Both the position numbers and the translations under genes were made by a program. This document shows, one piece after another, positions 1 through 64,000 of a stretch of DNA of 64,000 bases. Under the pieces are notes generated by a model. That model saw nothing but the letters and a program-made list of their open reading frames with translations. It had not been told where the DNA came from and did no database searches. Source of the DNA: Micromonospora peucetia. GTDB lineage: Bacteria; Actinomycetota; Actinomycetes; Mycobacteriales; Micromonosporaceae. The stretch covers positions 434,001 through 498,000 of the forward strand of contig NZ_FMIC01000002.1 in NCBI RefSeq assembly GCF_900091625.1, written 5' to 3'. Numbering within the stretch: the first letter of the stretch is position 1; every line of letters begins with the position of its first letter.

Positions 1-248
1 ATGTACGTGGCGGCGCTGGGCTGGACCGGCGGGTATCCCGTCGTGCGGGCCAGCCGCGTGCGATACGAGGCCGAGCGCGGTGGGCTCGGCCACTGCGCGG
101 TACGTGCCGCCCCGAACGCGTCGCAGGGGCAGGTGGTGGCGTACATCGACACGCGGACAGCTGGGTCGACGTCACCGTCTTCGCGCCCCGGTCCGGCGGG
201 TACCGCGCCCACGCCACCTACGCCGCCCCTCGCTCCGCCGGGTACCCT
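1..248 (+). pseudogene. Truncated, frameshifted carbohydrate-binding-module fragment
   Basis: The first 150 bases read in frame 1 as a protein containing RVRYEAERG and QGQVVAYID. From base 151 the sense continues in another frame as ADSWVDVTVFAPRSGGY and RAHATYAA. Adding one T between bases 150 and 151 joins them as YIDYADSWVDV. That pattern resembles CBM6/CBM35-type modules at the C-terminus of secreted glycoside hydrolases (family recognition from memory). The similarity stops just before the palindromic element at 249. The 5' part lies outside the window. Broken gene or single-base sequence error; the truncation at the palindrome suggests real decay. Confidence 0.5.
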
Positions 249-321
249 CGCGATCTTGCACTTTCGGCCCTCAGTTCGCGGCTTATGCCGCATCTGCCGG
301 GGCAGAAAGTGCAAGATCGCG
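249..321. repeat. 73-bp palindromic element, copy 1 (MITE/REP-like)
   Basis: Perfect 17-bp terminal inverted repeats lie at 249-265 and 305-321, beginning CGCGATCTTGCACTTT and ending with its complement. The inner 39 bases include the shared block CGGGGCA near the right arm. A second copy of exactly the same 73-bp length, inner sequence diverged, is at 39586-39658. The ends are conserved and the middle varies, as in a small non-autonomous mobile or REP-like element. There is no coding capacity. Confidence 0.8.
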
Positions 322-465
322 GGCAGCCCTGCCGGCATTCGACGGTCGGCGGGCTGGGTGGCGTACCCGCGGTCGACAGCGCCGACAGTCAGATGTCGAC
401 CGCGACCGCCGCCCCGCCCGTGCCGAAGCCGGCCCCGTCGTACGGGCACCCCGGCAGGAACCGGC
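322..465. other. Intergenic stretch, no gene seen
   Basis: Between the palindromic element and the end of the acetyltransferase gene I see no convincing coding sequence. The bases may be decayed remains of the CBM-encoding gene, but no recognisable motif is left. Confidence 0.4.
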
Positions 466-1032
466 TCATCCGACGGTCCGGCTCCCGACCCCGTCGACGG
501 TCAGCACGAAGGTCTCCAGGGACTCGCCCCCGTACCAGTCGGTGCGCCGGCCCACGTGGGTCATGCCGAGCCGGCGGGCCACCGCCATCGACGCGGCGTT
601 GCCCGGGCCCACCACCGCGTAGACCTCCCGGGTGCCGGCGGCCAGTTCCCGCCTCGCCACCGCCCGGGCCGCCTCGGTGGCGTACCCGTGGCCCCAGGAG
701 TCGGGGTGCAGGTGCCAGCCCACCTCGATGTCCTCGGTCGGTACACCCTCGTCCCGCCCGGGCAGCGGCTTGAGCAGCACCGTACCGACCACCACGCCGG
801 TGTCGCGGACCTCGATCGCCCAGGTGCCGTACCGGCCGCCGTGCCCCGCGTGCCGCTCCCGCCACGTCGCGAGCCGTTCGGCGGCCTGCGCCGGATCGGT
901 CATTGGCAGGCCGGGCGCGTTCAACCAGCGGGCGACCTCCGGCCGCGAGTAGATGTCGAAGATCCGGGCCAGGTCGGCCGGGTCGGCGGTCCAGTCCCGC
1001 AGGACCAGGCGTTCCGTGCTGAGAACGGTCAT
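466..1032 (-). CDS. GNAT family N-acetyltransferase (RimJ/RimL-like)
   Basis: 188-residue protein of the acetyl-CoA-dependent N-acetyltransferase fold. It begins MTVLSTERLVLRDW, the usual opening of the RimJ/RimL-type subgroup, and carries the acetyl-CoA-binding segment HPDSWGHGYATEAA at about residues 109-122, followed by the late motif GNAASMAVARRLGM. The ATG at 1032 is chosen because the family begins there, although the frame is open further upstream. The substrate cannot be told: ribosomal protein, antibiotic and small-amine acetylation all occur in this group. Its start faces the YihY-like gene at 1084, leaving a short divergent promoter region. Confidence 0.85.
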   Translation of the reverse strand: MTVLSTERLVLRDWTADPADLARIFDIYSRPEVARWLNAPGLPMTDPAQAAERLATWRERHAGHGGRYGTWAIEVRDTGVVVGTVLLKPLPGRDEGVPTEDIEVGWHLHPDSWGHGYATEAARAVARRELAAGTREVYAVVGPGNAASMAVARRLGMTHVGRRTDWYGGESLETFVLTVDGVGSRTVG

Positions 1033-1083
1033 GGCCGGCGATCCTAATGAGTGACGTGGGGCGGTGCGGGGAAAGAAGCCGCG

Positions 1084-1959
1084 ATGGGCGGCGGATGGCA
1101 ACGGGCGAAGCGGGTCACCAGTGCGGCGTTCCGCCCGCTGCGGGGCCGGGACCTGTCGCTGCACGCCGCCGCCATCACCTTCTACGGGGCGATCGCCGTG
1201 GTGCCGGTGGCCCTGCTGGCGATCTGGCTGACCTCGCTGCTGGCGGGAGCCGAACGGGTGCGCCGGCTCACCTCGTACGCCGTGCGCACGCTGCCGGACG
1301 CGATCGGCGCGCCCCACGCGGTGCAGGCGCTGGTCGAGGCCGGGGTGGGGTTGACCCCGCTGCTGGCGTTGGCGTCGCTGCTGCCGGCGTCGCTCTACGG
1401 CGAAGGGCTGCGCCGCGCCTTCGTCTCGGTCGCCGTGCCGCGCAGCGACGAGTCGCTGGTCGGCTGGCGGGGCCGGTTGCTGCTGCTCCCGCTGCTGGCC
1501 CCGGCCCCGGCCCTGCTGCTGTCGATCCTGCTCGCACTGCCGACGACCACCGGGCTGGTCCGGCAGGGCGGATGGCCCGGTGCGCTGGGGGTGGTGCTGT
1601 CGTTCCTGGCGGTCTGGCTGGTGCTCACCCCGGTGCTGCTCTGGGTGTTCCGGGTGGTCGGGCCGGCCTCGCCGGACTGGCTCTCCACGCTGGGCGTCGG
1701 GTCGTTCACCGCGGCCAACCTCTCCGGCTTCCTGCACGGCTTCGTGCTCTTCGCCTCGCTCCCGATCGACCTGGGCGTGCCGTTCGGGGGTATCGACGAG
1801 ATCGGCGCGGGGGTGGCGGTCCTGCTCTGGCTCTACCTCTTCCACGTGATCGTGCTGGCCGGTTACTCCGCCACCCTCGCCCTGTCCCGCTGGCGCACCA
1901 CCCGCTCCGGGGTCGCCGGCCCGGGCTCGTCGGACTCGCGGATGCCGAAGCGGCGGTAG
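1084..1959 (+). CDS. YihY/BrkB family inner-membrane protein
   Basis: 291 residues with several hydrophobic spans (for example LHAAAITFYGAIAVVPVALL, then three more pairs). This matches the YihY/virulence-factor BrkB family, whose hallmark is an early ALTFYG-like segment; here it is AITFYGAIAVVP. Function is unknown; the family is often mislabelled RNase BN. I choose ATG 1084 because GGAAAG lies just upstream; an in-frame ATG at 1051 is possible. The 3' end overlaps the convergent MMPL gene by 97 bp, so the two mRNAs would be complementary at their ends. Confidence 0.8.
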   Translation: MGGGWQRAKRVTSAAFRPLRGRDLSLHAAAITFYGAIAVVPVALLAIWLTSLLAGAERVRRLTSYAVRTLPDAIGAPHAVQALVEAGVGLTPLLALASLLPASLYGEGLRRAFVSVAVPRSDESLVGWRGRLLLLPLLAPAPALLLSILLALPTTTGLVRQGGWPGALGVVLSFLAVWLVLTPVLLWVFRVVGPASPDWLSTLGVGSFTAANLSGFLHGFVLFASLPIDLGVPFGGIDEIGAGVAVLLWLYLFHVIVLAGYSATLALSRWRTTRSGVAGPGSSDSRMPKRR

Positions 1960-4061
1960 ACGCGGCCGAGCGGGCCGGGGGCCCACCAGTTCCAGTGGCC
2001 CAGCAGGCGCATCGTTGCCGGTACCAGCAGCGCCCGGACCAGCGTCGCGTCCACCACGATCGCCACGATCATGCCGATCCCGATGAGCTTGATGTACGCC
2101 ATCTCGCCGGTGGCGAAGCCAGCCACCACGATGATCAGCAGCAGCGCGGCAGCGGTGATGATCCGCCCGGTGTGCTGGAGCGCGGTGGCCACCGACGCGG
2201 TGTTGTCGCCCGTGCGGTCCCACTCCTCACGCACCCGGGAGAGCAGGAACACCTCATAGTCGGTCGCCAGCCCGAAGAGCACGGCGAGCATGAGGATCGG
2301 GTTGCTCGGTTCGATGAACCCGGTCGGGGTGAAGCCGAGCAGGTCGGCGAAGTGCCCGTCCTGGAAGATCCAGACCACCACGCCGAACGACGCGCCGATC
2401 GACACCAGGTTCATCAGCACCGCCTTGACCGGCAGCACCACCGAGCCGAAGGCGAGGAACAGCAGGACCAGGATCGCGGCGGCCATCAGCAGGGCCATCC
2501 AGGGCAACCGGTCGGCGAGGCCGTCGATCAGGTCGAGGTCCACGCCGGGCCGGCCGCCGACGAGCACCTCGGCGTCGCCCGGCGCGGGCAGGGCGCGCAG
2601 CGCCCGGACCAGGTCGTACGCGGCGTCCCCGCTCGGCTCGCCCGGGTAGGTCACCGTCAACAGCGTCGACGCGTCCCGGTTGGCCGCCACCTGCACCCCG
2701 GTCACGCCGGGCACGGCGGCGACCCGGTCGGCGAAGGGCTGCACCTGCTCCGGGGACGCCCCGGACACCAGCACGTCGATCGGCGAGATCGTGCCGCCGG
2801 AGAACTCCGCGGCGACCCGCTCGGAGACCACCCGGGGCTCGGCGCTCGCCGGCAGCACCCGGTCGTCGAACCCGCCGAACTCCATCCGCAGGGTCGGCGC
2901 GGCCAGCAGCAGGAGCAGCGCGGTCACCCCGACCAGGTAGCGCACCGGGCGGCGCATCACGCTGTGCGCGATCCGGGCCCAGACGCCGCCCGTCCCACCC
3001 GCCGCCGGCCGCCCCCCGCGCGCCCCACGCCGCCACGGCAGCGGTACGCGCAACGCGTCGATCCGGTGGCCGAGCACCGCGAGCAGGGCCGGCAGCACGG
3101 TCAACGCCGCCAGCATGGCGACCAGCACGGCGGCCATCCCGCCGAGCCCCATCGAACGCAGGAACGCCTGCGGGAAGATCAGCAGGCTGGCCATGGCGGT
3201 CGCGATGGTGAGTCCGGAGACCAGCACCGTCCGCCCGGCCGTGGCCATGGTCCGCCGGATCGCCGTGGGGGTGTCGCGGCCGGCGGCCAACTCCTCGCGG
3301 AACCGGCTGACCACGAAGAGGGCGTAGTCGATCGCCATGCCCAGGCCGATCAGGGTGATGACGTTGATGGCGAAGACCGACACGTCGGTGACCATGTTGA
3401 CCAGCCGGACGGCGACGAACGCGCCGAGGACGGCCAGCCCGCCGATCAGCAGTGGCGTGGACGCGGCCACCAGCCCGCCGAAGATCAGCACGAGCAGCAC
3501 CAGCAGCACCGGCATGGAAAGGAGTTCCGCGCGGGTGATGTCCTTGGTGGTCTGGACGTTCGACTCGTACAGGGCCGCCGTCGCGCCGCCGACCTCGGTC
3601 CGTACGCCGGGCGTCGCGAGGGCCGGCCGCAGTTCCTCGTACGCGGCGGCCTTGTCGTCCTTGTCGGCGGCCCGGAGCTGGACCAGCGCGTAGGTGGCCC
3701 GGCGGTCGGTGGACAGCAGTGCGGGGGCCTGGGTGTCGTACCAGGTGGTGACGCTGGTGATCTCGGGGCGCGCGCGCAGCCCGGCGACGGTGGCCGCGAC
3801 CGGGTCACGGAAGGCCGGCTCGTCGACGGTCGGCCCGTCGCTGGACCAGAGCACGACCAGGTCGGCGCCCTGCGGCCCCAACTCCTGGACGATCCGGTCG
3901 GCGGCCCGGCTGGACTCGCTCGCCGGGTCGTCGAAGCCGCCGCCGGTGAGCTGGCCGAAGACCCCGACCCCCCAGGTGGAGCCGACCGCGACCAGCACCA
4001 GGGCGGCAGCCAGCACCACCCAGCGCAGTCGCACGACCATGTGTCCCCACCAGGCGAACAT
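1863..4061 (-). CDS. MMPL/RND family transporter
   Basis: 732-residue transporter of the MmpL class, which exports lipids or other hydrophobic compounds using proton force. It shows the two-fold repeat typical of the family: one N-terminal helix, a large external domain, a helix cluster with GLGMAIDYALFVVSRFREE (about residues 230-250), a second external domain and a second cluster with LFGLATDYEVFLLSRVREEW. The Asp-Tyr pairs in both clusters are the expected proton-relay residues. ATG 4061 is preceded by GGAGGGGGAGG. The gene is divergent from a TetR regulator at 4165, its likely repressor, with an inverted repeat between. The substrate is unknown. Confidence 0.9.
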   Translation of the reverse strand: MFAWWGHMVVRLRWVVLAAALVLVAVGSTWGVGVFGQLTGGGFDDPASESSRAADRIVQELGPQGADLVVLWSSDGPTVDEPAFRDPVAATVAGLRARPEITSVTTWYDTQAPALLSTDRRATYALVQLRAADKDDKAAAYEELRPALATPGVRTEVGGATAALYESNVQTTKDITRAELLSMPVLLVLLVLIFGGLVAASTPLLIGGLAVLGAFVAVRLVNMVTDVSVFAINVITLIGLGMAIDYALFVVSRFREELAAGRDTPTAIRRTMATAGRTVLVSGLTIATAMASLLIFPQAFLRSMGLGGMAAVLVAMLAALTVLPALLAVLGHRIDALRVPLPWRRGARGGRPAAGGTGGVWARIAHSVMRRPVRYLVGVTALLLLLAAPTLRMEFGGFDDRVLPASAEPRVVSERVAAEFSGGTISPIDVLVSGASPEQVQPFADRVAAVPGVTGVQVAANRDASTLLTVTYPGEPSGDAAYDLVRALRALPAPGDAEVLVGGRPGVDLDLIDGLADRLPWMALLMAAAILVLLFLAFGSVVLPVKAVLMNLVSIGASFGVVVWIFQDGHFADLLGFTPTGFIEPSNPILMLAVLFGLATDYEVFLLSRVREEWDRTGDNTASVATALQHTGRIITAAALLLIIVVAGFATGEMAYIKLIGIGMIVAIVVDATLVRALLVPATMRLLGHWNWWAPGPLGRVYRRFGIRESDEPGPATPERVVRQRDRARVAE

Positions 4062-4100
4062 TCGCCTCCCCCTCCGTCGACGGTTAGGCTGTGACCATCG

Positions 4101-4137
4101 CTCATTTGAGTGAACGCCGTTAACTATCGCAACGGCG
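4101..4137. promoter_or_regulatory. Candidate TetR operator between mmpL and tetR genes
   Basis: The 103-bp divergent gap holds CGCCGTT at 4115-4121 and its perfect complement AACGGCG at 4131-4137, separated by nine bases, with a weaker CTCA/TGAG dyad at 4101-4110. A dyad between a TetR gene and a divergent efflux-type gene is the usual operator position. Binding is inferred. Confidence 0.45.
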
Positions 4138-4164
4138 GTCGATTCGGTCAAGGGAGTCAGCCGG

Positions 4165-4893
4165 ATGGGCGCACCGAGCCGACGGGAGCGCCTACGCTCC
4201 GCGACAGTCGCCGAGATCAAGGACGGGGCACGGCGGCTGTTGGTGACGGGCGGGGTCGACGCCATCTCGCTGCGCGCCATCGCCCGGGACATGGGCATGA
4301 CCGCGCCCGCCATCTACCGTTACTTCCCCAGCCTGGAGGCGCTGGTCGCGGCGCTCGCCGGCGACCTCTACGACGAGCTGCGGCTGCGGCTGGAAGCGGC
4401 CCGGGACGGTGCCGGTGCCGAGCCGGTCGAGCAACTGCTGACCATGTCCCGGACGTTCCGCGCCTGGTCGGTGGCGCACCCCGCCGAGTTCGGGCTGATC
4501 CTCGGCGCCCCCGTCCCCGGCCGGAACGCCTTCGTCGAGGGCTGCGTCACCCCGGAGCATCCCGGCGCCCGCTTCGGCGCGGTCTTCATCCAGCCGATCC
4601 TCGACCTCTGGCACCGGTCACCCTTCCGCACCCCGCCCGCGGAGCTGCTCCGGCAACGTCTGGGCGGGCGGCGGCTGGAGCCGCTGCGGCTCAGCCACGG
4701 CGACGTGCCGATCGAGGTCGCGTACGCCTTCCTCTCCGGCTGGACCCGCCTCTACGGCCTGGTCGCCATGGAGGTCTTCCACCAGTTCGACTGGGCGGTC
4801 ACCGAGGCCGAGGCGCTGTTCGAGCTGGAGATGGAGATGTTCACCGCCCAACTGCTGGCCGACCCGCCCACGGGCGACAGCCCGCCGACCTGA
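4165..4893 (+). CDS. TetR/AcrR family transcriptional regulator
   Basis: 242-residue repressor-type regulator. The N-terminal helix-turn-helix is clear at about residues 34-60 (ISLRAIARDMGMTAPAIYRYF). The C-terminal ligand-binding domain has segments FRAWSVAHPAEFGLILGAPV and YGLVAMEVFHQFDW, seen in the TetR subgroup with a WHG-type C-terminal domain. ATG 4165 has AAGGGAG at good spacing. It is divergent from the MMPL transporter, so control of that gene and of itself is the simplest reading. The ligand is unknown. Confidence 0.88.
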   Translation: MGAPSRRERLRSATVAEIKDGARRLLVTGGVDAISLRAIARDMGMTAPAIYRYFPSLEALVAALAGDLYDELRLRLEAARDGAGAEPVEQLLTMSRTFRAWSVAHPAEFGLILGAPVPGRNAFVEGCVTPEHPGARFGAVFIQPILDLWHRSPFRTPPAELLRQRLGGRRLEPLRLSHGDVPIEVAYAFLSGWTRLYGLVAMEVFHQFDWAVTEAEALFELEMEMFTAQLLADPPTGDSPPT

Positions 4894-4919
4894 GGGAGGG
4901 AGTCCGTCGACGGGACGGG

Positions 4920-5576
4920 CTACCGCCCCCGCGCCCGGGTCCGCTCCCGGTGCCCGGCGCGGTCAGGGCGACCGATGTGGCCGCCCTCGCGTCGGGACTC
5001 ACCGAGCCAGAGGTGCGGCGCGTAGTGGTGGACCGCCGCCACCGCCAGGGGCACGTCGGCAGCCTCGATACGGAGACGGTGGCGCAGCCAGGGGAGCCCG
5101 GGGCGGAACGGTTCCTCCTCGCGCACCAGCGTCCACAGCACCGGGTCGTCGCGGTCGATGGGGCCCGTCGGATACAGCTCCAGGGAATGGAAAGTGGTCT
5201 TGTGCCCGCGGCTGCGGAACAGGCCGACTCCGGCGAGGGTGTGCCACGGGATGACGTTGCGTCCGTCTCCCTTGTCGAACCACAGGCCAGTGTGGTCGAC
5301 GAGGATCCTCGTCCGCCGTTGCCGCCAGAACACCACGAGGAGCAAGCCGCCCGGCACACCGAGGGCCGCCAGGACGACCGCCGCGACGAGCCCCTCCCCG
5401 CGTGATCGTGGCTGGTGACTCCCGTCGACGACCGCCACAGCCGCGACGACACCGCCGACCCCGATCAGGACGAGGATCAGGGCGAAGGGCAGCCCGGTCC
5501 GGGCGCGGCGCCACCCGGTCGGTATCACCGTGGCGTTCGGGGCGGGGGTGGGCGCGATGAAGGGTGCTGCTGCCAT
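4920..5576 (-). CDS. Membrane protein with PH-like domain, hypothetical
   Basis: 218 residues. Two close hydrophobic helices (LPFALILVLIGVGGVVAAVA and LVAAVVLAALGVPGGLLLVV) are followed by a soluble part with ILVDHTGLWFDKGDGRNVIPW, typical of bacterial PH-like domain membrane proteins. I take ATG 5576 (MAAAPFIAP) rather than a longer upstream frame because the extension has no family-like sequence. No partner is evident and the function is unknown. Confidence 0.65.
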   Translation of the reverse strand: MAAAPFIAPTPAPNATVIPTGWRRARTGLPFALILVLIGVGGVVAAVAVVDGSHQPRSRGEGLVAAVVLAALGVPGGLLLVVFWRQRRTRILVDHTGLWFDKGDGRNVIPWHTLAGVGLFRSRGHKTTFHSLELYPTGPIDRDDPVLWTLVREEEPFRPGLPWLRHRLRIEAADVPLAVAAVHHYAPHLWLGESRREGGHIGRPDRAGHRERTRARGR

Positions 5577-5675
5577 GGCAGGCAAGCCTAGTAAGTGCCT
5601 ACGTGCGCTCTCACCTGCCCCTTCGCCATGATCCGCTGGCACCGTCCCCACCGCTTGTGGCGCCGGGAGGCGGTA

Positions 5676-5726
5676 GGTGCCAGGCGGGTCGGCGCGAGGC
5701 AGGTCGTCGGCGCAAGACAGGTCGTC
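5676..5726. repeat. Short imperfect tandem repeat, 18-bp unit
   Basis: 5691-5708 and 5709-5726 are two 18-bp units, GGCGCGAGGCAGGTCGTC and the same with two changes, preceded by a related segment at 5676-5690. It lies in the gap upstream of the FAD oxidoreductase gene. It may be simple slippage. Confidence 0.6.
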
Positions 5727-5809
5727 GATGTAAGGCTGGTGGGCGGTGCCGACGGCGACGCTGGCAAATCATCGGCGGCGGAGGGCTGACTGACGGCGCC
5801 TGTGGGCAC

Positions 5810-5824
5810 TAGGCTCCCCCGGCA
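5810..5824 (+). promoter_or_regulatory. -10 box for leaderless oxidoreductase mRNA
   Basis: TAGGCT at 5810-5815 lies eight bases before ATG 5824, and no purine-rich ribosome-binding site precedes the start. This geometry is typical of leaderless transcripts in actinobacteria. Confidence 0.45.
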
Positions 5825-7419
5825 TGGGTGACGAGCTGCCACCCCGGGCCGACGTGGTGATCGTCGGGTCCGGGCACAACGGTCTGGTGTCCGCGATCCT
5901 GCTCGCCCGCGCCGGGCTCGACGTGCTGGTGCTGGAGGCGGCGGACGTGATCGGCGGAGCCACCCGCACCGAGGCACCTTTCCGCAAGGTGCCCGGGCTG
6001 CGCCACTCCACCGGGTCGTACCTGCTCGGGCTCATGCCGCCGGAGCTGCTCGCCACGCTCGACGTGCGCATCCCCGTGCTGCGCCGCGACCCGCACTACT
6101 TCCTGCCCACCCCGGGCGGCCCCGGCTCGCCCTACCTGCTCTTCGGCAGCGACACGGCGGCCACCCGGGCCCAGTTCGCGGAGTTCTTCTCCCCCGCCGA
6201 CATGGCCGCCGACGATGCCCTCCAGGCCGAGCTGGCCGCGCTGCGCGACGACCTCGCCCCCGCCTGGCTGGCCGAGCCGCTGGCGGTCGAGGAGACCGCC
6301 GAGCGGTACGTCCGGCCGACGCTGCGGCAGGTCTTCGTCGACCTCGTCCGCGGCTCCGTCGCCGACCACCTGGCCCGCTTCGACTTCCGCTCCGAACTGC
6401 TGGTCAGCATGTACGCGGTCACCGACGGGCTGTCCGGGCTGAACGCCGGCCCCGACGACCCCGGCACCGGACACAACTTCCTCGTGCACAACATGTGCCG
6501 GCTGCCCGGTTCCGACGGCACCTGGATGATCGCCGAGGGCGGGATGGGCACCGTGTCGGGTACGTTCGCCGACGCGGCCCGGGCCGCCGGCGCGACGATC
6601 CTGACCGGCACGCCGGTCAGCGCGATCACCCTGGACGGCGGCGCGGCCAGTGGAGTGGTGCTCGCCGACGGGCGGGAGGTCGCCGCGCGGGTGGTGCTCG
6701 GCGCCTGCGACCCGTACCGGCTGATGGACCTGCTGCCCGACGGCGCGCTCCCGGCACCACTGGCCGACCGGATGGCGGCGGTCCGCCGCCCCGGCACCAC
6801 ACTCAAGCTCAACCTGGCGCTTACCGGCCTGCCCCGCTTCTCCTGCCTCCCCGAGGGCACGCCGAACCCGTTCGGCTCGACGATCCACCTGCTGCCCGGC
6901 TCGGACTCGCTGATCGGCGGGGGCGGCGAGGCTCCGATGGCGGCGCTGCGCGCCATGTGGGCCGACGTCCAGGCAGGGCTGCTGCCCGACGAGCCGACCA
7001 TCGAGTGGTACCTGCACACCACCGTCGACCCGTCACTGTCGGACGGCCGGGGGCACCACTCGTCGGCGCTCTTCGTCCAGTCGGTGCCGTACGAGCTGGC
7101 CGGCACCACCTGGGACGAGGCGCTGCCCGGCTACGTCGACCGGCTGATCGGCATCTGCGAGCGGTACGCCCCCGGAACCGCCGACCTGATCGCCGACGCG
7201 GTGCCGCTGCCGCCGCCCGGCATCGAGGCACACTTCGGCATCACCGGCGGGCACATCCACCACGTCGACAACACCGTCTCGTTCACCGACCGGATGCCGT
7301 ACGCCACCGGGGTCGACGGCGTCTATGCCGGCAGCGCCGGCTGCCACCCGGCCGGCAGCGTCATCGGCGCCGCCGGCCACAACGCCGCCCACCGCATCCT
7401 CACCGACCTCGGCCGCTGA
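5824..7419 (+). CDS. FAD-dependent phytoene-desaturase-like oxidoreductase
   Basis: 531 residues, a flavoprotein of the NAD(P)/FAD amine-oxidase/phytoene-desaturase superfamily, closest by pattern to the PYROXD2-like group. The dinucleotide-binding motif VVIVGSGHNGLVSA starts at residue 11 and is followed by LVLEAADVIGGATRTE, where the Glu binds the ribose. The C-terminus has the FAD-sealing motif VDGVYAGSAGCHPAGSVIGA. The reaction is unknown; there are no carotenoid genes nearby. The stop overlaps the convergent TMEM175-type gene by 20 bp. Confidence 0.82.
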   Translation: MGDELPPRADVVIVGSGHNGLVSAILLARAGLDVLVLEAADVIGGATRTEAPFRKVPGLRHSTGSYLLGLMPPELLATLDVRIPVLRRDPHYFLPTPGGPGSPYLLFGSDTAATRAQFAEFFSPADMAADDALQAELAALRDDLAPAWLAEPLAVEETAERYVRPTLRQVFVDLVRGSVADHLARFDFRSELLVSMYAVTDGLSGLNAGPDDPGTGHNFLVHNMCRLPGSDGTWMIAEGGMGTVSGTFADAARAAGATILTGTPVSAITLDGGAASGVVLADGREVAARVVLGACDPYRLMDLLPDGALPAPLADRMAAVRRPGTTLKLNLALTGLPRFSCLPEGTPNPFGSTIHLLPGSDSLIGGGGEAPMAALRAMWADVQAGLLPDEPTIEWYLHTTVDPSLSDGRGHHSSALFVQSVPYELAGTTWDEALPGYVDRLIGICERYAPGTADLIADAVPLPPPGIEAHFGITGGHIHHVDNTVSFTDRMPYATGVDGVYAGSAGCHPAGSVIGAAGHNAAHRILTDLGR

Positions 7420-8098
7420 CCTCGGCGCCGGCCTCGGCGGGGGGCAGGTCGCCGGGACGGTGAACGAGGGAGAGACCGAGGAGCAGCAGGTAGAGCAGAA
7501 GGCTGAGGATCGCGTTGACGAAGACGAAGGCGAAGGCGATCAGGTAGAGCAGTGGGCGCAGCAGCAGGCGACGCGCCACCGCATGGGCCAGCCGGGGATC
7601 CAGATCGGGGTGGAGCAGCCTTCGCCGCCGCGCCCACCACCAGCTCAGGTTGAAGCAGATCGACTCGCCGAGCACGGTGCCGAAGTAGAGGGCGGCGGTC
7701 AACCGCTGCTCGGTCGGCTCGCCGCGCAGGTTGTCCGACAGCAGGTCGGCGGTGAACGGGATCGCGGCCACGAAGAGCAGCACGAGCAGGTTGAACACCA
7801 GCAGCAACTGGTCTACCCGGACCACGTACCGCCACATGTTGTGGTGGCCGAGCCAGATCTGGCCGGTGATGCCGAAGGTGATCACATACGCCAGGTAGGA
7901 CGGCCAGGCGTGGGCGAGGGCGTCGGGAAGCTCCCTCCCACCGGCCCTCGCCGGGCCGTTCTGGAGCAGTTCGACGGCCATCACCGTCAGCACGACCGCG
8001 AAGACGCCGTCGCTGAACGTCTCCACCCGGGAGGCGTCCCGGGCCATCTCCCGGTCACGGCGGTACCGGTACCCGCTCTTGCCCACTCCCTCGGCCAC
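7400..8098 (-). CDS. TMEM175 family (DUF1211) potassium-channel-like protein
   Basis: 232 residues with about six hydrophobic segments. The first helix carries the family signature R-x3-FSD, here RVETFSDGVFAVVLTV at residues 24-39. Bacterial TMEM175 proteins contain one six-helix repeat and form tetrameric potassium-permeable channels; the FSD helix lines the pore. That role is family knowledge only. The C-terminal tail after the last helix is short and polar. It sits downstream of the MBL/Rieske gene on the same strand with a 61-bp gap. Confidence 0.85.
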   Translation of the reverse strand: MAEGVGKSGYRYRRDREMARDASRVETFSDGVFAVVLTVMAVELLQNGPARAGGRELPDALAHAWPSYLAYVITFGITGQIWLGHHNMWRYVVRVDQLLLVFNLLVLLFVAAIPFTADLLSDNLRGEPTEQRLTAALYFGTVLGESICFNLSWWWARRRRLLHPDLDPRLAHAVARRLLLRPLLYLIAFAFVFVNAILSLLLYLLLLGLSLVHRPGDLPPAEAGAEVSGRGR

Positions 8099-8159
8099 GC
8101 CACCCCCTCTTCGACCTGATGGTCACCCGGCGGGGGCGGCGGGCGCGGGGAAATCGCCG

Positions 8160-9743
8160 TTAGCTGGCCGCCTCGTCCACCGGGGCGGAGGTCTGCTGCT
8201 CGCCGACCCGGTGCGCCCGGACCTTGTGCCCGACGCTGGTCAGGCAGCGGCCACTGGCCAGGTCGAACCTCCAGCCGTGCAGCTGGCAGGTGAGCTGGTC
8301 GCCTTCGACGATGCCGAACCGGGTCAGGTCCGCCTTCAGGTGCGGGCAGCGCCGCTGCAGCACCCAGTCGCCGAGGGTGATGTCCTCGGCGTCGGTGCTC
8401 CGCTCGTGCTCGTCGTACCAGCCCTCGGCGTACTGGAGCCGCTCCGTGGAGAGGCACTTGAAGAACGCGTAGACGAACTCGTTGTACTGGCCGATCCGGG
8501 CCGCCGAGAAGCGGCAGGAGAGGAAGAGGGAGTTGACCCAGTCCACCTCGCCGATGTGCAGCAGGTGCTCGATCATCGCCCGGTCGGTACGGAACCGGTA
8601 GCGGACCTTCTCGTCGGCGTACGGCCGGACCTGCTTGCCCGGGAAGTCCACGACGATGGATTCGACGCTGTCTCCGTCGTAGCCCACCAGGTCGAAGCGG
8701 ACCGGTCCGCCGACCCCCTTGGCCAGGTAGATCGACTCCTCCAGCAGGGGCTCGATCCGGCGCTGCATCTCCTTGAGCACGTCCACGTCGGGGTGCCGCC
8801 AGGACGCCTTCTCGGCCTCGATGACCGGGCGCTTGCGCTCGCGCATCTCCTCCAGGTGGGCGACCTTGTTCGCGAAGAACTCCTCGACCGGCACCGGGTG
8901 GGTGGTCTCGGCACCGGAGGAGGTCACCTCGGTGACGCTGCCGGGCAGCAGCACGATGCCGTTGGTGCCGCCGACCTTCGCGTACTCGCTCAGGAAGACC
9001 GACTGATCGGGGAAGATGTTGCCCTCGTCGCCGTGGATGTCGTTGAACTGCCACAGCTCGTCGTCGAGGAAGCAGGGCGGGCCGGCGATCGGGAATACGT
9101 GGTCGGCCTTCAGGTCGTCGATGTAGCGCCAGGTGCGGTCGAACTGCCGGTCCCGCTTCTGCTTGCCGAACGCGGTCTTCGCCGCCTGCGGCAGCTCGTA
9201 GACCATCGGGTACCAGATCGCCCCGGAGAACTGGAGCATGTGCGCGTGCACGTGACCCAACTCGGTGAAGATGCTCAGGTCGGTGGGGCGGGCGTCGTTC
9301 TGGTTGAGCAGCCGGACGCCGTCGTACTCCACCCACAGCGAGGAGTCGCCGATCGGGCCGTCGGTCGGGCTGGTCAGCGCCTGGATCATGACCTTCAGGC
9401 CGCCGTCCAGCTCGACGACCTGCTCGTTCGGCGCCTTCAGGAACTTGGTGAAGCCCAGCTCCCGCAGCTCGTCCTCCATCTCGGAGGTGGGGAACGCGGG
9501 CAGCAGCACGGTGGCCGACTTCGACACGAAGCGCTTCAGGTGCGCCCCGTCGAAGTGGTCCCGGTGCAGGTGGGAGACGTAGAGGTAGTCGGTGTCGCCG
9601 AGAGCCTCCCAGTCGAGCAGGGAGTTGTCCGGAAAAGGAAACCACGACGCAAAATAGGCCGGATTGACCCACGGGTCACACAGGATGCTGCCCGCGGCCG
9701 TGTCGATCCGCATGCTGGCGTGGCCCGTACCGGTCACTCGCAC
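8160..9743 (-). CDS. MBL-fold hydrolase fused to C-terminal Rieske domain
   Basis: 527 residues. The N-terminal part is a metallo-beta-lactamase-like domain with the metal motif SHLHRDHFD (H58, H60, D62, H63). The C-terminal 80 residues form a Rieske [2Fe-2S] domain with CPH (C466, H468) and CQLHGW (C486, H489). The combination recalls CMP-N-acetylneuraminate hydroxylase, which has the Rieske domain first; here the order is reversed, so that activity should not be assumed. The middle has a long charged stretch. The GTG start has GGGGGAA upstream. A redox enzyme is likely; the substrate is unknown. Confidence 0.8.
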   Translation of the reverse strand: MRVTGTGHASMRIDTAAGSILCDPWVNPAYFASWFPFPDNSLLDWEALGDTDYLYVSHLHRDHFDGAHLKRFVSKSATVLLPAFPTSEMEDELRELGFTKFLKAPNEQVVELDGGLKVMIQALTSPTDGPIGDSSLWVEYDGVRLLNQNDARPTDLSIFTELGHVHAHMLQFSGAIWYPMVYELPQAAKTAFGKQKRDRQFDRTWRYIDDLKADHVFPIAGPPCFLDDELWQFNDIHGDEGNIFPDQSVFLSEYAKVGGTNGIVLLPGSVTEVTSSGAETTHPVPVEEFFANKVAHLEEMRERKRPVIEAEKASWRHPDVDVLKEMQRRIEPLLEESIYLAKGVGGPVRFDLVGYDGDSVESIVVDFPGKQVRPYADEKVRYRFRTDRAMIEHLLHIGEVDWVNSLFLSCRFSAARIGQYNEFVYAFFKCLSTERLQYAEGWYDEHERSTDAEDITLGDWVLQRRCPHLKADLTRFGIVEGDQLTCQLHGWRFDLASGRCLTSVGHKVRAHRVGEQQTSAPVDEAAS

Positions 9744-10003
9744 CGCAGTTCCCCCTCAAAACGACAAACAAGGTGTACGCCAGAAACGCTACCGGAGTGA
9801 GTCTGGCGACCGACCCGCGACGCCGGTAGTGCCGTTACGCCCGGGCCGAGCCGGGACCTTGGTCCCCACCTGCCGGCCCTCGTACGCCATCCGGGGTCGC
9901 CGGACCGGTCGTGCGGTCCGCCCCATCGGTCGGACCCAGCGCCGGGCCCGGCACGGGGCGTGCCAGACTAACCGGAGATCCGATCGCGAGGGAAGGACCG
10001 ACA

Positions 10004-10225
10004 GTGGCAGGAAGCGAGCCGGTAACGTCGCCAGACCAGCACAAGCCCGGGCACCGCAAGTCCGGGCGGATCGGCGCGGTGGTCTCCGCGCTGGCCCTGC
10101 TGGCGATGCTCTGCGGCAACCACGAGGGCAGGGTCGAGGACATCTGGCTGATCGGCCTGGCCGTGCTGCTGCTGGCCATCGTCATCGGCGACGCCGTGCT
10201 GCGGCGCAACGGCCTGCGGTCCTGA
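10004..10225 (+). CDS. DUF2631 small membrane protein
   Basis: 73 residues: a short polar N-terminus with HKPGHRKSGRIG, then two hydrophobic segments (GAVVSALALLAMLCG and IWLIGLAVLLLAIVIGDAVL) around NHEGRVED. This matches DUF2631 proteins such as the one near rlmN/dxr in mycobacteria. GTG 10004 is preceded by GAGGGAAGGA at ideal distance, favouring it over the open frame further upstream. The function is unknown. A strong hairpin follows the stop. Confidence 0.75.
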   Translation: MAGSEPVTSPDQHKPGHRKSGRIGAVVSALALLAMLCGNHEGRVEDIWLIGLAVLLLAIVIGDAVLRRNGLRS

Positions 10226-10280
10226 TCGCACCCGCGTCAGCCGGCGTCGAACCGGTCCGCGCGCCGAAGGTGACACGCAC

Positions 10281-10313
10281 GAGGGCCCGCCCCCGACCGG
10301 GGAGCGGGCCCTC
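10281..10313. terminator. Bidirectional terminator hairpin
   Basis: GAGGGCCCGC (10281-10290) pairs perfectly with GCGGGCCCTC (10304-10313) over a 13-base loop. It lies between the convergent DUF2631 and DivIVA-like genes and could end both transcripts. There is no T-run. Confidence 0.75.
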
Positions 10314-10325
10314 ACCGTACGCGGA

Positions 10326-11819
10326 TCAGCGGCCGAACAGGATGTCCTGCACGTCCTTGAGCGCGGCGTCGACCTCGGCCTCGAAGTAGCCGCCGGGCAC
10401 CAGCCCGAAGCGCAGAGTGTCCAGGTCCTGCGGGTTCACCGGCATCGGGTTGCGCCCCTGCATGCCACCCAGCAGGGTGTCGAAGAAGCCGTCGACCTGG
10501 TCAGGGTCGTACCCGCTGCCGAACCGGCGCGCCTGGAAGCTGCGACGGATCTGGTCAACGCGGTAGAGGTCGCTGCCGGGCGGTCCGGCCATCGGTGGGC
10601 CGGCCATCGGCGGCGGGCCCCCCACCGGTGGGCCGCCGACCGGCGGGCCTGCATTCGGCGGGCCGCCGACCGGAGGGCCTGCATTCGGCGGGCCGCCGAC
10701 CGGAGGGCCTGCGTTCGGCGGGCCGCCGAAGCCCTGCTGGGGCGGTCCGGCCGGGCCCCGACCCCGCATGTCACGCAACTCCCGCTCGGGCATCCGGATC
10801 TCGGCGGTCATGTCGGCGCGAGCACGCCGGCCGGCCTCGAACCCGTCGAAACGCGGCTCGTCGCCGTAACCACCTGGGCCGTCGCCGTAGTTGCCCGGAC
10901 GGTCGCCGTGGCTGCCCGGACGGTCGCCGTAACCACCGGGACCGGCACCGCCGCCGTAACTGCCGGGACCGGGACCGTCGCCGTAGCCGCCGCCCGGGCC
11001 ATCACCGTACTTGCCGGGGCCCTCACCGTAGCCGCCCGGACCGTCGCCGTACTTGCCCGGACCGTCACCGTAACCGCCGGGGCCGTCGCCGTAGCCACCA
11101 CCCGGACCGTCGCCGTACTTGCCGGGGCCGTCACCGTAACCGCTGGGGCCGGCGGGCAGGCTGCGCGGCGGTGGACCACCGTGGCCCATCGGGGCGCCCG
11201 GTCCCATCGGGCCCGGGCCACCCGGGCCACGGGGCGGCTCGTAGCCTCCCCGGGGATTGTCGTATCCACCGGCGAAGGCGCCGGTGGGCTCGTCGTAGCG
11301 GCCGTAACGGTCGGCGGGAGGGCCAGCCTGCGCCGGCATCGGCCGGGGTGGCATCGGTTGCGGGACCGGCGGCATGCCGCGGTCGTCACGCATCGGCGGA
11401 CCCATCCGATCCGGGGGGCCCATCCGGTCCGGCGGACCCATCCGATCGGGCGGACCCATCCGGTCCGGGGGACCCATCCGATCGGGCGGACCCATCCGGT
11501 CCGGGGGACCCATCCGGTCCGGCGGGCCCAGGCGGTCGGCTTCGCGGGGATCGCCGCCGCGGCCGCCGGCGCCACCGCGCTCCTCCAGCTCGGCCAACTG
11601 CCGCTCGACCCGGTCCAGGTGCAGGTCGACCTGCCACTCGTCGTAGCCGTTGAAGCGAACCCGGAAGACAACGTCGTGGACCTCCTGCGAGGCGACGGGG
11701 GCGCCCACCGGCTGGCCGTCGAGCGTCGCCTCGACCCGGTCCAGGAAAGCGTCGACCTCGTCGACCTTGTATCCCCGGCGGAGCGCCTTACGCCGGAAAC
11801 GCTGACCCTGACTCGCCAC
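10326..11819 (-). CDS. DivIVA-domain protein with large Gly/Pro repeat region
   Basis: 497 residues. The N-terminus (FRRKALRRGYKVDEVDAFLDRVEATL, residues 8-33, quoted as family pattern) is a DivIVA-type segment that in this family docks to curved membrane or coiled-coil partners. A second DivIVA-like segment lies near the C-terminus (FQARRFGSGYDPDQVDGFFDTLLGG). Between them are low-complexity blocks: eight GPPDRM units, about ten YGDGPG-type units and four GGPPNAGPPV-type units, reflected as tandem repeats in the DNA. It is 31 bp downstream of rlmN on the same strand. A polar-growth or division scaffold role is inferred. Confidence 0.75.
   Translation of the reverse strand: MASQGQRFRRKALRRGYKVDEVDAFLDRVEATLDGQPVGAPVASQEVHDVVFRVRFNGYDEWQVDLHLDRVERQLAELEERGGAGGRGGDPREADRLGPPDRMGPPDRMGPPDRMGPPDRMGPPDRMGPPDRMGPPDRMGPPMRDDRGMPPVPQPMPPRPMPAQAGPPADRYGRYDEPTGAFAGGYDNPRGGYEPPRGPGGPGPMGPGAPMGHGGPPPRSLPAGPSGYGDGPGKYGDGPGGGYGDGPGGYGDGPGKYGDGPGGYGEGPGKYGDGPGGGYGDGPGPGSYGGGAGPGGYGDRPGSHGDRPGNYGDGPGGYGDEPRFDGFEAGRRARADMTAEIRMPERELRDMRGRGPAGPPQQGFGGPPNAGPPVGGPPNAGPPVGGPPNAGPPVGGPPVGGPPPMAGPPMAGPPGSDLYRVDQIRRSFQARRFGSGYDPDQVDGFFDTLLGGMQGRNPMPVNPQDLDTLRFGLVPGGYFEAEVDAALKDVQDILFGR
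11397..11530. repeat. 18-bp tandem repeats encoding GPPDRM
   Basis: About eight copies of an 18-bp unit (forms of CCCATCCGGTCCGGGGGA) lie in frame in the DivIVA-like gene. Copies differ at a few third positions, so they are not all recent. Confidence 0.85.
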
Positions 11820-11850
11820 TATGTCTCCTGGTCTCGTTCGCTACGCCCGG

Positions 11851-13002
11851 TCACGCCTTCTCCCCGGCCCGGTCGGTGTCGGTATCGGTGTCCCCGGCGG
11901 CGGCGAGCTGCCCACACGCTCCGTCGATCTCGCGGCCCCGGGTGTCCCGTACCGTCGTCGAGACCCCGGCCTCGCGCAACCGCCGGACGAACTCCCGCTC
12001 GACCGGCTTCGGGCTGGCATCCCAACGGCTGCCCGGAGTCGGGTTGAGCGGGATGAGGTTCACGTGGACCAGCTTCCCGGCCAGCAGCCGCCCGAGCAGA
12101 TCGGCTCTCCACGGCTGGTCGTTCACGTCCCTGATCATCGCGTACTCGATCGACACGCGACGCCCCGTCTGGGCCGCGTAGTCCCACGCCGCGCCCAGCA
12201 CCTCGGACACCTTCCAGCGCTGGTTGACCGGCACGAGTTCGTCGCGAAGCTCATCATCGGGGGCGTGCAGCGACAACGCAAGGGTCACCGAGAGGTCTTC
12301 GCTGGCCAGTCGGCGGATGGCCGGAACCAGGCCCACCGTGGAGACCGTGATGTGGCGCTGCGACAGCCCGAGCCCTTCGGGCGCCGGGGCGACCAGCCGG
12401 CGAATCGCCGCGATCACCCGGGAGTAGTTGGCCAGCGGCTCGCCCATGCCCATGAAGACCACGTGCGAAAGGCGCGGCGGCGAACCCGACACCGCTCCGG
12501 AGGCGGCCACCCCGGCCAGGTAGACCGCCTGGTCGACAATCTCGGCGGTGGAGAGGTTGCGGGTCAGCCCGGCCTGGCCGGTTGCGCAGAACGGGCAGGC
12601 CATGCCGCAGCCGGCCTGGCTGGAGATGCAGACGGTGACCCGGTCCGGGTAGCCCATCAGCACGCTCTCCACCAGCGAGCCGTCGTGCAGCCGCCAGAGC
12701 GCCTTACGGGTCGCGCCGTCGTCGCAGGCCAGTTCGCGGACCGGGGTGAGCAGCCGGGGCAGGAGCTGATCGGCGAGCTTCTCCCGGGTGGCGGCGGGCA
12801 GGTCGGTCATCTGCCCCGGATCGCGCACCAGTCGGCCGAAGTAGTGGGTGGAGACCTGCTTGGCGCGGAACGCCGGCTCCCCCAGCTCGGTGACCAGCGC
12901 CCGGCGGCCGGCGAGGTCGAGATCGGCGAGGTGGCGGGGAGGCATCGCGGGCCGACGACCGGGGGCATCGGGGTCTGCGGGAATCAGGGGCAGGCTCGTC
13001 AT
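11851..13002 (-). CDS. rlmN: Dual-specificity rRNA/tRNA adenine-C2 methyltransferase RlmN
   Basis: 383-residue radical-SAM enzyme that methylates C2 of A2503 in 23S rRNA and A37 in some tRNAs. The iron-sulfur motif CGMACPFC (C132, C136, C139) is intact, as is GMGEPLANY, the SAM-contact region. The methyl-carrying cysteine is present near the C-terminus in IDGACGQL (about C363). The extra tail [14 protein letters not shown] is not part of the family core. It lies between cdsA and the DivIVA-like gene on one strand, as in other actinobacteria. Confidence 0.95.
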
Positions 13003-13022
13003 AGCGCATCCAGTCTGTCACG

Positions 13023-13080
13023 CCGGACGGCCGACACACCCGTCCGGAGGTGCCGAATCGCCCCCCGCCGGCCAGGCGGG
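13023..13080. terminator. Two hairpins between cdsA and rlmN
   Basis: CCGGACGG (13023-13030) pairs with CCGTCCGG (13040-13047), and CCCGCC (13064-13069) pairs with GGCGGG (13075-13080). Both sit in the 104-bp gap after cdsA. They may act as a partial terminator or mRNA-processing element. Confidence 0.5.
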
Positions 13081-13106
13081 ACCACTGACGCCGGGTGATT
13101 CACGCC

Positions 13107-14336
13107 TCACTCCAGCACCGGGACGAAGACCGCCAGGAGCAGGTACGCGGTCGGCAGCGCGAAGAGGATCGAGTCCAGCCGGTCCATCAGGCCACCGTGC
13201 CCGGGGAGCAGGTTGCTCATGTCCTTTACGCCGAGATCCCGCTTGATCATGGATTCGGCGAGGTCGCCGAGGACGGCGGCGCCGGAGATCGCCACGCCGA
13301 AGAGCGCGCCCCACCACGGGGCCACGTCGAGGAAGAGCCAGAGCAGCAGGGCGCTGCCCAGCGCCGCGGCGGTGACCGAGCCGGCGAAGCCCTCCCAGGA
13401 CTTCTTCGGGCTCACCGAGGGGGCCATCGGATGCTTGCCGAAGCTGACGCCGGCCGCGTACCCGCCGGTGTCGGAGAGGACCACGGCTGCCAGCGTCACC
13501 AGCACCCGCCACTGGCCGTCCTCGGGCGCCGCCAGCAGCGCGGCGAACCCGGCGAGGAACGGCACGTACACGGCGATGAGGGTGGCGGCGGTCAGGTCCC
13601 GCTGGAAGCCGCGCGGCCCGTCGCCGAGCCGCCAGACCATGGTGCCCAGCACCGTCACCAGCAGGCCGAGGCTGAGCGCGTCGGGACCGGAGAACCAGGC
13701 CAGCCCGACGGTGAGCACCCCGCCGGCGATCAGCGGTACCAGCGGCGGATGGGCGCCGCTGCGGCGTACCGCCCGGGCCATCTCCCAGATGCCGACGCCG
13801 ACCGCCGCGGCCACCACCATCACGAAGGCGGGCGGGTAGAAGAACAGCGGCACCACGATCAGGGCGCCGAGGCCCACGCCGACGGCGATGGCGGCCGGCA
13901 GGTTGCGCCCGGCCCGACTCGGGACGGGCTGCTGGCTCGGGGGCCGGTCGGCACCGGCCCGGCGCCGACCGCGCTGCCGGCGACCCGAGGGCCGCGCGGG
14001 CTCCGGCTCCGGCTCGACGTCCCGGACCGGCCCGACGTCCCGGACCGGCCCGACGTCCCGGACCGGCTCGAGCTGGGCGGTCGGGTACTCGGAGTCGTCG
14101 GGGTGGTCGCGGTGGCCGTTCACCGCGGCCGGGTCACCGCCCGCCGTCACGTCGGCGTACGGGCGGGAGCGGGCCGGCGACTCGGCGTACGCGTCGGGGA
14201 TGACGGCGGGATGCCGGTGCCACTGGCCGGGATCGATCTCGGGCTCCGGCCAGGGGAGGGCGGGCGCCGGTGCGGGGGCGTCGGGGCGGTCCCAGCCGCG
14301 AGGCTCGGCGCTGCTGTGGGGATCGAGGTGGGACAT
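13107..14336 (-). CDS. cdsA: Phosphatidate cytidylyltransferase CdsA
   Basis: 409-residue integral membrane enzyme making CDP-diacylglycerol from phosphatidate and CTP, the entry to phospholipid synthesis. The CDS signature is complete near the C-terminus (SMIKRDLGVKDMSN then LLPGHGGLMDRLD). About eight membrane segments follow a 150-residue Pro/Asp/Arg-rich N-terminal extension, which includes three PVRDV repeats encoded by an 18-bp tandem repeat around 14013-14070. The start is one of two adjacent ATGs (14339 or 14336). A 340-bp gap separates it from frr, so it probably has its own promoter. Confidence 0.93.
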   Translation of the reverse strand: MSHLDPHSSAEPRGWDRPDAPAPAPALPWPEPEIDPGQWHRHPAVIPDAYAESPARSRPYADVTAGGDPAAVNGHRDHPDDSEYPTAQLEPVRDVGPVRDVGPVRDVEPEPEPARPSGRRQRGRRRAGADRPPSQQPVPSRAGRNLPAAIAVGVGLGALIVVPLFFYPPAFVMVVAAAVGVGIWEMARAVRRSGAHPPLVPLIAGGVLTVGLAWFSGPDALSLGLLVTVLGTMVWRLGDGPRGFQRDLTAATLIAVYVPFLAGFAALLAAPEDGQWRVLVTLAAVVLSDTGGYAAGVSFGKHPMAPSVSPKKSWEGFAGSVTAAALGSALLLWLFLDVAPWWGALFGVAISGAAVLGDLAESMIKRDLGVKDMSNLLPGHGGLMDRLDSILFALPTAYLLLAVFVPVLE

Positions 14337-14339
14337 CAC

Positions 14340-14682
14340 GCACCGAGCGGGACCGGTACGAGATCCACCAGATGACGCACAACCACAACCATTCCCCTAC
14401 CCGCGCGACTGTTCCGTCCGGTTGACCCGCCCGACGGCCGGCCGATCCCCACCGTTCACCGCAGGGTGGCCGGGAATCGTGCCGAGCCTACTGCACCCAC
14501 CGATCCCGCACGTCGGACCGGCCCCGTCGACGTGGACACGCTCGTCGCCCTCCAGGCGGTTGTGGGCGTTCCCGCCGTGGCACCCCCGACGACGGTGGCA
14601 CCGGGCCCCGCCGCCCGGGAGCGGACGGCGGAGCGCCGGTGCCACGATGCCGTCGGTCGCCGGTGGAGAACCGGCGTACGGC
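14340..14682. other. frr-cdsA intergenic region
   Basis: This 343-bp gap has the frr terminator hairpin at its right end. On the minus strand there is a TAGGCT -10-like box (complement of 14485-14490), about 150 bp before cdsA, with no convincing -35. I see no gene here. Confidence 0.4.
14595..14645 (-). terminator. Terminator hairpin after frr
   Basis: GTGGCACCGG (14595-14604) pairs perfectly with CCGGTGCCAC (14636-14645), with a further GC-rich stem inside. It begins 38 bp after the frr stop codon on the minus strand and probably ends the pyrH-frr transcript. Confidence 0.65.
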
Positions 14683-15240
14683 TCATACCTCGAGAAGCTC
14701 GTTCTCCTTGTGCTTGACCAGGTCATCGACGGCGGCGACGAAGCGCTGGGTCAGGTCGTCGAGTTCCTTCTCGGCGCGGCGGCCGTCGTCCTCGCCGACC
14801 TCGCCGTCCTTGACGAGCCGGTCCAGCTCCTCCTTGCCCTTGCGGCGGATGTTGCGGATGGCCACCTTGGCCTCCTCGCCCTTGTGCCGGGCGACCTTGA
14901 TCATTTCTCGGCGGCGCTCCTCGGTCATCTGCGGCAGCAGGATGCGGAGCTGGTTGCCCTCGTTGTTCGGGTTGGCGCCGAGGTCGGAGTCGCGGATCGC
15001 CTTCTCCATGGCGTTGATCTGCGAGTTGTCGTACGGCTTGATGATCACCATGCGCGGTTCGGGAACCCCGATGGACGCCATCTGGGGCAGCGGGGTGGGG
15101 CTGCCGTAGTAGTCGATCACGATCTTCGAGAACATGGCGGCGTTGGCGCGACCGGTGCGGATCGCGCCGAACTCCTCCTTGGCGTGCTCGATGGCACGCT
15201 CCATCTTTTCCTCGGCCTCGAGGAGGGTGTCGTCGATCAC
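14683..15240 (-). CDS. frr: Ribosome recycling factor
   Basis: 185 residues, full length for the family. It splits post-termination ribosomes together with EF-G. It begins [36 protein letters not shown] sequence and has the conserved core [22 protein letters not shown] and [12 protein letters not shown]. It is 78 bp downstream of pyrH, the almost universal order. Confidence 0.98.
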
Positions 15241-15318
15241 CGGTCTCCTCGCCTCCTTCTGTGCTCGTCGTGGGCTTGCCGTGTCGAGGGACCGCTGAGG
15301 TCGGGGTCACGCGACCGC

Positions 15319-16086
15319 TCAGGCGGTGATCAGAGTGCCGATCTTCTCGCCACCCACGGCCCGGATGATGGTGTCGTCGCCCTGCGCGCCGAAGACCAGC
15401 ATCGGCAGGCCGTTCTCCATGCACAGGCTGAACGCGGCGGCGTCGGCGACCCGCAGGTTACGCCGCAACACCTCGGAGAAGGTGATCGAGTCGAACTTGC
15501 TGGCGTTCGGGTCGACCCGCGGATCCGCGGTGTAGACGCCGTCCACGCCGTTCTTGCTCATCAGCACCACGTCGGCGCGGATCTCCAGGGCCCGCTGGGC
15601 GGCCACGGTGTCGGTGGAGAAGTACGGCATGCCGGCGCCCGCGCCGAAGATCACCACGCGGCCCTTCTCCAGGTGCCGGATGGCGCGCAGCGGGATGTAC
15701 GGCTCGGCGACCTGGGCCATCGTGATCGCGCTCTGCACGCGCGTCTCGATGCCCTCCTTCTCCAGGAAGTCCTGCAACGCGAGGCAGTTCATCACGGTGC
15801 CGAGCATGCCCATGTAGTCGGCCCGGGCCCGGTCCATGCCGCGCTTCTGCAGCTCGGCGCCCCGGAAGAAGTTGCCGCCACCAACCACCACCGAGACCTG
15901 CACACCGCGGCGGACCACGGTGGCGATCTGCCGGGCGATGGCCTGCACGACGTCCGGGTCCACCCCGATCGCGCCCCCGCCGAACACCTCGCCGGAGAGC
16001 TTCAGCACCACCCGGCGGGCCCGGCCGGGGGGCGGTGCCGTCGGATCGTCCGCCGCCAGACTCCGGTCACTCACAACCTGCGTCAT
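15319..16086 (-). CDS. pyrH: UMP kinase
   Basis: 255 residues. It phosphorylates UMP to UDP in pyrimidine nucleotide synthesis as a hexamer regulated by GTP and UTP. The amino-acid-kinase-fold motifs are present: [13 protein letters not shown] at about 26-38, [11 protein letters not shown], and [15 protein letters not shown] 25-residue N-terminal extension ([18 protein letters not shown]) precedes the core, as is usual in actinobacteria. Hairpins separate it from tsf. Confidence 0.97.
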
Positions 16087-16157
16087 CCGCCCCGTCCTTC
16101 CCCATGCGCACGTCCCGTACGCCCCGTACCGCGAAACTGCCGTAGCCGACCCTATGT

Positions 16158-16204
16158 GACGAGGAGGCCGCGGTGCCTGTCACGTACACCCCGGCCTCCT
16201 CGTC
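16158..16204. terminator. Strong hairpin between tsf and pyrH
   Basis: GACGAGGAGGCCG (16158-16170) pairs perfectly over 13 bp with CGGCCTCCTCGTC (16192-16204). It lies downstream of the tsf stop on the minus strand. With the next hairpin it forms a tandem terminator for rpsB-tsf. Confidence 0.8.
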
Positions 16205-16217
16205 GACGTTCTCCCTG

Positions 16218-16240
16218 CCCGGGCGCGCGAAGCGCCCGGG
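16218..16240 (-). terminator. Hairpin immediately after tsf stop
   Basis: CCCGGGCGC (16218-16226) pairs with GCGCCCGGG (16232-16240) over a five-base loop, seven bases from the tsf stop codon. Confidence 0.7.
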
Positions 16241-16246
16241 GGCGGC

Positions 16247-17077
16247 TCAGGCCTGGCCGACCTCGAACCGCACGAAGCGGGTGACCTCGATGCCGGCCTC
16301 GGCCAGCAGCTGCTTCACCGTCTTCTTGTTGTCGGCGACCGACGACTGCTCCAGCAGGACGTAGTCCTTGAAGAACGCGTTCACCCGGCCCTCGACGATC
16401 TTCGGCAGGGCCGCCGCAGGCTTGTTCTCCTCGCGGGCGGTCTGCTCGGCGATGTTCCGCTCCGACTCGACGACGTCCGCCGGAACCTCGTCCCGGGTGA
16501 GGTACTTCGGCCGCATGGCGGCGATCTGCATCGCGACGCCCCGGGCGTCCGAGTCAACCGCCTCGTCGCCGGCGGTGCCGGTGTACTGCACCAGCACGCC
16601 GACCGCCGGGGGCAGGTCCTGGCTCTTGCGGTGCAGGTAGACGGCGGTGGTGCCATCGAGCTTGGCGAACCGGTTGAGAACCAGCTTCTCGCCGATCTTG
16701 GCGGACTGCTCCTGCACCAGGTCGGCGACGGCCTTGCCGTCCAGCTCGGTGGCGAGCAGTTCCTCGGCGGTGCCGGCGCCGCTGCGCTCACCGTGCTCGA
16801 CCAGCCGCTGGGCAAGCTCGATGAAGGCCTCCGTCTTGGCGACGAAGTCGGTCTCGCAGTTGAGTTCGAGCAGCGCCTTGCCGGAGTGGGCGACCAGACC
16901 GTTGGCGGCCGTACGGCCGGCCCGCTTGCCGACATCCTTGGCGCCCTTGACGCGCAGGATCTCGACGGCCTTGTCGAAGTCGGCCTCGGCCTCGGTCAGC
17001 GCCTTCTTGCAGTCCATCATGCCGGCGCCGGTGAGGTCGCGGAGCTTCTTGACGTCCGCGGCGGTGAAGTTGGACAT
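16247..17077 (-). CDS. tsf: Elongation factor Ts
   Basis: 276 residues, the guanine nucleotide exchange factor for EF-Tu. It starts [31 protein letters not shown] sequence (UBA-like domain) and has the signature [12 protein letters not shown] at about 72-83. The core and C-terminal module are complete. It is 135 bp downstream of rpsB, with a large hairpin in the gap. Confidence 0.98.
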
Positions 17078-17161
17078 GGCTCTCTCTTCGGTGTTGAGAC
17101 TGCGGGTGGGTTGGTCCCGGTGCCGGTTACCCGGTTCGGGCGCGAGGTGCCCGGCGTACCT

Positions 17162-17205
17162 GCCGCTTCCCCGCCGCCCGGGCGAACGGGCGGCGGGGAA
17201 GCGGC
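17162..17205 (-). terminator. 18-bp-stem hairpin between rpsB and tsf
   Basis: 17162-17179 (GCCGCTTCCCCGCCGCCC) pairs perfectly with 17188-17205 over an eight-base loop. It lies seven bases after the rpsB stop. An intergenic attenuator of this kind would lower tsf expression relative to rpsB; that role is inferred. Confidence 0.8.
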
Positions 17206-17212
17206 GGCGCGG

Positions 17213-18154
17213 TCACTCCGCGGCGGCGGTCGCCGGCTGCTCGGCCGGCTGGGCCTTCTCGGCCTGCGGGGTGGGCTCGGCCTGCGCAGCCGGCTCAGCC
17301 TGCGGGGTGGGCTCGGCCTGCGCAGCCGACTCAGCCTGCGCGGCGGGCTCGGCCTGCTCGTCGGCCTTCTTCGGCTCCTCGAGCAGCTCACGCTCCCACT
17401 CGGCCAGCGGCTCGTCGGTGGCGACGCCCGGCTCCGGCTTCTCGTCGCTGCCGCGACGACGGCCGGAACGGGCGATCAGGCCGTCGGCGACGGCGGCGGC
17501 CACGACCTTGGTCAGCAGCTCGGCCGAGCGGATCGCGTCGTCGTTGCCCGGGATCGGGAAGTCGACCTCGTCCGGGTCGCAGTTGGTGTCGAGCACCGCG
17601 ATCACCGGGATGCCCAGCTTGCGGGCCTCGTCGACGGCGATGTGCTCCTTCTTGGTGTCGACCACCCAGATCGCCGCCGGGAGCTTCTGCATGTCCCGCA
17701 GACCGCCGAGGGTGCGGGTCAGCTTGATCTTCTCGCGGGAGAGCTGCAGGGTCTCCTTCTTGGTGTACCCGGCGGCGGTGCCGCTCAGGTCACCCAGGGC
17801 CTCCAGCTCCTTCATCCGCTGAAGCCGCTTGTAGACCGTCTGGAAGTTGGTCAGCATGCCGCCAAGCCAGCGGTGGTTGACGTACGGCTGACCGACCCGG
17901 GTCGCCTGCTCCGCGATGGCCTCCTGGGCCTGCTTCTTGGTGCCGACGAAGAGGATGCTGCCACCCTCGGCGACGGTCCCACGAACGAACGCGTAGGCCT
18001 TCTCGATGTACTCGAGGGTCTGGCGCAGGTCGATGATGTAGATACCGTTGCGCTCCGTCATGATGAAACGCTTCATCTTCGGGTTCCAGCGCCGGGTCTG
18101 GTGCCCGAAGTGGACACCGCTTTCCAGCAGCTGACGCATGGTCACGACGGCCAT
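17213..18154 (-). CDS. rpsB: 30S ribosomal protein uS2
   Basis: 313 residues. The core ([17 protein letters not shown] through [17 protein letters not shown]) is standard uS2, about 245 residues. It is followed by a roughly 65-residue acidic Ala/Gln/Pro/Glu tail built of [16 protein letters not shown]-type repeats. ATG 18154 is preceded by GAGGAGT at good spacing; a more upstream start in frame lacks this. It is the first gene of rpsB-tsf. Confidence 0.97.
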
Positions 18155-18271
18155 GGGGGTACTCCTCAAGATCCCTGGTTGTCACGCCCGGCCGGTGGCC
18201 GGGCGTCCTGGCGCCTGGTCGCCGACCCATGGTGGGCCCGACTCAGGATCGGGACCAGGGAGGTCGTCGCC

Positions 18272-18332
18272 CCACGACGATTCGTGGAGAGGGCACGCGA
18301 GGTCGACCGCACAAGGCGGTCGCCAGTCGACC
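18272..18332 (-). promoter_or_regulatory. Structured rpsB leader
   Basis: Two dyads lie upstream of rpsB: CCACGA/TCGTGG (18272-18277 with 18282-18287) and GGTCGAC/GTCGACC (18301-18307 with 18326-18332). They could fold in the 5' leader. A minus-strand TACACT (-10-like, complement of 18334-18339) is just upstream, with no good -35. uS2 autoregulation is known in bacteria, but I cannot show it here. Confidence 0.3.
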
Positions 18333-18340
18333 AGTGTACG

Positions 18341-18380
18341 CCCCTTCCCCGCCCCCGATGCCTCGGGTACGGGGAAGGGG
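18341..18380 (-). terminator. Terminator hairpin after the SGRF-repeat gene
   Basis: CCCCTTCCCCG (18341-18351) pairs perfectly with CGGGGAAGGGG (18370-18380); an inner CCCGA/TCGGG pair extends it. It lies about 77 bp past the stop of the gene ending at 18457 and insulates rpsB. Confidence 0.75.
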
Positions 18381-18456
18381 ATGAAACACTCATTTCCGAC
18401 ACTCGGCGCGGCCGCCCCGGTCCGCCGTCAGTCGGGCAGGCACTGACGGTCGGGGC

Positions 18457-19671
18457 TCAGCGGACAGCGAGAGCCGCGGCGACGAAGAGCACCAGGCCGA
18501 CGGTCAGGTACGCCGTCGGCGGGCGCAGCCAGCCCCGGCTCCCCTCCGCCAGCGACAGCCCGCCGGTGCGCAGCCCGTACAGGCCGATCGCGAAGAACGG
18601 CAGGCCGCAGACCAGGAAGATCCCCACCAGGGTGTCGGCGGCCGAGACCGGGTCACTGGTCACGCCGCTGAACAGCACCTGCATCGCGGGGACCTCGAAC
18701 ACCACTACCAGCAGGGTGAAGAGCGCGGCCAGCGCCGGCCGCCGGGTCCGGTAGACCCCGTCGCCCGCCGGTGGTCCCGGGTGCAGGGCGGGCACCGGTG
18801 GGTACACCGGCAACTCCCCCGCCGGAAGGTCGGCACGGGGGACGATCGGCGACATCGGCCCGGTCGGCATCTCCAGCGGGTGCGGGGGCTCGGCCGGCCG
18901 GGCGGGCTCGACGACCGGCGTCTCCACCGGGTTCGCCGCCTCGGCCGACCGGCCGGGCGCGACGATCGGATAGCCGCCCAGCGGGGCCGGGCGGGCCGAC
19001 TCCGCGCCCCGCTCGACGGGGCCCGCCCCGGCCAGGACGTCGACGCCCGACGTCGAGACCGCGTCGCGGGCCTCCCTGGATTCCCGGGCGGCCCGCCGGC
19101 CCGGACGATCGGCGGGCAGTTCCCCGGAGACGTCCGGATCCGCCTCGGCCCGGCGCGAGCGGCTCGCCCGGTATCCCTCGGTCTCCGACCGGGTGTCCCC
19201 GAGCGGCGGGACCGCGGCGAAGCGCCCCGAATCGGCCTCGCCGAACCTCGCGGGCTCCGGTCCGGTGACGGCGAACCGGCCGGAGTCCTCCGGGCCGCCG
19301 AAGCGACCCCGGTCGGCGTCGACGGGACCGATGGCGTCGACCGCGCCGAAACGGCCGGAGTCAGGCTCGACAGCCCTGAAGCGACCGGAATCGGGCTCGA
19401 CAGCGCCGAAACGACCCGAGTCGGGTTCCGTGGACGCAGCGAAGCGTCCCGGTTCGCCGCGCCGGGTCCCCGTGGAGTCCCCGTAGCGGCCGTCGTCCGC
19501 GGCGCGGCGCTGCTCGGGGGCGCTCCCGTCGTCGTCCCGATACCGGGTCTCGGCCGGGTCGCGCCAGTCCGCCTCCCCGTAGCCACGCTCGCGGTCGCGG
19601 TCGCGGTCGGCGGGATACCAGCGCGACTCCTGATCTTCGACAAAGTTCCGTCGTCCGTCCACGTCCGGCAC
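18457..19671 (-). CDS. Repeat-rich membrane protein, hypothetical
   Basis: 404 residues. The first 300 are disordered and rich in Arg, Asp, Pro and Gly, with about eight SGRFxAV-type units ([17 protein letters not shown] and relatives) around residues 85-170. Three hydrophobic segments follow at the C-terminus ([56 protein letters not shown]). I do not recognise a family beyond actinomycete proteins with long disordered N-termini. It is divergent from yraN. Confidence 0.7.
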
Positions 19672-19943
19672 CGTATGCGACCGGCTCCACGGACGCCATT
19701 CGCCCCCTGGGCACCCGCGATCCCGAGCGCCGGGTCACCGCGCGGCGACGGTCAGGAACCGTGGCGGCCGAGGCGGTCCAGTTCCGTGCTGAACCGCACG
19801 CAGTCCGTGGTGACGATCCACCACCCCCAGTCGCATAGCACACCGAGGGCATGATCGTCCGGTCGTCCACAGTCCGCCCGCCGTCCACAGATCCCGCAAC
19901 GCGGGGCGGCGGCTCCCCACCCGCAGGGGGCACCGTGCCGGGC
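19672..19943. other. Divergent gap before yraN
   Basis: This 272-bp region separates two divergent genes and should hold both promoters, but I see no clear -35/-10 pair. GTCCACA occurs at about 19864 and 19883; these are isolated DnaA-box-like words, not an origin. Confidence 0.35.
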
Positions 19944-20303
19944 ATGACGAAGCGGAACCAGGCGGTCGGCGCGTACGGCGAGCGGTGCGCCGTCCGGCAC
20001 CTGATCGGGGCGGGACTGCGCCCGGTGGCCCGGAACTGGCGCTGCCCGGCCGGAGAGATCGACATCATCGCCTGGGACGGGCCCGTGCTCGCCTTCTGCG
20101 AGGTGAAGACCCGCCGCACCGACGAGTTCGGTCCGCCGGCCGAGGCGGTCGTACCGGCCAAGGCCCGGCGGTTGCGCGGGCTCGCCGCCCGGTGGCTCGC
20201 CGACACCGGCACCACCGCCGACGAGGTGCGGTTCGACGTCATCTCGGTACGCCTCACCGGCGCCGGTCCCGCCCGCGTCGAGCACCTCAAGGGAGCGTTC
20301 TGA
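19944..20303 (+). CDS. yraN: UPF0102 family nuclease-fold protein YraN
   Basis: 119 residues with the restriction-endonuclease-like (PD-(D/E)xK) core: GEIDII (E38, D40) and FCEVKTRR (E53, K55). The family is conserved next to comM and dprA and is thought to act in DNA processing; its exact role is unknown. ATG 19944 gives the usual family length. It is first in a plus-strand run with comM, dprA and xerC, whereas the surrounding housekeeping genes are on the minus strand. Confidence 0.93.
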   Translation: MTKRNQAVGAYGERCAVRHLIGAGLRPVARNWRCPAGEIDIIAWDGPVLAFCEVKTRRTDEFGPPAEAVVPAKARRLRGLAARWLADTGTTADEVRFDVISVRLTGAGPARVEHLKGAF

Positions 20304-20357
20304 GATGGCCGGACATGACATGACCAGATCCGCCGTCGAGGGCCGGCGGGTGACGTC

Positions 20358-21878
20358 GTGAGCTACGCGAAGGTGCTCTGCGTGGGCCTGGTCGGCGTCA
20401 CCGGGCACCTCGTGGAGGTCGAGGCCGACCTGGCTGCCGGCCTGCCGGCGGTGGTCATCTCGGGACTGCCGGACACCGCTCTGCACGAGGCCCGGGACCG
20501 GGTCCGCGCGGCCGTGGTCAACTCCGGTCAGCGGTGGCCCAACCGACGGATCACCCTCAACCTGCTGCCGGCCGACCTACCGAAGTTCGGCTCCGCCTTC
20601 GACCTGGCAATCGCGGCGGCCCTGCTGGGCGGCTCCGGCGAGCTGCCGCTGCTGCCGCTGGAACACGTGGTGGTCTTGGGCGAGCTGGGCCTCGACGGCA
20701 CGGTCCGCCCGGTGCGCGGCGTGCTGCCGATGGTCGCCGCCGCCGCCCGGGCCGGCGTCGGCAAGGTGATCGTCCCGGCCGGCAACGCCGCCGAGGCGGC
20801 GGTCGTTCCCGGGGTCCGGGTCCGGGCGGTCGACACGCTGCACCGGCTGGTCAGCTTCATCCGCGACGGCTCGCCCCTGATCGAGCCGGCGTCGGACGAG
20901 GTGCCACCGGACGGCGGTGGGCCCGACCTGGCCGAGGTCGCCGGGCAGGGGCTGGGCAGAAGGGCGCTGGAGGTGGCCGCCGCGGGCGGGCACCACCTGG
21001 CGCTGGTCGGGCCGCCGGGCGCCGGCAAGACCATGCTCGCCGAGCGCCTGCCGTCGATCATGCCCGAGCTGGACGACGAGGCCGCGCTGGAGGTCACGGC
21101 GTTGCACTCGATCGCCGGGCTGCTGCCGCCCGGCGGCCGGTTGCTGCGCCGCCCGCCGTTCCAGGCACCCCACCACACGGCGACGGTGCCGTCGCTGGTC
21201 GGTGGCGGCTCCGGGCTGGCCCGCCCCGGCGCGATCTCCCTCGCCCACCGGGGCGTGCTCTTCCTCGACGAGGCGCCCGAGTTCAGCAGGGGGGCGTTGG
21301 AGGCGCTGCGTCAGCCGCTGGAGAACGGCCGGGTCCGGCTGGCCCGCAGCCGCGGCGGCGCCGAATACCCGGCCCGTACGCAGCTGGTGCTGGCGGCCAA
21401 CCCCTGCCCGTGCGCCAAGCCGGCCGGTGACGCCTACTGCGAGTGCCCACCGCAGGCCCGGCGGCGCTACCTCAGCCGCCTCTCCGGCCCGTTGCTGGAC
21501 CGGATCGACGTGCAGGTGAAGCTGCCACCCCTCCGGGCGGCCGAGCTGATGGAGGCCGCGGTGGACAGCGAGGCCTCCGCCACCGTCGCCGCTCGGGTGG
21601 CGGTCGCCCGGCAGGCGGCAGCCGCGCGCTGGGCGGTGCTCGGCCGCCGGCTCAACGCCGAGATACCCGGCCCGCACCTGCGCCGCCCGCCGTGGCGGCT
21701 GCCCGGGCCGGACACCGCCGAGCTACGGGCCCGGCTGGACTCCGGATCGCTGTCGGCCCGTGGTTTCGACCGGATCATCCGCCTGGCCTGGACGATCGCG
21801 GACCTGGACGGTCGGGACCGGCCCGACCGCGAGGACGTCCGGGAGGCCATCCAACTGAGGACGGGGGACGCGACGTGA
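20358..21878 (+). CDS. comM: YifB/ComM family AAA+ Mg-chelatase-like ATPase
   Basis: 506 residues. The N-terminal Lon-protease-like fold domain (SYAKVLCVGLVG) is followed by the AAA+ module: Walker A GPPGAGKT at about 218-225, Walker B VLFLDEAPEF near 300, and the Cys-rich NPCPCAKPAGDAYCECPP at about 348-365. ComM is a hexameric helicase that helps branch migration during integration of DNA taken up by transformation. It begins with GTG and its stop overlaps the dprA GTG by four bases, so translation is coupled. Confidence 0.95.
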   Translation: MSYAKVLCVGLVGVTGHLVEVEADLAAGLPAVVISGLPDTALHEARDRVRAAVVNSGQRWPNRRITLNLLPADLPKFGSAFDLAIAAALLGGSGELPLLPLEHVVVLGELGLDGTVRPVRGVLPMVAAAARAGVGKVIVPAGNAAEAAVVPGVRVRAVDTLHRLVSFIRDGSPLIEPASDEVPPDGGGPDLAEVAGQGLGRRALEVAAAGGHHLALVGPPGAGKTMLAERLPSIMPELDDEAALEVTALHSIAGLLPPGGRLLRRPPFQAPHHTATVPSLVGGGSGLARPGAISLAHRGVLFLDEAPEFSRGALEALRQPLENGRVRLARSRGGAEYPARTQLVLAANPCPCAKPAGDAYCECPPQARRRYLSRLSGPLLDRIDVQVKLPPLRAAELMEAAVDSEASATVAARVAVARQAAAARWAVLGRRLNAEIPGPHLRRPPWRLPGPDTAELRARLDSGSLSARGFDRIIRLAWTIADLDGRDRPDREDVREAIQLRTGDAT

Positions 21879-23083
21879 GCACAGACGAGGAAACACTGGC
21901 CCGGGTGGCGCTGACCTGGCTCGCCGAGCCGGGCACCCGGTCGGTGCACCGGCTGGTCGACCGGCTCGGCCCGGTGGCGGCGCTCGACCTGCTGCTCGAC
22001 GGGGGCGCGCCGGAGGAGACGCTACGCAACACCGTGACCGCTCGCTGCGCCGCCGGCGATGCCCAGGCCGTCGCGGCCGAGGCGCTGGCCCGCACGGACC
22101 GGCTCGGTGCCCGGATCGTCGTCCCCGGCGACGACGAGTGGCCCGTCCGGGTCGACGAGCTACGCCGGCTCCGGCTGCCCGGCGCGTACCGGCGGGTGGA
22201 CGTCGAGACCGCTCCCCCGCTCTGCTTCTGGGTGCGCGGCTCGTGGCCGCTCGGAGAGGCGTTCGACCGCTCCGTGGCGGTCGTCGGGGCCCGGGCCGCC
22301 ACCGGGTACGGCACGCATGTCGCCACCGAGCTCGGCTACGGGCTCGCCGACCGGGACTGGACCGTCGTCTCGGGCGGCGCCTTCGGCATCGACGCCGCGG
22401 CCCACCGGGGCGCGCTCAACGCCAGCGGCGTCACCGTGGCCGTGCTCGCCTGCGGCGTGGACCGCCCGTACCCGATGGGCAACGCGGCACTGTTCGACCG
22501 GATCGCCGACACCGGGTTGCTGGTCAGCGAGTGGATGCCCGGAGCCGAACCGCTCAGGCCCCGGTTCCTCATCCGCAATCGGGTGATCGCGGCCGGCACC
22601 CTCGGCACGGTGCTGGTGGAGGCCGCCGCCCGCAGCGGCGCCACGCAGACCACCCACCGGGCGCTCGCCCTGGACAAACCCAGCATGGTGGTGCCCGGTC
22701 CGGTCACGTCGGCGATGTCCGTCGGCGCCCACGAGATGCTGCGGGAGCGTCCGAAGGCTCGACTGGTGACGGGGGTCGCGCAGGTGCTGGAGGAGGTCGG
22801 GCGGATCGGCGACCTGGCACCCGTACCGCGCGGACCGCAGCGGCCGGTCGACCTGCTCGACGACGACGCACGGGCCGTCGTCGAGGCGTTGCCCCGCCGG
22901 GGCGTGGTGGGCGTGGACGTCCTCGCCGCACGGGCCGGAGTGCCTGTCCGTACCGCGCTCCGGAAGCTGTCGATGCTGGAGGAGCTGACCCTGGTGCTCC
23001 GCCGCGAGGACGGGTACGCCCTCGCGCCGCCGCCCGCCAAAGAGGCGACCAGCACGCCACCGGCGACGCCGGAGGACCAGTGA
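21875..23083 (+). CDS. dprA: DNA-processing protein DprA
   Basis: 402 residues. DprA binds incoming single-stranded DNA and loads RecA in natural transformation. The Rossmann-like core is clear: SVAVVGARAATGYG at about 133-146 and VVSGGAFGIDAAAHRGAL, then LLVSEWMPG and FLIRNRVIAA. A C-terminal winged-helix domain (VDVLAARAGVPVRTALRKL) is also present. GTG 21875 overlaps the comM stop (GTGA). The wider competence machinery is not in this window. Confidence 0.95.
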   Translation: MSTDEETLARVALTWLAEPGTRSVHRLVDRLGPVAALDLLLDGGAPEETLRNTVTARCAAGDAQAVAAEALARTDRLGARIVVPGDDEWPVRVDELRRLRLPGAYRRVDVETAPPLCFWVRGSWPLGEAFDRSVAVVGARAATGYGTHVATELGYGLADRDWTVVSGGAFGIDAAAHRGALNASGVTVAVLACGVDRPYPMGNAALFDRIADTGLLVSEWMPGAEPLRPRFLIRNRVIAAGTLGTVLVEAAARSGATQTTHRALALDKPSMVVPGPVTSAMSVGAHEMLRERPKARLVTGVAQVLEEVGRIGDLAPVPRGPQRPVDLLDDDARAVVEALPRRGVVGVDVLAARAGVPVRTALRKLSMLEELTLVLRREDGYALAPPPAKEATSTPPATPEDQ

Positions 23084-23090
23084 GCAGCGG

Positions 23091-23281
23091 TCAGTCACCC
23101 TCGAAACGAATCTCCATCGCGCGGTCCTCCCGGCGGGGACCACCAGCTCGCCGACCGGGTCCACCCGGTCGAGCAGCGGGGTACGCCCGGCCCCACGGGC
23201 CCACCTGACGAGGTTCAGCAGCACGTCGTCGGGATCGGGCAGCACCTCGGTCGGCACGGCCCGGCGTCCTGCCGGGGTCAC
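23091..23281 (-). pseudogene. Broken small gene, hypothetical
   Basis: From GTG 23281 the minus strand reads about 50 protein-like residues, including TEVLPDPDDVLLNLVRWA and GRTPLLDRVDPVGELVVP. The frame then runs on into dprA antisense without a stop. Near 23130 the next frame ends plausibly as REDRAMEIRFEGD and a TGA at 23093-23091. I vaguely recall actinobacterial small proteins of about 100 residues starting and ending in this way. The simplest reading is one gene with an internal deletion or frameshift. An 8-bp gap separates it from the dprA stop. Confidence 0.45.
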
Positions 23282-23506
23282 CAGTCGACCGTAGGCTGGT
23301 CCCGTGCCGCCCGAGGATCCGCCGCCCACCGTCGCCACGACCTCGACCCGCACCGCCACGCCCGCAGGTCGACCGTCATCCACCGTCGCCACAGCCACAG
23401 CCACGGCCACGGCCCGCACCGCCGCCCCCGCAGGTCGGCCTGTTGGGGCGGCGGCACTCCCGCGAGGCGCACCGGTCGCCCGGCGGATGGCTGCGAGGGA
23501 GCCGCG
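23282..23506. other. Low-complexity region upstream of xerC
   Basis: This stretch has simple GCCACR hexamer repeats (about 23388-23415) and an open plus-strand frame from 23304 whose Ala/Thr/Pro composition looks non-natural. It ends in the xerC ribosome-binding site GAGGGAG. I call no gene here. Confidence 0.4.
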
Positions 23507-24610
23507 GTGAGCCGGAAGACGAACGGCACCCGGGCGACCCACGAGGGTCTCCCACCGGCGATGCGCGAGGTGGTGGACGACTTCGCCGGGCACCTGGCCG
23601 GGGTGCGCAACCGGTCCGCCCACACCGTCCGCGCGTACGTCGGTGACGTGGTGTCGCTGCTGGAACACGCCCGCCGGATGGGCTGCGCCGAACTGCCGGA
23701 GCTGGACCTCGCCGTGCTGCGCAGTTGGCTGGCGAAGCAGCGGACGACGGGGGCGGCGCGGACGACGCTCGCCCGCCGGGCGGCCTCGGCGCGGACGTTC
23801 AGCGCGTGGGCGCACCGCTGCGGGCTGCTCCCCGCCGACGTGGCCGGCACCCTGTCCAGCCCGCGCGCCCACCGGGACCTGCCGACCGTGCTGCGCGCCG
23901 ACCAGGCCGCCGCCCTGGTCGAGGCGCCGGGCCGGTTCGCCCCGTTCACCCCGCGCGTGCCGCCGTCGCCACCCATCGGGAGCGACTCCCGGGCGGCACC
24001 ACCCGGCGAGCACGGCTCCCGTCCGACGGCACCCATCGGGAACGACTCCCGGGCGACGCCGCCAGGGTCGTCGGGCTTCCCCGGTGCGGCTGACGGGGTC
24101 GCCGAGGCGGTGCCGCTGCGGGACCGGGCGCTGCTGGAGCTGCTCTACGGCACGGGGGTGCGGATCAGCGAGGCGTGCGGTCTCGACGTCGCCGACGTCG
24201 ACCACGGGCGACGGGTCGTGCGGGTGTTCGGCAAGGGCAGCCGGGAACGCGCCGTCCCGTACGGGGTGCCGGCGCAGCGGGCGCTCGACGAGTGGCTCCG
24301 CCACGGCCGGCCGGCACTGGCCGCACCGCACTCCCGCGACGCGCTGCTGCTCGGCGCCCGCGGCGGACGGCTCAACCCGACGACGGCACGACGGATCGTC
24401 AGCGGGTATGCCGAAGCTGCCGGCCTGCCTCCGGTCAGCCCGCACGGGCTGCGGCACTCGGCGGCCACCCACCTGCTCGAGGGCGGCGCGGACCTGCGGG
24501 CGGTGCAGGAGCTGCTGGGGCACTCGTCCCTGGCGAGTACCCAGATCTACACCCACGTGTCGGTGGAGCGGCTCCGCGCCGCCTACCGTCAGGCCCACCC
24601 GCGCGCCTGA
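23507..24610 (+). CDS. xerC: XerC-like tyrosine recombinase with an inserted linker
   Basis: 367 residues, about 60 more than usual XerC. The N-terminal core-binding domain (residues 17-140) and C-terminal catalytic domain are complete: Arg in GVRISEACGL, Lys in FGKGSRERAVP, HGLRHSAATHLL (His and Arg), His in LGHSS and the nucleophile Tyr in TQIYTH. Between the domains is a 50-residue Ser/Pro/Gly-rich insert (about 149-202) encoded by a 60-bp-period repeat. XerC resolves chromosome dimers at dif with XerD. Position after dprA matches other actinobacteria. GTG 23507 has GAGGGAG upstream. Confidence 0.9.
   Translation: MSRKTNGTRATHEGLPPAMREVVDDFAGHLAGVRNRSAHTVRAYVGDVVSLLEHARRMGCAELPELDLAVLRSWLAKQRTTGAARTTLARRAASARTFSAWAHRCGLLPADVAGTLSSPRAHRDLPTVLRADQAAALVEAPGRFAPFTPRVPPSPPIGSDSRAAPPGEHGSRPTAPIGNDSRATPPGSSGFPGAADGVAEAVPLRDRALLELLYGTGVRISEACGLDVADVDHGRRVVRVFGKGSRERAVPYGVPAQRALDEWLRHGRPALAAPHSRDALLLGARGGRLNPTTARRIVSGYAEAAGLPPVSPHGLRHSAATHLLEGGADLRAVQELLGHSSLASTQIYTHVSVERLRAAYRQAHPRA
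23971..24055. repeat. 60-bp-period repeat inside xerC
   Basis: 23971-23995 and 24031-24055 are 25-bp copies with one difference, exactly 60 bp apart, encoding PIGSDSRA and PIGNDSRA. Each copy contains the small palindrome CGGGAGCGACTCCCG or its variant. They fall in the linker between the two recombinase domains. Confidence 0.85.
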
Positions 24611-24721
24611 GACCAGCCGCCCCGGAGGACACCCCGACGGGGCGATGCCCCACGGACGGGCAGCCGCCGACAGCATCCGGGGATCGTCCGCGAGGAACGG
24701 CGGCGGAGATCGACCGGTCGC

Positions 24722-24734
24722 TACGATCACCGGG
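24722..24734 (+). promoter_or_regulatory. -10 box for leaderless aminotransferase mRNA
   Basis: TACGAT at 24722-24727 is six bases before GTG 24734, with no ribosome-binding site between. A leaderless transcript is likely. Confidence 0.5.
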
Positions 24735-25915
24735 TGAGCCTCCCGCAGCCGCCCGAGCCGATCGCGGCAGCCCGCCTGCTCTTCTCGCTGGACCCGGCGG
24801 TCAGCCACCTTAACCACGGCTCGTTCGGTGCGGTGCCGATCGCCGTGCAGCGGGCCCAGCAGCGGCTGCGCGACGAGATGGAGGCCAACCCGCTGCGCTT
24901 CTTCACGCAGGGCCTGGTCGACCGGATCGCCCACACCCGCCGGCACCTGGCCGGTTTCCTGGGTGCCGACCCGGACGGCACCGCCCTGGTCCCGAACGCC
25001 ACCACCGGCGTGGCGATGGTGCTCCAGTCGCTCGGCCTGCGCCCCGGCGACGAGGTGCTCACCACCGACCACGGTTACGGCGCGGTCGGCCTCTCCATCG
25101 CCCGGGAGTGCCGGCGTACGGGGGCGGTCACCCGCGCGTTGCCGGTCCCGTTGGCCGCCGCGGACGAGGAGATCGTCCAGATCGTCCGTGCCGGGCTGCG
25201 ACCCGGCCGCACCAGGCTGCTCGTCGTGGACCAGCTCACCTCGGCCACCGCCCGCCTCTTCCCCGTTGCCGCGATCGTCGGCGTGGCCCGGGAACACGGG
25301 ATACCGGTCCTCGTCGACGCCGCGCACGCCCCGGGCATGCTTCCGACACCGGTGGGCGACGTCGGCGCCGACTTCTGGGTGGGCAACCTGCACAAGTGGG
25401 CGTACGCGCCGCGCGGCACGGCCGTGCTGGCGGTCGCCCCGCCGTGGCGGGAGCGGATCGAGCCGCTGGTCGTCTCCTGGGAGCAGGAGTCGGGGTTCCC
25501 CGGCCGGGTCGAGTGGGCGGCGACGCAGGACTACACGGGCTGGCTGGCTGCGCCGGTGGGCCTGTTCACGCTGCGCAGCCTCGATATCGACCGGGTACGC
25601 GGGCACAACGCCGCGCTGGCGGCGTACGGCCAGCGGGTGCTGGGGGACGCGCTCGGGGTGGCCCCCGCCGACCTGCCGGACCCCGGCGGACCCGGGGTCG
25701 CCATGCGGATCGTCCCGTTGCCGCCGGGTCTGGGCACCACGCTCGACGCGGCGCGGGCGCTGCGGGAACGGATCGCCGGGCGGCTCGCCACCGAGGTCGC
25801 CGTCATGGCCTGGAACGGACGGGGCTGGCTGCGGCTCTGCGCCCAGGTCTACAACACCCCGGACGAGTACGAGCGGCTCTCGGTGCGGCTTCCCCCGCTG
25901 CTCGCCCAGCGTTGA
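24734..25915 (+). CDS. Class V aminotransferase, isopenicillin-N-epimerase-like
   Basis: 393 residues, PLP-dependent fold type I. It starts with the family pattern LDPAVSHLNHGSFGAVP and has VLVDAAHAPGMLP (the Asp that contacts the PLP ring) and the Schiff-base Lys in GNLHKWAYAPRG (K221). It resembles CefD-like epimerases and cysteine-desulfurase relatives. No beta-lactam genes are nearby, so the substrate is unknown. The 3' end overlaps the convergent M23 gene. Confidence 0.85.
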   Translation: MSLPQPPEPIAAARLLFSLDPAVSHLNHGSFGAVPIAVQRAQQRLRDEMEANPLRFFTQGLVDRIAHTRRHLAGFLGADPDGTALVPNATTGVAMVLQSLGLRPGDEVLTTDHGYGAVGLSIARECRRTGAVTRALPVPLAAADEEIVQIVRAGLRPGRTRLLVVDQLTSATARLFPVAAIVGVAREHGIPVLVDAAHAPGMLPTPVGDVGADFWVGNLHKWAYAPRGTAVLAVAPPWRERIEPLVVSWEQESGFPGRVEWAATQDYTGWLAAPVGLFTLRSLDIDRVRGHNAALAAYGQRVLGDALGVAPADLPDPGGPGVAMRIVPLPPGLGTTLDAARALRERIAGRLATEVAVMAWNGRGWLRLCAQVYNTPDEYERLSVRLPPLLAQR

Positions 25916-26480
25916 GGGCGGGGTCGACGCCGTCGAGCGGCAGCAGTCGCACGGGGCCAAGGCCGAGCAGGGCCAGCGGATCCAGGTAGTCAGCGCCACG
26001 CCGCAGCCCCCAGTGCAGGCAGGCGGGAGCGGGGCAGCCCGGGTGACCCGTCAGCAGGGCGCCCAACGGCGCCCCGGCGGTCAGCCGGTCGCCGGGGCGG
26101 ACCGCAGGCGTCACCGGCTCGTGGGTGGTCCGCAGACCGTCGGCGTGCCCGACCGTGACGACGGGGCGGCCGGCGACCATGCCGGCGAAGAGCACCGTGC
26201 CGGCACCGGCGGCCCGCACGGTCGCGCCCGGCGGGGCGGCCAGGTCGACGCCCCGGTGTCCGGGCAGCCACGGCCGTGGCGGTGGATCGAACCGGCGTAC
26301 CGGCAGCGGAACGCCGTCGAGCGGCCACCGGAACCGCGCCACCCCGGGCGGCGCCGCCGAGACGAGCGGTGGCGCCGAGACGAGCGGTGGCGCCGAGACC
26401 GGCCGGGCGGCGGGCGCGGCGGGCCCGAGGGACAGCAGGGCGGCGCAGAGCACGACGGCGGTACGGGCGGCAGGTCGCAT
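25803..26480 (-). CDS. M23 family metallopeptidase (secreted)
   Basis: 225 residues. A signal peptide (RTAVVLCAALLSLGPAAPAA) is followed by a short repeat SAPPLVSAPPLVSA and a lysostaphin-type domain: PGHRGVDLAAPPG (zinc His and Asp) and PACLHWGLRRGADYLDPLALL. The first His of the usual H-x-H pair is Cys here (C-L-H), a variant I recall in actinobacterial homologues. Peptidoglycan cleavage is likely but less certain because of that change. The last 35 or so residues, antisense to the aminotransferase end, do not look like the family and may be run-through. The same gene lies near rpsB in mycobacteria. Confidence 0.8.
   Translation of the reverse strand: MRPAARTAVVLCAALLSLGPAAPAARPVSAPPLVSAPPLVSAAPPGVARFRWPLDGVPLPVRRFDPPPRPWLPGHRGVDLAAPPGATVRAAGAGTVLFAGMVAGRPVVTVGHADGLRTTHEPVTPAVRPGDRLTAGAPLGALLTGHPGCPAPACLHWGLRRGADYLDPLALLGLGPVRLLPLDGVDPALNAGRAAGEAAPRAARTRPGCCRPGRRAAASPVRSRP
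26356..26399. repeat. 18-bp tandem repeat in the M23 gene
   Basis: GCCGAGACGAGCGGTGGC occurs at 26356-26373 and 26374-26391, with a partial third copy. It encodes the repeated SAPPLV after the signal peptide. Confidence 0.85.
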
Positions 26481-26626
26481 GGGCGCAGCCTGCTCGGCGC
26501 CCACCCGCCCCGCCACCCCCGGCACCCCTCGCCTGTGGACGACGGTCGTTCTGTGGACAGGCCCCGCAGAGCCGGACGATCTGCTAGGCGCGCCCACAGC
26601 GGATGACGCGTCGACGCGGTGGCGTC

Positions 26627-26640
26627 TACGCTGCCACAGG
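26627..26640 (+). promoter_or_regulatory. -10 box for leaderless methyltransferase mRNA
   Basis: TACGCT at 26627-26632 is seven bases before GTG 26640, which also favours this start over GTG 26619. There is no ribosome-binding site. Confidence 0.45.
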
Positions 26641-27269
26641 TGACGCGGGACTGGTACGCCTGGCACGGGGACTACGACGAGGCGGATTCGGCGCTGTCCC
26701 GCCGGCTCGCGGAGGTGCGGCTGCGGGTGCGGGAGGCACTTGATGCGGCCCCACCCGGTCCGTTGCGGGCGATCAGCCTCTGCGCCGGCCAGGGACGCGA
26801 CCTGATTCCCGAACTGGCGGCGCACCCCCGCCGCGACGACGTGACGGCCCGGCTGGTGGAGCGGGATCCGCGCAACGCGGCGGTGGCCCGGTCGGCCGCC
26901 CGCGCGGCGGGCCTGTCCGCCGTGGAGGTGGTGACCGGCGACGCGGCGCGCACCGACGCGTACGCCGATCTGGTCCCGGCCGACCTGGTGCTGGTCTGTG
27001 GGGTGTTCGGCAACATCAGCGAGTCGGACGTACGCGCCACGGTGCGGCACTGCGCGGCGCTCTGCGCGACCGGGGGGACCGTGCTCTGGACCCGGCACCG
27101 GCGCGAACCCGACCTCGTGCCGGCCATCCGTGGCTGGTTCATGGAAGAGGGCTTCGCGTCGGGTACGGTCAGCAGCCCGGCGGACGGCGTGGGCGTGGGG
27201 GCACACCGCTTCCTGGGGGTGCCCCGCCCCCTGCCGTCCGGGGTGACGATGTTCGCGTTCGTCGACTGA
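26640..27269 (+). CDS. SAM-dependent methyltransferase, class I
   Basis: 209 residues. It begins TRDWYAWHGDYDEADSALSRRL and has the SAM-binding motif AISLCAGQGRDLIPEL, an acidic residue at the end of strand 2 (ARLVERDPRN) and VTGDAARTDAY, then LVLVCGVFGNIS. These fit a Rossmann methyltransferase. I cannot name the substrate. GTG 26640 is chosen over GTG 26619 because TACGCT lies seven bases before it. It is divergent from the M23 gene. Confidence 0.8.
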   Translation: MTRDWYAWHGDYDEADSALSRRLAEVRLRVREALDAAPPGPLRAISLCAGQGRDLIPELAAHPRRDDVTARLVERDPRNAAVARSAARAAGLSAVEVVTGDAARTDAYADLVPADLVLVCGVFGNISESDVRATVRHCAALCATGGTVLWTRHRREPDLVPAIRGWFMEEGFASGTVSSPADGVGVGAHRFLGVPRPLPSGVTMFAFVD

Positions 27270-27410
27270 CGTCGGCGCGCGGCAGGTCGAGGTGCCGGGC
27301 GAGCTCCGTGCACGCTGGACGGTCGCACCTGGACGAGCCGGCCCTCGGTGGGGCGCCGACGGAGCAGTACGCCCGGCGACGACACCACCGGGCCGGAGAC
27401 CAGCGGTGGA

Positions 27411-27734
27411 TCAGCCGCCGAAGCCGGAGTCGGCGGGCAGCGAGATGTCGGGCTTTTCCAGCTCCTCGACGTTGACGTCCTTGAAGGTCATCACCCGGAC
27501 GTTCTTCACGAACCGGGCCGGGCGGTACATGTCCCACACCCAGGCGTCGTGCATCTCGACCTCGAAGTAGACCTCACCGTCGGAGTTGCGCACGTGCATG
27601 TCGACCTGGTTGGCCAGGTAGAAGCGACGCTCCGTCTCCACCACGTAGGAGAACTGGCGGACAATGTCGCGGTACTCCCGGTAGAGCTGCAGCTCCATCT
27701 CGGTCTCGTACTTCTCGAGGTCTTCCGCGCTCAT
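27411..27734 (-). CDS. DUF2469 family protein
   Basis: 107 residues, MSAEDLEKYETEMELQLYRE to the end, a strongly conserved actinobacterial protein almost always encoded directly after rnhB. It contains VVETERRFYLANQVDMHVR and EMHDAWVWDMYRPARFV. The function is unknown. Its ATG overlaps the rnhB stop (ATGA), so the two are translationally coupled. Confidence 0.95.
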   Translation of the reverse strand: MSAEDLEKYETEMELQLYREYRDIVRQFSYVVETERRFYLANQVDMHVRNSDGEVYFEVEMHDAWVWDMYRPARFVKNVRVMTFKDVNVEELEKPDISLPADSGFGG

Positions 27735-28543
27735 CGCACTCCGCCTTCCATGACCACATCTTCCCTCACCGACGCCGGAGGCTGAGGCTGCTCGCCCAAC
27801 GCCACGCCGACGGTACCCCCTGGCGGACAGGAGCGCTCCATCGGCTCGTCCAGCCTCGCCATCGCCGGCCGACGGGCCCGGGGCGGGGCGCCGTCGCGAC
27901 CGGACACCGTCGCCACGTTGACGTACGAGAACCGGTGCTCCCGGCACGGCCCCCGCTCCCGCAGCGCCGCGGTGTGTTCCGCCGTGATGTAACCCTTGTG
28001 CTCGGCGAACCCGTAGCCCGGGAACGCCCCGTCTAGCTCGACCATGATCCGGTCCCGGGTGACCTTGGCGAGCACACTCGCCGCCGCGACGCAGGCGGCC
28101 ACCCGGTCGCCCTTCCACACCGCCAGCCCCGGCACGTCGAGGCCGTCCACCCCGAAGCCATCGGTCAGCACGTAGTCGGGGCGGGTCGTCAGCGACGCCA
28201 GCGCGCGGCGCATCGCGGCCAGGTTGGACACGTGCAGGCCCCGCTCGTCGACCTCCTCGGCTCCGATGACCACCACGGCGTACGCCAGCGCGCGGGCCAC
28301 GACCTCGTCGTGGATCCGCTCCCGGCTGGCGGGGGTGAGCAGCTTGGAGTCGTTGAGCCCGTCGATCTCGCCCCGGCGCCCCTCGGGGAGGATCGCGGCG
28401 GCGGCGACCAGCGGCCCGGCGCAGGCGCCTCGACCCGCCTCGTCGGCCCCGGCGACGTGCCGGAAGCCGCGCCGCTGCAACGCGCGCTCCAGCGCGTAGA
28501 GCCCGCCCTCGCGGCGCACCACGGTGCGCGGTGGCGTCAGCAC
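27731..28543 (-). CDS. rnhB: Ribonuclease HII
   Basis: 270 residues. It cleaves RNA in RNA-DNA hybrids and removes single ribonucleotides. The active site is visible: AGADEAGRG (D34, E35), VLTDGFGVDGL and KGDRVAACVAAASVLAKVTRD. The family usually has GPLAGPVVAA; here it reads GACAGPLVAA, a minor change. A Pro/Arg-rich tail of about 50 residues follows the core. GTG 28543 overlaps the nudix stop by seven bases. Confidence 0.95.
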   Translation of the reverse strand: MLTPPRTVVRREGGLYALERALQRRGFRHVAGADEAGRGACAGPLVAAAAILPEGRRGEIDGLNDSKLLTPASRERIHDEVVARALAYAVVVIGAEEVDERGLHVSNLAAMRRALASLTTRPDYVLTDGFGVDGLDVPGLAVWKGDRVAACVAAASVLAKVTRDRIMVELDGAFPGYGFAEHKGYITAEHTAALRERGPCREHRFSYVNVATVSGRDGAPPRARRPAMARLDEPMERSCPPGGTVGVALGEQPQPPASVREDVVMEGGVR

Positions 28544-29031
28544 GGCGCGCCCTCCCCGGCCGTCGGGGCCACCGTGGTGGCCAGCGCCCGGGCCAGCACC
28601 GCCGGCAGGTCCGGCGGGTAGTAGCGTTCGCCGCTGGCGACCAGTTCGTCCGGCGGCCACCACCGGTGCCCGTCGACGCTGGACCGCTCGATCTCGCTGA
28701 AGCCGGCGGTGTCGACCTCGTGACCGGCCACCCGCACCAGGAAGAACTCCTGCTCCTGCCGGTACCACACGCCGTCGAAGGGGAACTCCGTCACGTCGCG
28801 GTGGACGGGCGCGCCGAACGCCGACATGGGCAGCCGCAGCCCGGTCTCCTCGGCCAGCTCCCGCGCGGCGCACTCGGGGTAGGTCTCCCCCGGGTCCAGG
28901 CCGCCACCGGGGGTGAACCACCACTGGCCGTGTTCGGGACGGGCCGGGTCGCAACCGTTGAAGAGCAGCACCCGACCCGTCGCGTCGACGAGCAGGACGC
29001 GCGCCGCACGCCGGGGGGTGTAGGTGGTCAC
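28537..29031 (-). CDS. Nudix hydrolase
   Basis: 164 residues. The Nudix box is complete: GGGLDPGETYPECAARELAEETG fits GX5EX7REUXEEXGU (given as pattern). These enzymes hydrolyse nucleoside diphosphates linked to another group; the substrate is not evident. I start at GTG 29031 (TTYTPRRAARVLLVD), since upstream residues are not family-like. It lies between lepB and rnhB and overlaps rnhB. Confidence 0.85.
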   Translation of the reverse strand: MTTYTPRRAARVLLVDATGRVLLFNGCDPARPEHGQWWFTPGGGLDPGETYPECAARELAEETGLRLPMSAFGAPVHRDVTEFPFDGVWYRQEQEFFLVRVAGHEVDTAGFSEIERSSVDGHRWWPPDELVASGERYYPPDLPAVLARALATTVAPTAGEGAPC

Positions 29032-29079
29032 CGCACCAGCCTGCCAGACGCCACCGACAACGCCCACGCCCGGCGACCC

Positions 29080-29700
29080 CTACGGTTCGGGGATGGCCTC
29101 GTACCCCTTCGGGACGCTCAGCCAGGTGGCCCGGCCGACGGGCCAGAAGACGGTGAAGGCCCGTCCGACGACGTCGCCCTCGGGGATGGTGGCGACGGTG
29201 ATGTCCTGACCGGACTGCTGCCAGTGCTCCAGCGAGTCGCCCGACGCCTCGCGGTGGTCGCCCATCACCCAGAGCCGGCCCTTCGGGACGGTGATGTCGA
29301 ACTCCTCGGCGGTCTTGTCCCCCGGGAAGATGTAGGGCTCGTCCAGCGACTTGCCGTTGATCACCAGCCGCTCCTGCGGGTCGCAGCAGACCACGTGGTC
29401 GCCGCCCACGGCGATGACGCGCTTGATGAAGTCCTCGCCCTCGGGGTTGGCGCTCCACTCGATGGGAGCCTTGAAGACGATCACCTCGCCCCGGTGCGGG
29501 GACCGGAAATCGTAGACCAGCTTGTTGACCAGCACCCGATCGTCGATCTGGAGGGTGTTCTCCATCGACGGGGAGGGGATGAAGAAGGTCTGCAGCACGA
29601 AGGCCCGCACCAGCACCGCGACCAGGATCGCCACACCCAGGAGGATGGGCAACTCCTTCCAGAAGGAGCTGCGCGGCTTGTCGGTCTGCTCGTCAATCAC
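29080..29700 (-). CDS. lepB: Signal peptidase I (second of two)
   Basis: 206 residues. One N-terminal membrane helix (ELPILLGVAILVAVLVRAFVL) precedes the catalytic Ser motif FIPSPSMENTL (S45) and Lys motif FIKRVIAVGGD (K93); box E, VMGDHREAS, is intact. It cuts signal peptides on the outer face of the membrane. GTG 29700 overlaps the upstream lepB paralogue stop by four bases. Confidence 0.93.
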   Translation of the reverse strand: MIDEQTDKPRSSFWKELPILLGVAILVAVLVRAFVLQTFFIPSPSMENTLQIDDRVLVNKLVYDFRSPHRGEVIVFKAPIEWSANPEGEDFIKRVIAVGGDHVVCCDPQERLVINGKSLDEPYIFPGDKTAEEFDITVPKGRLWVMGDHREASGDSLEHWQQSGQDITVATIPEGDVVGRAFTVFWPVGRATWLSVPKGYEAIPEP

Positions 29701-30584
29701 GGGGAGAGCCTACGTTGCCCGGCCGGACGCCACCGTCCGGAACGCGCGAGAACGGCGAGCGCGGCAGCGATCGGGACGAACAGCACCACCCCGCCCGTCG
29801 GCGTGGAGCGGACCGGGGGTGGAGCACCGGTGGAGGCGGCCGGCGGATCGGCGACGTCGTCGAAGGTCGCGGGCACCGACAGGGCGCTCCAGCGCGACGA
29901 CGGCCAGACCACCGTGAAGGCCCGGCCCACCACGTTCTCGATCGGCACCGGACCCTGACAGCGGGCGTCCTGGGAGACCATGCGGTGGTCGCCCATGACG
30001 AAGATCTGCCCGGGCGGGACCACGACCTCCTCGAAGCGCCGGGACCGGCACTCGCGGGGGTTGGGCGGGATGTCGAGCGGCGAGTCCCGCAGCACGTACG
30101 ACGACTCGTCGAGCGGTGTTCCGTTGACCACCACCCGCCCCTCGGCGTCGCAGCATTTCACCCGGTCGCCGGGGAGGGCGACGACCCGCTTGATGAAGTC
30201 CTTCTCGCCGGGGCGGCTGACCCCGACCAGGTCGCCGACGGTCCGGCTGAGCCTGCCCGCGAACCCGGGCTCCGGCTCCTCGTCGACCTGCGGGGCCCAC
30301 CGGTCGGTGCCCCGGAAGACGACCACCTCGCCCCGCACCGGGTCGCGCACGTCGTAGACGACCTTGTTGACCAGGACCCGGTCGCCGACGAGGAGGGTGT
30401 CCTCCATCGAGCCGGAGGGGATGAAGAAGGCCTGGAGCAGGAAGGTGCGGATCAGCACCGCGAGGCAGAACGCGACGACCAGCAGCAGCGGCAGCTCCTG
30501 CCAGAGCGGCATCTGACGGCGTGGCCGACGGGCCCGACGGCGCCACGGGTCGACGGCGCCGTCCTCGTCAAGCGTCTGCACCAC
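29697..30584 (-). CDS. lepB: Signal peptidase I (first of two)
   Basis: 295 residues. Arg-rich N-terminus, membrane helix (ELPLLLVVAFCLAVLIRTFL), catalytic Ser in FIPSGSMEDTL (S59) and Lys in FIKRVVALPGD (K132), and VMGDHRMVS. Unlike its neighbour it has a 60-residue tail ending in a second hydrophobic segment (GGVVLFVPIAAALAVLA). Two tandem leader peptidases suggest duplication and division of labour. Confidence 0.93.
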   Translation of the reverse strand: MVQTLDEDGAVDPWRRRARRPRRQMPLWQELPLLLVVAFCLAVLIRTFLLQAFFIPSGSMEDTLLVGDRVLVNKVVYDVRDPVRGEVVVFRGTDRWAPQVDEEPEPGFAGRLSRTVGDLVGVSRPGEKDFIKRVVALPGDRVKCCDAEGRVVVNGTPLDESSYVLRDSPLDIPPNPRECRSRRFEEVVVPPGQIFVMGDHRMVSQDARCQGPVPIENVVGRAFTVVWPSSRWSALSVPATFDDVADPPAASTGAPPPVRSTPTGGVVLFVPIAAALAVLARSGRWRPAGQRRLSP

Positions 30585-30609
30585 GCCACTCTCCGGTCAG
30601 CAGAAATGA

Positions 30610-30653
30610 CACTACCGCCCGGGAACCCTGACAGGGCTCCCCGGGCGGTAGTG
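30610..30653 (-). terminator. Terminator of rplS
   Basis: CACTACCGCCCGGG (30610-30623) pairs perfectly with CCCGGGCGGTAGTG (30640-30653), with an inner CCCTG/CAGGG pair. It is about 115 bp past the rplS stop and before lepB. Confidence 0.85.
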
Positions 30654-30768
30654 GCCGTCGCTCCGCCGTCGTGGCGGGACGTCGCCCGGCTGCGCCCGTA
30701 GCGACCAGGGTAGTGCGGTCCGGTCGGTACGACATACGCGCAGCTCGGGCGGCGTGGCGAGCGTGAGG

Positions 30769-31125
30769 TCAGCTCGGCTGCTTCTCGCGCTTCTCCTTGA
30801 TCTTGGCCTTCTTGCCCCGCAGCTCGCGCAGGTAGTAGAGCTTGGCGCGGCGGACGTCACCGCGGGTCACGATCTCGATCCGGTCGATCGCCGGGCTGTT
30901 GATCGGGTAGGTGCGCTCGACACCGACACCGAAGCTGATCTTGCGAACCGAGAAGGTCTCGCGCAGACCGTCACCCTGGCGGCGGATGACGACGCCCTGG
31001 AAGATCTGGACACGGGACCGGTTACCTTCGACGACCCGGGCGTGCACCTTGACGGTGTCACCGGCACGGAAGTCAGGAAGGTCGGTACGCTTCGACTGGG
31101 CGTCAAGGGCGTCCAGGATGTTCAT
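30769..31125 (-). CDS. rplS: 50S ribosomal protein bL19
   Basis: 118 residues, full length. Begins [19 protein letters not shown], with the core [20 protein letters not shown] and [17 protein letters not shown]. It sits 142 bp after trmD and before the lepB pair, the usual actinobacterial order. Confidence 0.98.
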
Positions 31126-31267
31126 CGCTGCGTCCTCGTGAGGCTCACGGCGCACCGTCAATCGGTGCGCGGGTGGGTGATTCTGATCCCCGGGTGGCGG
31201 TCGGTGACCCGACCCCGGTCAGGGACCCTCGCAGCCGACCGCGGCGCGGACGGTTGCGGCAACCTCC

Positions 31268-32041
31268 CTACTTTGCCACATCCCCCGGCGGCACCTGAAA
31301 TCCGGCCCGGCCCAAGGCTGCGGCGTCCCGTTTGTCCAGGCGGTCCGGGTCCAGCGCGGCGAGCAGGTCGGGGCGGCGCGTCGCGGTACGGATCAGCGCC
31401 TCGTCCCGCCGCCAGCGGGCGATCCTGCCGTGGTCGCCGGAGCGGAGCACCTCCGGCACCTCCAGCCCGCGCCAGGTCGCCGGCTTCGTGTACATGGGAG
31501 CCTCCAGCAGCCCGTGGGCGTGCGACTCCTCGGCCAGCGAGCCCGCGTTGCCGAGCACCCCGGGCAGCAGCCGGGTGACCGCCTCCAGGATCACCAGCAC
31601 GGCCACCTCCCCGCCGAAGAGGACGTAGTCGCCGAGGGAGACCTCGGTCACCGGCATCCGGGCGGCGGCGTGGTCGAGCACCCGCTGGTCGATGCCCTCG
31701 TACCGGCCGCAGGCGAAGAGCAGGTGCGGCTCGGCGGCCAGCTCGTGCGCCATCGCCTGGGTGAAGGGGGCACCGGTCGGGGCCGGCACCACCAGCCGGG
31801 GCGGGGCCACCTCCGCCGGGGCGAGGGCGTCGAGCGCCTCGCCCCACGGCTCCGGCCGCATCACCATGCCAGGCCCGCCGCCGTAGGGCGTGTCGTCGAC
31901 CGTGCGGTGCACGTCGTGGGTCCAGAACCGCAGATCGTGTACGGCCAGCCGCAGCGTGCCGTTCGCCCGTGCCCTGCCGATCAGTGACAGGTCCAGCGGG
32001 GCGAGGTACTCCGGAAAGATCGACACGATGTCGACGCGCAT
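31268..32041 (-). CDS. trmD: tRNA (guanine37-N1)-methyltransferase
   Basis: 257 residues of the SPOUT knotted fold. It methylates G37 next to the anticodon and prevents +1 frameshifting. Conserved blocks: [37 protein letters not shown] and [11 protein letters not shown]. It follows rimM by 20 bp in the rpsP operon. Confidence 0.97.
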
Positions 32042-32061
32042 GCGGGGCTGCTCCAGCGGTT

Positions 32062-32619
32062 CTACAGATCGAGCAGACCGGCCGGCGGGTCGACGACGAC
32101 GCGACCGCCGGCGAGGTCTACCTCGGGGACGATCGCCCGGACGAACGGGATGTACGCGATGCGGCCCTCGGGACGGCGCAGCACCAGCAGGTCCGATGCG
32201 GGGGCGTGGTCGATCCGGGCCACCTCGCCCAGCCGGTCGCCGTCGGGGGTGACCACGGCCAGCCCGACGAGCTGGTGGTCGTGGAACTCCTCCGGATCCT
32301 CCGGCGGGGTGACGTCGGCGCTGTCGACCGCGACCAGCGTGCCGCGCAGCGCCTCGGCGACGTCCCGGTCCGGGATGCCCTCGAACACGACCAGCATCCG
32401 CCCCTGATGCCAGCGGGCGGACTCCACGGTCAGCTCGGCGGGCACCCGGAAGGGCTCGCCTGGCCCGGGCGCGGGCCGCGGCGACGGGGTCGCCCCGGGC
32501 TCGGTGCGCAGCACCGTACCCGGGGCGAACCGCGCTTCGGGTTCGTCGGTCCGCACCTCCACGGTGACCTCACCGCGGAGGCCGTGCGGCTTGCCGATCC
32601 TGCCGACGATGAGCAGCAT
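32062..32619 (-). CDS. rimM: 16S rRNA processing protein RimM
   Basis: 185 residues. RimM binds uS19 and helps mature the 30S head. N-terminal beta-barrel ([16 protein letters not shown]) and C-terminal PRC-barrel part ([36 protein letters not shown]) are present. Its ATG overlaps the KH-protein stop (TGATG). Confidence 0.96.
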
Positions 32620-32852
32620 CAGTACGAGTCGACGATGTCGACGCGTACGCCGCGCCCGCCGATGGAGCCGATCACCTGGCGCAGCGCCTTGGCGGTCCGG
32701 CCGGACCGCCCGATCACCGTGCCGAGGTCCTCCGGGTGCACGCGGACTTCCAGCCGCTTGCCCCGACGGGAGTCGACCAGCCGGACGCGTACGTCATCGG
32801 GGTTGTCGACGATGCCCTTGACCAGGTGCTCCAACGCCGGACGTAGTGCCAT
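32619..32852 (-). CDS. KH-domain RNA-binding protein (KhpA-like)
   Basis: 77 residues, one KH domain with the motif VIGRSGRTAKALRQVI. It binds RNA and is found between rpsP and rimM in many Gram-positive genomes. ATG 32852 starts one base after the rpsP stop, so I prefer it to a start five codons upstream. Confidence 0.93.
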   Translation of the reverse strand: MALRPALEHLVKGIVDNPDDVRVRLVDSRRGKRLEVRVHPEDLGTVIGRSGRTAKALRQVIGSIGGRGVRVDIVDSY

Positions 32853-32853
32853 G

Positions 32854-33318
32854 TCAGGCCTGCTCACCGGCGTCGGCAGCGGCCGGGGCCTCGGCCGGAG
32901 CCTCGGTCTTCGGCGTTTCGGCCGGAGCCTCGGCCTTGGCGGCCTTCTTGGCCGGCTTGGCCGGCGCCTCGGCCAGCCCGGCGGCGGCCTTCGCCTCGGC
33001 CTCGTACGCCGCGGTGCGGCTGACCCGCTCCGGGGCGACCTTCAGCGGCGGCGGGGCCGGCAGGCCCTTGAACTTCTGCCAGTCACCGGTCAGCTCCAGC
33101 AGCCGCTGCACCGCCTCGCTCGGCTGGGCGCCGACGGACAGCCAGTACTGGACCCGCTCCGACTTGACCTCGATCACCGAAGGGTCTTCCTTCGGCTGGT
33201 AGACCCCGACGAACTCGATCGCCCGGCCGTCGCGCTTGGTGCGCGAGTCGGCGATGACGATGCGGTACTGCGGGTTGCGGATCTTGCCCATCCGCAGGAG
33301 CCGGATCTTTACGGCCAC
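32854..33318 (-). CDS. rpsP: 30S ribosomal protein bS16
   Basis: 154 residues. The core [20 protein letters not shown] to about residue 85 is standard. About 65 extra residues form an Ala/Pro/Glu/Lys tail ([15 protein letters not shown] and similar). It is the first gene of rpsP-KH-rimM-trmD. Confidence 0.97.
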
Positions 33319-33473
33319 AGTTGTTTCGCTCCTGTTGCGATCTCACCTGCCCGGTACGGGCGGTGCACGGGTGAGAGCCGACCGGCACGTGGGGTTGGGC
33401 CGGAGACTGCTCGGTGGACTGGCGACGTGCCCGGGTTAGAGGGCGCCGAACACGTGCCGGATACCAGCCAGCC

Positions 33474-33503
33474 ATTCTGCCAGATCAGGACCGGATCTCT
33501 CAC
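33474..33503 (-). promoter_or_regulatory. Likely rpsP operon promoter
   Basis: On the minus strand GTGAGA (complement of 33498-33503) and CAGAAT (complement of 33474-33479) are spaced by 18 bases, four matches each to the consensus boxes. The leader would be about 150 nt. Confidence 0.45.
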
Positions 33504-33596
33504 ACCGGACCGTCCCGGGCCACCTGCGAGGCGGCGGAAGTGACGGAAAGCACACGTCGGAGGCCGGGAACGACCGCCGGATCAGGCCTGCCGGGG

Positions 33597-34244
33597 TCAG
33601 CGCACCGGGGAGCGGTCCCAACCGGGCGGCAACTCGTCGGGGATGCCCCAGTCAGACGGCGGGGTGAAGTCGCACCAGGTGCCGTCGAACGGGAACTCCC
33701 CCGCCTCGGCCAGCGCGATCACCCGCTTCCCCTCGGCCCGCACCGCGTCCGGGTCGGCCACCCAGTAGTGGTCGGGGAAGGCCAGCCGCTCGGTGAACTC
33801 CTCCTCGTCCTTCCACTCCCAGCCGCGGTCCGGACGGACCACCACGTCGAGGTCCTGGTCCACCATGTCGACGCCGGCGAGGGTGCCGTCGTCCCAGCGC
33901 ACGCCGGGCTCCTCCAGGTTGACGTACCAGGCGGTGAAGCGGTCGTACGCGTCGCGGAACCACCACACCGAGTGGGCCGCCCCGGTGGGCAGGAACGTCA
34001 GCAGCGGCGGGCCGTTCCACCGGCCCGGGGCCAGGCGGTACGACGAGGTGATCCACTCCGCGAACGGGACCGCGCGCATGCCCAGCCCGGCCTCGGTGAC
34101 CTCGCCCGCCGTGGGGGCGTCGCGGGCCACCCAGAGCAGCAGGCCCCGATCGTCGTCGCTGACCACCCGCGCGGCACGTGCCCAGCCGATCCGGCCCCGC
34201 CGCACGTTGCGGTGCACGATCAACCGCCCCGGTTCGAATCTCAC
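33597..34244 (-). CDS. DUF402 domain protein
   Basis: 215 residues. The DUF402 core is recognisable from WWFRDAYDRFTAWYVNLEEP through DMVDQDLDVVVRPD, including the acidic residues D-x-D thought to bind metal in FomD-like nucleotide phosphatases. Its biological role here is unknown. The GTG start is at 34244. Confidence 0.8.
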   Translation of the reverse strand: MRFEPGRLIVHRNVRRGRIGWARAARVVSDDDRGLLLWVARDAPTAGEVTEAGLGMRAVPFAEWITSSYRLAPGRWNGPPLLTFLPTGAAHSVWWFRDAYDRFTAWYVNLEEPGVRWDDGTLAGVDMVDQDLDVVVRPDRGWEWKDEEEFTERLAFPDHYWVADPDAVRAEGKRVIALAEAGEFPFDGTWCDFTPPSDWGIPDELPPGWDRSPVR

Positions 34245-34283
34245 GCCCCGACCCTACCGGCGCCCCCGCCCGCGCCCGCCCGG

Positions 34284-34338
34284 GTGCGAGGAGGGGCCCC
34301 TTCCTACACCTCAGGTTTGAAGGTGCCCTTCCTTACGC
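34284..34338. repeat. Palindromic intergenic repeat before proS end
   Basis: GTGCGAGGAGGGGCCCCTTC continues into TACACCTCAGGTTTGAAGGT and GCCCTTCCTTAC. The AGGGGCCCCT palindrome, the CCTCAGG centre and the second AAGG-CCTT part look like an interspersed repeat I remember from Micromonospora/Salinispora intergenic DNA. It sits right at the end of proS and may serve as its terminator. Confidence 0.45.
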
Positions 34339-34343
34339 CACGC

Positions 34344-35750
34344 TCAGTAGGCGCGGGCCAGGATGGCGACCAGGTCGGGCTCGTCCTCGGAGTCGGGCAC
34401 CGAACCGTCGGCACGCAGCAGGCAGCGCACCGTGACGCTGTGTCCGTTCGCCTCCGCCTCGCCCTGGACGCCGACCGCCGACCACGGCACCATGGCCCAG
34501 CCGGTGGCCGCCGCCTCGATCGCCTCGGCCAGGGTCGACACCTCGACGGTGTGGGACTTGCGATGGGCCAGCGCCTGGTCGTGCAGGGCCCGCTGGTCGG
34601 CGTCGAGCGCGGCCAGCACCGCGCCGACCACGTCCGCCACCGGCGTCGGGGACTTCGAACCGTCCGTGCGCCGGACCACGACCGCGTTGCCGGTGGCCAG
34701 GTCACGGGGGCCGACCTCGACGCGTACCGGATAGCCACGCAGCTCGGCGTCGACGGCCCGGCGGCCGAACGGGGTGTCGGTGCGGTCGTCGAGCGCGACC
34801 CGGACGCCGGCGTCGTGCAGCGCGTCGCGCAGCTTGGCCGCCGCCTCACCCACGCCCTCGCCGTCCTTGACCACCATGACGTACGCCTGCACGGGCGCCA
34901 GGTTCGGCGGCACCCGCAGGCCGTTGTCGTCGCCGTGGCACATGATCAGGCCGCCGAGCATCCGGGTGGAGGTGCCCCAGGAGGTCGTCCACGCGTGCTC
35001 CCGGCCGCCTTCGGCCGAGGAGTAGCTGATGTCGAAGGCCTTGGCGAAGTTCTGCCCCAGCTCGTGGCTGGTGCCGAGCTGGAGCGCCTTGCCGTCACCC
35101 ATCATGCCTTCACAGGTGTAGGTGGCGATCGCGCCGGCGAAGCGCTCACGGGCCGTCTTCAGGCCGACGACCACCGGGATGCCGAGCACGTTGACCATCA
35201 GGTCCTCGTACGCCTCGTGCACGATCCGCCGGGCGTACGCCCGCGCGTCGTCGCGGGTCGCGTGCGCGGTGTGCCCCTCCTGCCAGAGGAACTCGCTGGT
35301 GCGCAGGAAGATCCGGGGGCGCAGCTCCCAGCGGACCACGTTGGCCCACTGGTTGAGCAGCAGCGGGAGGTCGCGGTAGGAGTCGATCCACTTGGCCATG
35401 AACTCGCCGATGACGGTCTCGCTGGTGGGACGCACCACGACCGGCTCGGCGAGCTGCTTGCCGCCGCCGTGGGTGACGACCGCGAGCTCCGGCGAGAAGC
35501 CCTCGACGTGCTCGGCCTCGCGCTTGAGGTAGCTCTCCGGGATGAACAGCGGGAAGTACGCGTTCTCCGCGCCCGCCGCCTTGATCCGGGCGTCCATCTC
35601 GGCCTGCATCCGTTCCCAGATGGCGTAGCCGGCCGGGCGGATGACCATGGTCCCCCGGACCGGGCCGTTGTCGGCCAGCTTCGCCTTGGCGATCAGGTCC
35701 TGGTACCAGCGGGGAAAGTCCTCCGCACGGGGAGTGAGCACGCGTGCCAT
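34344..35750 (-). CDS. proS: Prolyl-tRNA synthetase, archaeal/eukaryotic type
   Basis: 468 residues, class II synthetase. Motif 2 (VVRWELRPRIFLRTSEFLWQEGHTAHAT, as pattern) and motif 3 (GGLIMCHGDDNGLRVPPNLAP) follow the early part EPVVVRPTSETVIG. There is no INS editing domain between motifs 2 and 3, and the protein ends in Tyr (AILARAY); both are features of type 3 ProRS. An anticodon-binding domain (PVQAYVMVVKDG) and a C-terminal domain follow. Confidence 0.95.
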   Translation of the reverse strand: MARVLTPRAEDFPRWYQDLIAKAKLADNGPVRGTMVIRPAGYAIWERMQAEMDARIKAAGAENAYFPLFIPESYLKREAEHVEGFSPELAVVTHGGGKQLAEPVVVRPTSETVIGEFMAKWIDSYRDLPLLLNQWANVVRWELRPRIFLRTSEFLWQEGHTAHATRDDARAYARRIVHEAYEDLMVNVLGIPVVVGLKTARERFAGAIATYTCEGMMGDGKALQLGTSHELGQNFAKAFDISYSSAEGGREHAWTTSWGTSTRMLGGLIMCHGDDNGLRVPPNLAPVQAYVMVVKDGEGVGEAAAKLRDALHDAGVRVALDDRTDTPFGRRAVDAELRGYPVRVEVGPRDLATGNAVVVRRTDGSKSPTPVADVVGAVLAALDADQRALHDQALAHRKSHTVEVSTLAEAIEAAATGWAMVPWSAVGVQGEAEANGHSVTVRCLLRADGSVPDSEDEPDLVAILARAY

Positions 35751-35839
35751 GACCGCAGATCCTATGCGTCGGCCGAAGGGGCGGCGCCATCGGGCGCGAT
35801 GTCGCCGACGTCCGGCGAGACGGCCGGTGCGGCGGGTCG

Positions 35840-35855
35840 TAGGATTCGACCACCA
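35840..35855 (+). promoter_or_regulatory. -10 box before tetR
   Basis: TAGGAT at 35840-35845 is nine bases before ATG 35855, and no ribosome-binding site is visible. A leaderless or near-leaderless mRNA is likely. Confidence 0.4.
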
Positions 35856-36460
35856 TGGGTGAGGTGAGAGACGGTACCCGTACGCGGGATTCGATCGTCG
35901 AGGCCGCCCGGACGCTGACCGTCGCGACCGGCTGGGACAGCGTCCGGATGGGCGCCGTCGCGTCTGCGGCGGGGGTCAGCCGGCAGACGGTCTACAACGA
36001 GTTCGGCAGCAAGGCCGGGCTGGCCGAGGCGCTCGCCCGGCGGGAGATCGACCGGTTCGTCGGCGACGTGCGCGCGCTGCTGCGCACACATGGCGACGAC
36101 GTCCGGGCCGCCGCGCACGCGACCATCACGCACACCCTCACGGAGGCGGCCGACGATCCACTGATCAAGGCTGTCCTGACCAGCGACCAGGGCGGCTCGG
36201 ACGAACTGCTGCCCTATCTCACCACCCGGCAGGAGTTGGTGCTCACCGAGGCCACCGAGGCGCTGCTGGAGTGGGCCGACACCGTGCTGCCGGGCGCCGA
36301 CCGGGCCGCCGTCACCTTCGCCACGGACTCGGTGGTCCGGTTGGTGATCAGCCACATCATCCTGCCCAACGCCCCGGTCGAGCAGACCGCCGCCGCCCTC
36401 GCAGACCTGGCGGTGTACCTGCTCCTGCACGCGGTCACCCTGCGTTCCTACGCCGACTGA
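35855..36460 (+). CDS. TetR family transcriptional regulator
   Basis: 201 residues. Helix-turn-helix at about 32-55 (RMGAVASAAGVSRQTVYNEF). The C-terminal part, with VVRLVISHIILPNAPVEQTA, is like regulators of lipid or cytochrome P450 genes. It is divergent from proS and convergent with the amidohydrolase; no target is obvious. Confidence 0.87.
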   Translation: MGEVRDGTRTRDSIVEAARTLTVATGWDSVRMGAVASAAGVSRQTVYNEFGSKAGLAEALARREIDRFVGDVRALLRTHGDDVRAAAHATITHTLTEAADDPLIKAVLTSDQGGSDELLPYLTTRQELVLTEATEALLEWADTVLPGADRAAVTFATDSVVRLVISHIILPNAPVEQTAAALADLAVYLLLHAVTLRSYAD

Positions 36461-36513
36461 CCGGGGTGCGGCGCCCGTCGAGGGCCCGCGCCGGAGGACC
36501 GGGCACGGCTGGG

Positions 36514-37593
36514 TCAGCGGACGACGCGACCGCGCAGCACGATGCGGGCGGGACTGCGTACGGCGCGCAGGTCGACGCGCGGGTCCTCGGGATAGACGAC
36601 GAGGTCCGCCAGGCCGCCCTCGACCAGTCCGGGGAAGCCGAGCCACTCGCGGGCCTGCCAGGAGGCGGCGGCGAGCACGTCCGTGGTGGACATGCCGGCC
36701 CGCTCGTGCAGCAGCAGCATCTCCTCCGCCGCGAGGCCGTGGTCGATGCCGCCACCCGCGTCCGTGCCCACGTAGATCGGCACGCCGGCCTCGTACGCCG
36801 AACGCACCACCTCGGGGAAACGGTCGCGCAGGGCGAGCATGTGGTCGGCGTAGCCGGGGAACCTGGCCCGCGCCTGTTCGGCGATCCCGCCGAAGGTGCG
36901 AATGTTGATCATCGTGGGGATGAGGGCGGTGCCCCGTCGGGCCATCTCGTCGATCAGGTCCAGGCTGAGGCCGGTGCCGTGCTCCACCGAATCCACCCCG
37001 GCACGCACCATGATCTCGACGGCCGACTCGGAGAAGGTGTGCACGGCGGCGCGTACCCCGGCGGCGTGCGCGGCCGCGACGGCGGCGGTCATGGTGTCCG
37101 CGTCCCAGGCCGGGGCGAGGTCTCCGACGCCCCGGTCGATCCAGTCGCCGACCAGCTTCACCCAGCCGTTGCCGGCGCGCGCCTGCGCGGCCACGGTCGC
37201 GGCCACCTCCGCCGCGCCGACCTCGACGCCGATGTCGCGCAGGTAGCGCTTCGGCGGCGCGACGTGCCGGCCGGCGCGGGCCAGTCGCGGCAGGTCGGGC
37301 TCGTCGTCGAGCTCCGGATACGGGTACGGCGATCCGGCGTCCCGGATCGCGAGGACCCCGGCGTCCCGGTCGGTGCGGGCCAGCTCGCGGGCCTGGTCGA
37401 GCGAGGTGATCGGGGCGCCGCCCCGGGCGATGCCGATGTGGCAGTGCGCGTCGATCAGGCCGGGCAGCACGAAGCCACCGTCGGCGATGGTCTCCGCACC
37501 GGGGACCGGGGTGAAGGTCACCCGGTCGCCGACCAGCCAGAGGTCACGGACCTCGTCGTCGGGCAGCACCACACCGCGTACGTGCCAGGCCAT
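36514..37593 (-). CDS. Amidohydrolase family protein
   Basis: 359 residues of the imidazolonepropionase-like metal-dependent hydrolase group. Metal ligands: LIDAHCHIG (H-C-H), VHTFSES, VEHGTGL and GTDAGGG (Asp). The beta-sandwich end (GLADLVVYPEDPRVDLRAV) is intact. The substrate is unknown; the small size and lack of signal peptide suggest a cytoplasmic enzyme. It is 72 bp downstream of the small ORF after ffh. Confidence 0.85.
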   Translation of the reverse strand: MAWHVRGVVLPDDEVRDLWLVGDRVTFTPVPGAETIADGGFVLPGLIDAHCHIGIARGGAPITSLDQARELARTDRDAGVLAIRDAGSPYPYPELDDEPDLPRLARAGRHVAPPKRYLRDIGVEVGAAEVAATVAAQARAGNGWVKLVGDWIDRGVGDLAPAWDADTMTAAVAAAHAAGVRAAVHTFSESAVEIMVRAGVDSVEHGTGLSLDLIDEMARRGTALIPTMINIRTFGGIAEQARARFPGYADHMLALRDRFPEVVRSAYEAGVPIYVGTDAGGGIDHGLAAEEMLLLHERAGMSTTDVLAAASWQAREWLGFPGLVEGGLADLVVYPEDPRVDLRAVRSPARIVLRGRVVR

Positions 37594-37665
37594 GCGTCCT
37601 CCGTCTGCGCGCGAAAGGGGGCGGTCCGCCCGCCATTCTTCCCGCTCGACGCGGACCGGCGGCGG

Positions 37666-37776
37666 TCAGCCCTCGTCGCGCGCGAGCAGCCCGGCCCGCC
37701 GCGCGGTCAGCGCGGGCAGGTCGACGGAGACCTTCCACGGCCGCTCGGTGACGAAGAGATCCTCGGTGTGGGTCAC
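37666..37776 (-). CDS. Candidate 36-residue ORF between ffh and amidohydrolase
   Basis: GTG 37776 opens a 36-residue frame reading MTHTEDLFVTERPWKVSVDL and then PALTARRAGLLARDEG. It begins eight bases after the ffh stop and GAGG lies just upstream. The amino-acid pattern looks protein-like, but nothing in it is recognisable. It could be a real small protein, or the last piece of a lost gene. Confidence 0.35.
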   Translation of the reverse strand: MTHTEDLFVTERPWKVSVDLPALTARRAGLLARDEG

Positions 37777-37784
37777 GACACGCC

Positions 37785-39344
37785 TCAGCGGGGTCGGCCG
37801 TCGCCGCCCTTGCCGAGCTTGTTGAAGTCGATCTTCGGCAGCTTGAAGCCCGGGGGCAGGCCCTGACCGCCGGCCAGGTCGTTCGGGTCCATTCCCGGCG
37901 GGAGCTGCGGCATGCCGCCCGGGAAGCCGCCCGGCATCCCGGCGCCCGCCCCGGCGCGCGGCCGGTTGCCGCCCTTGGTGCCCTTGCGCTTGTTCTTCGG
38001 CGACTTGGTGGCCTTGCGCCGGCCGCCGCCGGGCAGGCCCATCATGCCGCCCATCTGCTTCATCATCTTCTGTGCCTCGACGAAGCGGTTGAGCAGCTGG
38101 TTGACGTCCATCACCGTGACGCCGGAACCGTTGGCGATGCGGGCCCGGCGGGAACCGTTGATGATCTTCGGGGTGGTGCGCTCGGCGGGGGTCATCGACC
38201 GGATGATCGCGGTGACCCGGTCGAAGTGCTTGTCGTCCAACTCGGAGAGCTGGTCCTTCATCTGCCCCATGCCGGGCATCATGGCCAGCACGTTGGCGAT
38301 CGGGCCCATCCGCCGGACCGCGATGAGCTGGTCGAGGAAGTCCTCCAGGGTGAACTGCTCACCGCCCATCAGCTTGGCGGTCATCTTGTCCTTCTGATCG
38401 GTGTCGAAGGCCTGCTCGGCCTGCTCGATCAGAGTGAGGACGTCGCCCATGCCGAGGATCCGGCTGGCCATCCGGTCGGGGTGGAAGACGTCGAAGTCCT
38501 CCAGCTTCTCGCCGGTGGAGGCGAAGAGGATCGGCTGCCCGGTGACCTCCCGAACCGACAGCGCGGCGCCACCACGGGCGTCGCCGTCGAGCTTGGAGAG
38601 GACCACACCGGTGATGCCCACGCCGTCGCGGAACGCCTCGGCGGTGCGTACCGCGTCCTGCCCGACCATGGCGTCGATGACGAAGATGACCTCGTCCGGC
38701 TCGACCGCGTCGCGGATGTCGGCGGCCTGCCGCATCATCTCGGCGTCGATGCCGAGCCGGCCGGCGGTGTCGACGATGACGATGTCCCGGGCGGCCCGCT
38801 TCGCGTGCTCGATCGAGGCGCGCGCCACCTGCACCGGGTCACCGGTGCCGTTGCCGGGCTCCGGGGCGTACACCTCGACGCCGGCGCGGCCACCGAGCAC
38901 CTGGAGCTGCCCGACGGCGTTGGGGCGCTGGAGGTCGGCGGCGACCAGCAGCGGCTGGTGGCCCTGGGCCTTGAGCCAGCGGGCCAGCTTGCCGGCGAGG
39001 GTGGTCTTACCGGAACCCTGGAGGCCGGCGAGCATGATCACCGTGGGTGGCTGCTTGGCGAACTGGAGCCGCCGCCCCTCGCCGCCGAGGACGTTGACCA
39101 GCTCCTCGTTGACGATCTTGATGATCTGCTGCGCCGGGTTGAGCGCCTGGGATACCTCGGCGCTGCGCGCCCGCTCCTTGACGTTGGCGATGAAACCCTT
39201 GACCACCGGCAGCGCGACGTCCGCCTCCAGCAGCGCGAGGCGGATCTCGCGCGCGGTGGCATCGATGTCGGCGTCGGTGAGCCGACCCTTGCCGCGGAGC
39301 TTGGTGAAGATCCCGGACAGGCGGTCACTCAAGGTGTCAAACAC
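37785..39344 (-). CDS. ffh: Signal recognition particle protein Ffh
   Basis: 519 residues. N domain, then G domain with GLQGSGKTT (107-115), DTAGRLGID, and TKLDG-type SKLDGDARGG; M domain with MGPIANVLAMMPGMGQM and the RNA-binding SGSG-type loop (INGSRRARIANGSGV). A Gly/Pro/Met-rich tail of about 70 residues follows. Ffh binds 4.5S RNA and signal sequences and docks with FtsY, which is encoded at 45371. Confidence 0.97.
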   Translation of the reverse strand: MFDTLSDRLSGIFTKLRGKGRLTDADIDATAREIRLALLEADVALPVVKGFIANVKERARSAEVSQALNPAQQIIKIVNEELVNVLGGEGRRLQFAKQPPTVIMLAGLQGSGKTTLAGKLARWLKAQGHQPLLVAADLQRPNAVGQLQVLGGRAGVEVYAPEPGNGTGDPVQVARASIEHAKRAARDIVIVDTAGRLGIDAEMMRQAADIRDAVEPDEVIFVIDAMVGQDAVRTAEAFRDGVGITGVVLSKLDGDARGGAALSVREVTGQPILFASTGEKLEDFDVFHPDRMASRILGMGDVLTLIEQAEQAFDTDQKDKMTAKLMGGEQFTLEDFLDQLIAVRRMGPIANVLAMMPGMGQMKDQLSELDDKHFDRVTAIIRSMTPAERTTPKIINGSRRARIANGSGVTVMDVNQLLNRFVEAQKMMKQMGGMMGLPGGGRRKATKSPKNKRKGTKGGNRPRAGAGAGMPGGFPGGMPQLPPGMDPNDLAGGQGLPPGFKLPKIDFNKLGKGGDGRPR

Positions 39345-39540
39345 GCGAACATCCCGTTTGTCAGTGTTCCGGCGGGCACATCGGCGACCGGGCGAGGTGT
39401 CCGGCCACCGCTAGGGTAGCCGGCCCACCGCACGACCGCTCCGGGCCGGGCCGGGCCCAGCCAAGCCGCCCCGCACACCCGCACTCCCGCACTCCGCACA
39501 CCCGCACGCACCCGCACCCCCGAAGCACCCGCGCACGCGA

Positions 39541-39587
39541 GCACCCGAGCACCCGAGCACCCGAGCGCCCGAGCGCCCGAGCGCCCG
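39541..39587. repeat. 8-bp tandem array GCRCCCGA
   Basis: Three copies of GCACCCGA are followed by three of GCGCCCGA (the last incomplete), directly abutting the palindromic element. Confidence 0.9.
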
Positions 39588-39658
39588 CGATCTTGCACTT
39601 ATGGTCCACGAGATGCGAACTTTAGGAGTTTTGTCGGGGCACAAAGTGCAAGATCGCG
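39586..39658. repeat. 73-bp palindromic element, copy 2
   Basis: CGCGATCTTGCACTT (39586-39600) pairs perfectly with its complement at 39644-39658; one more C/G pair flanks them. The length equals copy 1 at 249-321. Ends and the CGGGGCA block are shared, while the middle differs at about half of the positions. Confidence 0.8.
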
Positions 39659-39692
39659 GACGCGGAGGCAGGGGGCACGCACGGGGCAGGGG

Positions 39693-39800
39693 CAGGGGGC
39701 ACGCGTGGGAGCAGGGGCAGGGGGCACGCGTGGGAGCAGGGGCACGCGGGGCAGGGGGGCACGCGCGGGAGCAGGGGGCACGCGCGGGCAGGGGCGGGTC
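39693..39800. repeat. G-rich 25-bp tandem repeats
   Basis: Two perfect 25-bp units beginning CAGGGGGCACGCGTGGGAGC (39693-39717, 39718-39742) are followed by degenerate ones to about 39800. Confidence 0.85.
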
Positions 39801-39865
39801 GGGGCGCTCGGACGTTGGTGGGGGGAGCGGTCCTCCACCTCGGGCGTTGACCGGGTGCTGTTTCC

Positions 39866-42412
39866 TTACACGGCGGCCAGGACCGCGGACTCCAGGCGGG
39901 CCCGGGTGGCCTCGTCCGGCCAGCCGCCGACGAGGTAGAAGGCGTCCACCACGTCACCGCCGAGGGTGGAGATGCGGGCCGCGCGTACCTGGGCGCCGGC
40001 CTCGTCGAGGGCGCAGGTGACCCGGTAGAGCAGGCCTGCGGCGTCGGCGGCACGCAACTCCAGCAGCACGGCGTCGGTGGCCGCCTCGCGGTGCCAGACC
40101 ACCCGGGGCGCAGCCCCGTCGGCCCGCGCTGCCAAGGCCCGGCCGCGCAGCCGTTGGGTGACCGAGACGTCGCCGTTCAGCGCACGGCGCAGGTCGGCGC
40201 CGAGCGCGACCGGGTCGGGCGCGAGCCCGTAGCGGGGCTGCACCCGGCACTCGACCAGGGCCCGGCCGTCGACGGTGGAGGCGTCGGCGGAGAGCACCTC
40301 CAGCCGGTGCAGCGCCAGGCAGCCGGCCACCGTCGCGAGCAGGCCGCGCCGGTCCGCCGCGGCCACCGCCACCCGGTCCCCTGTCAGGTGTACGACCGGC
40401 AGGGGCCCCGCCAACAGGGCCGGGTCCGGGGCGGGCGGGGCGGGCAGCACGCCCGTGTCGAGTGCGGTCCGCACCCGGGTGACCAGCTCGGCGATCAGCC
40501 GGCCCTTCCAGTCCGACCAGGCGGCCGGCCCGGTGGCGGCGGCGTCGGCGCGGACCAGGGCGTGCAGCAGGTCCAGCGTGGTCGGGTCGCCGACCCGCTC
40601 GGCCACCCCGGCGATGGTGACCGGGTCGGCGAGGTCCCGCCGGGTGGCCACGTCGGGCAGGAGCAGGTGCAGCCGGACCAGCGTGCCGATCAGCGCCACC
40701 TCCGGCCCGGGCAGGCCGATCCGGGCGGCCACCGCCTCGGCCAGCGGCGCCCCGACGATGCTGTGGTCCGCGAAGGTGCCACCGCGCTCGTGGGCCGGCC
40801 GCGTGTCCGACGGGCGGTCTCCGTCCGGTCGCCCGGTGTGTACGTCGGCCCGCGCCTCGGCAGCTTCGCCCCGGAGTCCCTTGCCGATGTCGTGCAGGAG
40901 GGCGCCGAGCAGCAGCAGGTCGGGGCGGTCCACCTCGCGGGTGTGCCGGCTGGCCTCGTACGCGGTCTGCACGAGGTGCCGGTCGAGGGTGAACCGGTGC
41001 ACCGGGTTGTGCTGCGGGAGGCTGCGCAGCCGGGTCCACTCGGGCAGCCAGCCCTCGATCAGCCCGTACCGGTCACAGGTCTCCCAGGCTGGCACGAGGC
41101 CGGGCCCGGCGCCGAGCAGGGTGATCAGCGCGGCCCGGGCGTCGGCCGGCCACGGCGCCGGCAGCGGCGGGCAGTACGCGGCCAGCCACTCGCAGGTGGC
41201 CCGTGCGATCGGCAGCCGGGTGACGGCCGCGGCGGCGGCGACCCGCAGCGACAGGCTCGGGTCGGGTCGCGCCCCGATGGCGGTGCGGGCCAGCACCAGC
41301 TCGCCGTCGTGCTCGACGACGTCCCGGGCGACCGGTCGGCGCAGTGGACGCCCGTCGGCGCCCCGGCGGTGGCCCGAGCGGAGCCGGTCGGCGGCACGGA
41401 AGGCGTCGTCGAGGGCGTGGCTGACGGTCCGGGCGTCCCCGGCGATCCGGCGCAGCAGCGCGTCGCCGTCGCCGAGGGTTCCGCCGACGGCTCCCACCCG
41501 CTGCGCGACGTCGGACCCGCCAGGTGGAACCTGCCGGAGCGGGGTGGCGTCGGACCCGCCGGGTGGAAGCTGCCGGAGCGGGGTGGCGTCGGACCCGCCG
41601 GGTGGAAGCTGCCGGAGCGGGGCAGCGTCGGGTGGGAGTTGCCGCAGCCCGAGCAGCGCGGCGACGCCGTCGCGTTCCTGGGCGACCAGGCGGTCGACCC
41701 GGCGGCCGACCTGCCGGTGCAGCGCGTCCCGGGTGTCCAGCAGTCGCAGGTGGGCGGCGCGGACGGCGGGGCGCAGCGCGTCGGTGATCCCGGCGGTGGC
41801 GATCGCCCGCAGGATGCCCACGTCGCGCAGCCCGCCGGCGGCCTCCTTCAGGTCGCCCTCCAGCAGGAAAGCCAACTCACCGTGGGCCGCCCAGCGGGCG
41901 GTGGTGATCTCGCGCAGCGCGGGGAGGTGCCGCACGGCGGTACGCCGCCAGTGGTCGGCGGCGGTGCGGACGAGCGTCTCCGCGAGCGCGGCGTCCCCGG
42001 CGACCAGCCGCGCGTCGAGCAGCCCGAGGGCCACCTTCACGTCGTCCTGGGCGACGGACAGCGCCTCGGCGACGGTCCGCACGGAGTGGTCCAGCCGCAG
42101 CCCGGCGTCCCACACCGGATACCAGACGGAGGCGGCCAGCTCGTCCACGTCGGGCACCCCGGCATGCAGCAGGACGAGGTCGAGGTCGCCGTGCGGCGCG
42201 CACTGCCGGCGGCCCAGCCCGCCGACGGCGACCAGCGCCACCCCGGGCCGCTGCGGCAGCAGGTCGCGCAACCACCGGTCGTACGCGTCGGCCCGCGCCG
42301 TCCGCGCCGTCTCCCCGACGCCTGCGTTGACGCCGACGACCTCGTCGACCAGGAGCTTCGCGGCACCGTTGCCGGTGTGCCCCGACGGGTTCTTCCTGGT
42401 CGACGAGGTCAT
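39866..42412 (-). CDS. glnD: [Protein-PII] uridylyltransferase GlnD
   Basis: 848 residues. Nucleotidyltransferase motif GGLGRRQCAPHGDLDLVLL at about 64-82, HD domain with LLLLGALLHDIGKGLRGE, and two ACT domains at the C-terminus (RGLLATVAGCLALHRLEV; AGLLYRVTCALDEAG). It modifies PII according to glutamine level; in actinobacteria the partner protein may be adenylylated instead. In the middle is a run of 13-residue units (DATPLRQLPPGGS) encoded by 39-bp repeats. It is 14 bp downstream of glnB. Confidence 0.95.
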   Translation of the reverse strand: MTSSTRKNPSGHTGNGAAKLLVDEVVGVNAGVGETARTARADAYDRWLRDLLPQRPGVALVAVGGLGRRQCAPHGDLDLVLLHAGVPDVDELAASVWYPVWDAGLRLDHSVRTVAEALSVAQDDVKVALGLLDARLVAGDAALAETLVRTAADHWRRTAVRHLPALREITTARWAAHGELAFLLEGDLKEAAGGLRDVGILRAIATAGITDALRPAVRAAHLRLLDTRDALHRQVGRRVDRLVAQERDGVAALLGLRQLPPDAAPLRQLPPGGSDATPLRQLPPGGSDATPLRQVPPGGSDVAQRVGAVGGTLGDGDALLRRIAGDARTVSHALDDAFRAADRLRSGHRRGADGRPLRRPVARDVVEHDGELVLARTAIGARPDPSLSLRVAAAAAVTRLPIARATCEWLAAYCPPLPAPWPADARAALITLLGAGPGLVPAWETCDRYGLIEGWLPEWTRLRSLPQHNPVHRFTLDRHLVQTAYEASRHTREVDRPDLLLLGALLHDIGKGLRGEAAEARADVHTGRPDGDRPSDTRPAHERGGTFADHSIVGAPLAEAVAARIGLPGPEVALIGTLVRLHLLLPDVATRRDLADPVTIAGVAERVGDPTTLDLLHALVRADAAATGPAAWSDWKGRLIAELVTRVRTALDTGVLPAPPAPDPALLAGPLPVVHLTGDRVAVAAADRRGLLATVAGCLALHRLEVLSADASTVDGRALVECRVQPRYGLAPDPVALGADLRRALNGDVSVTQRLRGRALAARADGAAPRVVWHREAATDAVLLELRAADAAGLLYRVTCALDEAGAQVRAARISTLGGDVVDAFYLVGGWPDEATRARLESAVLAAV
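41511..41640. repeat. 39-bp tandem repeat inside glnD
   Basis: Three near-identical 39-bp units (41511-41549, 41550-41588, 41589-41627) and a partial fourth encode DATPLRQLPPGGS. Units two and three differ only near the end. Confidence 0.92.
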
Positions 42413-42426
42413 GTCGGTGCGGCCGG

Positions 42427-44302
<1,876 letters not shown>

Positions 44303-44318
44303 GCTGGCCTCCTAAAAG

Positions 44319-44337
44319 GTGAAGTTCCCTCCTTCAC
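44319..44337 (-). promoter_or_regulatory. Small hairpin in amtB leader
   Basis: GTGAAG (44319-44324) pairs with CTTCAC (44332-44337), just upstream of the amtB ribosome-binding site. It may influence translation. Confidence 0.35.
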
Positions 44338-44393
44338 GGCTTCCGGGGCAGCGTCGCCCGTACGCCGGATGCGCGGAAGCCTGCTCGCTCCCT

Positions 44394-44432
44394 GTTTCCC
44401 CCAGCGTCACTGGTCGATTTCCGGACGGTGAC
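44394..44432 (-). promoter_or_regulatory. GlnR-like operator upstream of amtB
   Basis: On the minus strand the bases read GTCAC-n6-GAAAT-n6-GTGAC-n7-GAAAC (complements of 44428-44432, 44417-44421, 44406-44410 and 44394-44398). This fits the actinobacterial GlnR box pattern GTnAC-n6-GnAAC repeated twice. A further GAAAC lies five bases upstream (complement of 44438-44442). GlnR activation of amtB-glnK-glnD in nitrogen limitation is established in Streptomyces. Confidence 0.72.
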
Positions 44433-44499
44433 GGCTTGTTTCGGGCGTGTGAAGAGAACCGCACCGCCGCCCTGGGCGGCATCCGGTGGCACGAACCGC

Positions 44500-45363
44500 T
44501 CAGCGCAGCGCGTACTCCAGGGCGTTGCGCTCGTAGTCGAGCAGCCGCAGGTCCCGCATCGGCCGGCGCAGGTGGCCCTTGTGCACGATCCGGACGAAGG
44601 CCGGCTCGCCGGCGGCGGCCATCCGGCGGATGCCCTCCACGTGGTCCACGATCCGCTTGCGGATGGTCCGGATCAGCCGGTGCCGGTCCCGGGGGATCAG
44701 CCCGTACGCGTCGGCGAAGAGGCGCAGCCGGCGCGGCCGGTCGGGGTGCTTCCAGCCGAGCGTGATCGAGTCCCGGTCGGAGAAGATCGGCACCCAGGTC
44801 CAGGCCGCGTACGCCACGTCGTAGATCCGGGCGCCGGGCGAGGCGAGGTCGAAGTCGATCAGCCCGAGGGTGCCGTCTGGCCGCCAGATGACGTTGTGCG
44901 GGGCGGCGTCGTGGTGGCAGATCACCTCGGTGTCCGGCGGTGGGGGGCCGAACGAACGCCACACCGCCCCGGGCGGCGGGACGAAGCCGTACTGGGCGTC
45001 GTGGAACATCCGGAGCATGGTGGCGACGGTCACCAGCGCCTCGTCGGTGACCCAGTGCGGGGCCAGCGGGTATTCCCCGCACTCCCCCTCCAGGTATGAC
45101 AAAACCTCCCGGTTGCGCTCGTCCATGCCGAGCGCCCGGGGAGCGCCGGTGAACCCGACGTACTCCAGGTGGCGCAGCAGGGCGTGCACGGCGGGCGTCC
45201 ACGGTCCGACGTTGCGCCGGACCGTGTCGCCGACCCGGACCACGGTGCTGACGTTCCCGCCGTGCAGCGGGATCTCCTGCGAAGTCACGTACGGTCTCCC
45301 GAGGCGCTGCGACGAGTGGCTGGGGTCGCGCCATCCGGCGTAGGCGCGATCGTCGGTCGTCAC
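44500..45363 (-). CDS. Phosphotransferase of the APH/choline-kinase family
   Basis: 287 residues. The kinase-like motifs are visible: VICHHDAAPHNVIWRPDG (catalytic loop with H-x-D-x4-N form) and LGLIDFDLASPGARIYDVA (metal-binding D-x-D). Substrate unknown: these enzymes act on small hydroxyl compounds or antibiotics. The start lies seven bases after the ftsY stop, so it is co-transcribed with ftsY. Confidence 0.82.
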   Translation of the reverse strand: MTTDDRAYAGWRDPSHSSQRLGRPYVTSQEIPLHGGNVSTVVRVGDTVRRNVGPWTPAVHALLRHLEYVGFTGAPRALGMDERNREVLSYLEGECGEYPLAPHWVTDEALVTVATMLRMFHDAQYGFVPPPGAVWRSFGPPPPDTEVICHHDAAPHNVIWRPDGTLGLIDFDLASPGARIYDVAYAAWTWVPIFSDRDSITLGWKHPDRPRRLRLFADAYGLIPRDRHRLIRTIRKRIVDHVEGIRRMAAAGEPAFVRIVHKGHLRRPMRDLRLLDYERNALEYALR

Positions 45364-45370
45364 TGCGAGG

Positions 45371-46558
45371 TTACGCGTCCCGGGCGAGCGGCTCGGTACC
45401 GAGCAGCGCGTCGACGAACTGTGCGGGGTCGAACGGGGCCAGGTCGTCCTTGCCCTCGCCGAGCCCGACCAGCTTGACCGGGATGCCCAGCTTGCGCTGT
45501 ACGGCGATCACGATGCCGCCCTTGGCGGTGCCGTCGAGCTTGGAGAGGACGACGCCGGTGACGTTGACCGCCTCGGTGAAGACCCGGGCCTGCTCCAGTC
45601 CGTTCTGCCCGGTGGTGGCGTCGAGGATCAGCAGTGTCTCGTCGATCGGGCCGTGCTTCTCCACCACCCGCTTGACCTTGCCCAGCTCGTCCATCAGGCC
45701 GATCTTGTTCTGGAGCCGGCCGGCGGTGTCGATCAGGACGGTGTCGACGCCGGTGTCGATGCCCCGCTTGACGGCGTCGAAGGCCACGCTGGCCGGGTCG
45801 GCCGCCTCCGGCCCGCGCACGGTCTCCGCGCCGACCCGCCCGCCCCAGGTCTCCAGCTGGTCCGCGGCGGCGGCCCGGAACGTGTCGGCGGCGCCGAGCA
45901 GCACGGTGCGGCCGTCGGCGACCAGCACCCGGGCGATCTTGCCGCAGGTGGTGGTCTTGCCGGCGCCGTTGACGCCGACGACCAGCACCACCGCCGGCAC
46001 ACCCTCCTTGGGCGCGGTCCGCAGCGACCGGTCCAGGGTCGGGTCGAGTGCGTTGACGAGTTCGGCGGCCAGCAGGGCGCGCAGCTCGCCGGCGGAGCGG
46101 GTGCCGAGCACCCGGGTCTGCTCGCGCAGCCGGTCGACGATGTCCCGGGTGGCGTCGATGCCGACGTCGGCGGTGATCAGGCTGTCCTCGATCTCCTCCC
46201 AGGCGTCCTCGTCGAGGTGGTCGCGGCTCAGCAGGCCGAGCAGGCTCTTGCCGAAAGCGTTCTGCGAGCGGGACAGCCGTGAGCGCAGCCGGACCAGCCG
46301 CCCGGCGGTCGGCTCCGGAACCTCCAGCGCCGGGGCCGGGGCCTCCACGACCGGCGGTTCCACCAGGATCCCGGTGGACAGCTCGGCCTCCGGCGCCTCC
46401 ACCGGCGGGCCGGCGAGGTCCTCCTCGGCCCGGGTCTCGACCTCCGTCTCGGGCAGCGGCGGCTCCGGCCGCCGACGCAGCCGCGGCACGACCAGCCCGA
46501 TGCCGCCAAGGATCAGCACGCCGAGCAGGGCGAGTGCGATGAGGAGGTAATCCGTCAT
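45371..46558 (-). CDS. ftsY: Signal recognition particle receptor FtsY
   Basis: 395 residues. N-terminal membrane helix (YLLIALALLGVLILGGIGLVV), a Glu/Pro-rich linker of about 60 residues, then the NG domain: GVNGAGKTTTCGKIA, DTAGRLQNK, and VLSKLDGTAKGG. It receives ribosome-SRP complexes at the membrane. It heads a two-gene unit with the phosphotransferase. Confidence 0.96.
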   Translation of the reverse strand: MTDYLLIALALLGVLILGGIGLVVPRLRRRPEPPLPETEVETRAEEDLAGPPVEAPEAELSTGILVEPPVVEAPAPALEVPEPTAGRLVRLRSRLSRSQNAFGKSLLGLLSRDHLDEDAWEEIEDSLITADVGIDATRDIVDRLREQTRVLGTRSAGELRALLAAELVNALDPTLDRSLRTAPKEGVPAVVLVVGVNGAGKTTTCGKIARVLVADGRTVLLGAADTFRAAAADQLETWGGRVGAETVRGPEAADPASVAFDAVKRGIDTGVDTVLIDTAGRLQNKIGLMDELGKVKRVVEKHGPIDETLLILDATTGQNGLEQARVFTEAVNVTGVVLSKLDGTAKGGIVIAVQRKLGIPVKLVGLGEGKDDLAPFDPAQFVDALLGTEPLARDA

Positions 46559-46708
46559 GCCGGAATCCTGTCAGATGCCCGTGAAGCTGTCCCAGCCACC
46601 GCTCCCGACCGCGTGCGCGTGAGCCGGCGGTAGGCTCGGTCACAGCCAGCAGTGGTGCGACCGCCGGCCGGGTAGTAAAGATGTAGTCCGCTTACCTGGA
46701 GGTCGACC

Positions 46709-48421
46709 ATGCCCGCCGCAGACCTGCTCATCGGCCCGCTGTTGCGGCGGGTGGTCGGCACCCGGGCCACCGTCTGGGTCGAGACCAGTGCGCCCGCCGT
46801 GGTCACCGTCCGCACCGCCGACGGCGCCGGCGGCACGTCTCCCACCTTCTCGGCATACGACCACCACTACGCGCTCGTCGTGGTGGAGGGGCTCACCCCG
46901 GACAGCGCCACCAGCTATGAGGTGCTGGTCGACGACGAGGTCGCCTGGCCGGTGCCGAAGAGCGGGTTCCCGCCCAGCGTGATCCGCACCCGGGCAGCCG
47001 ACGACCTCGACCAGCCCGTCCGGTTGGTCTTCGGCTCCTGCCGGGAGACCACCCAGCACGCCACCACCCGGCGGCTGCCCCCGGACGCGCTCGACGCGTA
47101 CGCCCGACGGTTGATGGCCGACCCGGACCGGGCCGACCTGCCCGACCTGCTGGTGCTCCTCGGCGACCAGGTCTACGCCGACGTGACGTCCCCGACGGTC
47201 CGGCGGCTGCTGAAGCGGCGCCGGCGGCGGCCGAAGGGCGCGCCGGGCGACCAGGTGGTCAGCTTCGACGAGTACACGAAGCTCTACCTGGAGTCGTGGC
47301 GGGACCCGGAGATCCGCTGGCTGTTCTCCACCGTGCCGAGCGTGATGATCTTCGACGACCACGAGATCATCGACGACTGGAACACCTCGGCCGGCTGGCG
47401 GGCCGACATGCGCGACCAGCCCTGGTGGGCGGAGCGGATCACCAGCGGCCTCGCCTCGTACTGGGTCTACCAGCACCTCGGCAACCTCTCCCCCGACGAG
47501 ATCGCCGCCGACCCGGTCTTCGCCAAGGTCAGCGCGGCGGAGGACGCCACCGGCGTGCTGCGCGAGTTCGGGCAGCGGGTCGACACCGAGGCCGACCTCG
47601 CCCACGACACCGAGCGGTGGCGGGCCGTGCAGTACCAGTGGAGTTACGCGCTGGACCTGGGCCGGACCCGGCTGGTCATGCTCGACAACCGGTGCAGCCG
47701 GGTGCTGGAGCCCGGCCAGCGGGCGATGCTGCCCCCGGGCGAGTGGTCGTGGTTCCTCGACCGGGCCCACGGCGTCTACGACCACCTCGTGGTCGGCGCG
47801 TCGCTGCCCTGGCTGCTGCCGCCGGGCATCCATCACGTGGAGGCGTGGAACGAGAAGCTCGCCGACTCCCGGAAGTCCTGGGTCGCCGGGCTGTCGGAGA
47901 AGCTGCGCCGGGCGCTGGACCTGGAGCACTGGGCCGCGTTCCGCCGCTCGTTCGACGCGCTCGGCGCGCTCTTCGCCCGCATCGGCAGCGGCACCCCCGG
48001 CGCGCCCGGCGAGCGGGTCGGGGCCGGCCCGGCGTACGCGCCACCGGCGTCGATCAGCGTGCTCTCCGGCGACGTGCACCACTCGTACGTGGCGCGGGCA
48101 CGGTTCGACGACCCGGGCGTGGTAACCCCGGTGCACCAGCTCACCTGCTCGCCCATCCACAACCAGGTGCCCGCCGGGATGCGCCCGCTGATGAAGCTGG
48201 GCTGGGCGTCCGGGCCGGCCGGGGCCACCCGGGCCCTCGCCCGCACCGCCGGGGTGCGCCGCCCGCCGCTGCGGTGGAAGCGGCTGGCCGGGCCGTACTT
48301 CGGCAACGCGGTCGCCACGCTGGTGCACACCGGGCGGACGGCTGAGGTGACCGTCGAGGGCACCACCAGCGACGGCCATCTGCGTGAGGTTATGCGGCAA
48401 CGCCTCACCCCCGGCGGCTGA
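46709..48421 (+). CDS. PhoD-like alkaline phosphatase family protein
   Basis: 570 residues. N-terminal beta-sandwich part (ATVWVETSAPAVVTV) and a metallophosphatase core: LVFGSCRETT, LLGDQVYADV, IFDDHEIIDDW and LSGDVHHSYVA give the metal ligands of the PhoD fold. No clear signal peptide is seen, unlike classical PhoD, so it may be cytoplasmic. ATG 46709 has CTGGAGG upstream; it is divergent from ftsY. Confidence 0.83.
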   Translation: MPAADLLIGPLLRRVVGTRATVWVETSAPAVVTVRTADGAGGTSPTFSAYDHHYALVVVEGLTPDSATSYEVLVDDEVAWPVPKSGFPPSVIRTRAADDLDQPVRLVFGSCRETTQHATTRRLPPDALDAYARRLMADPDRADLPDLLVLLGDQVYADVTSPTVRRLLKRRRRRPKGAPGDQVVSFDEYTKLYLESWRDPEIRWLFSTVPSVMIFDDHEIIDDWNTSAGWRADMRDQPWWAERITSGLASYWVYQHLGNLSPDEIAADPVFAKVSAAEDATGVLREFGQRVDTEADLAHDTERWRAVQYQWSYALDLGRTRLVMLDNRCSRVLEPGQRAMLPPGEWSWFLDRAHGVYDHLVVGASLPWLLPPGIHHVEAWNEKLADSRKSWVAGLSEKLRRALDLEHWAAFRRSFDALGALFARIGSGTPGAPGERVGAGPAYAPPASISVLSGDVHHSYVARARFDDPGVVTPVHQLTCSPIHNQVPAGMRPLMKLGWASGPAGATRALARTAGVRRPPLRWKRLAGPYFGNAVATLVHTGRTAEVTVEGTTSDGHLREVMRQRLTPGG

Positions 48422-48872
48422 TCCCTCCGCCGAGGGCGGACGGCACCAGCACCGCCGCGCTGCCCGGCCTCGCGTCGTCGGGGTGCGGGCCGGACGCCTC
48501 GCGTCGTCGGGGTGCGGGCCGGACGCGCGGACGACCCGACACCATTGACGCACGACTTTCCGCACTTCCAATTTTGGGGTCCGGCGTGCGGAGATCCGCG
48601 ATCGGGTACACCGGCGATGCCGAAACGAGACATTCGACCGCGATCATTCACCCCGTGTTTCGTCGGAACGGAACTCTCGCATCACCGGCTGCCCAGCGTC
48701 CGGGGACATTGTCGCTGCCTGCACGACGCGTTTTTCGTCGCGTACCACGACCGGTAGTGATCCCTACGCGCGTCGCCGCCGATGCGGCCGGTAACTGTTT
48801 CGGCGTACACATTTCATTGACCTCTGTCGTACGCGACGCGGTCACATTTGTGTTGAGAGGAAGGCTTGTATC
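48422..48872. other. 450-bp leader region before the amidase genes
   Basis: It begins with a perfect 29-bp direct repeat and turns AT-richer from about 48540. A possible -35 TTGACC occurs near 48819, with a weak CACATT -10. No gene is visible. Long leaders are common upstream of cell-wall hydrolases, but I recognise no riboswitch class. Confidence 0.4.
48468..48525. repeat. Perfect 29-bp tandem duplication
   Basis: 48468-48496 and 48497-48525 are identical, beginning CCTCGCGTCGTCGGGGTGCG. It lies just after the PhoD-like gene. Confidence 0.92.
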
Positions 48873-49055
48873 GTGGCAATCACCAAATCCCACGAGACGG
48901 CGCGGGTATCGTCTCGCGGCCTGCTCCGGACCGTCAGTCGGCGCGGCCTGATCGCCTCCGTACCCGTCGTCGTGGTGGGGCAGGCGTTGGCTGCCGGGCC
49001 GGCGCTCGCGCAGCCCCGCGCCGTCGAGTGCCTCGCCGACCTCGGGGCCGTGTGA
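48873..49055 (+). CDS. Tat signal-peptide ORF, separated from the amidase
   Basis: 60 residues. A twin-Arg motif (SRRGLIA at residues 22-28), a hydrophobic run SVPVVVVGQALAAGPA and an A-x-A cleavage site (ALA before QP) form a complete Tat signal peptide; only about 13 residues follow before the stop. GTG 48873 is preceded by GAGAGGAAGG. Its stop overlaps the amidase ATG (TGATG). Deleting one TG of the GTGTG at 49050-49054 would fuse it in frame to the amidase, so it is probably that protein's own signal, cut off by a 2-bp change or a sequence error. Confidence 0.6.
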   Translation: MAITKSHETARVSSRGLLRTVSRRGLIASVPVVVVGQALAAGPALAQPRAVECLADLGAV

Positions 49056-50551
49056 TGGGGATCCCCTGGCTCGCCGACGTCCTGCGGGCCGCCGGCGTCG
49101 CGGTCGTCGAGGAGGGCAACTGGCGTGCCCGAGGTGTCAGCGGCGCGTTCGCCCCGATCGGGGTGCTGTGGCACCACACCGCCGCCACGTCCAGCCCGAG
49201 CCGGCCCGCACCGGCGCTGGGCGTCTGCATCAACGGCCGGTCCGACCTGCCCGGCCCCCTGTGCCACGCGCTGGTGGACTACAACGGCGTGTTCCACCTG
49301 ATCTCCGCCAACCGCGCCAACCACGCCGGCAACAGCCGGGGCAGCGGACCCATCCCGGCGGGCAGCGGCAACACGATGCTGATCGGGTGGGAGATCGACT
49401 ACAACGGTGTCAACCAATCGATGACCCAGGCCCAGTACAACGCGTCCGTCGCCGCCACCGCCGCGGTGCTCCGCACGCTGGGCCGCGACGCCAGTTACGC
49501 CCGGGGCCACCGCGAGACCAGCACCACCGGAAAGATCGACCCCAGCTTCATCGACCTCGACGCGATGCGCCGCGACGTCGCAGCCGCCATGGCGGGTGGC
49601 GGCTCGGGCGCCGGCATCATGTTCCACCAGGCGCGGTTCCCGAGCGGGTCGTGGAGCGGGTTCATGCCGCTGGCCGGCTACCGGACGACCGAACCCGGCC
49701 AGGCACGCGACATGGCGATCACCGGAATGCCGGACCGCTCCGCCCAGGTGCTCATCGTCGGGGCCGACAACACCATCTTCCACCAGATCCGTAACCCCAA
49801 CGGCACCTGGACCGGATTCGCACCACTCGCCGGCGCGGGCACCCCCACCCCTGCCGCCGGCAGCCGCGTCAGCATCGCCGGCATGCCCGACGGCTCCGCC
49901 CAGGTCCTCATCGTCGGCGCGAACAACGGCATCTACCACCAGATCCGTAACCCCAACGGCACCTGGACCGGCTTCCAAGCCATCACCGGCTACAACACCA
50001 CCGCCCCCGCCGCCGGCAAGGACGTCGCCATCACCGCCATGCCCGACGGCGCCGCCCACATACTCATGATCGGCGCCGACAACGGCGTCTACCACAAGAT
50101 CCGCCACCCCAACGGCACCTGGGACCCGCTGCGGCCCCTCACCGGCGCGGGCACCCCCACCACGGCCGCCGGCAGCAACGTCAGCATCGCCGGCATGCCC
50201 GACGGCTCCGCCCAGGTCCTCATCGTCGGCGCGAACAACGGCATCTACCACCAGATCCGTAACCCCAACGGCACCTGGACCGGCTTCCAAGCCATCACCG
50301 GCTACAACACCACCGCCCCCGCCGCCGGCAAGGACGTCGCCATCACCGCCATGCCCGACGGCGCCGCCCACATACTCATGATCGGCGCCGACAACGGCGT
50401 CTACCACAAGATCCGCCACCCCAACGGCACCTGGGACCCGCTGCGGCCCCTGCCCGGCATGGGCACCCCCACCACGGCCGCCGGCAGCAACGTCAGCATC
50501 GCCGGCATGCCGGATGGTTCCGCCCAGGTGACCATCGTCGGCAGAAGTTGA
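49055..50551 (+). CDS. N-acetylmuramoyl-L-alanine amidase with six propeller-like repeats
   Basis: 498 residues. Residues 1-180 are an Amidase_2/PGRP-like domain: GVLWHHTAATS (zinc His), CHALVDYNGVFHLISANRANHAGN and ARGHRETSTTGKIDP (second His and acidic residues). It cleaves the amide between muramic acid and stem peptide. Residues about 187-498 are six units of 52 residues, each with [FY]H(Q/K)IR(N/H)PNGTW and MPDGxAQVLIVGA, like lectin-type beta-propeller blades (tectonin/fucose lectin-like), probably binding sugar on the wall. Units 3-4 and 5-6 are nearly identical in DNA. As written it lacks a signal peptide, which the upstream ORF supplies in another frame. Confidence 0.82.
   Translation: MGIPWLADVLRAAGVAVVEEGNWRARGVSGAFAPIGVLWHHTAATSSPSRPAPALGVCINGRSDLPGPLCHALVDYNGVFHLISANRANHAGNSRGSGPIPAGSGNTMLIGWEIDYNGVNQSMTQAQYNASVAATAAVLRTLGRDASYARGHRETSTTGKIDPSFIDLDAMRRDVAAAMAGGGSGAGIMFHQARFPSGSWSGFMPLAGYRTTEPGQARDMAITGMPDRSAQVLIVGADNTIFHQIRNPNGTWTGFAPLAGAGTPTPAAGSRVSIAGMPDGSAQVLIVGANNGIYHQIRNPNGTWTGFQAITGYNTTAPAAGKDVAITAMPDGAAHILMIGADNGVYHKIRHPNGTWDPLRPLTGAGTPTTAAGSNVSIAGMPDGSAQVLIVGANNGIYHQIRNPNGTWTGFQAITGYNTTAPAAGKDVAITAMPDGAAHILMIGADNGVYHKIRHPNGTWDPLRPLPGMGTPTTAAGSNVSIAGMPDGSAQVTIVGRS
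49868..50452. repeat. 312-bp-period duplication of two blades
   Basis: About 270 bp from 49868 recur from 50180 with no difference I can find, 312 bp (104 residues, two blades) apart. The first copy ends where the sequence changes after GCGGCCCCT. Confidence 0.9.
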
Positions 50552-50596
50552 CGAAGCACCCGCGCTGACGTCAGCACCCGGACCTCCCCACGGGCA

Positions 50597-50666
50597 GCGG
50601 GGTCCGGCCCCGCCGGACCCCGCGCACCGTCAGCCGACCAGCCCGCCCACCCGGCGGGCTGGTCGG
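50597..50666 (+). terminator. Tandem terminator hairpins after the amidase
   Basis: GCGGGGTCCGGC (50597-50608) pairs with 50612-50623 over a three-base loop. A second stem of 14 bp has arms 50634-50647 and 50653-50666 (CCGACCAGCCCGCC and its complement). Confidence 0.85.
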
Positions 50667-50728
50667 TCGTCGTGCCGCCCTGACAACACGGTCGCGAACC
50701 GTCGGGGTGCTCGGCGAGGATGGCCGGC

Positions 50729-51250
50729 ATGACCTGGCGAGCACCGGAGATCACCCGGACCCCCGAGCCCTACGTCGGCGACGAACGCACCATGCTGGAG
50801 GGCTGGCTGGATTACCACCGGCAGACCCTGCTGCTCAAGTGCGCCGGGCTGACCGCCGAACAGTTGAGGACGCCGAGCGTCGAGCCCTCCGGGCTCACCC
50901 TGCTCGGCCTGGTCCGGCACCTGGCCGAGGTGGAGGCATGGTGGTTCCGGGAGAACTTCGCCGGTGAACGGGTCGACTACCCCTACTACACACCCGACGA
51001 CCCGGACGCCGACCACGACGTCAGCGCCGCCGACGCCGAGGCCGACTTCGCCACCTACCACCGGGAGGTCGCGCTGGCCCGCGCCGCCACCGACGGCCGG
51101 TCACTCGACGAGACCTTCACCGAGATCGGTCCGAAGCGCCGGACGTTCAACCTGCGCTGGGTCTACGTGCACCTGATCGAGGAGTACGCCCGACACAACG
51201 GCCACGCCGACCTGATCCGCGAACGTATCGACGGCCGCACCGGCGAGTGA
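50729..51250 (+). CDS. DinB/DUF664 family protein
   Basis: 173 residues. Four-helix-bundle pattern: YHRQTLLLKCAGLTAEQLRT, LGLVRHLAEVEAWWF and VHLIEEYARHNGHADLIRE. The metal ligands (H in RHLAEVE, H in EYARHNGHAD) are in place. Members are thiol-dependent transferases or damage-inducible proteins; mycothiol-linked activity is possible in actinobacteria. ATG 50729 follows GAGGA; ATG 50720 is also in frame. Confidence 0.82.
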   Translation: MTWRAPEITRTPEPYVGDERTMLEGWLDYHRQTLLLKCAGLTAEQLRTPSVEPSGLTLLGLVRHLAEVEAWWFRENFAGERVDYPYYTPDDPDADHDVSAADAEADFATYHREVALARAATDGRSLDETFTEIGPKRRTFNLRWVYVHLIEEYARHNGHADLIRERIDGRTGE

Positions 51251-51365
51251 CCTGCACCGATTCCCCCGATCGGTGATCCTCTCCGGCCGAACCGGGCCGC
51301 CGCCCCACACCGGGCGTCCATTTCCGGGGAACGACAGCAACCCATGACCCGTCCGTGACGTCTTC

Positions 51366-51400
51366 CGGTAGGACGGGGCGTGGCCGATCCCGTCCTACCG
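51366..51400. terminator. 12-bp hairpin between dinB-like and dmf-like genes
   Basis: CGGTAGGACGGG (51366-51377) pairs perfectly with CCCGTCCTACCG (51389-51400). It is about 115 bp after the DinB stop and 62 bp before the next start; terminator or attenuator. Confidence 0.65.
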
Positions 51401-51461
51401 ACCGGTACGCCTGCCTCGGCGCGGCGGTGGACAAGGTGGCCGCCACGGTCGGGAGCTGACG

Positions 51462-53057
51462 ATGGTCGACGGGGAACACGCAAGGCCTTCCCGGAGAAGA
51501 ACGCTGGGCATGATCGGCGCGGTCGGCGCGGCCGGTGCTGCCGCCCTGGTGGGGGTCGGCTGGCGGCTCGAGGGTCGCCCGGCGGCGCCCACCGACCCGC
51601 ACTATCCCGGTGACCTGGTCGGGGCCGGCACGCCAGGCCCCGCCCAGCGGACACCCGGCCGGTTCCCGGTCGCCTTGGAGAACAGCCAGCCGGGCGCGGC
51701 CGGTTTCCGGCTCACCGGCCACCGGTTCGGCACCGACCGGTCCGGGGAGATCTCCGGGTACGCCTCGGCGACCAGCATCGCGCCCGGGGAGGAACTGGTC
51801 TTCCGGGTCTCGGTGGCACCCGCCCAGCAGTACCGCGGCACGGTCTTCCGGATCGGGCACTACGGTGGCGCGGGCGCCCGGATGATGACCCAGGGCCCCT
51901 GGCTGGACGGGACGACCCAGCCCGCTCCCACTGTCTCGGCGGAGACCGGCGCGGTGTCGTGCGCGTGGTCACCCGGATGGCGGCTGCGGATCGGCCCGGA
52001 CTGGGTCAGCGGGCAGTACCTCGCCCTGCTGAGCACCGCGTCCGGTCACCACCACTGGGTTCCGTTCGTGGTTCGCGGTCCGGCCCGCACCGGCGGCGCG
52101 CTGGTGGTCATCCCGACGAGCACCTATCAGGCGTACAACCAGTGGCCGTTGGACGGCCGCACCGGCGCGAGCCTCTACTACGGCCACGCCGGCACGAGCC
52201 GGCGCTCGACGGCACACCGGTCCCGGGCGGTCAGCCACGACCGCCCGTACGCCGAGAGCGGCCTGCCCCACCTGGCCGCCGACGACATCGGCTTCGTGCA
52301 GTGGGCCGAGGCGCAGGGGCACGACCTCACCTACGCCACCAGCGAGGACCTGCACGCCGGTCGGATCGACCCGGGACGTCACCAGGCGGTGATCTTCCCC
52401 GGGCACGACGAGTACTGGTCGGCGCGGATGCGAACGGCAGTCGTCACCGCCCGCAACGGCGGCACCAGCCTGGTCTTCCTCGGTGCCAACAACTGCTACT
52501 GGCGGATCCGCTACGGGGTCGACGACCACGACGAGCGGCTGGTCCGATGCGACAAGGTCGACAAGCCGCACAACGGTGTCGTTCCGGCGACCCCGAAGTG
52601 GCGGAAGACCGGCAGTCCCGAGCAGCACCTGATCGGCAGCCAGTACGTCAGCGTCGTCGACGGCCGCGCGCCGCTGGTGGTACGTGCCAGCGGGCACTGG
52701 TTCTGGGCCGGGACCGGCGTACGCGACGGCGACTCCATCCCCGACGTGGTGTGGGGGGAGGCCGATCAGCGGATGCCCGGCGTGGGCGGTCCGCGAGCGG
52801 TCGAACAGGTCCAGCTGGCCGACTCGCCCTTTCACCGGAAGGGGACGGCCCAGCGGCAGCACACCCAGCTGTACCGGGCCCGCTCGGGCGCCTGGGTGTT
52901 CGCCGCCGGGTCCCTCGGGTGGACGCGGGCGCTGCACGACCCGGCCATCGCCGATCCGCGGGTGGACCGGGCCACCCGCAACCTGATCCACCGCGTGCTC
53001 GGCGAGGTCCCGGCCGAGACGGATCAGCCGGCGGTGGCCAGCGCCGCCCGCAGGTAG
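51462..53057 (+). CDS. N,N-dimethylformamidase beta-subunit-like secreted protein
   Basis: 531 residues. A Tat-type N-terminus (PSRRRTLGMIGAVGAAGAAA, residues 9-28) suggests export. The body has IGHYGGAGARMM, IPTSTYQAYNQWPLDGRTG and FPGHDEYWSARMRTAV, the pattern of the large subunit of dimethylformamidase and related proteins. No small-subunit gene is nearby. The real substrate is probably not dimethylformamide. The end overlaps the convergent HAD gene by 34 bp. Confidence 0.78.
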   Translation: MVDGEHARPSRRRTLGMIGAVGAAGAAALVGVGWRLEGRPAAPTDPHYPGDLVGAGTPGPAQRTPGRFPVALENSQPGAAGFRLTGHRFGTDRSGEISGYASATSIAPGEELVFRVSVAPAQQYRGTVFRIGHYGGAGARMMTQGPWLDGTTQPAPTVSAETGAVSCAWSPGWRLRIGPDWVSGQYLALLSTASGHHHWVPFVVRGPARTGGALVVIPTSTYQAYNQWPLDGRTGASLYYGHAGTSRRSTAHRSRAVSHDRPYAESGLPHLAADDIGFVQWAEAQGHDLTYATSEDLHAGRIDPGRHQAVIFPGHDEYWSARMRTAVVTARNGGTSLVFLGANNCYWRIRYGVDDHDERLVRCDKVDKPHNGVVPATPKWRKTGSPEQHLIGSQYVSVVDGRAPLVVRASGHWFWAGTGVRDGDSIPDVVWGEADQRMPGVGGPRAVEQVQLADSPFHRKGTAQRQHTQLYRARSGAWVFAAGSLGWTRALHDPAIADPRVDRATRNLIHRVLGEVPAETDQPAVASAARR

Positions 53058-53650
53058 CGCAGGTCGCCCGGGCCGCTCCAGCGCAGCGCCGACAGTCCGG
53101 CGACGCGGGCCCCCCGGATCGCCCGGTCCTCGTCGTCGACGAAGAGCACCCGGGCCGGCGGGGTGTCCAGGGCCGCGCAGGCGGCCTGGAAGTATTCCTT
53201 CGCCGGCTTGTTCACCCCGATCTCGGACGAGTTGACCACCACGTCGAACTCGCCGGCCAGGCCGAGCGCCGCCAGGTCGGCGTCGAGCAGGTCGGTGGCG
53301 TTCGTGCCGAGCCCGACCCGGATGCCGCCGGCCCGCGCCTCCCGGACGAAGGCGAGTACCTCGGGGACCACCTCACCCCGGTAGCGCTGCCACTGCTCCA
53401 CCGCGGCCCGGGCCCGCTCGGGGGTGCCCACCGATTCGGTCAGCGCGTCGGCGACGCTGGTCATCCAGTCGGCGTGGCTGACCTGACCGGTCAGCACCGG
53501 CTGGAGTCGGCCCCACTGCATGGCGATCTCGGTGAGCACGCCGCCGGCCAGGCCGTACTCCCGCTCCACCCCGACGGCCACCGCCGGGTCCCACCGGCGC
53601 AGCACGCCGTCGAAGTCCACCAGGAGCGCCGTCGCCCGTTCCCGACCCAC
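53024..53650 (-). CDS. HAD family hydrolase
   Basis: 208 residues. Motif I LLVDFDGVLRRWD (Asp12 nucleophile, Asp14), motif II GLGTNATD, Lys in GVNKPAKEYF and motif IV VLFVDDEDRAI. Haloacid-dehalogenase-type phosphatase of the GMP/IA group. The GTG start overlaps the smc stop by one base (TAGTG), so it is coupled to smc. Confidence 0.87.
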   Translation of the reverse strand: MGRERATALLVDFDGVLRRWDPAVAVGVEREYGLAGGVLTEIAMQWGRLQPVLTGQVSHADWMTSVADALTESVGTPERARAAVEQWQRYRGEVVPEVLAFVREARAGGIRVGLGTNATDLLDADLAALGLAGEFDVVVNSSEIGVNKPAKEYFQAACAALDTPPARVLFVDDEDRAIRGARVAGLSALRWSGPGDLRYLRAALATAG

Positions 53651-56600
53651 TACTCGTTCTCCTCGCCGCGGCCACGCCGCTGGTCGTCTGTGTCGGCCCG
53701 GTTGAGCCGCTGGCTGATCACCTGGGTCACCCCGTTGCGCATGGTCACGCCGTACAGGGCGTCGGCGACCTCCATCGTCCGCTTCTGGTGCGTGATGACG
53801 ATGAGCTGGCTCTTCTCCCGCAACTGGGCCAGCAGCATGATCAGCCGGCCCAGGTTGACGTCGTCGAGCGCCGCCTCCACCTCGTCCATGATGTAGAACG
53901 GGCTCGGCCGGGCCCGGAAGATGGCCACCAGCATCGCCACCGCGGTCAGCGAACGCTCGCCACCGGAGAGCAGCGACAGCCGCTTGATCCTCTTGCCCGG
54001 CGGCCGGGCCTCCACCTCGACGCCGGTGGTGAGCAGGTCGTCGGGGTCGGTGAGGATGAGCCTTCCCTCACCACCGGGGAAGAGCACGGTGAAGACCTGC
54101 TGGAACTCCCGGGCGGTGTCTTCGAACGCGGTGGCGAAGACCTCCAGGATCCGGTCGTCGACGTCCTTGACAACGGTCAGCAGGTCGCGGCGGGTGGCCT
54201 TGAGGTCCTCCAACTGCTCGGAGAGGAACTTGTAGCGCTCCTCCAGCGCGGCGAACTCCTCCAGGGCCAGGGGGTTGACCTTGCCGAGCAGGGTGAGTTC
54301 CCGTTCCGCCTTGGCGGCCCGCTTCTCCTGCACGGGCCGCTCGAAGCGGACGGGCTCGGGCACCGGCAGGCCGTCCCGTTCGGCCGCCGCCACGTCGGCC
54401 TGGGTGGGCGGAACGGGCTGGGCCGGGCCGTACTCGGCGACGAGGGTCTCCACGTCCAGCCCGAAGTCCTCGGCGGCCTTCGCCTCCAACTGTTCGATGC
54501 GCAGCCGCTGCTCGGCGCGCGCCACCTCGTCCCGGTGCACCTGACTGGTCAGCCGCTCCAGTTCCGCGGCGAGCCGCTTGGCCGCGCCGCGTACCTCCTG
54601 GAGTTCGGCCTCGCGGGCGGCCCGCTCGCGCGCCACGGCGTCGCGGTGTTCCTCGGCCGCCGCGATGGAGGTGGCCAGCCGGGTGAGGGCCTCCCGGGCG
54701 CCGCCCGCCACGGCCCGGGCGATCCCCGCGCCCCGGGTGCGCGCCGCCCGCCGCGCCGCCGCGCGTTCCCGCGCGGCCCGCTCGGCGGTGGCCTGCCGGC
54801 GCAGCGAGTCCGCGCGGCCGGCGATCGAGGAGACCCGCTCCTCGGCGGTACGCACCGCGAGCCGGACCTCCATCTCGTTCTGCCGGGCCTGCGGCACCAT
54901 CGCGGCGAGCTGGTCGCGTTCCTCGGTGGAGGGTTCCGCGTCGACCGGGGTCTCCTCGGCCAGCCGCAGCCGCTCCGCCAGTTCCGTCAGTGCGAGCAGG
55001 TCCCGCTCCCGGGCCGCCTCCGCGCGGGCCCGGGACTCGCCGAGCCGGTCGGTCTCCGCCTTCGCCGACCGGGCCGCCGCGCCCAGCTCGGCCAGCCGGC
55101 GGGCGGCGGCGTTGCGGTGGCTCTCCGCCTCCCGTTTGGCGGCGGCGGCATGCTGCACCGTCTCCTTGACGGCGGCCACCTCGGCGCGGGCGTCGACGAG
55201 CTGTTCGCGCAGCTCCGCGCCGGTCTGCTCGGCGGCGAGCCGGTTCGACCGGGCCTCCTCGACGGCGGCCTGCACCTCGATGAAGCTGGGCGCCTTGGCC
55301 GACCCGCCGGCCGCCACGTACGCCCCGACCACGTCCCCGTCCGGGGTGACCGCGCGCAGCTCCGGGTTGCCGGCGACCAACTCGGCCGCCGCGGCGAGGT
55401 CGTCGACCAGCACCACGTCGCGCAGCGCACGGTGCACCGCCGGGCGGATCTGCGGGGAGCACTCCACCAGGTCGGGCGCCCAACGGGCGCCGTCGGGCAG
55501 CTTCGGCCGCAGCGCGTCGACCGGGGCGTCCATGCCTGGCCCCGCGGGGCTGCCCACCAGCAGGCCGGCGCGGCCGGCGTCGGAGATCTTCAGCAGCCGC
55601 ATCGCCTCGACGGCCTCGTCGACGCCGCTGACGGCGACCGCGTCGGCGAGCCCGCCGAGCGCGGCGGCGAGCGCCGTCTCCTGCCCGGGGGCGACGGTGA
55701 GCAGCCCGGCCAGGCTGCCCAGCAGGCCCGGGACCTCGTCGGCGCGGGCCAGCAGCGCGCCCGCGCCGTCCTTGCGGCGCAGACCGAGGGCGAGCGCCTC
55801 CTCCCGGGCCTTCCAGGTGGCGGCGTCCTTCTCCGCCGCCCGCTCCGCGTCGGTCAGCGACCGCACGGTGGCCTGGGCCCGTTCCTGGGCGGCGACTGCC
55901 TCGGCGTGCCGGGCGTCGAGGTCGGCGTTGTCCCGGTCCGCCTCGGTGGACTGTTCGGCGACCGCGTCGAGCTCGGCCTGCGCCTGTTCGGCCCGGGCCA
56001 GCGCGTCGGCGTGCGCGGTGGCGAGCCGTTCGATCTCCTCGCCGGCGCTGGTGGTCCGGGCGCGGGCGGAGTTGACCTGGCCGGTCAGCCGGGCCAGCCC
56101 CTCCCGCCGGTCGGCGATCGCCTTGGCCGCGGCGACCAGCTCGCGTTCGGCGGCGGCGAGCTGCCGTTCCAGCTCCTGGCGGTGCTCGACGGCCTCGGCC
56201 AGCCGGATCTGGTCGTCGGTGAGCGCGGCGCGCAGCTCCTCCTCCTGCTCGCGGATCCGCTCGGCCTCGGCCTCCAACTGGTCGGGGTCGCGGCCGGGGC
56301 GCTCGTCGTCTCCGGCGGCGCTGAGGTGCCGCAGCCGTTCCCGGGCAAGCTGTTCGATGGAACGGAACCGCTCGGAGAGGGCGGAGAGCTTGTACCAGGT
56401 GTCCTGCGCGGCGGCCAGCAGCGGCGCGTCCTCGGCGAGCGCCGCCTCCAGCTCGCCCAGCCGCGCCTGCACCTCGGTGTGCTCGGCCTCGACCTGCTCG
56501 CGCCGTTCGCGCACCGCGGTCTCGTCGGCGATCTCCCGGTCCAGGGTGGCGCGCAGGGTGGCCAGGTCGTCGGCGAGCAGCCGCAGCCGGGCGTCGCGCA

Positions 56601-57264
56601 GGTTGGCCTGGATGGCGGCGGCCCGGCGGGCCACCTCCGCCTGTCGGCCCAGCGGCTTGAGCTGGCGGCGCAGCTCGGCCGTGAGGTCGGTGAGCCGGTT
56701 GAGGTTGACCTGCATCGCGTCGAGTTTCCGCAGCGCCTTCTCCTTGCGCTTGCGGTGCTTGAGGACGCCGGCCGCCTCCTCGATGAACGCCCGCCGGTCC
56801 TCCGGCTTGGCGTGCAGCATCCCGTCGAGCCGCCCCTGGCCGACGATGATGTGCATCTCCCGGCCGATGCCGGAATCGGACAGCAGTTCCTGGATGTCGA
56901 GCAGCCGGCAGGTGTCGCCGTTGATCTCGTACTCGCTCTCGCCGGAGCGAAACATCCGGCGGGTGATGGACACCTCGGTGTACTCGATCGGCAACGCGCC
57001 GTCGGTGTTGTCGATCGTGAGGGTCACCTCGGCCCGGCCCAGCGGGGCCCGGCCGGCGGTGCCGGCGAAGATGACGTCCTCCATCTTGCCGCCCCGCAGC
57101 GCCTTGGCGCCCTGCTCGCCGAGCACCCAGGCGATGGCGTCGACGACGTTGGACTTGCCGGAGCCGTTCGGGCCGACCACGCAGGTGATCCCCGGCTCCA
57201 GCTTCAGTGTCGTCGCGGAGGCGAAGGACTTGAATCCCTTCACCGTCAGGCTCTTGAGATGCAC
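53650..57264 (-). CDS. smc: Chromosome segregation protein SMC
   Basis: 1204 residues. Walker A GPNGSGKSN at 31-39, a long coiled coil, a hinge at about 515-660 (GLLGSLAGLLTVAPGQE to VVGAYVAAGGSAKAPSF), second coiled coil, signature LSGGERSLTAVAML and Walker B FYIMDEVEAALDD. SMC condenses and separates chromosomes. GTG 57264 (HLKSLTVKGFKSF) matches the family start; the open frame upstream is not conserved-looking. Confidence 0.96.
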   Translation of the reverse strand: MHLKSLTVKGFKSFASATTLKLEPGITCVVGPNGSGKSNVVDAIAWVLGEQGAKALRGGKMEDVIFAGTAGRAPLGRAEVTLTIDNTDGALPIEYTEVSITRRMFRSGESEYEINGDTCRLLDIQELLSDSGIGREMHIIVGQGRLDGMLHAKPEDRRAFIEEAAGVLKHRKRKEKALRKLDAMQVNLNRLTDLTAELRRQLKPLGRQAEVARRAAAIQANLRDARLRLLADDLATLRATLDREIADETAVRERREQVEAEHTEVQARLGELEAALAEDAPLLAAAQDTWYKLSALSERFRSIEQLARERLRHLSAAGDDERPGRDPDQLEAEAERIREQEEELRAALTDDQIRLAEAVEHRQELERQLAAAERELVAAAKAIADRREGLARLTGQVNSARARTTSAGEEIERLATAHADALARAEQAQAELDAVAEQSTEADRDNADLDARHAEAVAAQERAQATVRSLTDAERAAEKDAATWKAREEALALGLRRKDGAGALLARADEVPGLLGSLAGLLTVAPGQETALAAALGGLADAVAVSGVDEAVEAMRLLKISDAGRAGLLVGSPAGPGMDAPVDALRPKLPDGARWAPDLVECSPQIRPAVHRALRDVVLVDDLAAAAELVAGNPELRAVTPDGDVVGAYVAAGGSAKAPSFIEVQAAVEEARSNRLAAEQTGAELREQLVDARAEVAAVKETVQHAAAAKREAESHRNAAARRLAELGAAARSAKAETDRLGESRARAEAARERDLLALTELAERLRLAEETPVDAEPSTEERDQLAAMVPQARQNEMEVRLAVRTAEERVSSIAGRADSLRRQATAERAARERAAARRAARTRGAGIARAVAGGAREALTRLATSIAAAEEHRDAVARERAAREAELQEVRGAAKRLAAELERLTSQVHRDEVARAEQRLRIEQLEAKAAEDFGLDVETLVAEYGPAQPVPPTQADVAAAERDGLPVPEPVRFERPVQEKRAAKAERELTLLGKVNPLALEEFAALEERYKFLSEQLEDLKATRRDLLTVVKDVDDRILEVFATAFEDTAREFQQVFTVLFPGGEGRLILTDPDDLLTTGVEVEARPPGKRIKRLSLLSGGERSLTAVAMLVAIFRARPSPFYIMDEVEAALDDVNLGRLIMLLAQLREKSQLIVITHQKRTMEVADALYGVTMRNGVTQVISQRLNRADTDDQRRGRGEENE

Positions 57265-57528
57265 CTTCTCGATCCTCGTCCGGTGGCCGCCGTACCGTCG
57301 CCGGCTGCGCGGACCTGGGTGAACCCGCAGACTAACCCGGGACCGGGAACCGCCGGGCACGCGACCCGCCTGGTGGCCGCCGTGCGCTCATCGGGTGACG
57401 CGGGCCGATCCGCCGGCGCGGCCTGTTCTCCCGGCCTTCCATCTGGCCGGAACCGCGAAGGATTCCTTCGGGGCGGGGCCGCACAAGATCACGAATTGAC
57501 GCCGCGAAGAAATGGTGCGGACAGGGCT
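57265..57528. other. Region upstream of smc
   Basis: 264 bp without a gene. It must carry the smc promoter, but I see no clear box pair. The GAAGGATTCCTTC dyad near 57466 may be a site or a leader stem. Confidence 0.35.
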
Positions 57529-57563
57529 GCGCGCCGGCACAGAAGTGTCGGCGCGCTCTTTTT
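57529..57563. terminator. Intrinsic terminator with T-run
   Basis: GCGCGCCGGCAC (57529-57540) pairs with GTGTCGGCGCGC (57545-57556; one G-U), loop AGAA, followed on the plus strand by TCTTTTT. On the minus strand it lies 40 bp after the small coiled-coil gene. The T-run on the plus side suggests it also blocks transcription running out of the region antisense to smc. Confidence 0.75.
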
Positions 57564-57595
57564 GCGTACTGCGATTCAGTTTTCCGATCCGGAGA

Positions 57596-57790
57596 TCAGG
57601 TCAGCGCGGGCTCGGCCAGACGAAGCAGGTCGTCCGCCTCCGCCGCAGCCGCCGCGAGCCGATCGTTCTCGGCACGCAGCCGCGTGATCTCGAACTCCAG
57701 AGCCCGAACCGTGGTACGCAGTCGGGTGACCTCGTCGAGCAGACGCCGGTCGGGCGCCGCACCTACGTGGCCGTACAGGGCCTTAGCCAT
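57596..57790 (-). CDS. Small conserved coiled-coil protein
   Basis: 64 residues, MAKALYGHVGAAPDRRLLDE then a short coiled coil (VTRLRTTVRALEFEITRLRA, ENDRLAAAAAEA) and end LLRLAEPALT. I recall similar proteins across actinobacteria with the same opening (AKAL-GYVG) and the same AEPALT ending, none with known function. ATG 57790 is preceded by AAGGAG. It is a one-gene unit. Confidence 0.8.
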   Translation of the reverse strand: MAKALYGHVGAAPDRRLLDEVTRLRTTVRALEFEITRLRAENDRLAAAAAEADDLLRLAEPALT

Positions 57791-57902
57791 GTTGACTCCT
57801 TGATATGCGCTGCCGGAAGGGCCGGCCAACGCGCGCCCAAATGTGTACGCGGCTGTCATCCCAGGCGATTCTGGGCATGACCGGGCGCGACTGGCGACAC
57901 CT

Positions 57903-57934
57903 ACATATTGAGCCGACACCCCCTCCTTAGTCAA
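57903..57934 (-). promoter_or_regulatory. Possible promoter of the coiled-coil gene
   Basis: On the minus strand TTGACT (complement of 57929-57934) is followed 20 bases later by ATATGT (complement of 57903-57908). The -35 match is good; the spacing is long. Confidence 0.3.
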
Positions 57935-58000
57935 GTTGTCGCAGGCCGTAGATCATTTCCACGTCGACCTGTTCACTTGCCGGGGGCTGCCAAAGGGCGC

Positions 58001-58020
58001 GGACACACTCTGTCCGGACA
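58001..58020. promoter_or_regulatory. Palindrome TGTCCGGACA, possible operator
   Basis: TGTCCGGACA (58011-58020) is a perfect 10-bp palindrome, and GGACA at 58001-58005 adds an overlapping dyad with TGTCC. It lies in the 370-bp divergent gap between the coiled-coil gene and the CAP gene. No known factor is assigned. Confidence 0.35.
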
Positions 58021-58163
58021 CCCTGACTCTACGCCCCGAAACCCGGGAAGTCTTCACCCCGGCGTCCGGCTTCCCCTTAACTCTTCCTTAGCCACGTTGC
58101 CGCTGCTCACGCCCGCCACGTAGCGTCACCCCGGCCCGCAAGCGACCCCTTGGAGGCAGCGGC

Positions 58164-59255
58164 GTGTACGGCTGGACCGACCCGAACGACCCAGACGGCT
58201 CCCCCCGGCGCCGCGAGCAGCCGCTGGGCGGGGAGCCGCCGGCCTGGCGCACCGACCGTCCGGAGCCGAGGTCGGCCTATCTGTTCGGGGACGACCCGGA
58301 GCAGCCCGCCGACGAGTGGCACCGCGACCAGCCGACCGCACGCTGGCAGCCCGAACCCGCCGAGACGGCCGGGACCTGGCAGCAGCGGTCCACCGACCCG
58401 ACCACCGGTGCCTGGCCGGTCGACGACCCGACCGCCCCCATCGACCTCGCCGCGCTCCGGGCCACCCCGACCGGGGCGACGCCGGTCACCACCGAGGGCC
58501 GCCACCGCCCCCGCCGCCGGTTCCCCCGCCCCCTGTTGATCGGTGGCGCCGCCGCAGCCGCCACGCTGGTGGTGAGCCTCGGCGTCGGCGCGGTCGCGCT
58601 GACCGGCGACGGCCCGGAGACCGATCGGGCCGCCGGCGACGACCCGGTCGCCGCCGCCCCGGTGCTGCCGGGCACCGGGTCGACACCCGCCGACACGCCG
58701 GCCCCGGCCACCCCGAGCGCCGCGCCGACCACCGCCAGGCCCACCCCGTCGGCCACGAAGACCACCAGGCCGACGCCCAAGCCGTCGCGTACCACCGCGG
58801 CCTCGCGCAACAGTGCCGAGCGGAGCACGTCGCCGGCCGGCACCAGCACGAAGGCCCCGGTCAGCAGCGGGGCCAGCAGCCAGGCCCGCGAGGTGGTCAA
58901 CCTGGTCAACGCCGAGCGCGCCAAGGCCGGCTGCGGCGCGCTGGGCATCGACGACAAGCTCACGACCGCCGCCCAGCGGCACAGCCAGGACCAGGCCGAC
59001 CACCGGAACATGTCGCACACCGGCAGCGACGGCAGCAGCGCCGGGGCCCGGCTGGACCGGGTCGGCTACTCCTGGCGCACCTACGGCGAGAACGTCGCCT
59101 GGAACCAGAAGACGCCGGCCTCGGTGATGAGCGCCTGGATGAACAGCCCCGGCCACCGGGCCAACATCCTGAACTGCGCCTTCACCGAGATCGGCGTCGG
59201 TGTCGCCAGCAGCAACGGGCCGTACTGGACGCAGGTCTTCGCCGCGCCACGCTGA
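58164..59255 (+). CDS. CAP (SCP/PR1) domain protein, membrane-anchored
   Basis: 363 residues. Residues 1-120 are Pro/Asp-rich and cytoplasmic, one helix spans about 122-146, then a Thr/Pro/Ser-rich linker and a CAP domain at about 240-363 (VVNLVNAERAKAGCGALGID, YGENVAWNQ, WMNSPGHRANILNCAFTEIG). CAP proteins of bacteria resemble YkwD and SafA-linked proteins of the cell envelope; the function is unclear. GTG 58164 is preceded by GGAGG. Confidence 0.85.
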   Translation: MYGWTDPNDPDGSPRRREQPLGGEPPAWRTDRPEPRSAYLFGDDPEQPADEWHRDQPTARWQPEPAETAGTWQQRSTDPTTGAWPVDDPTAPIDLAALRATPTGATPVTTEGRHRPRRRFPRPLLIGGAAAAATLVVSLGVGAVALTGDGPETDRAAGDDPVAAAPVLPGTGSTPADTPAPATPSAAPTTARPTPSATKTTRPTPKPSRTTAASRNSAERSTSPAGTSTKAPVSSGASSQAREVVNLVNAERAKAGCGALGIDDKLTTAAQRHSQDQADHRNMSHTGSDGSSAGARLDRVGYSWRTYGENVAWNQKTPASVMSAWMNSPGHRANILNCAFTEIGVGVASSNGPYWTQVFAAPR

Positions 59256-59362
59256 ACGCGAGTCGTGGCCGGGTCCGTGCTCGTTTGACCGGGTGAGGTA
59301 CGCCGACGCGGCGTACCCGACCCGGGCGGCGTGCAGGTCGCCCGCGACCTGCGGAGCTGCCG

Positions 59363-60205
59363 ATGCGGATCCGGCCGCGTACGCGCGCCGTCGGGCGGGG
59401 CCCGCGCGGGGCCCTGCCGGCCTGCGTCGCGCTCGCGCTGCTGAGCGTGGTCGCCGCCTGCCGGGTGGACCTCGCCCCGCCGGGCGCCCCGACCATCTGG
59501 TCGGCCGCGTCGGCCGGCCGGTGGCAGTGGCAGTGGCAGCTCAGCGGCGTACTCGACCCGGCCGTCGAGGCCGACGTCTTCCTGCTCGACCCGGTCGCCA
59601 CCACCGCCGCGCAGACCGCCGAGCTGCGCTCCCGCGACCGCCGGCTGGTCTGCCACGTGCACGTCGGATCCGTCCTGCCGACCGACCCGGACACGGACCG
59701 CTTCCCGGCCGCCGTGCGGGGCGCCGGGTCCCGTCGGCCGCAGAGCCGCTGGCTCGACGTACGGCAGTGGGACTCGCTGCGGCCGGTGCTGGCCGACCGG
59801 TTCCGGCTCTGCCGGGGCAAGGGCTTCGGGGCGGTCGCGCTGGCCGACGCCGACGGGTACGCACACCGGTCCGGATTCCCGCTCGGCTTCGACGACCAAC
59901 TGCGGTTCAACCGTCGGCTGGCCGAGCTGGCCCGCTCGCTGGACCTCTCCCCCGGCCTGGTCAACAACCTGGCGCAGGTGGCCGCCCTCGCCCCGGACTT
60001 CGACTTCGCCGTCAACGAGGAGTGCGTACGGCTGGACCAGTGCGCCCGGCTGCTGCCGTTCGTCGAGGCGGACAAGCCGGTGTTCCACGTGGAGTACTCC
60101 GGTTCGCCGACGGACTTCTGCGTCACCACGGTGGGTTACGGATTCTCCTCGATCCGCAAGGAACGCGAGCTCGACGCGTGGCGGATCCCCTGCCCGGCGC
60201 CCTGA
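59363..60205 (+). CDS. GH114-type endo-alpha-1,4-polygalactosaminidase-like lipoprotein
   Basis: 280 residues. Lipoprotein signal with lipobox VVAAC (C33). The domain starts APTIWSAASAGRWQWQWQLSGVLD and has ADVFLLDP, WLDVRQWDSLRPVLADR, VALADADGY and FAVNEECVRLDQC, the pattern of GH114/TM1410-like families that cut galactosaminogalactan-type polymers. It may act on an exopolysaccharide. ATG 59363 follows GCGGAG. Confidence 0.82.
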   Translation: MRIRPRTRAVGRGPRGALPACVALALLSVVAACRVDLAPPGAPTIWSAASAGRWQWQWQLSGVLDPAVEADVFLLDPVATTAAQTAELRSRDRRLVCHVHVGSVLPTDPDTDRFPAAVRGAGSRRPQSRWLDVRQWDSLRPVLADRFRLCRGKGFGAVALADADGYAHRSGFPLGFDDQLRFNRRLAELARSLDLSPGLVNNLAQVAALAPDFDFAVNEECVRLDQCARLLPFVEADKPVFHVEYSGSPTDFCVTTVGYGFSSIRKERELDAWRIPCPAP

Positions 60206-60240
60206 CCGCCGACCCGCCCCCGCCAGGGAACGGGACCGGG

Positions 60241-62445
60241 TCAGCGGGAGCCGACCAGCTCCGGGGTCGGGGCCGGCGGCTCCGTGGCCGCCGGTGCCGG
60301 CCGGGCGCGTAGGAAGCGCGGCGCCCACCAGTTCGCGTCCCCGAGCATCGTCATCAGTGCCGGCAGCACCACCGCGCGGATGATCGTGGCGTCCAGCAGG
60401 ATCGCCACCGCCAGGCCGACGCCGAGCTGCTTCATGTCGATCATGCTCAGGGTGGCGAAGATCGAGAAGACGCCGACCATCACGACCGCCGCGCTGGTCA
60501 CCACGCCGGCCGACGAGGTGATGCCGTACGCCACCGCGTCCCGGTTCGACATGCCGGCCTGCACGCCCTCGCGGATCCGGCTGACCACGAAGACGTGGTA
60601 GTCCATCGACAGCCCGAAGAGCACCACGAAGAGGAAGAGCGGCAGCCAGGTGACGATCGCGCCCATCGAGGTGAAGCCGAGCAGCCCCTCGGCCCAGGTC
60701 CCCTGGAAGACCAGCACCAGCAGCCCGTACGCGGCGCCGGCGGAGAGCAGGTTGAGCACGATCGAGCTGAGCGCGATCACCACCGAGCGGAAGGTCAGCA
60801 CCATCACCAGGAACGTCAGCACCAGCACGAAGCCCACGACGATCGGCAGTTTGTCCCGGAGGTGCCGGGAGTAGTCCTCGCTGTCGGCGATGTCGCCGCC
60901 GACCGCGTACTCCACACCGGCGACCCCGCCGAGCGCGGCCGGGACGAGGTCGTCGCGCAGCCGTTCCAGCGAGCGGACCGACTCTGCGGTGCGGCTGGTG
61001 TGCGGGGTCGCGACCTCCAGCACCGACACCCGCCGGTCGGCGGACACCTCGATCTTCGGCCCGGTCGCCTCGGTCGGCGCGAAGAGCGGATCCGCCGACG
61101 CCCGGTCGGCCAGCGCGGTCAGCGCCGCCCCGACCCGGTCCGCCTCGGCGGCCGGCGCCCGGACCGCGACGGTGTGGCTGGTGCCGTTGCTCGGAAACGC
61201 CACGGTGAGCCGGTCGTACGCCTGCATGGCCGGCGTGCCGCGGGGCAGGTCCTCCATGCCGGGGAACTTCATCTTCATGCCCAGCGCGGGCGCGGCCAGG
61301 GCGAGCAGCAACCCGACCGAGATCACCAGGGTGGCCACCGGCGCCCGCAGCGCGGGCTTCAGCACGGCCGGCCAGAACCGGGGTCGCCGCCCGGCCTGCG
61401 GGGAGGTCAGCCGCCACAGCAGCGGCACCCGGGGCCGGTCGACCCAACGGCCGAGCTTGGCCAGCAGGGCAGGCAGCACGGTCAGCGAGCCGATCACCGC
61501 GACCGCGACCACCAGGATCGAGCCCACCGCGAGGGACGAGAAGACGGCGTCGTCGGCGAGCAGCAGCCCGCCCATCGAGATCATCACGGCGAAGCCGGAG
61601 ACCACGACGGCGTGGCCGGAGGTCTCCGCGGCGATCTCCACCGCGTCCAGGCCGGAGCGGCCCTTCGCCCGTTCCTCCCGCTCCCGCCGAACGTAGAACA
61701 GCGAGTAGTCGACCCCGACCGCCATGCCGATCAGCAGGATCACGCTGGCCGTCGTGTCGGTCGCCGGCACCAGATGCGAGGCCAGGGTGGACAGTCCCAT
61801 CGCCGCAGCCACCGAGGAGAGCGCCAGCAGCACCGGCACGCCGGCCGCGATCAGCGCCCCGAAGGCGATGATCAGAATGGCCAGGGTCACCGGGAGGCTG
61901 AGCAGCTCGGCCCGCTTGAAGTCGTCACCGAGCGTGTCGTCCAGCGCCTGGTTGATCGACGGCCCGCCGACCTGCTCGACCCGCAGCTGCGGGTGCCCGT
62001 CCTGCACCCGGGCGGTGGCGTCCCGCAGCGGCTGCACCCGGTCGGACGCGGTCTCCGCGTCACCCGACATCGTGATCGGCAGCAGCAGCGCGGAGCCGTC
62101 CCGGGCCGTCACCGGCTCGCCGACCGAGGCGACCCCGGTCACCGAACGCAGCAGGACCGCCGCGTCGTCGGCGGCGGTCCTCGCGGCGGCGGGATCGAGC
62201 GCGCCGCCGCGCGAGGTGATCAGGACGTTCTCCACCGCCGGGTCGTCGAAGTTGCCGGCGTCCACGATCAGCCCCGCCCGGCCGGACTCACCGACGGCCT
62301 GGTCTGCGTGGCTCGCCTCCTTGAGGCCCGCGGCGCTTCCCCCGACGAAGCACACCGCCACGAACACCACCCACAGCGCGATGGCCCGCCACGGATGCTC
62401 CGCGCTCCACCGTGCCAACCGCACCGTCACCGGTCGTGCCCCCAT
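60241..62445 (-). CDS. MMPL family transporter
   Basis: 734 residues, second MMPL protein in the window. First helix WRAIALWVVFVAVCFVGGSA, external domain, then LIGMAVGVDYSLFYVRREREE, second external domain and FGLSMDYHVFVVSRIREG. The Asp-Tyr pairs in both clusters are present. ATG 62445 has GAGGGGACC upstream. It is closest in layout to the actinorhodin-exporter-like group rather than to the mycolate exporters; the substrate is unknown. It has no adjacent regulator. Confidence 0.88.
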   Translation of the reverse strand: MGARPVTVRLARWSAEHPWRAIALWVVFVAVCFVGGSAAGLKEASHADQAVGESGRAGLIVDAGNFDDPAVENVLITSRGGALDPAAARTAADDAAVLLRSVTGVASVGEPVTARDGSALLLPITMSGDAETASDRVQPLRDATARVQDGHPQLRVEQVGGPSINQALDDTLGDDFKRAELLSLPVTLAILIIAFGALIAAGVPVLLALSSVAAAMGLSTLASHLVPATDTTASVILLIGMAVGVDYSLFYVRREREERAKGRSGLDAVEIAAETSGHAVVVSGFAVMISMGGLLLADDAVFSSLAVGSILVVAVAVIGSLTVLPALLAKLGRWVDRPRVPLLWRLTSPQAGRRPRFWPAVLKPALRAPVATLVISVGLLLALAAPALGMKMKFPGMEDLPRGTPAMQAYDRLTVAFPSNGTSHTVAVRAPAAEADRVGAALTALADRASADPLFAPTEATGPKIEVSADRRVSVLEVATPHTSRTAESVRSLERLRDDLVPAALGGVAGVEYAVGGDIADSEDYSRHLRDKLPIVVGFVLVLTFLVMVLTFRSVVIALSSIVLNLLSAGAAYGLLVLVFQGTWAEGLLGFTSMGAIVTWLPLFLFVVLFGLSMDYHVFVVSRIREGVQAGMSNRDAVAYGITSSAGVVTSAAVVMVGVFSIFATLSMIDMKQLGVGLAVAILLDATIIRAVVLPALMTMLGDANWWAPRFLRARPAPAATEPPAPTPELVGSR

Positions 62446-62665
62446 CGCGGTCCCCTCGTCATGTCTTTCCCCTGCCAACGGGGTAGACGCTAGGGACGGG
62501 ACAGGCCCGGAAACATCAGGGAACGGCCCTGGCCCGGCCCCGAACCTGTACCGGGGCTGAGAGGGCGACCCGGCCGGGCGAGCCGGGCCGAAACGGACGG
62601 TTCGGGGGAGCCCTGCCGCACGGAACGGACCGACGCGCCGTCGGTGACCCGGAAACCGCTCGGGG

Positions 62666-63523
62666 TCATCCCCGAAGGGACACCCGGGGGCGCGGTTGAC
62701 AGCGCGGGCAACTGAACGACGAACGGTTCATGAACGCCTCGCGCCGGATCGGCGCGACGCACCGGCGGCACGGCAGCCCTTCCCGGCCGTAGACGTTCAA
62801 CGCCCGGTCGAAGTAGCCGCTCTCCCCGTTGACGTTGACGTAGAGGGCGTCGAAGCTGGTGCCGCCCTCCTTGATCGCCTCGCCGAGGACGTCCCGGACG
62901 TGGCCCAGCAGCCGCAGCGCGGCCGGTCCGGTCAGCGCGTCGGTGGGGCGGGCGCCGTGCAGCCCTGCCCGCCACAGCGCCTCGTCGGCGTAGATGTTGC
63001 CCACACCGGAGATCAGCGTCTGGTCCAGCAGCGCCCGCTTGACCTCGGTCCGCCGCCGGCGCAGCGCGGCGACGAACGCCGCGTCGGAGAACTGCGGGTC
63101 CATCGGGTCCCGCGCGATGTGCGCGATCTCCGCCGGCAGCTCCGATCCGCCGGCGGAGACCGACAGGCCGCCGAACGTACGCTGGTCGACGAAGCGCAGC
63201 TCGGGACCGTCGTCGGCGAACCGGAACCGGACCCGCAGGTGCGTCTCGTCGGGCGCGTCGATCGGCTGCATCAACAGTTGCCCCGACATGCCCAGGTGCC
63301 CGATCACGGCGTCGCCGCTGTCCAGCGGCAGCCACAGGTACTTGCCGCGCCGGCGAACGTCCAGCACCGTCCGGCCGGCCAGCACGTCGGCGAAATGCCC
63401 GCCGCCGGGAGCGTGCCGGCGTACCGCGCGAGGATGGCGTACCTCGACGGTGGAGATCCGCCGGCCGGTGACCCAGCGGGCCAGGCCCTGCCGGACCGTC
63501 TCGACCTCCGGCAGCTCAGGCAC
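62666..63523 (-). CDS. mutM: Formamidopyrimidine-DNA glycosylase (Fpg)
   Basis: 285 residues. After Met removal it begins PELPEVET with the catalytic Pro. Lys in [11 protein letters not shown] (K61), the helix-two-turn-helix [17 protein letters not shown] and the zinc finger CRRC ... CPRC are all there. It removes 8-oxoguanine. GTG 63523 overlaps the rnc stop by eight bases, the usual rnc-mutM pair. Confidence 0.96.
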
Positions 63524-64000
63524 GACCCAGGCCCGCCTCGGCAGCCTCCACGGTCTCGTCCCCGGCGGCCGGCCCGTCCACCTCGGCCGCCTCCCGCGCG
63601 GCCCGCTCCTGCTCCGCCTGCTCGGTGAGCGTCCGCCAGGCCGCCTCGGCGGCCCGCTGCTCGGCCTCCTTCTTGCTCCGTCCGTCGGCCCCGCCGTAGC
63701 GGTTGCCGGCGACCACCACCCAGGCGGTGAACGTCTTGAGGTGATCCGGTCCGGCGCCCTCGATGCGGTATTCGGGGACACCGAGCCCGAGCGCCGCGGT
63801 CAACTCCTGGAGGCTGGTCTTCCAGTCCAGGGCCGCGCCCCGGCCGGCCGACTCGGCCATCAACGGGTCGAACAGCCGGTGGATGACGATCGCCGCGGTG
63901 TCCAGCCCGTACTGGAGGTAGATCGCCCCGAGCAGCGCCTCCAGGGTGTCGGCGAGGATGCTCGCCTTGTCCCGGCCGCCGGTGGTCTCCTCCCCCTTGC
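63516..64000 (-). CDS. rnc: Ribonuclease III, C-terminal part (runs off window)
   Basis: 161 codons are visible; the start is beyond base 64000. The RNase III part includes [20 protein letters not shown] (second half of the catalytic domain, with the Asp and Glu that bind metal), and a double-stranded-RNA-binding domain follows ([34 protein letters not shown]). An Ala/Glu-rich tail ends the protein. It cleaves rRNA precursors and other structured RNA. Confidence 0.95.

What the first reader, a model, noticed from the sequence alone, without database searches (positions are those of the whole stretch)
249..39658. Two copies of a 73-bp palindromic element 39 kb apart
249-321 and 39586-39658 have equal length and share 15-16 bp terminal inverted repeats and a CGGGGCA block, while the centre has drifted at about half of the positions. 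One copy sits where a gene fragment breaks off and one in a low-complexity intergenic region. Conserved ends, fixed length and variable centre point to a non-autonomous mobile or REP-like family, possibly moved by a transposase elsewhere in the genome.
Basis: partly seen in the sequence, partly recalled or inferred. Interest (0 to 1): 0.7.

Follow-up and report, generated by a model that had tools for sequence, protein, structure and literature searches.

The report
Gene-end palindromes in Micromonospora genomes
The two 73-base palindromes belong to a family of about a hundred look-alike hairpin elements that sit mostly just behind genes in Micromonospora and close relatives and may work as two-way 'end of gene' signals; how they spread and are kept is unknown.

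Summary
The window's own genome holds about 100 such elements; 103 were collected, 58 with both 12-base arms perfect. The family occurs in 68 of 300 Micromonosporaceae genomes and in 1 of 131 sampled genomes of other families of the order. Total length is fixed. The centre is not random: base identity drifts, but a polar strong/weak pattern is kept. Elements are intergenic, mostly at gene 3' ends, 56% between convergent genes against 13% of control gaps. On average a C-rich left flank and a G-rich right flank of about 100 bp surround them, in every gene context. In a sister species the same slot can be empty or hold a palindrome with other arms. Many sites are shared with a relative (33 of 41), and a few unlinked copies share centres, so copying also happens. 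Many element-rich genomes have no RAYT-type transposase. Best reading: REPIN-like palindromes, partly domesticated as bidirectional Rho-type gene-end signals. The function is inferred, not shown.

The parts
249..321 (-). copy 1, 73 bp; polarity of the centre reads on the minus strand
   Evidence: model hit G000:C2:434250-434320:-, 83.7 bits; RNA fold -57 kcal/mol, z -8.1
249..263 (+). left arm of copy 1
307..321 (-). right arm of copy 1
39586..39658 (-). copy 2, 73 bp
   Evidence: model hit G000:C2:473587-473657:-, 76.3 bits; RNA fold -48.6 kcal/mol, z -7.7
39586..39600 (+). left arm of copy 2
39644..39658 (-). right arm of copy 2
39452..39585 (.). C-rich low-complexity left flank of copy 2, absent in the nearest relatives
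   Evidence: homology with G355, G366, G025, G349 and G271 breaks at about 39451; skew profile of the family
39659..39867 (.). G-rich low-complexity right flank of copy 2; homology resumes at about 39868 in G355 and at 39803 in G025
39866..42412 (-). glnD-type gene whose 3' end faces copy 2
   Evidence: gene; Pfam HD, ACT, GlnD_UR_UTase
37785..39344 (-). ffh (SRP54) gene downstream of copy 2
   Evidence: Pfam SRP54

Best explanation
The two palindromes are members of a Micromonosporaceae family of polar, hairpin-forming gene-end elements. One unit is a C-rich flank of about 100 bp, then GATC-ended arms enclosing a centre of fixed length, then a G-rich flank of about 100 bp. I think it works as a bidirectional, Rho-type transcription end signal. 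A transcript running in from either side is C-rich and G-poor (Rho loading), then meets a very stable hairpin (pause, and protected 3' end). The family behaves like REPINs. Conserved ends are recognised by an unknown trans-acting factor that lets copies spread now and then. Once placed behind a gene the element tends to be kept, with the arm ends and the spacing constrained while the centre drifts within a strong/weak pattern. Shown: the family, its anatomy, location, shared sites, slot turnover, and covariation at one site. Inferred: Rho-type termination, the trans factor, and the copying route.
For: Location: 142 of 143 intergenic, 79 convergent and only 11 divergent; convergent control gaps 102 of 760. 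Mean flank skew -0.43 to -0.64 left and +0.34 to +0.62 right within 40 bp, about 0 in control gaps. 78-nt flank read toward the element: C/G>1 in 99% and >1.5 in 88% of 210 3'-side flanks, against 56% and 11% of 520 control stretches after stop codons; this is the C>G-then-hairpin layout of RhoTermPredict (PMC6407284, passages). Hairpins at -57 and -48.6 kcal/mol. Own versus G271 at shared sites: arms differ at 35/840 positions, centres at 435/1162 (see bias below). Flank-anchored test at the Ribonuc_L-PSP / metallo-beta-lactamase site, 29 genomes: outer 8 arm bases differ 3.3%, centre 33%; 31 cells with both-side changes against 18.3 in shuffles and 10-17 when slid; sense-strand G-U 20 cells against A-C 7. 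Copying: 11 related own pairs against 1.2.
Against: No expression or termination data exist here. The flank skew is the same in divergent gaps and on 5' sides (C/G>1.5 in 88% of 74 flanks), so it belongs to the element rather than to transcript direction. Ascertainment: elements were collected by arm match, so the low arm divergence is partly built in; at the flank-anchored site the inner 4 arm bases differ 47%, so only the outer 8 are clearly constrained there. Termination alone does not explain shared arm letters or a strong/weak centre without general pairing. RNAalifold on that site predicts only the outer helix, and the number of further pair types is hardly higher than in shuffles (24 vs 22.2, 105 of 500). 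In own+G271 codirectional copies wobble gave no RNA signal (G-U 5, A-C 4).
Confidence: 0.48

Rival explanations
1. A double-stranded DNA site for a wrapping or bridging protein (gene-end insulator, topoisomerase or nucleoid-protein site). The arms are read base by base, and the centre through the minor groove as strong/weak steps repeated every 9-10 bp.
For: Centre keeps G/C versus A/T class but not base identity: G/C in at least 0.89 at positions 4, 6-9, 11, 16-18, 27, 29, 37, 38, 40 and A/T in at least 0.84 at 13, 14, 22, 23, 31 in 174 centres of 43 nt. A similar pattern recurs in 25 centres of a second arm type. Segments B and C do not pair beyond chance in the 43-nt class. Fixed spacing: gap 43 in 81 and 44 in 22 of 103 own elements. 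Convergent location would fit supercoil sinks (inference).
Against: Covariation and sense-strand wobble at the Ribonuc_L-PSP site point to a hairpin. Copy number goes from many to none or few between close species, odd for chromosome architecture. No candidate protein.
Confidence: 0.22
2. A purely selfish REPIN- or MITE-like repeat with no host role; its 3' location only reflects where insertions do no harm.
For: Architecture and location match REP/REPIN families (PMC3116915 and PMC3733652). Empty sites in sisters and unlinked related copies. Copy numbers vary widely. Low arm divergence at shared sites is partly an ascertainment effect.
Against: At a flank-anchored site the outer arm bases stay at 3.3% difference while the centre is at 33%; neutral remains would decay evenly. 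That site keeps a recognisable element in 29 of 30 genomes inspected. No RAYT in many element-rich genomes.
Confidence: 0.22
3. Ordinary intrinsic terminators that happen to share sequence.
For: Stable hairpins behind genes.
Against: No U-tract: the scan around copy 2 finds one weak site elsewhere. Most short-loop hairpins in G355 lack the flank skew and shared arms. Near-identical arms at about 100 loci are not expected.
Confidence: 0.04

Closest known systems
REPINs (inverted REP doublets, Bertels and Rainey 2011, PMC3116915; passages read)
   Same: Two conserved inverted ends, variable spacer of fixed length that folds as a hairpin (71 bp for GI), extragenic, about 100 copies, occasional copying.
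   Different: Ends have no internal palindromic core, no RAYT in many element-rich genomes tested, strong/weak pattern in the spacer, skewed C-rich/G-rich flanks, other arm types in the same slot in a sister species.
GTAG- and CGTC-tagged REPs (Di Nocera 2013, PMC3733652; abstract, passages and section 15 read)
   Same: Palindromes next to 3' ends, mostly convergent or unidirectional gaps; CGTC REPs also lack a dedicated transposase.
   Different: CGTC stands next to only 35 of 286 ends here; no GTAG in the arms; longer unit; the main text has no hit for Micromonospora, Salinispora, Streptomyces or actinobacteria.
Rho-dependent terminators (RhoTermPredict definition, PMC6407284; passages read)
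   Same: 78-nt C>G stretch followed by a hairpin behind genes.
   Different: Symmetric, palindromic and repeated with shared arm letters; termination untested.
MITEs / insertion-sequence remnants (recalled)
   Same: Short, terminal inverted repeats, no gene.
   Different: No autonomous partner found (not an exhaustive search); target duplication could not be judged.

Membership tests
REPIN | two conserved inverted ends, variable spacer of fixed length | tested here: met
   103 own elements, gap 43 (81) or 44 (22); 58 with perfect 12-base arms
REPIN | extragenic, near 3' ends | tested here: met
   142 of 143 intergenic
REPIN | linked RAYT (Y1_Tnp) gene | tested here: not met
   PF01797 in 5 of 22 genomes; none in the element-bearing G271, G319, G034, G260, G036, G106; the own hit is an IS200/IS605 pair with OrfB and no arm was seen in the stretch read
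REPIN | each end carries its own palindromic core | tested here: not met
   the 15-base arm has no REP-like self-complementary core (read by eye)
CGTC-tagged REP | CGTC tag at one end | tested here: not met
   35 of 286 ends
Rho-dependent terminator | 78-nt C>G stretch then hairpin | tested here: met
   spaced YC chain of at least 6 in 50% against 8% of controls (a rule of my own)
Rho-dependent terminator | Rho-dependent loss of transcription in vivo | not testable with these tools
   no expression data
intrinsic terminator | U-tract after the stem | tested here: not met
   tested at copy 2 only
MITE | target-site duplication | tested here: inconclusive
   five empty slots in G355 are about 180-340 bp shorter, low-complexity flanks included, so the ends of the insertion are unclear
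MITE | autonomous element with the same ends | tested here: inconclusive
   no transposase seen by eye among recurrent clusters of 568 flanking genes; not an exhaustive search

The most novel reading that the evidence does not exclude
A gene-punctuation system new to bacteria: slots behind genes hold interchangeable palindromic modules of several arm families. A lineage-specific factor recognises the arms and reads the centre as a strong/weak (minor-groove) pattern rather than as letters. The modules bring their own skewed flanks and replace one another in place as the factor changes.
Probability: 0.18. Interest if true: 0.8.

Novelty: new variant of a known kind. Interest (0 to 1): 0.6.

Why it matters
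High-GC actinomycetes rarely use U-tract terminators, and how they end transcripts between convergent genes is poorly known (both recalled). A family of about 100 natural variants in one genome, many at shared sites, with empty and differently filled slots in sister species, makes that testable. It also shows REPIN-like elements spread over a genus without a RAYT in many of the genomes tested.

Tried and rejected
RAYT/REPIN membership was tested with PF01797 and not met. CGTC tag not met. Rfam: nothing at gathering score in the window and one match at E 0.4, far below its gathering score, in five loci. Phage and plasmid origin: exact pattern 0 in viral contigs; a 171-base query gave one partial match outside the element in plasmids. 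Apical pairing of the centre as the general cause of the strong/weak pattern: supported in the 44-nt class (z 3.5), not in the 43-nt class (z 1.0). RNA wobble in own+G271: no signal. A first orientation rule mixed native and flipped pairs; it was redone with genomic orientation. Literature: no paper holds the arm string; none with Micromonospora plus miniature inverted-repeat; two listings, unrelated by title, for Micromonospora/palindromic/repetitive extragenic; one for Salinispora, unrelated by title. Only that open library was searched.

Rows dropped: pairs o56/g29 (own element with 6 arm mismatches) and o93/g15 (one-sided flank match) were left out; o86/g6, also one-sided, was kept; the pair list was made by hand. 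L385 was left out of the 29-sequence alignment because no element was recognised there. In one search only elements with perfect 12-base arms and at least 1.2 kb on both sides were counted. The gene finder is home-made. The control starts at the stop codon, while element flanks end at the element.
Full report
WHAT IS THERE. Copies at 249-321 and 39586-39658 are exact. In the whole genome the 14-base arm core occurs 91+92 times with up to one mismatch, against 1+0 for the reversed pattern. The paired pattern with perfect 12-base arms occurs 58 times. A covariance model from 42 elements scored 150 strand hits in the genome, which was its cap. Fetching the listed places gave 103 elements: 58 with both arms perfect, 32 with one mismatch, 11 with two, one with three, one with six. 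The gap between 12-base arms is 43 (81) or 44 (22). The same search on reversed sequence gave 0 in 696 kb over the fetched stretches of both genomes.

RANGE. Exact pairs: 68 of 300 family genomes, 6 of 44 genera. With a relaxed arm, 11 of 150 genomes of the order match: 10 of 19 in the family and 1 of 131 outside, a single lone palindrome. Viral contigs: 0 exact pairs. Among the closest relatives model matches, both strands counted, are 24 in G355, 38 in G366, 3 in G025, 6 in G349 and 85 in G271; some of those in G355, G349 and G337 are of other arm types.

ANATOMY. Arms GATCTTGCASTT are nearly fixed in the collected copies, which were collected by arm match. Next comes a short inner stem GYCS/SGRC whose pairs 5:39 and 7:37 covary; part of that may be lineage signal. 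The centre is strictly polar: the orientation margin is at least 2 nats in all 268 centres. It repeats a unit close to SSSRCRWWW at 9-10 bases, keeping class (G/C or A/T) more than base. A second arm type, GATCATGSASTTGTGGTG, has nearly the same total length (mostly 69) and a similar pattern in 25 typed centres. That type occurs in 53 of 141 genus genomes, up to 59 copies, and coexists with type 1 in some (G305). Its favoured arm letters differ between genomes (GCAGTT in G305, GGAGTT in G034, G215, G024); G339 and G361 mix them.

FLANKS AND PLACE. 142 of 143 elements with enough sequence are intergenic: 79 convergent, 29 ++, 23 --, 11 divergent. Control gaps of 60-600 bp: 102 convergent of 760. 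On average left flanks are C-rich and right flanks G-rich for about 100 bp in all four contexts; controls are near zero. A 78-nt flank read into the element has C/G above 1.5 in 88% of 210 3'-side flanks, against 11% of 520 controls. The 74 5'-side flanks show the same, which argues that the skew belongs to the element. In 400 kb of G355, three palindromes with GATC/GGTC-plus-ATG arms have the skew, the AGATCTTGGTA palindrome and most other hairpins do not; among ten type-2 copies the skew is uneven.

HISTORY. Copy 2's slot is empty in G355, G366, G025, G349 and G271, where flanking sequence is 92-97% identical: 351-416 bp here against 16-84 bp there (coordinates). Eight own sites could be mapped on both sides in 400 kb of G355, a ninth on one side only. 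Five have 0-75 bp against 205-416 bp here and no element; three carry palindromes with other arms. Against G271, 33 of 41 elements in the fetched stretches sit at own element sites. In 35 pairs arms differ at 35 of 840 positions and equal-length centres at 435 of 1162; native orientation fits better in 26 of 35; eleven pairs exceed the 95% level of random pairs natively, three when flipped. Both sides of these pairs were found by arm match, so arm conservation there is overstated. The Ribonuc_L-PSP / metallo-beta-lactamase site (domains) is free of that bias in the other genomes, being found there by flanking genes. The query matches without a break across the element in about 137 of 141 genomes (read from the listing); of the 30 loci inspected, own included, 29 carry a recognisable element. 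There the outer 8 arm bases differ 3.3%, the inner 4 arm bases 47% and the centre 33% between genomes. The hairpin written for that site pairs 85.4% of cells; both-side changes are 31 against 18.3 in shuffles (0 of 500 as high) and 10-17 when slid, pairs with both-side changes 9 against 6.6 (28 of 500), further pair types 24 against 22.2 (105 of 500). RNAalifold predicts the outer helix only. Sense-strand non-Watson-Crick cells of the outer helix are 20 G-U, 7 A-C and 38 other; relatedness inflates such counts. Inside the own genome 11 pairs of 43-nt centres are at least 34/43 identical against 1.2 expected; for six close pairs (picked by alignment score) flank scores exceed shuffled ones by at most 10 (35 against 25) and often not at all.

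MECHANISM. Y1_Tnp was found in 5 of 22 genomes and not in several element-rich ones. Flanking genes have their 3' end toward the element in 423 of 568 cases; the recurrent clusters printed show no transposase by eye. I read the unit as a REPIN-like element kept as a two-way, Rho-type gene-end signal. The layout fits the published C>G-plus-hairpin rule. Termination itself, the trans factor and the copying route are inference. The strong/weak pattern is not explained by pairing in the 43-nt class and leaves room for a DNA-binding reading. After checking I lowered the main reading from 0.50 to 0.48 and raised the selfish rival from 0.20 to 0.22, because arm conservation is partly an effect of how copies were found.

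PAPERS. PMC3733652: abstract, passages, section 15. PMC3116915 and PMC6407284: passages. Others: search listings only.

Noticed in passing
G355 sites of own elements o6, o9, o78 (loci L339-L358): Three other palindromes occupy slots that hold type 1 here: AGATCTTGGTA-, GATCATGGAGTTGTGGTG- and GTTGATCATGAAGTTATTG-armed.
   Followed up: partly
L187 and L180 (G006, G359) at the glnD-ffh slot: A GTTAACARGGGSCCC-like repeat (L187) and a related one (L180) lie where the window has copy 2.
   Followed up: no
whole genome G000:C2: 75 of the 103 collected elements lie in the half of the chromosome nearer dnaA (2.07 Mb).
   Followed up: partly
window 1-248: Coding-looking remnant, no Pfam hit in frames 1 and 3; the G355 slot shows a longer reading frame before its own palindrome (by eye).
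   Followed up: partly
L275 (own 2,986,153 and 2,986,247): Two elements start 94 bp apart, each with its own centre, where G271 has one.
   Followed up: no
L359 (own 4.446 Mb): A divergent IS200-type TnpA and OrfB/TNB pair (IS605-like), Pfam.
   Followed up: yes
G000:C1:51259, C2:16497, C2:6724545: Three equal weak Bac_DnaA-domain hits in 558-aa frames, perhaps a repeated mobile-element ATPase.
   Followed up: no
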